Shown one piece after another: positions 1-32,639 of a DNA stretch of 32,639 bases. This DNA comes from Bacteroidota bacterium (lineage in GTDB: Bacteria; Bacteroidota; Bacteroidia; UKL13-3): assembly GCA_030680835.1 (NCBI GenBank), contig JAUXUD010000017.1:1-32639 (forward strand), in the 5' to 3' direction. Position 1 is the first letter of the stretch; every line of letters starts with the position of its first letter. A program made the translations under genes and the position numbers. Under the pieces are notes generated by a model. It was not told the origin of the DNA, made no database searches, and saw only the letters and a program-made list of their open reading frames with translations.

Positions 1-2
1 AG

Positions 3-76
3 TAGTCCCTGAAGGACTCGAACCTTCGACCTACGGTTTAGAAAACCGTTGCTCTATCCAGCTGAGCTAAGAGACC
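3..76 (-). tRNA. tRNA-Arg (anticodon UCU)
   Basis: The reverse complement folds as a 74-nt cloverleaf. The acceptor stem is GGTCTCT with AGGGACT (two G-U type pairs), the D-arm carries GCTC/GAGC, the anticodon stem is ACGGT/ACCGT around the loop TTTCTAA, and the T-arm is GAAGG/CCTTC with loop TTCGAGT. The discriminator is A and no CCA is encoded. Anticodon TCT reads AGA/AGG arginine codons. A degenerate copy of its own 5' half lies 13 nt upstream at 90-132. Seen in sequence; identity rests on the anticodon. Confidence 0.93.
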
Positions 77-89
77 ATCTGTGTTTTTA

Positions 90-132
90 GTTGCTCTGTC
101 CTCCCGATAGCTATCGGGAACACTATGAGACC
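90..132 (-). pseudogene. Broken 5' half of tRNA-Arg with a palindrome in the D-loop
   Basis: On the minus strand this begins GGTCTCATAG, matching the intact tRNA start GGTCTCTTAG, and ends GGACAGAGCAAC, matching GGATAGAGCAAC on the 3' side of the D-loop. Between these lies the palindrome TCCCGATAGCTATCGGGA (102-119), replacing the D-loop AGC. Homology stops after position 90, so the anticodon, T-arm and acceptor 3' strand are absent. It is read as a tRNA relic. The same arrangement occurs at the tRNA-Met locus (26489-26580). Confidence 0.7.
102..119. repeat. Palindromic repeat, copy 1
   Basis: Perfect 18-bp palindrome TCCCGATAGCTATCGGGA, one of six copies in the window. This copy sits in the D-loop position of the tRNA-Arg relic. 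Confidence 0.9.
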
Positions 133-227
133 TTCTGTAAAAATTTGAGGCGCTGGTAGCTACAAATCGGACTGCAAATAAAGGCTATTTTGTGTTTTCA
201 GGCAAATTTAAACCGAATAAAAATTTA

Positions 228-235
228 TATATTTG
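228..235 (+). promoter_or_regulatory. Bacteroidota -7 element for mscL
   Basis: TATATTTG matches TAnnTTTG exactly, 20 nt before the mscL ATG. A T-rich stretch lies about 17 nt upstream, but there is no clear -33 TTTG. Confidence 0.5.
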
Positions 236-255
236 GTTCCTAATACCAAAATACT

Positions 256-639
256 ATGGGCTTTATAAAAGAATTCAGAGATTTTGCCATTAAGGGCAAT
301 GTGATTGATTTGGCAATAGGTGTGGTGATAGGCAGTGCGTTTGGCAAAATAATAGGATCATTGGTGGAAGATATCATCACCCCGGCGGTATTAACACCGG
401 CTCTAAAAGCGGCGCACCTTACAAACCTGGCTGATTTAACCATTCCCGGAACAGCGGTAAAATATGGCAATTTTCTTTCAACCTGTATTTCATTTACCAT
501 TGTGGCATTTGTTTTATTTTTAGTAATAAAAGCCATCAATGCCGCAAAGAAAAAAGAAGCTGCCAATCCCACGCAGGCGGTGGAACTTACTACGCAGGAA
601 AAACTTTTAATGGAAATAAGAGACTTGCTGAAAAAATAA
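256..639 (+). CDS. mscL: Large-conductance mechanosensitive channel MscL
   Basis: The 127-aa product is of normal MscL length and forms a homopentameric inner-membrane pore that opens under extreme membrane tension during hypo-osmotic shock. The N-terminus has the family pattern: an amphipathic helix starting MGFIKEFRDFAIKGN, then the gate-forming first membrane segment with small glycines (LAIGVVIGSAFGKII, about residues 18-32). A periplasmic loop follows, then the second membrane segment (about 75-95) and a charged cytoplasmic helix ending EIRDLLKK. The ATG start is 20 nt after an exact TAnnTTTG element. It stands alone, with 100 bp before dnaG. Identification from sequence is clear. Confidence 0.97.
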   Translation: MGFIKEFRDFAIKGNVIDLAIGVVIGSAFGKIIGSLVEDIITPAVLTPALKAAHLTNLADLTIPGTAVKYGNFLSTCISFTIVAFVLFLVIKAINAAKKKEAANPTQAVELTTQEKLLMEIRDLLKK

Positions 640-739
640 AGGCTTATCAAAAATTTTAGAAATTGGTTAATTTGCAAAAAAAATATTTTGATTGCAAAAT
701 TGATTCATTGCGATTTTGGTATTTAAATGTAGTTAACCC

Positions 740-2668
740 GTGATTCCACAGAGTAAAATAGAAGAAATATTAAATGCCGCGCATATCGAAGAAGTAGTGG
801 GGGATTATGTACGCCTGAAGCGGAGGGGGGCTAATTTTAGCGGACTCTGCCCGTTCCATAATGAAAAAACACCTTCTTTTTCGGTTTCGCCTGCCAAAGG
901 GATTTACAAATGCTTTGGTTGTGGGAAAGCAGGCAATGCGGTTAATTTTATCATGGATCATGATAGTCTGGGTTATATTGAGGCACTTAAATTTTTAGCC
1001 GAAAAATACCGGATCGACTGGCCACAACAGGAAAATGTAAACATTGATTTTGAACGCGCAGTAAAGTCGGAAAAGGAAAGTTTGCAGATTTTAAATAACT
1101 GGGCCGCCGATTATTTTGAGAAACAACTATGGGAATCGGAGGAAGGTAAAAATATTGGTCTTTCTTATTTTGAAGAACGTGGGTTCAGAACGGATATAAT
1201 TAAAAAATTTAAACTGGGTTATAGTGCAGATAGCTGGGATAACTTTTATAATGCAGCTACCGCCCAACAGTTTAACCAGGATATACTGGTAAAATCGGGT
1301 TTGGTTAAACATAACGAACAAAATAAAACCTATGATGCATACCGTGGCCGCGTAATATTTGTAATACATGGTTCAACCGGAAAAATTATTGCCTTTGCCG
1401 GCCGGCAGCTAAAAAAAGATGATAAATCGGCAAAATATGTAAACTCGCCGGAGACTTTATTATACCATAAAAGCAATGAGTTATATGGATTGTTTTTTGC
1501 CAAAAATGCTATTCGTCAGCAGGATTTTGTGTACCTGGTTGAAGGGTATACAGATGTAATCAGTATGCACCAGGCGGGAGTTGAAAATGTAGTTGCTTCA
1601 TCGGGTACTTCACTTACCGAAAATCAGATAAAATTAATCAAACGGCAAACCGATAATGTTACGGTTTTATATGATGGGGATGCAGCCGGTATAAAAGCCA
1701 GTATCAGGGGAATTGATATGCTTTTGGAGCAAGGCTTGAATGTAAAAGTATTATTATTCCCTGATGGAGATGACCCGGATAGTTATTCGAAAAAAGTTGG
1801 CGCGGTTGCGTTCAGCCAATACCTTGAAAATGAGACAAAGGATTTTATTTTATTTAAAGTAAACCTGTTACTCAAAGATGCCAAAGGTGACCCAATAAAA
1901 AAAGCCCAGGTAACACGGGATATTGTGGAGAGCATCAGTAAAATTCCGGATGGCATTAAGCGAGCGGCTTTTGTGCGGGAATGTGCCTCTCTGCTCGATA
2001 TGAATGAGCAGTTATTGATCACCGAACTCAATAAAAGCAGAAAGGGTTTTTTGACCCAAAAGGAAAAGGAATGGATATCGGCTGAACCCAGAGAAATTCC
2101 GCATGAGGAAGAGGTTGAAAAAATTATTACCGACGAGAATTCATACACACAGGAACAATATATTGCAAAATTACTCTTGCTGCATGGGCATAAACCTTTG
2201 GAAAATTATTCGAATGTGGCTCATTTTATTTTAGAAAAATTACATGAACACGAATTGAAATTTGATCATGAGGTAATGAGTCTGTTATTGGAAGAATTCA
2301 GGATGCTGATTACCCAGCAAAAAGAATTTCATACACAAACGTTTACCCAGCATGCCAATGCAATAATATCGGCGGCAGCAGCAAGTTTATTGGCAGTTCA
2401 GTATGAAGTGAGTCCCAAATGGGAAAAAAAGTATGATGTGATCATGGATCATCCCGATGATGTTTTTATGAACGACGTAAACTCAGCCTTGTTATACTTG
2501 CACAAAGTAACCATTGAACGATTATTGGAAGAAGCCCAGCAGGAGCTGAAAGCAGCCCAGGAAAAAGGCGATGAAAGCCTGGTTTCCATTAATCAGGAAG
2601 TGTGTATGCTTTTAAAAACAAAACAAAAGGAAATGGCTGTCATCACCGGGACGGCTATATTACATTAA
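740..2668 (+). CDS. dnaG: DNA primase DnaG
   Basis: The 642-aa product synthesises RNA primers at the replication fork. The N-terminal CHC2 zinc-binding domain shows C37, H40, C58 and C61. The catalytic core carries the TOPRIM motifs EGYTD (acidic E268) and DGDAAG (D312, D314), which bind metal. The C-terminal part, from about 440 on, is the variable helicase-interacting region. The start is GTG: the frame has no ATG before the conserved opening IPQSKIEEIL. It is followed after 21 bp by the dehydrogenase-like gene, so the two may be cotranscribed. Length and motifs are complete. Confidence 0.97.
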   Translation: MIPQSKIEEILNAAHIEEVVGDYVRLKRRGANFSGLCPFHNEKTPSFSVSPAKGIYKCFGCGKAGNAVNFIMDHDSLGYIEALKFLAEKYRIDWPQQENVNIDFERAVKSEKESLQILNNWAADYFEKQLWESEEGKNIGLSYFEERGFRTDIIKKFKLGYSADSWDNFYNAATAQQFNQDILVKSGLVKHNEQNKTYDAYRGRVIFVIHGSTGKIIAFAGRQLKKDDKSAKYVNSPETLLYHKSNELYGLFFAKNAIRQQDFVYLVEGYTDVISMHQAGVENVVASSGTSLTENQIKLIKRQTDNVTVLYDGDAAGIKASIRGIDMLLEQGLNVKVLLFPDGDDPDSYSKKVGAVAFSQYLENETKDFILFKVNLLLKDAKGDPIKKAQVTRDIVESISKIPDGIKRAAFVRECASLLDMNEQLLITELNKSRKGFLTQKEKEWISAEPREIPHEEEVEKIITDENSYTQEQYIAKLLLLHGHKPLENYSNVAHFILEKLHEHELKFDHEVMSLLLEEFRMLITQQKEFHTQTFTQHANAIISAAAASLLAVQYEVSPKWEKKYDVIMDHPDDVFMNDVNSALLYLHKVTIERLLEEAQQELKAAQEKGDESLVSINQEVCMLLKTKQKEMAVITGTAILH

Positions 2669-2689
2669 TAAACAATACCTTCGCAGCGC

Positions 2690-3892
2690 ATGAAAAAGAC
2701 CATCGGCATCATTCGGGAAGGCAAATTGCCTGTTGATTTAAGAACCCCGCTTACTCCTCAAAACTGTGTTGATTTGATGCAGCATTTTCCGGGTACGAAA
2801 ATTATTGTACAACCTTCACCCTTTCGTTGTTACCCGGATGACCTGTATGAATCGAAAGGAGTAACCGTAAATGAAGACCTCAGCGAATGTGATATTTTAT
2901 TAGGAGTAAAAGAAGTTCCGGTTGATCAGTTAATCGCGGATAAAATCTATTTATTTTTCTCACATACCATCAAAAAACAACCGCATAACCGCAACCTTTT
3001 AAGAAGCATTTTAAAGAAAAATATTACATTAATAGATTATGAAACCTTAACCTGGGAGGGAGGCAACCGGGTAATTGGTTTTGGAAGGTTTGCAGGAATA
3101 GTAGGTACCCATTATGCATTTTTAATGTGGGGCAAAAAATATGGATTTTACACCTTAAAACCCGCCAACCAGTTACACAATCTGGCAGAATTAATTCAGC
3201 AGTACAATGACCTTAAACTACCTCCCATGCGCATTGTGTTATGCGGCGATGGCAGGGTTGCACACGGTAGTATCGAGTTGCTGAAAAGGCTGAATGTACA
3301 TCATGTGAGCCAGGAAGAATTTTTAGCCCACGATTATAATGAAGCGGTGTATGTGCATTTGCGCAGCCAGGATTATTATACCCGAAAAGATGGACGCCCC
3401 TGGGATAAATCAGATTTTTATAAGCATCCCGAAGATTACCGGAGTTGTTTTAAACCTTATTACCAAAAAGCGGATATTATGATAAATGCTGTGTTTTGGA
3501 AAGAAGGTATTGAACCTTTTTTTACACGGGAAGAAATGAAGTCAAGCGACTTTAGAATAAAGGTCATTTCAGATATATCCTGCGATATCCCGGGCCCGAT
3601 TCCAAGTACACTCCGAAGCAGTACCATTGGAGATCCTTTTTTTGGATACAATGTATTTATGGAAAAAGAGGTAAAACCTTTTGAAGCCAATGTAATAGAT
3701 GTGCAAGCGGTTGGTAATTTACCCTGTGAATTGCCTATAGATGCCAGTATCGAATTTGGAGATCAACTCATCCGGCACGTTTTACCTTGCCTACTGGAAG
3801 ATGAAAACCAGGAAATTATTGTAAATGCAACCATAACTAAAAACGGAAAGCTAACCGAAACCTTTGCCTACCTGAAGGATTATATCGACTAA
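2690..3892 (+). CDS. Alanine dehydrogenase/PNT-type enzyme resembling lysine-forming saccharopine dehydrogenase
   Basis: This 400-aa protein opens with the alanine dehydrogenase/transhydrogenase N-terminal domain (IGIIREGKLPVDLRTPLTP). A Rossmann part follows, with IVLCGDGRVAHGSIELL near residue 180. The middle sequence (GFGRFAGIVGTHYAFL, then ISCDIPGPIPSTLR) resembles Lys1-type saccharopine dehydrogenases, which interconvert saccharopine with lysine and 2-oxoglutarate using NAD. Bacteroidota commonly carry such a gene, and its true substrate is uncertain. It lies 21 bp after dnaG without functional linkage. The stop is followed within 12 bp by a palindrome-plus-heptamer block. The family is clear; the specific reaction is inferred. 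Confidence 0.8.
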   Translation: MKKTIGIIREGKLPVDLRTPLTPQNCVDLMQHFPGTKIIVQPSPFRCYPDDLYESKGVTVNEDLSECDILLGVKEVPVDQLIADKIYLFFSHTIKKQPHNRNLLRSILKKNITLIDYETLTWEGGNRVIGFGRFAGIVGTHYAFLMWGKKYGFYTLKPANQLHNLAELIQQYNDLKLPPMRIVLCGDGRVAHGSIELLKRLNVHHVSQEEFLAHDYNEAVYVHLRSQDYYTRKDGRPWDKSDFYKHPEDYRSCFKPYYQKADIMINAVFWKEGIEPFFTREEMKSSDFRIKVISDISCDIPGPIPSTLRSSTIGDPFFGYNVFMEKEVKPFEANVIDVQAVGNLPCELPIDASIEFGDQLIRHVLPCLLEDENQEIIVNATITKNGKLTETFAYLKDYID

Positions 3893-3903
3893 ACTAATTT
3901 ACG

Positions 3904-3921
3904 CCCCGATAGCTATCGGGG
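3904..3921. repeat. Palindromic repeat, copy 2
   Basis: CCCCGATAGCTATCGGGG, the palindrome with outer C/G instead of T/A. Its last base is the first base of the heptamer array at 3921. Confidence 0.85.
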
Positions 3922-3970
3922 TACGATGTACAATGTACAATGTACAATGTACGATGTACGATGTACGATG
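3921..3970 (+). repeat. Heptamer array, units GTACAAT / GTACGAT (seven units)
   Basis: Seven uninterrupted 7-bp units in the order GTACGAT, three GTACAAT, three GTACGAT. Read one rotation later, each is GATGTAC or AATGTAC. It abuts the palindrome at 3904-3921, downstream of the dehydrogenase-like gene. Confidence 0.95.
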
Positions 3971-4015
3971 ACAAGTAATTTACGCAGTACAATATACTAA
4001 AATATAATTTTCTTT

Positions 4016-4029
4016 CCGATAGCTATCGG
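4016..4029. repeat. Palindromic repeat, copy 3 (shortened)
   Basis: Core CCGATAGCTATCGG, with one outer arm base changed on the left. It is followed by pyrimidine-rich heptads and the CTCATAM array, the same order as at 18427-18490. Confidence 0.85.
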
Positions 4030-4060
4030 GATTCTATTTCCTGCTTTCTGCTTTTTTCAA

Positions 4061-4151
4061 CTCATAACTCATAACTCATACCTCATAACTCATAACTCAT
4101 ACCTCATAACTCATAACTCATACCTCATAACTCATACCTCATAACTCATAC
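4061..4151 (-). repeat. Heptamer array, units CTCATAA / CTCATAC (13 units)
   Basis: Exactly 13 units (91 bp) with no indels. With a=CTCATAA and c=CTCATAC the order is aacaacaacacac, a 21-bp and then a 14-bp higher-order repeat. On the minus strand the units read GAGTTAT/GAGGTAT, the sense of the GT9 gene. The GT9 stop codon (4146-4148) lies inside the last unit. Confidence 0.97.
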
Positions 4152-5117
4152 TTCAATTTCCAAATCCTCCATGCATCTAAAGTGCCCCTTCGGGCAATGG
4201 TTAAATCCAATCTTGCTACAAGGACGGCATGATAAATTATTATTTTCGATGATGCTGCTTTCGATGGTATACTTGCCATAATACGGATACATGCCAAATG
4301 CAGGAATAGTGTTTCCCCAGAAGGAGATTATTGTTTTTTTTAGTGCGGCGGCAATATGCATTAAACCGGTATCATTGGTGTATAATCTGAGTGAATGTTT
4401 AATTACCCAGGCCGATTGGTTCAGGGTTAATTTACCACAGGTATTGATGCAGCGTTCTCCTATGGCTAGTTTTATTTCATTGCCTCTTTCTGCATCATCC
4501 GCACCTCCTAAAATGATGATGTTTAAATTTGTTTTTCTGCAGGCTTCAATAATTTTATGAACAGGTAAACGTTTGCTGAAATGCTGTGCGCCAATAGCCC
4601 AGCAAATATACCGGGCCTGCAAGATTGGAATGCCTTCCAGTAAGTTTATTTGGTCGACTTGCGGAATAAAATAATCCAAACCTTCTTCATCATTTTTTAT
4701 ACCCAGAACCCGGGTAGGTTCAAAATAACGCGCCACAATATGTTTTTTGGGAAGCTTATTTATTTTGAAGTTTACCATTATAAATTTTTCAATGTTTAAT
4801 TTGGGAAAGGCAAAAGACCGTACTCCCAAAGCAGTTTTAAACAGGAGTGTTCGCAGGTTATGATGCAGGTCTATCACCAGTCCGTAATTTTCTATTTGCA
4901 ATTCCAGCCCTTTGGCAAAAGGATGTTTGTCTAACAAATGAATTTTATCGATATACGGATTGTCTGCCAAAATTTCCTGAAATGCGGGTTTGGTAAGGTA
5001 ATGAATACTGATGTCAGGCAATTGCTTTTTAATGCAGCGGATAACAGGTGTTGTTAATACAATATCACCAATGGAGCTAAAGCGGATAATCAATATTTTT
5101 TTTATGGGTTGATCCAA
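4146..5117 (-). CDS. Glycosyltransferase family 9 (heptosyltransferase-like)
   Basis: The product resembles ADP-heptose:LPS heptosyltransferases, which add sugars to the lipopolysaccharide core at the inner membrane. It has the N-terminal KILIIRFSSIGDIVLTTPVIR motif, a central GAQHFSKR substrate region, the C-terminal TNDTGLMHIAAAL motif, and a cysteine-rich tail with four Cys. The first possible start (TTG at 5141) lies inside a TAnnTTTG promoter element, so I prefer TTG at 5117, giving 323 aa. There is no ATG before the conserved motif. The final Val codon and stop are provided by the CTCATAM heptamer array. Exact sugar specificity is unknown. Confidence 0.85.
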   Translation of the reverse strand: MDQPIKKILIIRFSSIGDIVLTTPVIRCIKKQLPDISIHYLTKPAFQEILADNPYIDKIHLLDKHPFAKGLELQIENYGLVIDLHHNLRTLLFKTALGVRSFAFPKLNIEKFIMVNFKINKLPKKHIVARYFEPTRVLGIKNDEEGLDYFIPQVDQINLLEGIPILQARYICWAIGAQHFSKRLPVHKIIEACRKTNLNIIILGGADDAERGNEIKLAIGERCINTCGKLTLNQSAWVIKHSLRLYTNDTGLMHIAAALKKTIISFWGNTIPAFGMYPYYGKYTIESSIIENNNLSCRPCSKIGFNHCPKGHFRCMEDLEIEV

Positions 5118-5138
5118 AATAAAAGAATGGCTTTGGGT

Positions 5139-5146
5139 CAAATATA
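5139..5146 (-). promoter_or_regulatory. -7 element for the GT9 gene
   Basis: Minus-strand TATATTTG, an exact TAnnTTTG match. It overlaps the upstream TTG codon, which argues that translation starts further in, at about 5117. Confidence 0.45.
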
Positions 5147-5196
5147 AACTTTATAAATTCAGAAAAATAGATACTTAGCGTATTATTGCGGTAAGA

Positions 5197-6069
5197 ATGA
5201 TTAAGTATCCCTTTCCAGTAAAATATGTCACGATAAAACACAATCATCATGGCAGTGATATGAAACTAGCCTATTGTGATGAAGGAAAAGGTCCGCAAAC
5301 GCTTTTATTTATACATGGACTCGCAAATTACATCCCGGTTTTTAAGCATAATATCGAATTTTTAAAAAAGCATTTCCGCTGTGTTGCAGTAGATTTGCCG
5401 GGTAACGGACTTTCATCCAGCGGCGATTATCCATTTTCCATGCTTTTTTATGCCGAAACCATTTCAAGGTTTATTGAACACCTGAACTTAAAAAATGTGG
5501 TTCTGGTTGGACATAGCATGGGTGGACAGATTAGTGTAATTATTGCTTTGCGATTTTCGCATTTAATTAAAAAACTGGTGTTGCTGGCACCGAGTGGATT
5601 TGAATATTTTTCGGATATGGAAAAGTCGTGGGTAAAGGGCCTGATGCGTTTTGGCAGCTTTATGTATAGTGATGCCATGAGTCTGGAATCGGCCATTATC
5701 AATAGTTATTATCATGAAAAGAAGCAGGATGCACATCATATTATCAATGATTTAAAACATATCATGCTGGGGGAGCAGGGAAAATATTGGGGCAAAATGA
5801 CAAAGGCCAATATTGAAGGCATGCTGGATGAACAGGTATCTGTTTTTTTACCTGAAATAAAACAAAAGACATTACTGTTATATGGCAAGCAAGATGCATT
5901 GATACCCAACAAAGTGGTTCATTTCAATGAAACCACGGAGTCTCTTGCTAAAAAATCTGCAGCATTAATCGAAAATTGTGAATACCATATTATCCCGCAT
6001 TGCGGGCATTTTATCCAAATAGAAGCGGCTGATAAGGTGAATGATTTGATCTTAAAATTTTTGACTTAA
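5197..6069 (+). CDS. Alpha/beta-fold hydrolase
   Basis: This 290-aa soluble alpha/beta hydrolase has an oxyanion motif FIHGLAN near residue 40, a DLPGNGLSS strand-turn near 66, and a nucleophile elbow GHSMGG with Ser107. A probable acidic residue lies in LLYGKQDALIP and the catalytic His in the C-terminal PHCGHFIQIE. The cap region (about 120-215) is helical. It lacks a signal peptide. The family includes esterases, haloalkane dehalogenases and C-C hydrolases, and nothing here fixes the substrate. It converges with the universal stress protein gene with only 2 bp between the stops. Confidence 0.88.
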   Translation: MIKYPFPVKYVTIKHNHHGSDMKLAYCDEGKGPQTLLFIHGLANYIPVFKHNIEFLKKHFRCVAVDLPGNGLSSSGDYPFSMLFYAETISRFIEHLNLKNVVLVGHSMGGQISVIIALRFSHLIKKLVLLAPSGFEYFSDMEKSWVKGLMRFGSFMYSDAMSLESAIINSYYHEKKQDAHHIINDLKHIMLGEQGKYWGKMTKANIEGMLDEQVSVFLPEIKQKTLLLYGKQDALIPNKVVHFNETTESLAKKSAALIENCEYHIIPHCGHFIQIEAADKVNDLILKFLT

Positions 6070-6071
6070 AT

Positions 6072-6908
6072 TCAACTGCTCTTATGCATTACCAAAACCG
6101 GCAGACCCGAATCAAGAACCATTCTTTGTGAACTGCTTCCTATTAATAAATTTTCGAGCCAGGTATGTGAGCCCCGATACATGATAAGCAGTTGGGTATT
6201 GCCATAATTAATCTGACGTTTTAAATTTTCAGCAAGATTTAATTGCAAGTTCCCTTTTTTGATATTCAGTGTCAGGTTTTTATAAGGATGGGCGCGAAGA
6301 TATTTTTCAGCTTCCAGCATCAATTTTTCACTTTCAGGGCCCGCATAATCAAAATAAAAAATTTCTAAAACTGCCTGAAATACATTCGCAAAGGGCACTA
6401 AAACTTCCAACTCTTCTTCCAGTTTTTTTAAATCGGAAGCGTAAATTAAATGATAAATGGGTTCAAACTTATAGTTACCGGGTATAGCCATTACAGGAAA
6501 ATCGGCCTGGCTAATGAGTTTGGCCGTATTGCTTCCCCAAAAAACCTTTCGAAAGCCGCTGGCCCCGTGTGTACCCATAATAACCAAATCGCAATTGTTA
6601 TTTTTAAATGCCTGTTCAATGCCGAAATTAATTTCATTCTGACTGTCAACTTTTGCCGAAACTTTTACTTTTGACGGGTCCTGACCTATTTCTTTAATGG
6701 TGTTCTCATAGGTATCCAATAGCATATGCTGTTCTTCAGCTTCATCGAGGTAATAATTTTCGAAAGGCATTTCACTCACAGGAATAATTGCAGGAATAAC
6801 GTGGTAAAGCACCAGGCTGCTATTGGTATAAATTGCAAAGTGATAAGCATAATGCAATGCATTCTTAGCCTCAGGAGAATAATCGGTTGGCACCAAAATT
6901 GACAGCAT
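6072..6908 (-). CDS. Universal stress protein, two tandem UspA domains
   Basis: The 278-aa cytoplasmic protein is built of two UspA domains. The first (about 1-145) begins MLSILVPTDYSPEAKNAL and has the nucleotide-binding motif GTHGASG followed by GSNT (G-2x-G-9x-G pattern). The second (about 150-278) keeps the fold but has a diverged motif (MYRGSHTW, then GSSSQRMV). The first domain probably binds ATP; the second may not. Such proteins are usually induced by stress or growth arrest. The gene appears monocistronic with an exact TAnnTTTG element 29 nt upstream. Confidence 0.9.
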   Translation of the reverse strand: MLSILVPTDYSPEAKNALHYAYHFAIYTNSSLVLYHVIPAIIPVSEMPFENYYLDEAEEQHMLLDTYENTIKEIGQDPSKVKVSAKVDSQNEINFGIEQAFKNNNCDLVIMGTHGASGFRKVFWGSNTAKLISQADFPVMAIPGNYKFEPIYHLIYASDLKKLEEELEVLVPFANVFQAVLEIFYFDYAGPESEKLMLEAEKYLRAHPYKNLTLNIKKGNLQLNLAENLKRQINYGNTQLLIMYRGSHTWLENLLIGSSSQRMVLDSGLPVLVMHKSS

Positions 6909-6936
6909 AGCTTTCAGTTATTTAGGTAATTACATT

Positions 6937-6944
6937 CAAAATTA
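6937..6944 (-). promoter_or_regulatory. -7 element for universal stress protein
   Basis: Minus-strand TAATTTTG matches TAnnTTTG, with a T-rich region upstream where the -33 would lie. Confidence 0.45.
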
Positions 6945-6973
6945 AGAAATTTAATTAAAATTAAAAAATGTGG

Positions 6974-7057
6974 GGAACGAGAATCGAGAAACGAGAATCG
7001 AGAGGCGAGACAAGATTTGTTTTTTCTCGTTTCTCGCTTCTCGTTTCTCGTTTCTTT
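6974..7057 (-). terminator. Opposed heptamer arrays forming a hairpin, probable rnhA terminator
   Basis: The left block holds six units (GGAACGA, GAATCGA, GAAACGA, GAATCGA, GAGGCGA, GACAAGA; 6974-7015). The right block holds TTTCTCG, TTTCTCG, CTTCTCG, TTTCTCG, TTTCTTT (7023-7057). They are imperfect reverse complements around a short T-rich loop. Read on the minus strand, the structure lies just after the rnhA stop and is followed by ATTTTTTAATTTT, as expected for an intrinsic terminator. The terminator role is inferred. Confidence 0.65.
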
Positions 7058-7069
7058 TTTCTACTATTA

Positions 7070-7543
7070 CTAAAGAAGATTATTCCCAACCTGTTCCCGT
7101 TCATATACCACATCAACCAGCAGTTTCTTGCCATCAGCGGCTTCGGTTGCCAGTTGGTCGCATCGCTCATTCATGGGGTGTCCGGCATGTCCTTTTACCC
7201 AATGAAATTTTATGGTATGTAGTTTATACAATTCGAGAAATCTGCGCCACAAATCAGCATTTTTTTTGTCTTTAAACCCGGTTTTAACCCAGTTAAAAAC
7301 CCATTTTTTTTCTACCGATTCACACACATATCTGCTGTCGGTATAGATGCTGATATCCATTTGAGGTTTTTTCATGGCCTCGATGGCAACAATTACTGCC
7401 AGCAATTCCATTCTGTTATTGGTAGTTAAACGGTAACCTGCACTCAGTTCTTTTTTATGAATGCCACTCACCAAAACTGCGCCATAACCGCCTCTGCCCG
7501 GATTGCCACGCGCAGAACCATCTGTATAAATACTTACTTTCAC
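7070..7543 (-). CDS. rnhA: Ribonuclease HI
   Basis: The 157-aa enzyme cleaves RNA in RNA-DNA hybrids (primer removal, R-loops). Its catalytic carboxylates are visible: D8 in IYTDGSARGNPG, E46 in NNRMELLAV, D69 in IYTDSRYV and D129 in NERCDQLA, with H119 in VKGHAGH. Length is normal for bacterial RNase HI. The start is GTG (7543-7541), required because the conserved first strand KVSIYTDGS begins right there. The stop TAG is followed directly by purine-rich heptads and the hairpin at 6974-7057. Identification is firm. Confidence 0.96.
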   Translation of the reverse strand: MKVSIYTDGSARGNPGRGGYGAVLVSGIHKKELSAGYRLTTNNRMELLAVIVAIEAMKKPQMDISIYTDSRYVCESVEKKWVFNWVKTGFKDKKNADLWRRFLELYKLHTIKFHWVKGHAGHPMNERCDQLATEAADGKKLLVDVVYEREQVGNNLL

Positions 7544-7620
7544 TTAGCAAATAAAGGGTTTTCAATTCAAATAATAGAATCGGGTTGTTTTTGTGCTCAA
7601 CTCGTGCTTCATTTGCAGTG

Positions 7621-7628
7621 CAAAAATA
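7621..7628 (-). promoter_or_regulatory. Possible -7 element for rnhA
   Basis: Minus-strand TATTTTTG matches TAnnTTTG, 77 nt upstream of the GTG start. No good -33 is seen. Confidence 0.35.
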
Positions 7629-7650
7629 AAGGCCTTTCAATTTTTTTAAC

Positions 7651-8586
7651 ATGATCCAATATTTTAAAAGCAGTTACAACAAGCTTGTCGAAATTGAAGC
7701 CATTGAAAAGGATGGCTGGATCAATATAGTGAGCCCTACAGCCAAAGAAATTGAAATGCTTTCGAATAAATTGCTGGTACCCCCCGAAGTATTTATTGAC
7801 CCATTGGATCCGGATGAAAATTCACGCGTGGAAAGTCATAAGAACTCCATGCTGATTGTTTGCCGGGTACCCTGCGAAAACGGACAGGAATCGGATTTGC
7901 CCTATTCTACCATCGCACTGGGAATTTTGTTAAAACGCGATTTATTGGTAACCATCTGCAGCAGGCCAATAGAAGTTATTCAAACGTTTAAGGAAGGTAA
8001 GGTAAAAAACTTTTCAACTTCGAACCGGGAACGTTTTGTAATGCAGATGTTTTATAAATCATCCATGCTTTATTTAAAATACCTGAAAGATATTAATAAC
8101 AAAGCCGATGATATTGAAAGGATGCTTCACCGCAGCACCCGAAACCGGGAGTTACTCGACTTATTGAAGCTCGAAAAAAGTCTGGTATTTTTCAGCACTT
8201 CATTAAAATCAAATGAGCTGATGATGCAGCGTTTACAGCGTAATCATTTGCCCGAAACAACCAAGGAAAACGAACGTGAGCTGATAGAAGATGTAAATAT
8301 TGAAACCCGTCAGGCAATTGAAATGGCCAAAATTTATGGCAATATTCTTGGCAATATGATGGGAGCGCATTCCTCCATTATCTCCAACAATTTAAATATC
8401 ACCATCCGTTATTTAACCACCGCTACCATCATTTTGTCGCTTCCCATTCTGGTAGCCAGCATTTACGGAATGAATGTACCCCTTCCCTTTCAAAATGAAG
8501 CACACGCATTTTGGATCGTAATTCTGATCGCGGTAACATTATCAGTCCTAGGTGTATTCTTTTTCAGAAAGAAAGATTTGTTTTAA
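7651..8586 (+). CDS. corA: CorA-family magnesium/divalent metal transporter
   Basis: The 311-aa inner-membrane protein has the CorA plan: an N-terminal cytoplasmic funnel domain (about 1-240, with a long helix from about 140 to 250), then two C-terminal membrane segments. The signature YGMN (Y272-G273-M274-N275) sits at the end of the first membrane segment. The C-terminus ends in basic residues (FFRKKDLF). CorA pentamers import Mg2+, and some relatives move Co2+, Ni2+ or Zn2+; ion choice cannot be read here. It is a single gene, converging with the exported-protein operon at 8671. Confidence 0.93.
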   Translation: MIQYFKSSYNKLVEIEAIEKDGWINIVSPTAKEIEMLSNKLLVPPEVFIDPLDPDENSRVESHKNSMLIVCRVPCENGQESDLPYSTIALGILLKRDLLVTICSRPIEVIQTFKEGKVKNFSTSNRERFVMQMFYKSSMLYLKYLKDINNKADDIERMLHRSTRNRELLDLLKLEKSLVFFSTSLKSNELMMQRLQRNHLPETTKENERELIEDVNIETRQAIEMAKIYGNILGNMMGAHSSIISNNLNITIRYLTTATIILSLPILVASIYGMNVPLPFQNEAHAFWIVILIAVTLSVLGVFFFRKKDLF

Positions 8587-8589
8587 AAA

Positions 8590-8666
8590 GTCCATAGTCG
8601 ATAGACCATAGTCGATAGACTTTAGTACATCGTACATCGTACATCGTACATTGTACATCGTAATTT
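8590..8666. repeat. Heptamer array with in-phase motif change (11 units)
   Basis: Contiguous 7-bp units: GTCCATA, GTCGATA, GACCATA, GTCGATA, GACTTTA, GTACATC (three times), GTACATT, GTACATC, GTAATTT. The sequence changes family at 8625 but the register does not shift. It fills the gap between the convergent corA and 137-aa genes. Confidence 0.95.
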
Positions 8667-8670
8667 CCTT

Positions 8671-9084
8671 TTAATAAGAAATCTCACCCAACTCAAGGGC
8701 TTTATCCAGTTCAATCCAAATCAAGGTAAGCGGATAAGCGGTATAACACAACACTACCCGTTTTGAAATTCCTTTATCATCAAACTCATGCAAAGCTGCA
8801 ATTTTATATTTTTTGTCGCCCATTACGCAGGGCAAACGTTTTGCATCAATGCTCGAATCATCAAAGAATGCACTCAATAAGCCTTCCCCCGAGAGGGAGT
8901 CTACTTTTTTTTTGTTATATGCCTTGGTGCGTGCATACACATCAATGGAAACAAATTCGCTGCTGCCTTTTTTACAGGAATTAATTTTCAGATACTTTCC
9001 TACCTCCAGTTCTTTTTTAATTAAGTCCTGAGCATTTGTATGCATGAACAGCATTGAGAGAATAAATGTGATACATATTTTCAT
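8671..9084 (-). CDS. Exported protein of unknown function
   Basis: I do not recognise this 137-aa protein. It has a signal peptide (hydrophobic core ITFILSMLFM, cleavage probably after HTNA before QDL). The mature part has two cysteines that could pair (in SCKKGS and PCVMGD) and a third in VVLCYTAYP, and ends in a hydrophobic/acidic stretch (LTLIWIELDKALELGEI). Its ATG overlaps the preceding gene's stop as ATGA, so it is the last gene of an operon with the MORN-like protein, kynA and rfbC. Its stop is followed by a heptamer array. Confidence 0.75.
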   Translation of the reverse strand: MKICITFILSMLFMHTNAQDLIKKELEVGKYLKINSCKKGSSEFVSIDVYARTKAYNKKKVDSLSGEGLLSAFFDDSSIDAKRLPCVMGDKKYKIAALHEFDDKGISKRVVLCYTAYPLTLIWIELDKALELGEISY

Positions 9085-9452
9085 GGTACTAATTGGTTAT
9101 CTCTGTACATTTCGGTTTTAATCAAAGTTCCGTCTTTTTTATAATATTTCCAGGTGCTGTCTTTGGCATTCTGTGCATAAAATCCGGTACTTGCAATTTC
9201 ACCTTCGCGATAATAACTGATATAAGGTCCGTCTTTGATGGGTACCGCTTTAATAAACGTTTTCTTGTTCGTTTTTGGGTCAGTTAAAAAATGATATTCA
9301 ATTAAATAATGGAATACTTCATAAATCTGGTTATACGTACTGTCGAAATAGGTTTTGCCGGGTTCACCTGGTTTTATTACCTGTGCGGAACCTTTTTGGG
9401 TAGAACCCAAAATAAAAAAAATTACGCAAACATATTTCACCCGATTCCTCAT
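9081..9452 (-). CDS. Small exported protein with MORN-like repeat
   Basis: About 123 aa from the ATG at 9452, which sits 1 nt after the kynA stop and directly gives a good signal peptide (MRNRVKYVCVIFFILG, cleavage near GSAQ). A further upstream ATG at 9470 would overlap kynA and spoil the signal. The C-terminal half has the pattern of MORN/YwqK-like sheets (DGPYISYYREGEIASTGFY, then STWKYYKKDGTLIKTEMY), often found in Bacteroidota periplasmic or surface proteins. Function unknown. It overlaps the next gene by 4 nt. Confidence 0.75.
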   Translation of the reverse strand: MRNRVKYVCVIFFILGSTQKGSAQVIKPGEPGKTYFDSTYNQIYEVFHYLIEYHFLTDPKTNKKTFIKAVPIKDGPYISYYREGEIASTGFYAQNAKDSTWKYYKKDGTLIKTEMYRDNQLVP

Positions 9453-9453
9453 A

Positions 9454-10407
9454 TCAATCCAGAAAAGCACTTTTCCCCCATTCGCTCAATTCTTCTGCAT
9501 TCCATAACTCAGGAAAAAATACCCGAACCTGAAAACGTGGAGGCAGATATTTTTGCCAGTTGGTGCCTCCTGTAGCGGCCACATCACTTGGGTGTTTTTG
9601 CAGGTATCTTACGGCCGATTTATAATGGATCAATGGCCAGTTTACATTCACGTTTTGATCCAGTTTCTTAAGTTGCGTAATCAATTCAACATTTTGTTTT
9701 TCGGCTTCGGGTAAACCTTTGTACAAAGCCCATAGGTTGCAATCCCTGCAATCATTAGCCAGCTTTATTAATGCAGGTGCATATTTTGCTTCAAACTGGG
9801 TAAGTGTTAATGTTTTTTTACCTGTTTCAATTTCGGTTGCTCCTGCTTTCCAGTAAATAAATTCAAACATTTCTTCAATGTTCGATTGTTCGCTGAATTT
9901 CCCCCGGTGATCTTTATCAACCAACCTTAAAAAATTTGCCGAACAAATTTCTATCATCCGGTATTGAGCCGATTGAAATCCGCTTGCAGGCAATAAGCTC
10001 ATCCTGAATTTTAAAAACTGTTCTTTTTCCATCCCATCTACCATAATCTCGAAGGAGTTGGTTAGATTTCTAAAATAGGCATTGATCCTTTTTACACGCA
10101 TGGCAAAGAAATCAGCTTTCAGCTTACCTTTTAATTCAGCAAGCTGTTCAAATTCATGCAAACACAACTTAAAATAAAGTTCGGTAATCTGATGATACAT
10201 GATAAAAATGCTTTCATCCTTTAATTTGGTTTTGGGCTTCTGCAAACTGAGCAAGGTATCCACCTGAATATAATCCCAGTATGAAGTGAAATCCTGATAT
10301 AACAAACCTTCTAAATAAGCCTTAAAATCCTGACTGTTTTCTTCGTACTTTGATTTAAGTTTTGAAATAAGTTCGGTTAAGTCTGTGTCGATATTTTTTT
10401 CTGACAT
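9454..10407 (-). CDS. kynA: Tryptophan 2,3-dioxygenase
   Basis: This 317-aa cytosolic haem enzyme opens the indole ring of L-tryptophan with O2 to N-formylkynurenine, the first kynurenine-pathway step. Diagnostic pieces are MYHQITELYFKL (H72 corresponds to the active-site His of the family), FRMSLLPASGFQSAQYR (substrate-binding Arg and Tyr), HYKSAVRYLQKHP with the haem-binding His, and ATGGTNW near the C-terminus. It lies 10 bp after rfbC and 1 bp before the MORN-like gene, so it is probably in one transcript. No other kynurenine genes are in the window, so I cannot tell degradation from NAD synthesis. Confidence 0.94.
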   Translation of the reverse strand: MSEKNIDTDLTELISKLKSKYEENSQDFKAYLEGLLYQDFTSYWDYIQVDTLLSLQKPKTKLKDESIFIMYHQITELYFKLCLHEFEQLAELKGKLKADFFAMRVKRINAYFRNLTNSFEIMVDGMEKEQFLKFRMSLLPASGFQSAQYRMIEICSANFLRLVDKDHRGKFSEQSNIEEMFEFIYWKAGATEIETGKKTLTLTQFEAKYAPALIKLANDCRDCNLWALYKGLPEAEKQNVELITQLKKLDQNVNVNWPLIHYKSAVRYLQKHPSDVAATGGTNWQKYLPPRFQVRVFFPELWNAEELSEWGKSAFLD

Positions 10408-10417
10408 ATTTTGAATA

Positions 10418-10960
10418 TTAAAAGGGGCTGGTAAAATTTTTTAAAGTGGGTAGTACCTTATCTTTATCAGAAACTATAGGGCATGCAGTTTTCCATTCGA
10501 TGGCTAATTCCGGGTCGTTCCAGAGCAAACCGCCTTCACTGGCTTTATTATAGGTATTGGTACATTTGTATAAAAACAGGGTATCGTCCATAAGTGTTTC
10601 AAAACCATGTGCAAACCCCGGTGGTATCCAGAACATAAGCTGGTTTTGAGCTGATAATTCAACACTTATTTGCCTGCCATAGGTCACAGAATTTTTTCGG
10701 ATATCAACCACAACATCCAAAACAGCTCCCTGAACCACCCTTACCAGTTTACCCTGTTCAAACGGAGGAGACTGAAAGTGCAGCCCCCGGATGGCTCCTT
10801 TTTGCGAAAGGGATTGATTATCCTGCACAAACCGGCCTGATATTCCCATACTTTTCATTTTTTCTTCATTATAACTTTCAAAAAAATAGCCACGCGCATC
10901 AGTAAATATTTGAGGTTCAATAATTAAAGGTCCCTCTATCCCGGTTTTTGTAATTTTCAA
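10418..10960 (-). CDS. rfbC: dTDP-4-dehydrorhamnose 3,5-epimerase
   Basis: The 180-aa cupin enzyme converts dTDP-4-keto-6-deoxyglucose to dTDP-4-keto-rhamnose for surface polysaccharide synthesis. It shows the family sequences RGYFFESYN, RGLHFQ with catalytic His61, VRVVQGAVLDVVVDIR and PPGFAHGFETL. The start is TTG (10960-10958): reading upstream, only non-start codons precede the TGA at 10993-10991, and the product then begins with the usual KITKTGIEGPLIIEP. No other rhamnose-pathway genes are nearby, and it is joined to kynA with a 10-bp gap, an unusual partner. Confidence 0.94.
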   Translation of the reverse strand: MKITKTGIEGPLIIEPQIFTDARGYFFESYNEEKMKSMGISGRFVQDNQSLSQKGAIRGLHFQSPPFEQGKLVRVVQGAVLDVVVDIRKNSVTYGRQISVELSAQNQLMFWIPPGFAHGFETLMDDTLFLYKCTNTYNKASEGGLLWNDPELAIEWKTACPIVSDKDKVLPTLKNFTSPF

Positions 10961-11062
10961 TGTCTTTAAATTTTTAGCAATAATAATAAATCAAAATTTA
11001 GTTTTTCTTATTATACCAAACAATGGTGGAAAAAGGTAGGTTTGATAAATGCCAACAAAGAT

Positions 11063-11070
11063 TATTTTTG
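11063..11070 (+). promoter_or_regulatory. Promoter directly before the coiled-coil gene
   Basis: TATTTTTG (TAnnTTTG) with TTTG at 11041-11044, spacer 18 bp. The ATG follows only 4 nt after the element, so the transcript may be leaderless. Confidence 0.45.
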
Positions 11071-11074
11071 CAGC

Positions 11075-12007
11075 ATGGAACAAGATGGAAAAAGGAAAAG
11101 ATACCGGCTTATTATAATAGTTCAGTCAGCTTTAAACGTATTACTTCTCTTATTATTGGGCTTTTTTATTTTTAACTACTCAAAAACAGATAAAAAATTG
11201 TTGGTGAAAGAGGTAGAGTTATTTCAAAGCGATTCAACCAAAATGGTTTTGGATAATTTATTAAAGCAAACAGACCTCGAATTAACGGAATATAAGGGTA
11301 AGAATTCGCAACTTGACCAGTTTTTACGGGAGAAAAACGATTCATTACAGGAATTTGCCGACCGGATTGAAGCTTTGTTGCGTAAAGGAAAATTAACACG
11401 TGAAGAATTGGCAGCTGCAAACGATGAATTGGACCAGTTACGCTATTACAAACGCAAATACATCGGACAAATAGATTCATTGAACAATGTAATCATAAAC
11501 CTGAATACTGAAAATACGGTTTTACGCACAGATATAAAATCTCAAAAACGCAAAAATGAAGATTTAACCATGGATGTAGTGCGGCTGGGAACCAAAGTGG
11601 CAATAGGCTCAAAGCTTACAACACAAAATATTTTTGTAACGGGAGTTAAATTCAGAAGCAATGGCAAGGAAAAAGAAACCATTCGGGTGAGTCAGATTAA
11701 ACAATTGAAGGTTACTTTTGGACTGGCAGAAAACTATGTCTCGGAAAAAGGGAAAAAGGATATTTTCTTAAAAGTAATTAGCCCGGATGGTTCAACCATT
11801 TATAACGAAATAGCCGGTTCAGGCACCTTTAAATTTCAAAACGAAGAATCCTTGTACAGCGCTAAAAAAACAATCGATTTTAACCAGGAAGCCACTCAGG
11901 TTACCATCTATTGGGATAAAGGCAGTGAATTTGTAAAGGGAATTTTTAAAGCTGAATTGTATTGCGAGGGCTTTAAAATCGGGAGCACAGAATTTGAATT
12001 GAAGTAA
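11075..12007 (+). CDS. Membrane-anchored coiled-coil protein of unknown function
   Basis: About 310 aa from the ATG at 11075. An upstream TTG at 11042 overlaps the -33 element and is rejected. A short basic N-terminus (KRKRYR) precedes a single membrane segment (LIIIVQSALNVLLLLLLGFFIF), so the rest is probably outside the cytoplasm. Residues about 45-165 are a long heptad-rich coiled coil with many Glu, Lys and Leu. The last about 130 residues look like a beta domain (FVTGVKFRSNGKEKETIRVSQ, then IFLKVISPDGSTIYNE). The layout suggests a cell-envelope spacer or sensor. I recognise no named family. Confidence 0.75.
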   Translation: MEQDGKRKRYRLIIIVQSALNVLLLLLLGFFIFNYSKTDKKLLVKEVELFQSDSTKMVLDNLLKQTDLELTEYKGKNSQLDQFLREKNDSLQEFADRIEALLRKGKLTREELAAANDELDQLRYYKRKYIGQIDSLNNVIINLNTENTVLRTDIKSQKRKNEDLTMDVVRLGTKVAIGSKLTTQNIFVTGVKFRSNGKEKETIRVSQIKQLKVTFGLAENYVSEKGKKDIFLKVISPDGSTIYNEIAGSGTFKFQNEESLYSAKKTIDFNQEATQVTIYWDKGSEFVKGIFKAELYCEGFKIGSTEFELK

Positions 12008-12077
12008 GAGAATATACGATTTACACCCCAATGGCCGTCTGGGTACGAATTACGATTTGAAGAAATTACTTCCCATC

Positions 12078-12105
12078 AACTTTTAACTTTTAACTTTTAA
12101 CTTTT
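12078..12105. repeat. Short heptamer array, AACTTTT (four units)
   Basis: Four exact units AACTTTT between the coiled-coil gene and the small lipoprotein gene. Complement rotation AAGTTAA fits the NANNTAN pattern. Confidence 0.85.
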
Positions 12106-12109
12106 ACTT

Positions 12110-12117
12110 TATATTCG
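12110..12117 (+). promoter_or_regulatory. Weak -7 element for the small lipoprotein
   Basis: TATATTCG differs from TAnnTTTG at one base; 22 nt before the ATG. Confidence 0.25.
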
Positions 12118-12139
12118 CAAAATCAAAAATAAAAAAAGA

Positions 12140-12352
12140 ATGAAGAGATTATTAGTAGCAATTGTTTTTGCAGCCACATTTTCGGCTTGTCATTATGGCA
12201 CCAATGAAGCTCAAAACACATTGAAAGCCAACGAGCAGTACAAGACAGACCAGGCTGAGTTTTCAGTGAATCGTGCAAATGTAAGTGCAGGTGAAACGGT
12301 AAATACAGCATCTGCAGATTCGTCAATAACCGATACTTCAAAAGTAAAATAA
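12140..12352 (+). CDS. Small lipoprotein of unknown function
   Basis: A 70-aa protein with a lipoprotein signal: MKRLLVAIVFAATFSAC, acylated Cys at residue 17. The mature part is short, polar and rich in Thr, Ser, Asp and Asn, with no hydrophobic core, so it is likely a disordered surface or periplasmic peptide. The stop lies 6 nt before the TTG start of the methionine sulfoxide reductase gene, which suggests cotranscription. No family recognised. The lipobox (FSAC) is slightly unusual at -3. Confidence 0.65.
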   Translation: MKRLLVAIVFAATFSACHYGTNEAQNTLKANEQYKTDQAEFSVNRANVSAGETVNTASADSSITDTSKVK

Positions 12353-12358
12353 AATAGT

Positions 12359-12835
12359 TTGCACGCGCTTCGGGTAGATAAGCAAGCCGGTAAAAAAGAA
12401 ATTTACGAAAGTCTTTTGCCTCAAATCAGAGCCCTGATTGAAGGTGAAGAAGACACGATAGCCAATCTGGCCAACATTTGCGCTGCTTTAAAAGAAGCGT
12501 TCAATTGGTGGTGGATTGGCTTTTATTTTGTAAAAAATGAGCAATTGGTACTGGGCCCTTTTCAAGGTCCTGTGGCCTGCACCCGCATTGCATTTGGCAA
12601 AGGAGTTTGCGGCAAAAGCTGGGAATCCAAACAAACGGTAATCGTTCCGGATGTAGAGCGTTTTCCGGGCCATATAGCCTGTAGCGGGACATCACGTTCA
12701 GAAATTGTTTTGCCTGTTTTCGGTTTGAACCGGCAGGTTGTTGCGGTTCTTGATGTGGATAGTGAATACCCGGAACATTTTGATGCAATTGATCAGCATT
12801 ACCTGGAAGAATTATTACACAGTCTAAAGATTTAA
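12359..12835 (+). CDS. msrC: Free methionine-R-sulfoxide reductase (GAF domain)
   Basis: The 158-aa single GAF-domain enzyme reduces free L-methionine-(R)-sulfoxide. The three cysteines have the family spacing: C74, C84 and C108 (gaps of 10 and 24, as in the E. coli enzyme). The family sequences WWWIGFYFV, LGPFQGPVACTRI and GVCGKSW are present, and SRSEIVLPV is near the end. The start must be TTG at 12359: the frame has a stop 9 nt upstream and no early ATG. It follows the lipoprotein gene by 6 nt. An oxidative-repair role for the pair is plausible. Confidence 0.93.
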   Translation: MHALRVDKQAGKKEIYESLLPQIRALIEGEEDTIANLANICAALKEAFNWWWIGFYFVKNEQLVLGPFQGPVACTRIAFGKGVCGKSWESKQTVIVPDVERFPGHIACSGTSRSEIVLPVFGLNRQVVAVLDVDSEYPEHFDAIDQHYLEELLHSLKI

Positions 12836-12896
12836 TTCTTCATTAGATTTTCTCTTAACATAACTTTCGCTATTTTGCCCTGAATAATCCCTAAAT

Positions 12897-14117
12897 ATGG
12901 AGCAAAGAAAACGACTCAATTTACTCATCATTGTTGCCTCACTTGGATATTTTGTAGATATCTACGACCTAATTGTATTTAATGTTGTTAAAAATGAAAG
13001 TCTCCAGGCATTGGGATTTAGCGGACTTGAACTAAAGGCAAAAGAAATTCTGTTGTTTAACCTGCAAATGACGGGCATGCTGCTCGGGGGCATCCTTTGG
13101 GGAATAATGGGGGATAAAAGGGGCAGGGTTTCGGTTTTGTTCGGCTCCATTTTTTTATATTCAATTGCCAATTTGGCAAATGCCTATGTAACCAATATCA
13201 ACCAATATGCAATAACCCGGTTTATTGCAGGTATTGGGCTGGCAGGTGAGTTAGGTGCTGGTATTACACTTGTAGCCGAAAACATGAAGCGGGAAAAACG
13301 GGGTTATGGAACCATGATTATTGTAACATTTGGAGCTCTGGGTGCCGTGGTTGCCAGTTTGGTAGGGAAAAATTTTGGCTGGCAGGCAACATACATTGTT
13401 GGAGGTTGTATGGGTTTGGCACTTTTGCTTTTGCGGGCAGGAGCCTATGAAAGTGGCATGTACCAAAATCTGAAAGAACATACCAATATAAAAAAGGGGA
13501 ATTTTTTGACGCTGTTTAAACGCAGTGATTTGTTGTTAAAATACATCGCATGCATACTTATTGGATTGCCCATCTGGTTCTCGATAGGCGTATTGATTAA
13601 TCTTTCAAACCGCTTTGGGGAAGCACTGGGTATGGTAGAAAAAGTAAATGTTGCCGACAGTGTGATGTATGCTTATCTGGGTTTATCAGCCGGTGATCTG
13701 GTAAGTGGTTTATTGAGTCAGTTACTCAAAAGCAGGAAAAAGGTAGTGTTCATTTATCTGGCGCTTTCATTTATTTTAATGGTTATTTATTTATTCAATC
13801 CCAATGTAAGCATCGATTATTTTAAAGTAATGTGTTTCTTGCTGGGTTTTGCAGCGGGTTACTGGGCGTTGTTTGTTACCATTGCCTCCGAACAATTTGG
13901 TACCAATATCCGTTCAACGGTAACCAATACAGTACCCAACTTTGTAAGAGGCGCAGTGGTTCCCATTACCCTTAGTTTTGCTTCATTAACGATTGCGCAG
14001 GGAACGATATGGGCTGCTTTTATAGTTGGATTGTTTTGTTTAATCCTGGCCTTTTTGGCTACCCTTTATATCAAAGATTCATTTAGCAAAGACCTCAATT
14101 ATTTTGAGATTGATTAA
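12897..14117 (+). CDS. MFS transporter (metabolite:H+ symporter type)
   Basis: The 406-aa protein has about twelve membrane segments in the major facilitator layout. The loop 2-3 signature GIMGDKRGRVSVLFGS, the segment 4 pattern RFIAGIGLAGELGAGITLVAE and a matching half in the C-terminal domain (NIRSTVTNTVPNFVRG) are visible. The N-terminal GYFVDIYDLIVFNVV resembles sugar-acid and dicarboxylate symporters. Substrate cannot be told. It converges on the outer-membrane barrel gene with a 4-bp overlap of their 3' ends. Confidence 0.88.
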   Translation: MEQRKRLNLLIIVASLGYFVDIYDLIVFNVVKNESLQALGFSGLELKAKEILLFNLQMTGMLLGGILWGIMGDKRGRVSVLFGSIFLYSIANLANAYVTNINQYAITRFIAGIGLAGELGAGITLVAENMKREKRGYGTMIIVTFGALGAVVASLVGKNFGWQATYIVGGCMGLALLLLRAGAYESGMYQNLKEHTNIKKGNFLTLFKRSDLLLKYIACILIGLPIWFSIGVLINLSNRFGEALGMVEKVNVADSVMYAYLGLSAGDLVSGLLSQLLKSRKKVVFIYLALSFILMVIYLFNPNVSIDYFKVMCFLLGFAAGYWALFVTIASEQFGTNIRSTVTNTVPNFVRGAVVPITLSFASLTIAQGTIWAAFIVGLFCLILAFLATLYIKDSFSKDLNYFEID

Positions 14118-14971
14118 AAAAATATCTGCATGCCAATATTAAAACCTATTGAACTATAGGGAGCAGATACTGCAAGCACTTTTCGGGGCGCATTAAAGTC
14201 AGGCATAATGCCATTATTAAAACTATATTCTTTCTCGAAATCCGTTTCCTTATCAATAATATTTAATGAACCCAATTGGTCTGTACCATTTATTTCATAT
14301 TTGTTCATTACTTCTTTTTTGGGTGTAAATGACTGAGACAATAAATTGCATTCAGCAAAAAGCTGCATATGATCTTTTATTTTATAGGCGATACCGGCAC
14401 TTCCGCAAAAACCTACCGACATCATTCCGGTAAGATTCCATTCCGTAACCGTTGTAGTGGTGTTGGTTCCCAATGTTGATTCCTTAAATGAATACTCACG
14501 CACATTGTTGATTAATGATATAATAAATCCAAAGCGTGTGTAAGGGCTCAATTTACCCATTTCAGCCATCATTTTAACCGATGGAATGAAACGCAGGGAA
14601 CGTGTCTGGATTTCAAAGCTGCTTTTATCAACGCCTGATACGTATGTATTAATATTTTTGTCTGTAAGTATCCTGCTTCCTTCCAGATAGTCAACAGCCA
14701 GTTCTGCACCCATGTTTTTAGTAAACAAATAACCAAATCCAGCACCAAAATTAAAGCCTTGTCCAAAGCTAATATTTAATGACTTTTTGTTACCATATGA
14801 AGTTGATCCTGTAGAATTATAATTAAGTACTTCGCCTCTGAAATAACTGTTCCCCCTGAAATTATATCCCAAACCAAAGGCAAAATATTTATTTTGTGCA
14901 TTTGCAATTTTAAATCCAAAAACAATGAAAATTGAAAGAATCAACACACATAAACGATGCCACATTTTCAT
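14114..14971 (-). CDS. Outer-membrane beta-barrel protein
   Basis: The 285-aa protein has a signal peptide (LCVLILSIFIVFGFKIANAQ) followed by alternating aromatic/hydrophobic strands rich in Gly, Tyr, Phe and Asn (YFAFGLGYNFRGNSYF, then FGAGFGYLFTKNMGAELAVDY). It ends in Phe (GFNIGMQIFF), the usual C-terminal signal for barrel insertion. The pattern fits 8- to 10-strand OmpW/OmpA-like barrels. Role unknown. Its 3' end overlaps the MFS gene by 4 bp; upstream lies the acetyltransferase gene with a heptamer array between. Confidence 0.82.
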   Translation of the reverse strand: MKMWHRLCVLILSIFIVFGFKIANAQNKYFAFGLGYNFRGNSYFRGEVLNYNSTGSTSYGNKKSLNISFGQGFNFGAGFGYLFTKNMGAELAVDYLEGSRILTDKNINTYVSGVDKSSFEIQTRSLRFIPSVKMMAEMGKLSPYTRFGFIISLINNVREYSFKESTLGTNTTTTVTEWNLTGMMSVGFCGSAGIAYKIKDHMQLFAECNLLSQSFTPKKEVMNKYEINGTDQLGSLNIIDKETDFEKEYSFNNGIMPDFNAPRKVLAVSAPYSSIGFNIGMQIFF

Positions 14972-15003
14972 ATAATTACCACAATTAAAATGCTTAAGTT
15001 TTT

Positions 15004-15045
15004 CTACTTTCTATTTTCTATTTACTATTTACTACTTCCTATTTT
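15004..15045 (-). repeat. Heptamer array, CTATTTW type (six units)
   Basis: Plus-strand units are CTACTTT, CTATTTT, CTATTTA, CTATTTA, CTACTTC, CTATTTT. In the sense of the acetyltransferase they read AAAATAG, GAAGTAG, TAAATAG, and so on. The stop TAG (15025-15027) ends one unit and the upstream units encode the protein's last residues. Confidence 0.93.
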
Positions 15046-15510
15046 CCCAATCATTTCTTCATCCAACCGGTAAACCGTCCATCCATTAATAGCCACAGCC
15101 CCAATGCTTTCATAGAAATCAATGGCCGGTTTGTTCCAGTCTAAAACACTCCATTCTACCCTGCCGCAATCTCTATCTTTGGCAATCTCAACAATCTTTA
15201 AGAGCAAGGATTTTCCATAGCCCTTTCCCCGGTAATCCGGATTCACAAACAGGTCTTCCAGGTATATTCCGGGTTTTGAAACAAAGGTAGAATAGTTGTG
15301 AAAATACACGGCAAAACCCACTGCCTGTTCCCCTTCAAATGCGAGCAAACATTCGGCAACTGCGTTCGGTTCAAAAAGATGTTTTTTAATTTTTTCGGGA
15401 GTGGCTTCTACCAAATGACTCAGCTTTTCGTATTCGGCAATGCCTTTTATAAAATCAAAAATCAAGCCGGCATCTGCTTCTGTTGCAAAACGTATTTTAA
15501 AATCCTGCAT
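15025..15510 (-). CDS. GNAT N-acetyltransferase, spermidine/diamine acetyltransferase-like
   Basis: The 161-aa enzyme is close in plan to spermidine/spermine N1-acetyltransferase and thialysine acetyltransferase proteins: IAEYEKLSHLV near residue 25, the acetyl-CoA loop YLEDLFVNPDYRGKGYGKSLL, and SVLDWNKPAIDFYESIGA. It likely transfers acetyl from acetyl-CoA to a small polyamine or amino compound. The last residues (KIGSSK) and the stop are encoded by the heptamer array and are probably not part of the ancestral fold. The preceding exported-protein gene ends 1 bp before its ATG. Confidence 0.88.
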   Translation of the reverse strand: MQDFKIRFATEADAGLIFDFIKGIAEYEKLSHLVEATPEKIKKHLFEPNAVAECLLAFEGEQAVGFAVYFHNYSTFVSKPGIYLEDLFVNPDYRGKGYGKSLLLKIVEIAKDRDCGRVEWSVLDWNKPAIDFYESIGAVAINGWTVYRLDEEMIGKIGSSK

Positions 15511-15511
15511 A

Positions 15512-16036
15512 TTAGTAAATCAGTTTTCCGGGTTTAAAATAACCTTTCAGTTTCTTATTTACCGACAGTCCCTGCCGGCCGGGCCGCGGTTCAATCATTA
15601 CATCCAGGGTAACAATCCAGGTATTTTTACCGTATTTTTTCCCGGTAATGGTTCCTTCATACAATTGGCGAATCCCTGCTTCCGGACAAAAACATCCCCG
15701 GTTATAAATTACTTTGGCCTTTTCAAACTGTGCGGTTTTAATGGTAAACGAATTTCCTTTCGGAGGGGCAATTTCAAACAGGATGCTTTCAAAATATTCG
15801 TCATCGGCAATCATTTCATATTCTTTACCCCGATAGGAATACATAAAAACTAGTTTCTTGCCTTTATCATAACTCAGGTCGAAGTATAGGCTGTCGTATG
15901 TTCTTTTGGTTATCTGCATATTCGGCTGATAAACAAAACGCTTCATTTCAGGGTTTGATTTGGGTTCCTGATTTTTCTCCTGTGCCCTTACACCAAGTGT
16001 AACAATGGCTGCAAATAGCAATAAAATTGTTCTCAT
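15512..16036 (-). CDS. Exported protein of unknown function
   Basis: A 174-aa protein with a clear signal peptide (MRTILLLFAAIVTLGVRAQ). The mature part is basic and beta-rich, with a CFC motif (NRGCFCPEAGIRQ) and a proline-rich turn (IEPRPGRQGLSV). No family is recognised. Its stop is 1 bp before the acetyltransferase start, so the two are an operon. An exact TAnnTTTG lies 5 nt before the ATG. Confidence 0.75.
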   Translation of the reverse strand: MRTILLLFAAIVTLGVRAQEKNQEPKSNPEMKRFVYQPNMQITKRTYDSLYFDLSYDKGKKLVFMYSYRGKEYEMIADDEYFESILFEIAPPKGNSFTIKTAQFEKAKVIYNRGCFCPEAGIRQLYEGTITGKKYGKNTWIVTLDVMIEPRPGRQGLSVNKKLKGYFKPGKLIY

Positions 16037-16041
16037 ATGGG

Positions 16042-16049
16042 CAAATATA
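16042..16049 (-). promoter_or_regulatory. -7 element 5 nt before the exported-protein ATG
   Basis: Minus-strand TATATTTG, an exact TAnnTTTG. The distance to the ATG implies a leaderless or nearly leaderless transcript. Confidence 0.5.
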
Positions 16050-16089
16050 TTTACTTTAAGTTTATAAAGTGATAATATTGAACTTCAAA

Positions 16090-16740
16090 ATGAATAAAAA
16101 AGAAAGATATAAAGGGGTACTTGATTATTTTATAAAAAATAAACCCTTTGCAGAAACCGAACTGGTTTATGACAATCCGTTTCAATTATTAATCGCGGTG
16201 ATTTTATCGGCCCAGTGTACCGATAAACGTATCAATATGGTTACTCCGGATTTGTTTCGTGATTATCCAACACCAGAAAAATTGGCACATACTGATTTTG
16301 ATACTTTGTTTCCGTATATAAAAAGTGTGAGTTATCCGAGCAATAAAACCAGGCATTTATTGGGTATGGCAAAAATGCTGGTGGAAGATTTCAACGGTAA
16401 AGTTCCGGAGACGATTGAAGATTTGATAAAATTACCCGGAGTAGGCAGAAAAACGGCCAATGTAATTGCAAGCGTGGTATACAATCAACCTGCTATGGCT
16501 GTGGATACACATGTGTTCAGAGTAAGTGCACGTTTGGGTTTAACCACAAATGCAAAAACGCCTTTAGCCACTGAGCAGCAACTGGTAAAAAATATTCCGG
16601 AAGAATACATCTCAATTGCCCACCATTGGTTAATATTGCACGGCCGTTACACCTGCCTGGCACGTAATCCCAAATGTGAGGTTTGTGGCTTGCAGGTGTT
16701 TTGTAAGTACTTTAATAAAGGTATGAGGTATGAGTTATGA
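16090..16740 (+). CDS. nth: Endonuclease III
   Basis: This bifunctional DNA glycosylase/AP lyase removes oxidised pyrimidines. From ATG 16090 it is 216 aa, with helix-hairpin-helix LPGVGRKTANVIA, catalytic Lys120, the nearby Asp139 in AVDTHVFR, and the C-terminal [4Fe-4S] cluster C-x6-C-x2-C-x5-C. An earlier GTG at 16069 is possible but adds residues not expected in the family. The last residues GMRYEL and the TGA stop are encoded by the GTATGAG heptamer array, so the natural C-terminus has been replaced or extended. Confidence 0.95.
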   Translation: MNKKERYKGVLDYFIKNKPFAETELVYDNPFQLLIAVILSAQCTDKRINMVTPDLFRDYPTPEKLAHTDFDTLFPYIKSVSYPSNKTRHLLGMAKMLVEDFNGKVPETIEDLIKLPGVGRKTANVIASVVYNQPAMAVDTHVFRVSARLGLTTNAKTPLATEQQLVKNIPEEYISIAHHWLILHGRYTCLARNPKCEVCGLQVFCKYFNKGMRYEL

Positions 16741-16881
16741 GGTATGAGTTATGAGGTATGAGTTATAAAATATGAGGATTAGTTGAAGTATTTTGATTAT
16801 TATATTTTGACGAACTCTTACCTCTTACCTAAGCACTCATACCTAACTCATACCTCATACCTAAGCACTCATACCTCAAAT
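16721..16881. repeat. Opposed heptamer arrays after nth
   Basis: Left block 16721-16776 has eight units: GTATGAG and TTATGAG alternating, then TTATAAA and ATATGAG. Right block 16815-16881 holds CTCTTAC (twice), CTAAGCA, CTCATAC and CTCAAAT units, with one 4-nt slip at 16843-16846. The blocks are largely complementary and could fold as a hairpin between nth and the 156-aa gene, possibly a terminator. Confidence 0.9.
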
Positions 16882-16888
16882 ATTAGTT

Positions 16889-17359
16889 ATGTTATACACC
16901 AAAGAAGAGTTGCAGTTGTTATTGGGAATGGAAGGAAAAACCATTGAAAAAGTTTTATACCATCAGTGGGTGAATAATGCGGGTATTGAAGGAACGATGC
17001 ATTTTATTGATTATATGGAAATGCGATTTTCGGATCAAACAAAAATATTGCTCCACAGGCCCGATGAACAGGAAAGAATCACTCCGTTAATTCATGTGGA
17101 TATTGCTGCACTTAATGCGGATGTAATAAAAGAATTCAAAGGCAAAATAAAATACGTTACCAAAGATTTTTCGGAAACATTGCTTTGGAAAGACCTTATT
17201 GGAAATCCCATTACTGCTGTTCTTCTTGATGAAGATGAGCCCGGAGCCTATACTACCGAGGCATTGGTTCTCGAAGCCGGAGAAGCCAAAGTACTCATCG
17301 GACTTTCAATGGGTGAAGGACTGGAAGCAGGTCCCTTTGGAATTGTGGATGATGAATGA
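16889..17359 (+). CDS. Protein of unknown function, 156 aa
   Basis: The soluble, acidic 156-aa protein has no signal peptide or membrane segment. It has an early helical LYTKEELQLLLGMEGKTIEKV, a beta-rich middle (IHVDIAALNADVIKEFKGKI) and an acidic Gly-rich tail (GLSMGEGLEAGPFGIVDDE). I recognise no family. The ATG comes 8 nt after the upstream heptamer array, and the gene converges on the GSCFA gene. Codon use resembles neighbouring genes, supporting a real gene. Confidence 0.65.
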   Translation: MLYTKEELQLLLGMEGKTIEKVLYHQWVNNAGIEGTMHFIDYMEMRFSDQTKILLHRPDEQERITPLIHVDIAALNADVIKEFKGKIKYVTKDFSETLLWKDLIGNPITAVLLDEDEPGAYTTEALVLEAGEAKVLIGLSMGEGLEAGPFGIVDDE

Positions 17360-17381
17360 GAAAGGAAAAAGTGTAAATAAT

Positions 17382-18362
17382 TTAAGCTCCAAAAAACGCA
17401 ATTTCTTCTTGCAGATTAATATATGGATATGCTTTTTGTAATGCCTCGGTTTTCTTTAAAAACTCCGATTTAAAATGCTTGTGTGCAATACTATCTTCAT
17501 TGATGGGCCGGTGCTGCTTCGCCTGAATAATGGGTTCAATGGCTATTAGGCAATTTAATGTTTCGGGTGTTAAACAGGTTTCAGTAAACCGTTGCCACAC
17601 ATAATTGATCGCTAATTTATTGGGGTGAACCCAGTCCTGTTCAAAAAAACGGTAATCGCGTAACTCATCATTTACAATTTCGTAAGCCGGAAAATATTCA
17701 AGTTTAGGGTTGCTGTTTTGAAGCTGCTGCAATGCAAGCATTAAGGTTGCTTTGCTTAAATTATTTTCGTGCAGGCCGTCACGGGTATAACGTACCGGAC
17801 TTATACTAAACATAACTTTTAAGCCCGGGTTGAACCGGTTCAATTTTTCTAAAAGATGGCTATAAACATTTGTAATTTCAGCAACAGAGAGCAATCGTTT
17901 TTTAAATTTACCGGAAGGAACTTTATGGCAATTGGCTACCAATAATTTGTTTGATGCAAGCTCATATACATAAGCTGAACCCCATGTTATTATAAGCCAT
18001 TGCGCATTTTTAAGCCGTATCTGTGCCTGTTTATTTGCTTCATTTATTTTAAGTTTCAGTTCTTCCCGGCTTGAACCAATATAACTACCGTGATGCCACC
18101 ACGAATGCCAGATTCCCTCATGTTCAAACAACAAAGTATCTATATCCGGTGTGCTTTCCAAATAAGAATTTAAACCATTAGCAATACTCATTGGATTGAA
18201 TAAAATGCCATTAGGATTGCAAATAGAATCAAACTTATAAAGCTCAAATTTTTGATACATGTTTTCCGCAAAACATGAACCCATTAAAAATATAGAATCA
18301 CTTATAGATATTTCCTGCTGAAGCCGGGAAAAATTGAAGTCCAGTTTAAAATTCATACACAA
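17382..18362 (-). CDS. GSCFA-domain protein
   Basis: The 326-aa protein carries the name-giving motif MGSCFAEN (G28-S29-C30-F31-A32) near its N-terminus, then NPNGILFNPMSIANGL, WHSWWHHGSYIG and LIITWGSAYVYEL. GSCFA proteins belong to the SGNH-hydrolase-like superfamily and are common in Bacteroidota, but no reaction has been established that I know of. The C-terminal DWVHPNKLAINYVW contains the Asp-x-x-His pattern that in SGNH enzymes completes the triad, so a hydrolase or esterase is plausible. No signal peptide. Confidence 0.85.
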   Translation of the reverse strand: MCMNFKLDFNFSRLQQEISISDSIFLMGSCFAENMYQKFELYKFDSICNPNGILFNPMSIANGLNSYLESTPDIDTLLFEHEGIWHSWWHHGSYIGSSREELKLKINEANKQAQIRLKNAQWLIITWGSAYVYELASNKLLVANCHKVPSGKFKKRLLSVAEITNVYSHLLEKLNRFNPGLKVMFSISPVRYTRDGLHENNLSKATLMLALQQLQNSNPKLEYFPAYEIVNDELRDYRFFEQDWVHPNKLAINYVWQRFTETCLTPETLNCLIAIEPIIQAKQHRPINEDSIAHKHFKSEFLKKTEALQKAYPYINLQEEIAFFGA

Positions 18363-18426
18363 ATGTATATTAATTTCGAATTTATCTCCCCCACGAAGGC
18401 TATTGGGAACCTATATCTTATTTTCT

Positions 18427-18444
18427 TCCCGATAGCTATCGGGA
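18427..18444. repeat. Palindromic repeat, copy 4
   Basis: Perfect TCCCGATAGCTATCGGGA, followed at once by pyrimidine-rich heptads and TCATACC units. The whole block parallels 4011-4080, including the ATTTTCTT that precedes the palindrome. Confidence 0.9.
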
Positions 18445-18445
18445 T

Positions 18446-18515
18446 CCTATTTTCTACTTTCAGCTTTCTTTTTTCCCAACTCATACCTCATACCTAAAAC
18501 GTAATTCTTAATGTC
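18446..18515 (-). repeat. Heptamer array after palindrome copy 4 (10 units)
   Basis: In-phase units CCTATTT, TCTACTT, TCAGCTT, TCTTTTT, TCCCAAC, TCATACC, TCATACC, TAAAACG, TAATTCT, TAATGTC. Register begins 2 nt after the palindrome. The last units overlap the direct repeat at 18487. Confidence 0.75.
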
Positions 18516-18547
18516 ATCCTGAGCTTGTCGAAGGGTCATACCTCATA
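18487..18547. repeat. 61-nt direct repeat, first copy
   Basis: Identical to 18570-18630 except for one base (G at 18501, A at 18584). It contains ATCCTGAGCTTGTCGAAGG, an interspersed-repeat sequence I recognise as widespread in bacterial genomes. Heptamer TCATACC units flank it. The 355-base spacer 18363-18717 holds only repeats and a promoter, no gene. Confidence 0.85.
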
Positions 18548-18569
18548 CCTAATACCTAATACCTAATAC

Positions 18570-18630
18570 CTCATACCTAAAACATAATTCTTAATGTCAT
18601 CCTGAGCTTGTCGAAGGGTCATACCTCATA
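18570..18630. repeat. 61-nt direct repeat, second copy
   Basis: Second copy, 83 bp downstream of the first, separated from it by TACCTAA-type heptads. Confidence 0.85.
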
Positions 18631-18663
18631 AGCATTGGTTATCAATATATAAGTAAAATTTTA

Positions 18664-18696
18664 TTTGTTTTTAAAGCAAATTATTCATTAATTTTG
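18664..18696 (+). promoter_or_regulatory. Promoter of the LruC lipoprotein gene
   Basis: TTTG (18664-18667), 21-bp spacer, TAATTTTG (18689-18696). Best consensus Bacteroidota promoter in the window. It rules out the TTG at 18694 as start. Confidence 0.65.
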
Positions 18697-18717
18697 TTTA
18701 ACCTTTACCAACAAAAC

Positions 18718-20730
18718 ATGAACCGTTTTATTTTTTTTATGATGCTGCTTGCAATTGTGTCTTGTCAGAAAGATACGGTTATAGATATCAGCAATCCGGT
18801 AAATCCAAACCCCACAAAGACAACAGAACTGAAAATTCCTCCGGGATTTAATTTTGTGAATACCCAATTAATTGACCTGCAGATTACGGTATTAAACAGT
18901 AACAATTCCGCCGGGAAAAACATTTCGGTTATAATTTCCGATAATCCATTGGATCAAAACGGAAGGATTATTGCAAAGGGTATGGCCGATGCCAACGGAC
19001 TTTATAAAGTAACTTTATCGCTTGCAAAGGCCACAACCAAATTGTATTGCAATACCTCCATGCTTGGCATTCCCCAAAATATTATCATTAATAATTTAAA
19101 CGCTCATGTTTCTCTTATTCTCGGTGGGAGTAATCCAAAATGGGTTCAAACTTCGAATGGTTTTTTAACGGTTAACCAGAACAGTTATAAAAAAGGCGCT
19201 GAAAAATTTTCATTCCGTTTGCTAAGCGGATGGAATGCAAACGGAGTTCCCAATAATCTTGCATTACCCCGCGATGTGGTGAGCAGCCAAATGATTAATG
19301 ATATATGGTCGGCACTGCCTTCGCGTGTTTCGGTAGCAACCACGCACCCCACTTGGCTGGATGATAATCTGAGCCGGCGTACTTTATTATTAACCCAAAC
19401 AGCCGATGTATATGTTACCTTTTTAACCGAAGGTGCAGGCTATCGCAATACCCTGTTTTATTATCGGTATAATAAAAATTATCCGCCGGCATCAGCTTCT
19501 GCTATTGATTCTCTGTTTGTTTTATATCCCAATGCTTCATTAATAAACGATGGAGGAGGATTGCTTACCGGTGACCGGGTTTACCTGGGAAGATTTGGTG
19601 CGGATACAGTGATTGCATATGGTATTGCAGCCAATGGATTTAACATTTCAAATGCAACGGTGGGTGCAGGCGATTGGTTGTTTTATGCCAATAAAAACTT
19701 TAACCCGGAAACCAATACCAGCCTCCGTCAACATATGATTATGTTATATGATGCCCCCAGTGGAAAATATATCATGGGCTTTGAAGATATTATCCGTTCG
19801 GCTACAGGTTGCGATCACGATTTTAATGATGTATTATTTTATACCACCAGCAATCCGGCCAATGCCATTTCACACGACAGCATTATAAACATGCCTACCA
19901 GTACAGATACCGATGGAGATGGAGTTTTAGATGTTGATGATGAATATCCAACAGATCCATTACGGGCATTTAACAACTATTACCCTGCAAAAAATGTAAA
20001 AGCTACAGTTGCCTTCGAAGACCTGTGGCCTTATTACGGGGATTATGATTTAAACGATGTGGTGATTGATTATAATTATAAAATTATTACCAATGCACAA
20101 AATGCAGTGAAGGATGTAAATGGTACTTATACATTAAGAGCCAGTGGCGGACAAATAAGAAATGCATTTGCGGTTCAGTTTCCAACTACGGCATCCAATA
20201 TTACTTTGTTATCTGGAGCAACTTTAGAATCAGGTCAAACATCGGCTGTTGTAAAAATAATTAACGACATCAGATCGGTTCAGGCCGGCTGGAATACAGT
20301 TTCAACATCAAGCTGGTCGGATACGGTAAACTATGCGGTAAACTTTACTTTAACAGCGCCCATTGCATTAAGCACCTTCGGACTCAATGAATACAATCCC
20401 TTTATTTGGGGAACCAGTGATGGGAAAAACCGGTCATATGAAATTCATTTACCGGGTAAAGTGCCAACTGCTTTAGCTGCAGACAGCCTCTTTGGTAAAG
20501 GCGATGACAGAACCAGTGCAAGCAACAATAAATATTACCTGAGCAAGGATAATTTACCTTGGGCAATCAATATCCCCGAGCGCTTTGATTACCCGATAGA
20601 AAAGGAAGATATTATCAATGTGCATCTGAAGTTTGCCCAATGGGCGCAGAGTGCCGGAGCGCAGTATCCCGATTGGTATAAAAATCTTTCAGGATATCGG
20701 AATGCTTCGAAGATTTATGTGAAACCTTAA
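18718..20730 (+). CDS. LruC-domain lipoprotein with DUF4114-like region
   Basis: The 670-aa surface lipoprotein starts at ATG 18718, after a consensus promoter. The signal ends in a lipobox (LLAIVSC, Cys18). The N-terminal third is a beta domain of unknown type. About residues 318-373 resemble DUF4114 (DWLFYANKNFNPETN, then GFEDIIRSATGCDHDFNDVLF). An Asp-rich calcium-binding-like stretch follows (DTDGDGVLDVDDEYPTDP, about 397-414). The C-terminal part has the LruC pattern FEDLWPYYGDYDLNDVVIDY. Such proteins are exported and their role is unclear, possibly carbohydrate or matrix binding. The stop is directly followed by a heptamer array. Confidence 0.88.
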   Translation: MNRFIFFMMLLAIVSCQKDTVIDISNPVNPNPTKTTELKIPPGFNFVNTQLIDLQITVLNSNNSAGKNISVIISDNPLDQNGRIIAKGMADANGLYKVTLSLAKATTKLYCNTSMLGIPQNIIINNLNAHVSLILGGSNPKWVQTSNGFLTVNQNSYKKGAEKFSFRLLSGWNANGVPNNLALPRDVVSSQMINDIWSALPSRVSVATTHPTWLDDNLSRRTLLLTQTADVYVTFLTEGAGYRNTLFYYRYNKNYPPASASAIDSLFVLYPNASLINDGGGLLTGDRVYLGRFGADTVIAYGIAANGFNISNATVGAGDWLFYANKNFNPETNTSLRQHMIMLYDAPSGKYIMGFEDIIRSATGCDHDFNDVLFYTTSNPANAISHDSIINMPTSTDTDGDGVLDVDDEYPTDPLRAFNNYYPAKNVKATVAFEDLWPYYGDYDLNDVVIDYNYKIITNAQNAVKDVNGTYTLRASGGQIRNAFAVQFPTTASNITLLSGATLESGQTSAVVKIINDIRSVQAGWNTVSTSSWSDTVNYAVNFTLTAPIALSTFGLNEYNPFIWGTSDGKNRSYEIHLPGKVPTALAADSLFGKGDDRTSASNNKYYLSKDNLPWAINIPERFDYPIEKEDIINVHLKFAQWAQSAGAQYPDWYKNLSGYRNASKIYVKP

Positions 20731-20731
20731 G

Positions 20732-20808
20732 GAAATACGAAATACGAGTTACGAGTTACGAGTTACGAAATACGATGTACAATGTACAATGTACGATGTA
20801 CAATGTAT
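20732..20808 (+). repeat. Heptamer array with four in-phase motifs (11 units)
   Basis: Units: GAAATAC (two), GAGTTAC (three), GAAATAC, GATGTAC, AATGTAC (two), GATGTAC, AATGTAT. All but the last fit (G/A)ANNTAC and the register never shifts. It starts 1 nt after the stop codon of the LruC gene. Confidence 0.97.
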
Positions 20809-20826
20809 TAATGTCAGGTCGAGCGA

Positions 20827-20844
20827 TCCCGATAGCTATCGGGA
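20827..20844. repeat. Palindromic repeat, copy 5
   Basis: Perfect TCCCGATAGCTATCGGGA inside a larger imperfect inverted block bounded by AGGTC and GACCT (20817-20852). Confidence 0.9.
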
Positions 20845-20921
20845 CGAGACCTAATCCTGTTAGAAAGCGAAACTTAAATGATTTAACATTATTGAAATTT
20901 GCCACCATTGACACGTAGTTT

Positions 20922-20942
20922 TCGACTCCGCTCAAACTGACA
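20922..20942. repeat. REP-like fragment
   Basis: TTCGACTCCGCTCAAACTGACA resembles the reverse complement of the repeat at 18509-18532 (shared TTCGAC, CTCA and TGACA). Probably the same interspersed family, diverged. Confidence 0.5.
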
Positions 20943-20963
20943 ATATCTTGCAAATTATTAAAT

Positions 20964-20998
20964 CATATTTCCTATTTCCTATTTCATACTTCCTAAAT
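20964..20998 (-). repeat. Heptamer array at the 3' end of the second USP gene (five units)
   Basis: Plus-strand units CATATTT, CCTATTT, CCTATTT, CATACTT, CCTAAAT. In the USP sense these read GAAGTAT, GAAATAG, GAAATAG, GAAATAT after the stop. The stop TAG (20993-20995) is inside the last unit. Confidence 0.9.
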
Positions 20999-21868
20999 GA
21001 TAAATTCCGATTTGAACATTTCGTAGTGTGGGTTCACGCAAAAAACGGGAACATTGCCCGAATCATTTACGATTTGTTGCGCATAGGTTTCAATGATGTA
21101 TTCTCTTATGGATTTATCACTTTCCTGCTGCGTCATAATCATGATTAAATCTGCCATTTTTAATTCGGCAAATTCCAAGGTTTTGCGTGCAAAATCAGAA
21201 CCACTGTCTAAAATGGTTTCATCATGTTTCACCCCGTTTTCATCAAACATATTCTGAATCTGGCGTAAGTTTGCCATCAGTTTATTGTTTAAAAACTCAT
21301 CGCTTACACTGTAGGTTAATACATGTATGGTTGAATTATACGCTTTCCCCAAATGGATGGCCCATTTCATTTTTTGTTTGGATTCCAATGACAGGTCAAG
21401 AGGAAAAACAATATTTCGGTATGCATTTGGGTTTTTATCTGTTTTAACCACAATTACCGGAGTGGTGCTGTAACTGATGGTTCGGCTTGCATTGCTGCCA
21501 ATTACACGCTCAACGCCACTTGCACCATGGGTTCCCATAATTACACAGTCGCAACCATGCTCTTCGGCGGCAGCAATAATGGTTTTATAAATTTTGCCAC
21601 TCCGCACATCAATTTTGCAATCAATACCAAATTCGGCCTTGGTACGGGCAGCAATTTCTTTTAAACGGCTGGTTAGGGCTTCTTTGGCTAAACTTTCTTT
21701 GGTGTCGTTCTTGCTAAAACTGAAAATATTACTTAAAAAATCTTCTTCCAGAATACTTAATAATACCAGATCGTTGTCAAAATGCTTTGCAAGTTGTGCC
21801 GCATGATGCAACGCATTCATCGAAATTTCGGAAAAATCGACAGGTACCAACATGATATTTTTTTTCAT
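20993..21868 (-). CDS. Universal stress protein, two tandem UspA domains
   Basis: A 291-aa protein, paralogous in plan to the one at 6072-6908. Domain 1 (MLVPVDFSEISMNALHHAAQLA, then MGTHGASGVERVIGSNASR) has the full ATP-binding G-2x-G-9x-G-S/N pattern near residue 120. Domain 2 (about 155-280) lacks a clear copy. It diverges from the nucleoside phosphorylase gene across a 73-bp spacer, with an exact TAnnTTTG 31 nt before its ATG. The stop codon sits in a heptamer array. Confidence 0.9.
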   Translation of the reverse strand: MKKNIMLVPVDFSEISMNALHHAAQLAKHFDNDLVLLSILEEDFLSNIFSFSKNDTKESLAKEALTSRLKEIAARTKAEFGIDCKIDVRSGKIYKTIIAAAEEHGCDCVIMGTHGASGVERVIGSNASRTISYSTTPVIVVKTDKNPNAYRNIVFPLDLSLESKQKMKWAIHLGKAYNSTIHVLTYSVSDEFLNNKLMANLRQIQNMFDENGVKHDETILDSGSDFARKTLEFAELKMADLIMIMTQQESDKSIREYIIETYAQQIVNDSGNVPVFCVNPHYEMFKSEFII

Positions 21869-21898
21869 AGATATAAATTTAACGTTTTATTTTTTTTG

Positions 21899-21906
21899 CA
21901 AAGGTA
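21899..21906 (-). promoter_or_regulatory. -7 element for the second universal stress protein
   Basis: Minus-strand TACCTTTG, matching TAnnTTTG, in the divergent spacer. Confidence 0.45.
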
Positions 21907-21941
21907 ATTGTTTTACTTAGCTGTAAACTTAATAAATTGTT

Positions 21942-22799
21942 ATGAGCCAAAAAATTTTAGCCAGTGAATTGATCTTAAACCCTGATGGCTCCGTATATCA
22001 TCTCAATCTGTTCCCACATGAAATAGCCGATTTGATACTATTAGTTGGTGACCCTGAGCGTGTTCCGCAAATATCAAAACATTTCGACCGCATTGATCTG
22101 AAGCGTCAAAAAAGAGAATTTGTAACCCATACCGGTAGCATTGGTTCCCGTCAGATTTCTGTAATTTCTACCGGAATTGGAACCGATAATATTGATATTG
22201 TTTTGAACGAATTGGACATTTTAGCCAATGTAGATTTAAGCAACCGGGAAATTAAATCCCACAATAGGGATTTATTTTTGGTACGTGTTGGAACCAGTGG
22301 CGCATTGCAACCTGATATTGAAGTGGACAGCATGTTGGTTTCTACCCATGGTTTAGGTCTGGATAATTTGCTCTGGTATTATCAGCTTGAACACGACGCC
22401 GATGTTAAATACCTGGCCGAAGAACTGGGCCTTGATTTTGTAAAACCCTATTTGTTTAATGCGTCCGAAGAATTGCTGAACAAATTTGATGAGAAAAGTT
22501 TAAGAGGGATTACGGCAACCTGCAGCGGTTTTTACGGAGCGCAGGGCAGGCAGTTGCGTAAGCCCATATCTGAACCCAATCTGGTTGCCAAATTGGGTAA
22601 AATTAATATTAATGGCAAACGCGTTACCAATTTCGAAATGGAAACCGCAGCCATATTCGGGCTGAGTAAACTCTTTGGGTTCAAGGCCATTGCTATTAAT
22701 GCCATAGTAGCCAACCGGGTGAATCATACATTTAGTAAAAATGGATTACAGACCATAGAAAATACCATTCGTTACACCCTCGATTGTTTATTAAAATAG
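21942..22799 (+). CDS. Nucleoside phosphorylase (uridine phosphorylase-like)
   Basis: The 285-aa enzyme of the PNP/UDP family cleaves nucleosides with phosphate. It has the phosphate-binding GDPERV (G36-V41), ISTGIGTDNIDIVLNEL, RVGTSGALQPDIEVDS, and the ribose-contacting FEMETAAIFGL motif near residue 230. The family includes uridine and purine nucleoside phosphorylases and AMP nucleosidase. The motif set favours uridine-type, but the base specificity is not proven. It is probably cotranscribed with dprA, whose ATG is 2 nt after its stop. Confidence 0.88.
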   Translation: MSQKILASELILNPDGSVYHLNLFPHEIADLILLVGDPERVPQISKHFDRIDLKRQKREFVTHTGSIGSRQISVISTGIGTDNIDIVLNELDILANVDLSNREIKSHNRDLFLVRVGTSGALQPDIEVDSMLVSTHGLGLDNLLWYYQLEHDADVKYLAEELGLDFVKPYLFNASEELLNKFDEKSLRGITATCSGFYGAQGRQLRKPISEPNLVAKLGKININGKRVTNFEMETAAIFGLSKLFGFKAIAINAIVANRVNHTFSKNGLQTIENTIRYTLDCLLK

Positions 22800-22801
22800 C
22801 C

Positions 22802-23902
22802 ATGTCAAACGATGCCCTGCTTTACCAGATTTCACTAAAACTCATCCCGGGGATCGGGGATGTATTGATAAAAAATTTAATCAGTTATTGTGGTTCTCCT
22901 GAGCAGGTATTTAAGCAAAGCCGTTCAAAACTCGAAAAAATACCCGGAATCGGTTCATTTTTAGCAGGTAATGTATCAGGTTTTAAATATTTTTCAAAAG
23001 CTGAACAGGAAATTGAATTCATCAATAAGCATCAGATTAAACCGATTTTTTATCTGGATAAACAGTATCCTTCCCGTTTAAAGGAAATTCCGGATGCTCC
23101 CTGTTTGATGTATGCGTTGGGGAATATTGATTTAAATCCGGCTAAGATTGTTGGCATTGTGGGTACACGCAAGGCAAGTGAATATGGTAAAACGTTTACT
23201 CAAAAGTTGGTTCACGATTTAAAAGAAATGAATTGTTTGGTATTGAGCGGACTGGCATATGGAATTGATGTGATTGCACATAAGGCAGCCATTGAAGAAC
23301 AGCTACCAACCATTGGGGTATTGGCGCATGGTTTGGATCGGATCTATCCGGCACAGCATAAAAATGTAGCCAAAAAAATGCTTGAGAATGGTGGATTGAT
23401 AACTGAATTTCCCAGTCAGACCAATCCCGACCGGGAGAATTTTCCAAAAAGAAACCGTATTGTGGCAGGCATGTGCGATGTGCTGGTAGTGGTTGAAACG
23501 GCTATAAAAGGAGGGGCAAGAATTACGGCCGAAATTGCCAACTCATATAACAAGGATATCATGGCATTACCCGGCCGCATCAATGATTATTATTCAGAGG
23601 GATGCAATTATCTCATCAAAGAAAACAAAGCCTCCATGATCACCTGCTCCGAAGATTTGATGAGCCTGATGCGTTGGGATGCCAAAAAAGGGCAAGCAAA
23701 ACGAACATCCAATTTGTTTTCCCAATTACTTGAGGAGGATGCACAATTATTATTATATATTCAGCAAAAACAAAAAATAGGGATTGATGATATGGCGTTC
23801 GACCTGCAGCTGGATCCCGGTGTGCTCGCCTTAAAATTACTCGAATTAGAGTTTGAAGGCTACCTGAGAACACTCCCCGGCAAACGATATGAACTAGTAT
23901 GA
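22802..23902 (+). CDS. dprA: DNA-processing protein DprA
   Basis: The 366-aa protein binds single-stranded DNA and loads RecA during natural transformation. It shows a helix-hairpin-helix start (LIPGIGDVLIKNLISYCGS, then IPGIGSFLAG), the Rossmann-like core VGIVGTRKASEYG, SGLAYGIDVIAHKAA, and RNRIVAGMCDVLVVVETAIKGGA. A C-terminal winged-helix domain ends the protein. I use ATG 22802, not a TTG at 22784 inside the upstream gene. Its last residues (YELV) and TGA run into the GTATGAG heptamer, much like the nth C-terminus (RYEL). Confidence 0.95.
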   Translation: MSNDALLYQISLKLIPGIGDVLIKNLISYCGSPEQVFKQSRSKLEKIPGIGSFLAGNVSGFKYFSKAEQEIEFINKHQIKPIFYLDKQYPSRLKEIPDAPCLMYALGNIDLNPAKIVGIVGTRKASEYGKTFTQKLVHDLKEMNCLVLSGLAYGIDVIAHKAAIEEQLPTIGVLAHGLDRIYPAQHKNVAKKMLENGGLITEFPSQTNPDRENFPKRNRIVAGMCDVLVVVETAIKGGARITAEIANSYNKDIMALPGRINDYYSEGCNYLIKENKASMITCSEDLMSLMRWDAKKGQAKRTSNLFSQLLEEDAQLLLYIQQKQKIGIDDMAFDLQLDPGVLALKLLELEFEGYLRTLPGKRYELV

Positions 23903-24005
23903 GCAATTAAGAATTAAGAATGATGAATTTCATACCTCATAACTCATACCTCATAACTCATACCTCAATTGATAACTCATACCTTATAACTCATGCCTAA
24001 TACCT
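23897..24005. repeat. Heptamer arrays after dprA, opposed
   Basis: Sense units GTATGAG, CAATTAA, GAATTAA, GAATGAT, GAATTTC (23897-23931). These are followed by opposite-polarity units CATACCT and CATAACT alternating (from 23931), a 12-nt interruption at 23966-23977, then CATACCT, TATAACT, CATGCCT, AATACCT. Ends about 55 nt before the alkaline phosphatase start. Confidence 0.9.
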
Positions 24006-24059
24006 CTTAAATTTAATTATATAACAAAAAGTTAAACTCTTTTCTGTTTTTTTGCAATT

Positions 24060-25145
24060 ATGAAAATTCGTATAATACTTGGATTGCTAATCTGCATCAA
24101 TATTTGGGTTGAACCGATTACAGCCTGGCCCGGAAAATCCAAAAAGCCTAAGAAAGTGGTCTTTTTAATTGGAGATGGAATGGGTTTGACTCAGATTACA
24201 GGAGCCATGGCAAATTATAAAGGACGCAATGCATTTGAGCGATTTAAAATTATCGGGTTCAGCAAAACCGCTTCTTCTGATAATTATGTTACCGACAGCG
24301 GGGCAGGGGCCACTGTTTTTTCAATCGGTAAAAAAACTTTTAATGGAGCCATTGGGGTGGATAGTGCAAGGGGAGAAAAAGAGGGCTTATTTGAAAAATT
24401 AAAGACAAAAAGATGGGGTACCGGGGTAGTAGCAACTTCTTCTGTAACCCATGCTACACCAGCTTCATTTTACGCACATGTAAGTTCCAGGCAATCTCAA
24501 GATGAAATTGCAGAATTTTTGATAACCGATAATTGTGATATTGCAATAGGAGGGGGAAAGCAGTTTTTTACCAGCCGCAAAGACAAACGCAATTTATTTA
24601 AAGAGCTTCACGAAAAAGGTTTTACCACCATTGCCGATACCGTTTTAAAAACCGTAGATGCAAAAAAACTGATTTATACGCTGGCCGATAATGGCATGAA
24701 AACCATGCAGGATGGAAGGGGAGAATATTTATTAAATGCAACCCTTTTGGCTCAGCAAAATCTTCAAAAATATTATGGAAATTATTTTTTGATGGTGGAA
24801 GGCTCGCAAATTGACTGGGGTGGACACGACAATAATTTTGAATACATGAAAGCCGAGCTCCTGGATTTTAACCAGGTGATTAATGAAGTACTGGATGCAG
24901 CGATTAAGGATGGAAATACCTTGGTTATCGTTACAGCAGATCATGAATGCGGAGGTTTAAGCCTGCTTGAAAATAAGGATAATAAATTAACATTCAAACC
25001 CCATTTTGCTTCTGAAGGTCATAGTGGCGTAATGGTTCCTGTTTTTGCATACGGACCCGGTGCGGAGCAGTTTGCTGGTATTTATGATAACACAGCCATC
25101 TATTATAAACTCCTTAAATTATTAAGTTTAAATGAAAAGCTATGA
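24060..25145 (+). CDS. Alkaline phosphatase (PhoA superfamily)
   Basis: A 361-aa exported metallophosphatase with signal peptide (IILGLLICINIW, then a probable cleavage near ITAW). It has the metal-binding IGDGMG (D39), nucleophile region VTDSGAGAT with Ser80 (family form DSAAGAT, so Ala to Gly just after Ser), THATPASFYAH, EGSQIDWGGHDN, TADHECGG and EGHSG with the remaining metal ligands. It hydrolyses phosphate monoesters in the periplasm; phosphate starvation control is usual but I see no Pho box. The last 14 nt overlap the next gene. Confidence 0.94.
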   Translation: MKIRIILGLLICINIWVEPITAWPGKSKKPKKVVFLIGDGMGLTQITGAMANYKGRNAFERFKIIGFSKTASSDNYVTDSGAGATVFSIGKKTFNGAIGVDSARGEKEGLFEKLKTKRWGTGVVATSSVTHATPASFYAHVSSRQSQDEIAEFLITDNCDIAIGGGKQFFTSRKDKRNLFKELHEKGFTTIADTVLKTVDAKKLIYTLADNGMKTMQDGRGEYLLNATLLAQQNLQKYYGNYFLMVEGSQIDWGGHDNNFEYMKAELLDFNQVINEVLDAAIKDGNTLVIVTADHECGGLSLLENKDNKLTFKPHFASEGHSGVMVPVFAYGPGAEQFAGIYDNTAIYYKLLKLLSLNEKL

Positions 25146-25383
25146 AACGTATATTTGGGCAGGTAGTTTAATAGTTGCAGGCATATTAATCGTTTACCTG
25201 ATACTACCTAAATTATTTAAAAATTACCAAACCGAAAAAGGCATAAAACTATTAATTTTTTATGCCATGATGGGATATCTCTCTTATGATTTTTACCTAA
25301 AAGAAAAGTATTTATATATTCTGTTTTTTGCCATAGGAGCAGCAGTATTCACCTATTTAGTTGTTATCGCTAAAAGGAAGTAG
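25132..25383 (+). CDS. Small membrane protein of unknown function
   Basis: An 83-aa protein with about three hydrophobic segments (SLIVAGILIVYLILP, LLIFYAMMGYLSYDF, YILFFAIGAAVFTYLVVIA) and a basic C-terminus (KRK). It starts 14 nt inside the phosphatase gene in another frame, so it is translationally coupled. Its stop TAG is the end of the first GAAGTAG heptamer. No family is recognised; the context suggests an envelope partner of the phosphatase. Confidence 0.65.
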   Translation: MKSYETYIWAGSLIVAGILIVYLILPKLFKNYQTEKGIKLLIFYAMMGYLSYDFYLKEKYLYILFFAIGAAVFTYLVVIAKRK

Positions 25384-25439
25384 GAAGTAGAAAATAGGAA
25401 GTATGAATTAAGAGTTAAGAATTAAGAGTTAAGAAGTAC
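25377..25439 (+). repeat. Heptamer array with six motifs in phase (nine units)
   Basis: Units: GAAGTAG (two), AAAATAG, GAAGTAT, GAATTAA, GAGTTAA, GAATTAA, GAGTTAA, GAAGTAC. The first includes the stop codon of the 83-aa protein. All fit (G/A)ANNTAN. Confidence 0.97.
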
Positions 25440-25450
25440 CTAAAATTTAT

Positions 25451-25492
25451 TTACATCGTACATCGTAATTCGTACATCGTAATTCGTAAATT
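25451..25492 (-). repeat. Heptamer array on the GH25 side (six units)
   Basis: Plus-strand units TTACATC, GTACATC, GTAATTC, GTACATC, GTAATTC, GTAAATT. On the minus strand, one rotation, GAATTAC and GATGTAC. It lies 5 nt after the GH25 stop, in its sense. Confidence 0.95.
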
Positions 25493-25496
25493 CTCT

Positions 25497-26273
25497 TTAC
25501 TTTTTACACAACTTCAGCAGTTCATTGAAGTTGCCTTTGAATACGTTAAAATCAACACCACCGCGAATTCCTTTAACCCTTCCGCTTTCATTGTGTTGCC
25601 AGAAATTCCATCTGGTGGTTAAGCGGTTTAAATCGTCGGTAGCATAATGGGCAATCCATAAAGGATATTTGTTAAACTCTTTGCCACTAAAATAATGCCG
25701 GTAAAAGGAGTAATTGGTATAGAGAATGGGAGTAACCCCATAATGTTTTTCAGCCATTTCAAGCCAGCGTTTTACATTTTTCTTCAAACGGGCCGGAGGG
25801 CAGCTACCTTTTATTTCAACATCTAAAACGGGGGGCAAATCTTCTTTTATCAGTGTTACGGCACTCTTAAAAAGTCTGAATTGTTCATCTGCCGTTAAAT
25901 GGGGTCGAAAGAAGTGGTAGGCTCCTCTGAGCAGATTATTGTCGGATGCCTTTTTCCAGTTTTCCTGGAACATCACATCCTTAATTGTTTTGCCTTCGGT
26001 AGCCTTCATAAATATAAAACTAATCCCGATATCATTGGAAGTATGTTCGCTCACCGATTCCCAGTTAATTTTACCCTGATGTTTGGAAACATCGATGCCG
26101 TGCACTTCATAATCCGGAGGAAGCCAGATGCCAAATCCGGGAAAATTAATTTTATAAGATTTTTTTGATGAGGAGTTCTTCGCCTTAATGGGCGCGTACG
26201 ACACGATGGCAACAGCCAGCAAAGCCACCACTGCTAATGTAATACCGCTTATTAAAACATTTTTAGCCTTCAT
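25497..26273 (-). CDS. GH25 lysozyme-like glycoside hydrolase
   Basis: A 258-aa envelope protein of the GH25 muramidase family, cleaving MurNAc-GlcNAc bonds of peptidoglycan. An N-terminal membrane anchor (ITLAVVALLAVAIVSY) is followed by the GH25 barrel: GIDVSKHQG with D61, FIFMKATEG, GAYHFFRP, and the catalytic PVLDVE pair D151 and E153. The barrel is near full length. Self-cell-wall remodelling is likelier than predation. Converges with the 83-aa gene; heptamer arrays fill the gap. Confidence 0.93.
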   Translation of the reverse strand: MKAKNVLISGITLAVVALLAVAIVSYAPIKAKNSSSKKSYKINFPGFGIWLPPDYEVHGIDVSKHQGKINWESVSEHTSNDIGISFIFMKATEGKTIKDVMFQENWKKASDNNLLRGAYHFFRPHLTADEQFRLFKSAVTLIKEDLPPVLDVEIKGSCPPARLKKNVKRWLEMAEKHYGVTPILYTNYSFYRHYFSGKEFNKYPLWIAHYATDDLNRLTTRWNFWQHNESGRVKGIRGGVDFNVFKGNFNELLKLCKK

Positions 26274-26294
26274 TAAAATCTGGATTAGTCTTTA

Positions 26295-26302
26295 CAAAGT
26301 TA
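26295..26302 (-). promoter_or_regulatory. -7 element for the GH25 gene
   Basis: Minus-strand TAACTTTG (TAnnTTTG), 21 nt upstream of the start. Confidence 0.45.
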
Positions 26303-26467
26303 GCGCAATTATAAAAAATGTTTATAAAATGTGCATCACTAATGTTGAAAATAATGTGTAAAGTAGATTTTTTTGGACAAATGGCTCTGGTATTTATCTA
26401 ACTACAACGCAGTTAGACTAAGATTTGTTATTTTAAAAAGTTTATTTTTTTACAAGGTCGGTTTTTT

Positions 26468-26475
26468 TATATTTG
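26468..26475 (+). promoter_or_regulatory. Promoter of the tRNA-Met locus
   Basis: TATATTTG (TAnnTTTG) with T-rich DNA upstream, 13 nt before the pseudo-tRNA. Transcription would run through the pseudo-tRNA into the intact tRNA. Confidence 0.5.
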
Positions 26476-26488
26476 CAGCCCTTTAAAT

Positions 26489-26580
26489 GGCGGGGTAGCT
26501 CTCCCGATAGCTATCGGGATGGTTAGAGCACAGGATTCATATCCGTCGGTTGACGGACGACAGTTCAACCCTATATGAAA
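26489..26580 (+). pseudogene. Degenerate tRNA-Met copy with a palindrome in the D-loop
   Basis: Bases 26489-26501 equal the first 13 of the intact tRNA. The palindrome TCCCGATAGCTATCGGGA (26502-26519) then stands in place of the D-loop AGT, and 26520-26541 again match the intact tRNA through the CAT anticodon. After that come a hairpin TCCGTC-GGTT-GACGGA (26542-26557) and a weak T-arm remnant (GACAGTTCAACCC). The 3' acceptor strand is lost, so no mature tRNA is expected. TTCATAT (26536) and ATATGAA (26573) also form an inverted pair. Confidence 0.8.
26502..26519. repeat. Palindromic repeat, copy 6
   Basis: Perfect TCCCGATAGCTATCGGGA inside the D-loop of the pseudo-tRNA. Confidence 0.92.
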
Positions 26581-26591
26581 TTTGAAATAAT

Positions 26592-26665
26592 GGCGGGGTA
26601 GCTCAGTTGGTTAGAGCACAGGATTCATAACCCTGAGGTCGGCAGTTCGATCCTGCTCCCCGCTA
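26592..26665 (+). tRNA. tRNA-Met (anticodon CAU)
   Basis: A 74-nt cloverleaf: acceptor GGCGGGG with CCCCGCT (first pair G-U), D-arm GCTC/GAGC, anticodon loop TTCATAA, T-arm GGCAG/CTGCT with loop TTCGATC, discriminator A, no CCA encoded. The first pair is not the C-A mismatch of bacterial initiators, so an elongator Met or a lysidine-modified Ile2 tRNA. The anticodon stem CAGGA/CCCTG has an A-C mismatch next to the loop. Elongator Met is favoured. Confidence 0.9.
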
Positions 26666-26673
26666 CGAGCAGA

Positions 26674-26726
26674 AGAAAGAGAAACAGAAAGAGTAGGATC
26701 CTCTTTCTCTTTCTGTTTCTCTTTCT
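26674..26726 (+). terminator. 20-bp perfect hairpin after tRNA-Met
   Basis: The 20-nt arm at 26674-26693 (all purine except one C) is an exact reverse complement of 26707-26726, with a 13-nt loop. The right side shows 6-bp periodicity (CTCTTT, CTCTTT, CTGTTT, CTCTTT). Only A follows it on the plus strand, so a classical U-tract terminator is not certain; position favours ending the tRNA transcript. Confidence 0.55.
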
Positions 26727-26998
26727 AAAAAGTTTCAATAGTTTGATAAATTCAAACCAGGTACAATAGATTATTGGTTAATCACCCCCTCTCACACTCA
26801 CACTAAGAATTTTCCGAACATACAGCATATCTTACCCAAATAAAATCCTATTTCCGGGATTTAGTTTCTCTCCCCCATTAACCCGGTAGTCCAGGCCTCA
26901 TGCAACTTTCCGTAAACTTCTTTTGACCTCCATAAAACCGTTTATCATATACCCGGATTTATATTGTAGTAAAGCGACCTACTTATCCGTTTTATGTG
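26727..26998. other. Spacer without a recognised gene
   Basis: The 369-base gap 26666-27034 holds the hairpin, the promoter at 26999, and otherwise only AT-rich and pyrimidine-rich DNA without heptamer arrays or a coding frame. An upstream control region for the aminopeptidase operon is possible. Confidence 0.4.
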
Positions 26999-27006
26999 TA
27001 AATTTG
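26999..27006 (+). promoter_or_regulatory. -7 element for the aminopeptidase operon
   Basis: TAAATTTG, exact TAnnTTTG, with TTG at 26974-26976 (22-bp spacer) and 28 nt to the ATG. Confidence 0.55.
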
Positions 27007-27034
27007 ATTGAACACCTATAAAAACTAGTTAACT

Positions 27035-28948
27035 ATGAGGATTATTTACACCCTTTGCCTGCTGGCGCTTTATTTCCCAACTCTTGCGCAAAATGATTGC
27101 GCTTACCTGAAAAGCGGACTGAATAAAAAAGCCGGAAGTATCTCTGCTGCTGATGTGGCCCTGATGAACAGGTATGATGTGCATTATTACAAAATAGATG
27201 TGGAGGCAAAGAACAACTCTGTTGCTATTAAAGGCAATGCAACCATGCATGCAAAAGTGTTACAGGATATTAAAGAAATCACCCTTGAATTGCATCCTTC
27301 CATGCTCATTGATTCGGTTATACTCAATGATAGCAGTGCAACATACAGCCGCTCGGGAAATATCCTGAGCATTCATGCCAATGATACATTAAGGGCCAAT
27401 ACTTTTTTCAGACTTGTAACGTATTATCAGGGCACTGCAACAAATGCTGGTGCAGGCGCAATGGGTAACGGATATAATACCCATGCTTCCAAAAAAGTAA
27501 GCTGGACACTGAGTGAGCCCTATTCGGCTTATGAGTGGTGGCCCTGTAAGCAGGTATTGAGTGATAAAGCGGATTCATCTGCGGTTTGGATTACCTGTGA
27601 TTCGGTGAACAAAGCAGGCTCCAATGGCTTGTTGCAAAATAAAGTGAACCTGCCCAATGGCAAAGTGAGATACGAATGGAAATCGCAATATCCCATATCC
27701 TATTATTTAATATCATTCACCGTTTGTCCGTATGAAGAATATAATTTATACGCACACCCCATAGGTGCCGATTCCATTTTGGTTCAAAATTATATTTATA
27801 AAGATGCGGCTCCCGAAGTAAAACAAGGACTTAATTATACCCCGGCACTTATTGAAAACTTTTCAAACAAAATTGGTTTATATCCTTTTAACAAAGAAAA
27901 GTATGGCCATTGTCAGGCCGAAATAGGCGGGGGCATGGAGCATCAAACCATGACCACGATGGGGGATTTTTCCTTTCGTGTCATTGCACATGAGTTGGGT
28001 CATCAGTGGTTTGGAGATTATGTAACCTGCGGAAGCTGGTCGGACATCTGGCTGAATGAAGGCTTCGCGAGTTATTGCGAATACATTTCCATAGAAGCTT
28101 TAATGCCCGCCTCAAAGGATTTTTGGCTCGCGGAGGCTATGAACATTGCCCAACAAGCTTCGGGTACAGTTCATGTAAATGATTCTTTTACCGTGAGTAC
28201 TGTTTTCGATTATGCATCGACCTATCGTAAAGGTGCCATTATACTTCACATGCTTCGTTATGAATTTAACAATGATTCTCTGTTTTTTGCAGGAATCAGA
28301 AATTACCTTCAGGCACATAAATTATCAACTGCCCTTGCTCCCGATTTTAGAAAAGTCATGGAACTTACATTGGGCAAAGACCTGAATTACTTTTTTGAAC
28401 AATGGTATTATAATCCGGGTTATCCGGTTTTTACCGGAAAATGGAATCAGCTTTATAACCGTAAAATTTTAATTAACCTCAAACAGGTACCTACTATAGG
28501 AACCAGCATTTTTAAAACTTCACTGGATATTAAATTTATTTGTCAGGGAGGTGATACGATAATCAGAATTTGGATAGATTCTGCATCCAGTACAAAAGAA
28601 ATTGATGTAGGTTCCAAAACCGTAATATCCCTTCGTTTAGATCCCAAAAATAATATTCTCAATGAGGTTATTAGTCTGGCTAAAAATCCGGCTATGGAAT
28701 TTGTTGATGGAATACTGATTGATGAAGAACTGATGGTTTATCCCAATCCTGCCAATGACTATTTAAAATTTATACATGCCGAAAATTGTGAGGTTGAGGT
28801 ATACAATCTTGCAGGGGTGAAAATGATAGCAGATAGACTGGGAGCAAGCAAAACAGAGATTAATCTGGATGGATTAGATCCGGGAATTTATGTGGTGAAG
28901 CTATCAAAAAGCGGTAGCAGCCGTTACGTTAAATTTATTAAACAGTAA
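27035..28948 (+). CDS. M1-family metallo-aminopeptidase with T9SS sorting domain
   Basis: A 637-aa secreted zinc peptidase. Signal peptide LCLLALYFPTLAQ, M1 N-terminal beta domain, exopeptidase motif G299-G300-M301-E302-H303 (family form GAMEN), zinc site H319-E-L-G-H323 with E342 in NEGFAS, and a Tyr in DYASTYRKGAIILHML that may act in catalysis. The C-terminal about 70 residues (MVYPNPANDYLKF to YVVKLSKSGSSRYVKFIKQ) form a type A T9SS sorting domain, so the enzyme is exported across the outer membrane by the gliding-type system and cleaved or anchored. It removes N-terminal residues from peptides. Confidence 0.95.
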   Translation: MRIIYTLCLLALYFPTLAQNDCAYLKSGLNKKAGSISAADVALMNRYDVHYYKIDVEAKNNSVAIKGNATMHAKVLQDIKEITLELHPSMLIDSVILNDSSATYSRSGNILSIHANDTLRANTFFRLVTYYQGTATNAGAGAMGNGYNTHASKKVSWTLSEPYSAYEWWPCKQVLSDKADSSAVWITCDSVNKAGSNGLLQNKVNLPNGKVRYEWKSQYPISYYLISFTVCPYEEYNLYAHPIGADSILVQNYIYKDAAPEVKQGLNYTPALIENFSNKIGLYPFNKEKYGHCQAEIGGGMEHQTMTTMGDFSFRVIAHELGHQWFGDYVTCGSWSDIWLNEGFASYCEYISIEALMPASKDFWLAEAMNIAQQASGTVHVNDSFTVSTVFDYASTYRKGAIILHMLRYEFNNDSLFFAGIRNYLQAHKLSTALAPDFRKVMELTLGKDLNYFFEQWYYNPGYPVFTGKWNQLYNRKILINLKQVPTIGTSIFKTSLDIKFICQGGDTIIRIWIDSASSTKEIDVGSKTVISLRLDPKNNILNEVISLAKNPAMEFVDGILIDEELMVYPNPANDYLKFIHAENCEVEVYNLAGVKMIADRLGASKTEINLDGLDPGIYVVKLSKSGSSRYVKFIKQ

Positions 28949-28966
28949 ATCGAAAAGTAAACCGAT

Positions 28967-30499
28967 ATGAAGAAATTAATAATCATCGTTGGCATGTTTG
29001 TTTGTATGGTTTCAAACAGACTCTTTGCGCAAATTCCCGGGAATCTCGATTCAAGCTTTGGGGTTGCAGGTAAAGTAATCAATGTATTTCCTGATAAATG
29101 CGAAGAGCTATCCATTATATCCCAGAAGATGTTAGGCAATGGGATGTTCCTTACGCTTGTAGAAACCTATCAGTTAACCCCTGATAATGATTATATCAGT
29201 ACCTGTTATCTTCTGCGTATGCAGGCAGATGGAAGTATGGATTTAAATTTTGGACAGGGTGGAAAAACAATCCTTTCGTTTGGTGTCAGAACATTATTGT
29301 TGCAAAAAGATGGTAAGATTCTTCTATTAGGAAATAATGGAGATGAAATTGTAGTTTCACGGTATTCAGCAGATGGTGCAATTGACCAAGCTTATGGTTT
29401 AGCTGGTATCGAATATACGGGCATCTTTTCTTTTTTGAGAGCAGCTCAATTACAGGAAGACGGGAAGATATTGATTGGAGCGGCTGTGATGGGAAATACC
29501 AAATTACTATTGGGACGTTTGATGGCAGATGGAAGTCGAGATTTTTCTTTTGGAGAGGATGGAATCAAACTAATTGATTTTAGTGAAAACAACCAATCGG
29601 AATGGATTAGTGGAATAAACGTTTTACCCGACTCAAGGATTTTGCTTACTGGAATAAGTTATCAGAACAATATTTATTATACCATCCTGCTGAGGTTGAA
29701 ACCCGATGGGCAAGCTGATTCCACATTCAGCTCCGATGGCAAACACCTGGTACCCTTTTCGATTTTTTTTAACAATAAAACCATTTTACATGCTGATGGA
29801 AAAATAACCATTGGTGGAATTTATTATTATAACAATTATGCAAACACCGGGTTTATAGTGACACGATATTTAACAAACGGAAATGCCGACAGCAGCTTTG
29901 GTATAAATGGAATCCGTACAGGCAATGCAGGAGGCTCTAAAGATTTCATGGGTGATTTTATGATTCAAACGGATGGGAAGATTGTTGCTGTAGGAAACTC
30001 ATCCGGGAAATTTGCACTGTTACGTTTTAGCTCCAATGGAAATCCCGACAATACGTTTAGCGGTGATGGAAAACAAACTACTGCTTTTGGTTCATACCAG
30101 AGCAATGCGAATAAAGTATATCAGCTTAATGATGGAAAGATCCTGTTAACCGGTACTGTGCAAATAAATGACTCAACCTATGCCCTTGCCATGGCGCGGT
30201 ATCATTCCGGCATAAATGTATCGGTTCAGGAAATAAAACAACTAACTGAAGTAAAAGTATATCCCAATCCCGTTTTGAGTGAGCTTCATATAGAATATGC
30301 TTTATCGAAAAGTGAAATCATGAACATCAGTCTGTATGATTTAAATGGCAAGTGTGTTGAAACCCTGATGCAAAACGAATTCCATCATGCTGGTTTATAT
30401 CATGAAACTTTTGAGTTGGATGAAGAAATTCCGCATGGGATTTATATCCTCCGGATCACACAAGGTAACAATTATAAGAGTATAAGACTTGTAAAATAA
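28967..30499 (+). CDS. Delta-60 repeat protein with T9SS sorting domain
   Basis: A 510-aa exported protein. Signal peptide ends near RLFAQ. The body carries repeated LDSSFG-type units (LDSSFGVAGK, MDLNFGQGGK, RDFSFGEDGI, ADSTFSSDGK, ADSSFGINGI, PDNTFSGDGK), about 50-60 residues apart, the delta-60 repeat that folds as a beta-propeller-like domain. The C-terminus is a T9SS type A domain (VKVYPNPVLSELHI to GIYILRITQGNNYKSIRLVK). Eighteen bp after the aminopeptidase, likely same transcript. Surface binding role inferred. Confidence 0.9.
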   Translation: MKKLIIIVGMFVCMVSNRLFAQIPGNLDSSFGVAGKVINVFPDKCEELSIISQKMLGNGMFLTLVETYQLTPDNDYISTCYLLRMQADGSMDLNFGQGGKTILSFGVRTLLLQKDGKILLLGNNGDEIVVSRYSADGAIDQAYGLAGIEYTGIFSFLRAAQLQEDGKILIGAAVMGNTKLLLGRLMADGSRDFSFGEDGIKLIDFSENNQSEWISGINVLPDSRILLTGISYQNNIYYTILLRLKPDGQADSTFSSDGKHLVPFSIFFNNKTILHADGKITIGGIYYYNNYANTGFIVTRYLTNGNADSSFGINGIRTGNAGGSKDFMGDFMIQTDGKIVAVGNSSGKFALLRFSSNGNPDNTFSGDGKQTTAFGSYQSNANKVYQLNDGKILLTGTVQINDSTYALAMARYHSGINVSVQEIKQLTEVKVYPNPVLSELHIEYALSKSEIMNISLYDLNGKCVETLMQNEFHHAGLYHETFELDEEIPHGIYILRITQGNNYKSIRLVK

Positions 30500-30510
30500 G
30501 TGGTATTTGA

Positions 30511-31512
30511 TTAAGTTAAACACGCAACAATCCGTTTGCAGGCTTCAGCATCTCCAACGGTAATGCGGAGTGATTTTTCCTGACCGTAAATTTTCATGTC
30601 ACAGATAAGAATTCCCTGCGCAAAAAGTTTTCCATAAACTTGATGCTTTTCTGTTTCACTGTCAAACTGCAGGTAAACAAAATTTGCCTGGGTAGCCACG
30701 GTTGTATAATTTTTACTGAGTTCTTCAAAAAGATATTCTCTTTGAAGCGCATTTTCTTTTGAAGATTTTTGAATGAAGTTTTCATCATCCATTGCTGCAA
30801 TTGCTGCGTCAGCAGCCAGGTAATTCAATGAAAATGGAATCTGACCCTTATTCATTCTGACGGCAAATTTTTCTTCCATAATGGCATAACCAATGCGCAT
30901 TCCGGCCAGTCCATAAATTTTTGAAAACGAATGAATGATAATGATATTCGGATATTTTTTTTGAAGTGCCAGAGTATCCGGAAAAGAAGCATCCGTAACA
31001 TATTCGGCATAAGCTTCATCAACAGCCACAATAATATCGGAAGGAATTTTTTCCATAAAATTTTCCAACTCTGAATGTGTAATCAGGGTACCGGTTGGAT
31101 TGTTGGGATTGGCAATAAATATGAGACTGGTATTGAAATTGATAAAGGGAATCAGATTCTCAGGAACACATCGAAATTCAGTAAGCGGCGCAAAACTACA
31201 TTTGCGGTTATTCACAATGGATAACTGACCATAGGCAATAAAACTTTTTTCAAATGTGAGAACTTCCTGTTCCCTTCCAACAAAAGTTTGTATCAATCCG
31301 TCAATAATTCTTACTGAACCGGCACCCACAACAATATTATCAGGGTTTACGGAATATTTTTTTGCCAGTTTTTCCTTTAAGGCTATTGGGTTCACCTCAG
31401 GATATAAATACACATCTTTGTATTTGTTGAGAATGGCCTCCAATACGAGGGGTGAACAACCAAAGCAGTTTTCATTGGTTGAAAGCCGGAGAACTGTTTC
31501 AGATTGGTTCAT
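30511..31512 (-). CDS. HisC-like class I/II PLP aminotransferase
   Basis: The 333-aa enzyme has the histidinol-phosphate aminotransferase plan: STNENCFG at the N-terminus, NPNNPTG (N135-G141), DEAYAEY (D165) and the PLP lysine K198 in SFSKIYGLAGMRIGYA. It is a little short for HisC and the context has no other histidine genes. A role on another amino acid or phosphate-amine substrate, or threonine-phosphate decarboxylase-like, is open. Its ATG overlaps the FAD-subunit stop (ATGA), an operon sign. Convergent with the delta-60 gene, 11 bp apart. Confidence 0.82.
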   Translation of the reverse strand: MNQSETVLRLSTNENCFGCSPLVLEAILNKYKDVYLYPEVNPIALKEKLAKKYSVNPDNIVVGAGSVRIIDGLIQTFVGREQEVLTFEKSFIAYGQLSIVNNRKCSFAPLTEFRCVPENLIPFINFNTSLIFIANPNNPTGTLITHSELENFMEKIPSDIIVAVDEAYAEYVTDASFPDTLALQKKYPNIIIIHSFSKIYGLAGMRIGYAIMEEKFAVRMNKGQIPFSLNYLAADAAIAAMDDENFIQKSSKENALQREYLFEELSKNYTTVATQANFVYLQFDSETEKHQVYGKLFAQGILICDMKIYGQEKSLRITVGDAEACKRIVACLT

Positions 31513-32372
31513 TCAAAGATTGATTTACTGATATTAAAAAGTACTTCCTTGCGATACCAGGCAGATGCCCTGATATCTGAGATAGGACTTGAATAGGATA
31601 AAATATGTTCAGCAAATTCATTTTTTTCCTTTACCGATATACGATCAAAATTTTTACCGGTTAAATAAGTACAGGCTTTTTTGGGAAATCGAATGGAAGG
31701 GGCTGATGAACCAATTCCTGCACCTGCATCGATTACCATTCCGTCCGCATCAATCTGAATATGATAGGCAAGCGAAACCACTGAGCATTCCATAGAACGC
31801 CGGGTTCCGATTTTAATGAAACCGGAAAATACTCTTTTTGTTTTTCTGTCATTTACAGGTATGATAACCGCATACAAAACCTCATTGGATTTAAGAATTG
31901 TTTTTCTGAGTCCGGTAAAAAAATCTGTAATTGGAACTGTTCTAATTTTACCGCTGGTCCCCAGAATTTCACATTCTGCTTTCAAGGCCATTAAAGCACA
32001 TGAAATATCACCCGACGGGGAGGCTGTACACAGATTGCCTCCAATGGTTGCCACCTGCCTGATTTGCGTGGAAGCCAGATTCCAGGCCGCTTCATGAAGT
32101 ACCGGAAAATGTATTCTCAGGGCTTCATTCATTACAATATTATGCGCACTGAACAAGGCTCCGATATGATACGCTTTTGCCGACTTTTTAATGCCTGTAA
32201 ACTGCGCATCTTTTATTTGTGAAAGATTGATGATGGTTAAATTTTCTTCAGGTTGTTTCCTGAGTTCCATCAGCAAGTCTGTGAATCCCGCGCCAAAGCG
32301 AAAATTATTTTCCCTGCGAATTGCACCCAGCAACTCGGATTTTGTTTTAGGGTTTATAATATTGAATTCCAT
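31509..32372 (-). CDS. CoxM/XdhB-type FAD-binding subunit of a molybdenum hydroxylase
   Basis: A 287-aa protein of the FAD-binding domain 5 family, the medium subunit of xanthine dehydrogenase and carbon monoxide dehydrogenase. FRFGAGFTDLL near residue 25 and IRQVATIGGNLCTASPSGD near 100 are the FAD-binding segments; the C-terminal domain (FSGFIKIGTRRSMECSVVSLAY) is present. No molybdopterin or iron-sulfur subunit is in the window, so the partners lie elsewhere. Sits between a cysteine-synthase-like gene and a HisC-like gene, overlapping the latter by 4 nt. Confidence 0.88.
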   Translation of the reverse strand: MEFNIINPKTKSELLGAIRRENNFRFGAGFTDLLMELRKQPEENLTIINLSQIKDAQFTGIKKSAKAYHIGALFSAHNIVMNEALRIHFPVLHEAAWNLASTQIRQVATIGGNLCTASPSGDISCALMALKAECEILGTSGKIRTVPITDFFTGLRKTILKSNEVLYAVIIPVNDRKTKRVFSGFIKIGTRRSMECSVVSLAYHIQIDADGMVIDAGAGIGSSAPSIRFPKKACTYLTGKNFDRISVKEKNEFAEHILSYSSPISDIRASAWYRKEVLFNISKSIFE

Positions 32373-32411
32373 ATAATAAAATTAATATTTAAAAATTTCA
32401 TCAAAAATTCA

Positions 32412-32639
32412 TTAAAAAAGACTCAAATACCTTTCTGCCCGGTCCGACAATACCGTGACCACAATTCCCTCCGGATTGTTTTTTTGAATCCATCGTTCGG
32501 CTGCAAGTACATTTGCGCCAGAACTGAATCCCACCAAAATTCCCATATCTTTTATCAGTCCACGTGCACGCTCTTTTGCCTCCTCAGTAGTTATCAGCAA
32601 AATTTCATCCAATAGCCTGAGGTCAACCAGAAATTTACC
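32412..32639 (-). CDS. Cysteine synthase-like PLP enzyme, C-terminal part (cut by window end)
   Basis: The last about 75 codons of a gene that starts beyond the window; the frame stays open to the last base. It resembles the C-terminus of cysteine synthase/cystathionine beta-synthase family enzymes: LLITTEEAKERARGLIKD, GFSSGANVLAAERW, VVTVLSDRAERYLSLF. The PLP lysine and substrate loop are outside. Separated by 39 bp from the FAD-subunit gene, same strand, likely one operon. Confidence 0.82.
   Translation of the reverse strand, partial: GKFLVDLRLLDEILLITTEEAKERARGLIKDMGILVGFSSGANVLAAERWIQKNNPEGIVVTVLSDRAERYLSLF

Follow-up and report, generated by a model that had tools for sequence, protein, structure and literature searches.

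According to the passages that cite it (PMC4679880, PMC4692102), Mrazek et al. 2007 found that, in most genomes of the class concerned, heptanucleotides outnumber every other long unit, and suggested polymerase slippage for long simple sequence repeats. Rehm et al. 2015 (PMC4692102) described the gene-edge placement of heptamers with G runs (GGGAATC and GGGGA(C/T)T) in Xanthomonas and Nostoc, for which G-quadruplexes were considered, and MacGregor 2015 (PMC4679880) reported TAACTGA direct repeats in Beggiatoaceae, Cyanobacteria and five Bacteroidetes. The original prediction knew of no description of such arrays for Bacteroidota; this yields to these papers, since heptamer sets are on record from five Bacteroidetes and the placement rule from other phyla.

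Here we describe heptamer arrays in a stretch of 32,639 nucleotides of a Bacteroidota bacterium (the window; contig JAUXUD010000017.1 of assembly GCA_030680835.1), where their presence is confirmed. Like the TAACTGA repeats, they are tandem spacer heptamers, mixed with related heptamers and sporadic across taxa, and the complement of TAACTGA, CAGTTAT, is one base off GAGTTAT, a unit used here. The TAACTGA repeats, however, have one fixed unit and in BOGUAY are placed mostly just before starts (PMC4679880), whereas the present arrays have varied units and lie more often just after stops, thus differing in both unit and placement. The heptamers of Rehm et al. 2015 are matched in arrangement: the G-richer strand is the coding one within 50 bp past stops and the non-coding one within 50 bp before starts, and convergent inverted pairs occur (+ then -, 14 cases). 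Those heptamers contain runs of three to four G and are treated in the sections concerned as quadruplex formers, whereas most arrays here lack such runs (GGG in 17 of 171 labelled arrays), their units vary by locus and their hosts are Bacteroidota. The arrays also belong among the long heptanucleotide repeats (50 in 425 kb, against none after shuffling); the passages citing Mrazek et al. 2007 contain no polarity rule for that class, whereas the present arrays have one. The constant-size repeats of Bacillus likewise combine a fixed unit length with a sequence varying by locus or species (Subirana and Messeguer 2021, PMC8161180), but with units of 20-21 or 52 nt rather than 7.

Heptamer arrays of the window and their units

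Tandem Repeats Finder listed period-7 arrays from 3921 to 25489 of the window, including every unit named in the original prediction, and our own detector returned 15 of them at a score of at least 12. Arrays had been predicted in nearly all longer spacers, and this was borne out by our own gene calls: they are present in 8 of the 13 spacers of at least 100 bp and in 8 of the 9 of at least 140 bp, the exception being 26274-27034. The excess extends beyond the window. At the same score, 425,462 bases of its genome (G000, window included) contain 50 period-7 arrays, while a first-order Markov shuffle of the same 425 kb yielded none; periods 4-6 and 8-13 gave 0-5 arrays each, and arrays at periods 14 and 21 are echoes of 7. 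Because known arrays guided part of the choice of these stretches, the density should not be read as a random estimate; the contrast between periods is unaffected. The sister species G004 showed the same pattern (43 period-7 arrays in 200 kb; 0-2 at periods 5, 6 and 8-12). At least one contig of the GCA_030680835.1 assembly stops inside an array. An assembly artefact was rejected, as arrays obeying the same rule occur in genomes with contigs of 4.4 and 5.5 Mb (G206, G317).

The first array, GATGTAC/AATGTAC (3921-3970, +), lies 28 nt past the stop of the + gene 2690-3892 and is directly preceded by an 18-bp palindrome, CCCCGATAGCTATCGGGG (3904-3921), with TACG on both sides. Its inward partner, GAGTTAT/GAGGTAT (CTCATAA on the + strand; 4059-4150, -), overlaps the stop of the - gene 4146-5141. 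An inverted pair is formed by CGAGAAT/CGAGAAA (6978-7010, +) and CGAGAAA (TTTCTCG on +; 7023-7062, -), the stop of the - ORF 7070-7543 lying 7 nt from the second arm. Heptamers of the ATAGTCG/ATAGACC type (8589-8620) alternate as two units with a period of 14, and are followed by GATGTAC (GTACATC on +; 8625-8662, -), whose distance to the stop of the - gene 8671-9084 is 8 nt. An array of GAAGTAG/AAAATAG type (15001-15044, -) reaches into the - gene 15025-15510 at its 3' end, and GAGGTAT/GAGTTAT (16719-16766, +) overlaps the terminal 22 nt of the nth-like + gene 16069-16740, including its stop.

Further along, TAGGTAT/GAGGTAT (ATACCTA on +; 18536-18595, -) is flanked by two copies of the dispersed repeat TGTCATCCTGAGCTTGTCGAAGGGT. 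A mixed array of GAAATAC, GAGTTAC, GATGTAC and AATGTAC in one phase (20732-20807, +) begins 1 nt past the stop of the + gene 18694-20730, and GAAATAG/GAAGTAT (20963-20995, -) overlaps the stop of the - gene 20993-21868. A short GAATTAA array (23905-23928, +) is located 2 nt past the dprA stop. Finally, a mixed array of GAAGTAG, AAAATAG, GAATTAA and GAGTTAA (25375-25434, +) has as its inward partner GATGTAC/GAATTAC (25452-25489, -), with 7 nt between the latter and the stop of the - gene 25497-26273.

Most units had been expected to fit (G/A)ANNTAN (RANNTAN) in the sense of the gene that they follow. The consensus itself largely holds: in 34 of the 50 arrays at least 80% of the units fit it when strand and phase are left free, against an average of 5.5 and at most 13 arrays in a column-permuted control, and runs of four such units number 1029 genome-wide against 17 for the pattern read backwards (overlapping matches). 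Within the window it fails for the TTTCTCG/CGAGAAT pair (6978-7062) and for the ATAGTCG stretch (8589-8620). The claim of sense orientation does not extend to AAGTTAA (AACTTTT on +; 12078-12106, -), which fits only antisense to the + gene preceding it, nor to two second, inverted arms, likewise antisense to the preceding gene: an imperfect one of CTCATACC type with indels (16813-16878, -), and GAGGTAT/GAGTTAT (TCATACC on +; 23930-24006, -), which lies before the alkaline-phosphatase-like gene 24060-25145.

RANNTAN holds in G000 and in one sister species, G004; both use a few preferred unit families, and the RANNTAN family dominates in these members of one genus. Mixed arrays switch unit while staying in phase. 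Among 343 pairs of adjacent units, only 7 changes fell at position 2 and 12 at position 6, compared with 91 at position 1 and 87 at position 4; the count leans towards the consensus, as it comes from those 48 of 62 arrays in which the commonest unit fits RANNTAN. The slow change at positions 2 and 6 indicates that slippage alone is insufficient to give the pattern. It had also been argued that the differing sequences speak against one transposed repeat; the in-phase unit changes and the dominance of a family in one genus leave room for shared descent.

Polarity at gene edges

For polarity counts each array was labelled by its G-richer strand, relative to genes called with our own ORF and codon-score script rather than a published caller. 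After 16 arrays inside called genes and nine ties had been set aside, 171 labelled arrays were available, from stretches partly picked for known arrays in a choice in which strand and gene edge played no part. Within 50 nt of stops the G-richer strand is sense in 77 cases and antisense in 16, so that the predicted sense preference relative to the preceding gene also applies beyond the window. As a whole rule it gives way to an outward one, because within 50 nt of starts the G-richer strand is mostly antisense (22 versus 2). What the polarity tracks is the edge of a gene and not its direction (outward in 98 cases versus 29; 57 versus 13 in spacers with a single array), while 54 of the 171 arrays lie more than 50 nt from gene edges.

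The bias does not reach beyond the edges of genes. The ratio of sense to antisense is 43:5 for arrays starting no later than +3 of the stop and 19:1 for those starting 4-12 nt after it; farther out it is 8:7 (13-50 nt) and 2:5 (51-100 nt). Two-array clusters of opposite strands have the + then -, inward-pointing order (n = 14); none has the - then + order alone, and one -+- cluster exists. Where 3' regions lack arrays, G>C skew is absent (363 versus 423), and single RANNTA words in such regions of G000 show no strand bias (223 versus 241).

Other Bacteroidota carry heptamers outside RANNTAN. Stretches of distant genomes, picked by unit sequence or random position, have 17 sense and 2 antisense arrays at 3' ends. 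For non-RANNTAN heptamers near stops the G-richer strand is sense in 17 cases versus 2, a count to which 7 loci picked for GAGTATT contribute, and leaving these out gives 10 versus 2; for this count the genes of G018 were re-called with the G000 codon table. The set picked for GAGTATT (ctl_GAGTATT) comprises 14 of 39 loci, the rest having been dropped as overlapping the same arrays or belonging to the window's own genome, and genome-search counts leave out G000 itself. Exceptions do occur: 16 of the 93 arrays near stops are antisense, as is the sole array of GAGGTAT lying close to a stop in the distant genomes (L159), and one ATAGACC array (L011) contradicts the label by G-richer strand. Thus it is placement and polarity, not the consensus, that generalise across the genomes sampled, and the consensus loses its standing as the key feature.

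Origin of the arrays

We tentatively favour the view that the arrays are intergenic heptanucleotide microsatellites, grown by slippage and both seeded and filtered at gene edges. Heptamer copy number would increase in place by slippage, and unit families would spread within a genome through copying between spacers. The predicted local process making 7-bp steps fits one locus, the 3' spacer of dprA, on which the slippage series rests. Among 42 loci compared (one being the window itself; two end before the stop; some represent one place twice, for example L001/L070, L003/L081 and L007/L088), by our own reading one unit type, ATAGACN, occurs once or twice in L004, L005 and L008 of the related MAGs, whereas L009 and L011 carry it in long arrays. 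The difference in copy number, 1-2 copies versus long arrays, is one between species.

Orientation would be set by a gene-edge filter acting on the messenger, the weakest step of this account. Stop codons contain no C and most start codons contain G; the G-richer, C-poor strand that mostly runs away from the gene therefore tends to carry stop and start signals. It would be excluded from leaders and tolerated just past stops, where it may provide spare stops and poor Rho-loading sequence. Neither strand of GATGTAC contains a stop codon, and the unit is only mildly poor in C. Among the 18 G000 arrays with GATGTAC or AATGTAC as one of their two commonest units, 15 are sense near a stop, one is antisense near a stop (C55 146405) and two are not near a stop, so that a filter based solely on stop codons or Rho seems too weak. 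Slippage with such a filter also leaves the 7-nt step itself without explanation.

A possible, though unlikely, alternative is that the arrays are laid down directionally where DNA ends. A spacer break would be trimmed to the gene edges, and its outward 3' ends extended by copying heptamers from arrays elsewhere, or in a variant by another templated polymerase, before being rejoined. This would yield gene-flush arrays with the G strand outward and inward-pointing pairs. Polarity that tracks the gene edge (98 versus 29, and 57 versus 13 in single-array spacers), the 14 clusters in + then - order with none in - then + order alone, the arrays flush with stop codons, the strong polarity of even the stop-free GATGTAC and the phase-coherent unit mosaics all point this way. 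No enzyme can be named for the process, however, and shared unit order between loci is only somewhat above that of shuffled data (8 pairs versus a mean of 3.3). A reverse transcriptase can be set aside as the shared cause: PF00078 is without a match in 8 of the 12 array-bearing genomes searched, while three genomes that are array-poor in the stretches read do have one. Quite unlikely is a wider version of this idea, a directional process at bacterial DNA ends that would, at healed breaks, deposit heptamers with the G strand facing away from gene edges. It would leave a micro-telomere-like signature of inward-pointing arrays in the spacers of several phyla, the unit drifting by lineage while the 7-nt step and the polarity are kept.

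Doubtful, too, is a functional signal at transcript ends, whether bound by a protein on RNA or DNA or acting as a Rho-loading insulator that would keep out transcripts coming into a gene from outside, which read the C-rich strand. Placement and polarity, the slow change at positions 2 and 6 and a Rho RNA-binding domain encoded in the genome agree with it, and the rut sites of RhoTermPredict are defined in the part of its description concerned by C>G content and spaced C (PMC6407284), albeit with a C spacing of 11-13 nt, not 7. Against it, nine aligned orthologous spacers of the syntenic relative G018 contain no such arrays and array-free 3' ends have no C/G skew, so that many genes do without. 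In the Rho version, C-rich leaders just upstream of starts would be costly, and the enrichment at convergent gene pairs is not significant (14 of 96 versus 14 of 189 3' ends, p 0.06).

Hairpins, with the arrays as arms of inverted repeats acting as terminators, are unlikely as a general account and are given little probability. An inverted 13-mer partner is present within 300 bp in 26 of 85 arrays (1 of 85 control gene ends), and some array regions fold strongly (z to -8.3). However, the folding of 3' regions with arrays overlaps that of control ones (median z -1.35 versus -0.76 in G000, -0.52 versus -0.68 in G004 and -1.74 versus -1.73 in distant genomes) and does not clearly set the arrays apart as a class, in a test that scored folding alone; moreover, polarity persists in single arrays. 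For G-quadruplexes on the G-rich strand, the arrangement described by Rehm et al. 2015 (PMC4692102) matches, convergent pairs included. They nevertheless have almost no probability as the explanation of placement, since GGG in only 17 of the 171 arrays means that they cannot be the general cause, and arrays of GATGTAC, GAGTTAT and GAATTAC, which lack GG, obey the polarity rule.

Several narrower candidates were rejected. A stop codon as seed is contradicted by its phase relative to the unit, spread over 5 of 7 positions in 47 sense arrays, and by the bias that persists for arrays starting 4-12 nt past the stop (19:1); local composition as seed, by array-free 3' regions without RANNTA strand bias or G>C skew; and transcription-directed models such as R-loops, by the mostly antisense arrays before starts. 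Transposition of whole elements with shared unit order is weak (8 pairs versus a shuffled mean of 3.3). G000 does encode one UG34-like reverse transcriptase with an N-terminal DEDDh match, and the surrounding 9 kb contain no 11-nt word from any of the six main units; a product of a DRT10 or telomerase-like reverse transcriptase was rejected because the presence of the enzyme does not track the arrays (8 of 12 without PF00078).

The interpretation first placed on the arrays is thus partly supported. We found no accepted answer in the literature for the dominance of 7 nt among long microsatellites in many bacteria, and for those studied best the placement had been discussed in terms of G-quadruplexes. 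A polarity rule that holds for units without G runs, in another phylum, removes quadruplexes as a general answer. It can now be tested whether outward polarity is made at the birth of an array or filtered later at starts and stops. In practical terms, arrays may overlap stop codons, altering the tails of proteins.

Abundance of period-7 arrays and their shared unit

The heptamer arrays that the original prediction placed across the window were found there on re-analysis, and they belong to a genome-level excess of period 7. Using a single detector with a single threshold for all periods and for shuffled sequence, we obtained 50 period-7 arrays in 425 kb of this genome (4.30 Mb in 104 contigs, of which the window is C77; completeness 99.84%) versus 0 in shuffled sequence, while periods 4-6 and 8-13 gave 0-5 arrays each in the same 425 kb. 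In 825 kb there are 62 period-7 arrays, and the density of the window (15 in 33 kb) is above that of the other stretches examined. One contig (C1) terminates within a GATGTAC array (C1:34204-34233); arrays may therefore fragment the assembly, which may lack the longest of them.

The predicted common unit, (G/A)ANNTAN (RANNTAN), is likewise supported: at least 80% of units fit it in 34 of the 50 arrays, against a mean of 5.5 for column-permuted units, and four-unit matches number 1029 genome-wide for this pattern and 17 for the reversed one. Positions were analysed in those arrays with a RANNTAN-fitting commonest unit (48 of 62), a choice favouring the consensus; C is almost missing at positions 3 and 4, and the 343 pairs of neighbouring units differ 91, 7, 39, 87, 28, 12 and 33 times at positions 1 to 7. 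Units also switch within arrays without loss of phase (e.g. window 20732-20807).

The nearest named relative, the MAG Bacteroidia bacterium LF-bin-458, has a DprA 79% identical to that encoded here. A sister genome of the same genus carries 43 period-7 arrays in 200 kb, 31 of which have a commonest unit fitting RANNTAN (GAATTAC and its relatives for the most part), together with other heptamer families (CCATAGA, GCCAGCA and CGAGAAG types). Remaining relatives hold fewer; in a syntenic relative (G018), 232 kb yield 4, and none is visible in the nine orthologous spacers or part-spacers of this genome that were aligned. Not counting the window's own genome, a perfect three-copy run of GATGTAC is found in 3 of 116 relatives and one of CTCATAM in 6; among 394 genomes of the phylum, three-copy runs of GAGTTAT are found in 17 (8 for its reverse) and of GAGGTAT in 2. 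The unit is therefore lineage-bound, and RANNTAN describes a family that stands out in this genus without being a general law.

Placement and polarity at gene edges

At gene 3' ends, as defined by our own gene caller, RANNTAN-labelled arrays lie in sense rather than antisense in the window's genome (33 vs 7), the sister genome (11 vs 3, p 0.06), other family members (4 vs 1) and distant genomes (17 vs 2), many of the compared loci having been fetched because they contain arrays. In one distant genome (locus L159) the sole GAGGTAT array near a stop is antisense, and the GAGGTAT arrays of locus L161 sit in a doubtful ORF. The reversed unit GAGTATT, intended as a control, proved to represent another heptamer family that shares this 3'-end placement; arrays were therefore labelled by the strand on which G exceeds C, whatever their unit.

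This labelling was applied to 171 arrays, 117 of which have a gene edge no more than 50 nt away. The G-richer strand is the coding one in 77 cases and the non-coding one in 16 within 50 nt after a stop, and the non-coding one in 22 and the coding one in 2 within 50 nt before a start. In geometric terms, 98 of 127 cases have the G-richer strand reading + where the array borders the left end of a spacer and - where it borders the right end (17 vs 4 for single arrays at start-codon edges only). Single-array spacers obey this in 57 of 70 cases, so the polarity is not created by pairing. Opposite-strand clusters of two arrays run + then - in 14 of 14, and one -+- triple also exists. The bias declines with distance from the stop, from 43:5 for arrays starting at or before +3 and 19:1 at 4-12 nt to 8:7 at 13-50 nt and 2:5 at 51-100 nt; before starts, the 22:2 within 50 nt becomes 6:6 at 51-100 nt.

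Three AATCTAA arrays with the C-rich strand in sense are found close to called starts in genomes G317 and G138: two in locus L139, 5 nt upstream of one start (9360-9392) and 9 nt past another (10402-10448), and one in locus L148, 11 nt upstream of a start (453-492). They represent another class of placement, similar to that of the Beggiatoaceae leader repeats.

Array growth and neighbouring repeats

The dprA 3' spacers of related MAGs contain one or two copies of an ATAGACN-type unit in L004, L005 and L008, arrays of this type of about 100 and 200 bp in L009 and L011, a different heptamer in L006 and, after the stop in L010, an array of period 8 (TTGATTTA type) at the position taken by period-7 arrays in some relatives; the remaining related-MAG loci compared have no period-7 array there. 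Such a copy-number series is what in-place expansion would give, at this one locus. Arrays can also invade reading frames: that at the nth-like gene of the window starts 22 nt upstream of the gene end, where the codons of G018 differ.

Several dispersed repeats accompany the arrays. The palindrome CCCCGATAGCTATCGGGG adjoins or sits within arrays at window 3904-3921, C10:13661 and C5:137809, flanked on both sides by identical four bases (TACG at two sites, TAAG at one). This resembles what a small mobile palindrome would leave on inserting at the TANR step of an array, with a 4-bp duplication of its target, and array periodicity could itself contribute to the matching bases. Two copies of the repeat TGACCCTTCGACAAGCTCAGGATGACATTA surround an array in the window (18495-18640) and a single copy adjoins another array on contig C55 near 92880, and palindromes of the GACGCGATTAATCGCGTC and GGGCGAATTGCATTCGCCC types also occur near arrays. 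Directly upstream of the intact tRNA-Met gene (window 26592-26666) lies a decayed partial copy (26489-26544); in its D-loop region the palindrome TCCCGATAGCTATCGGGA stands in place of the AGT of the intact gene. On C16 of G018, the word GGTAGCTC marks a single, intact copy.

Possible origins and relation to published heptamers

If DNA ends were extended directionally, the polarity, the flush edges and the inward pairs would all follow at once; this reading is conjectural. Much of the polarity can be put down to a filter acting on leaders and trailers, but such a filter leaves unaccounted for the strictness of the stop-free GATGTAC arrays, of which, by our count, 15 near stops are sense and 1 is antisense. 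It is tempting to invoke a telomerase-like reverse transcriptase, given that DRT10 is described in a preprint (PMC12632851) as synthesizing tandem-repeat DNA from an RNA template, and that the window's genome encodes one reverse transcriptase with PF00078 (best PADLOC match RT_UG34). However, a PF00078 match is missing in 8 of 12 array-bearing genomes, and G018, G008 and G013 each have such an enzyme though array-poor in the 232, 40 and 25 kb examined. The enzyme itself (C22:4049-6220, 724 aa) lies in gene-poor surroundings and carries an N-terminal DEDDh exonuclease-like match. Hairpins would account for a subset of arrays only. The stop codon as seed was rejected, as were transcription-directed models, ruled out by the antisense arrays before starts, and local composition, since G does not predominate over C in 3' regions free of arrays (363 vs 423).

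As described by Rehm et al. 2015 (PMC4692102), the quadruplex-forming heptamers of Xanthomonas and Nostoc have a gene-edge placement and are scarce between divergent genes; they are placed as the arrays here, convergent pairs included. MacGregor 2015 (PMC4679880) names five Bacteroidetes among the hosts of TAACTGA repeats. Among the open-licence PMC papers listed for heptamers or tandem repeats, no other report of gene-edge polarity was apparent. What our analysis seems to add is that the gene-edge rule applies to units that lack G runs, to several unit families and to Bacteroidota, and that a single geometric rule expresses it.
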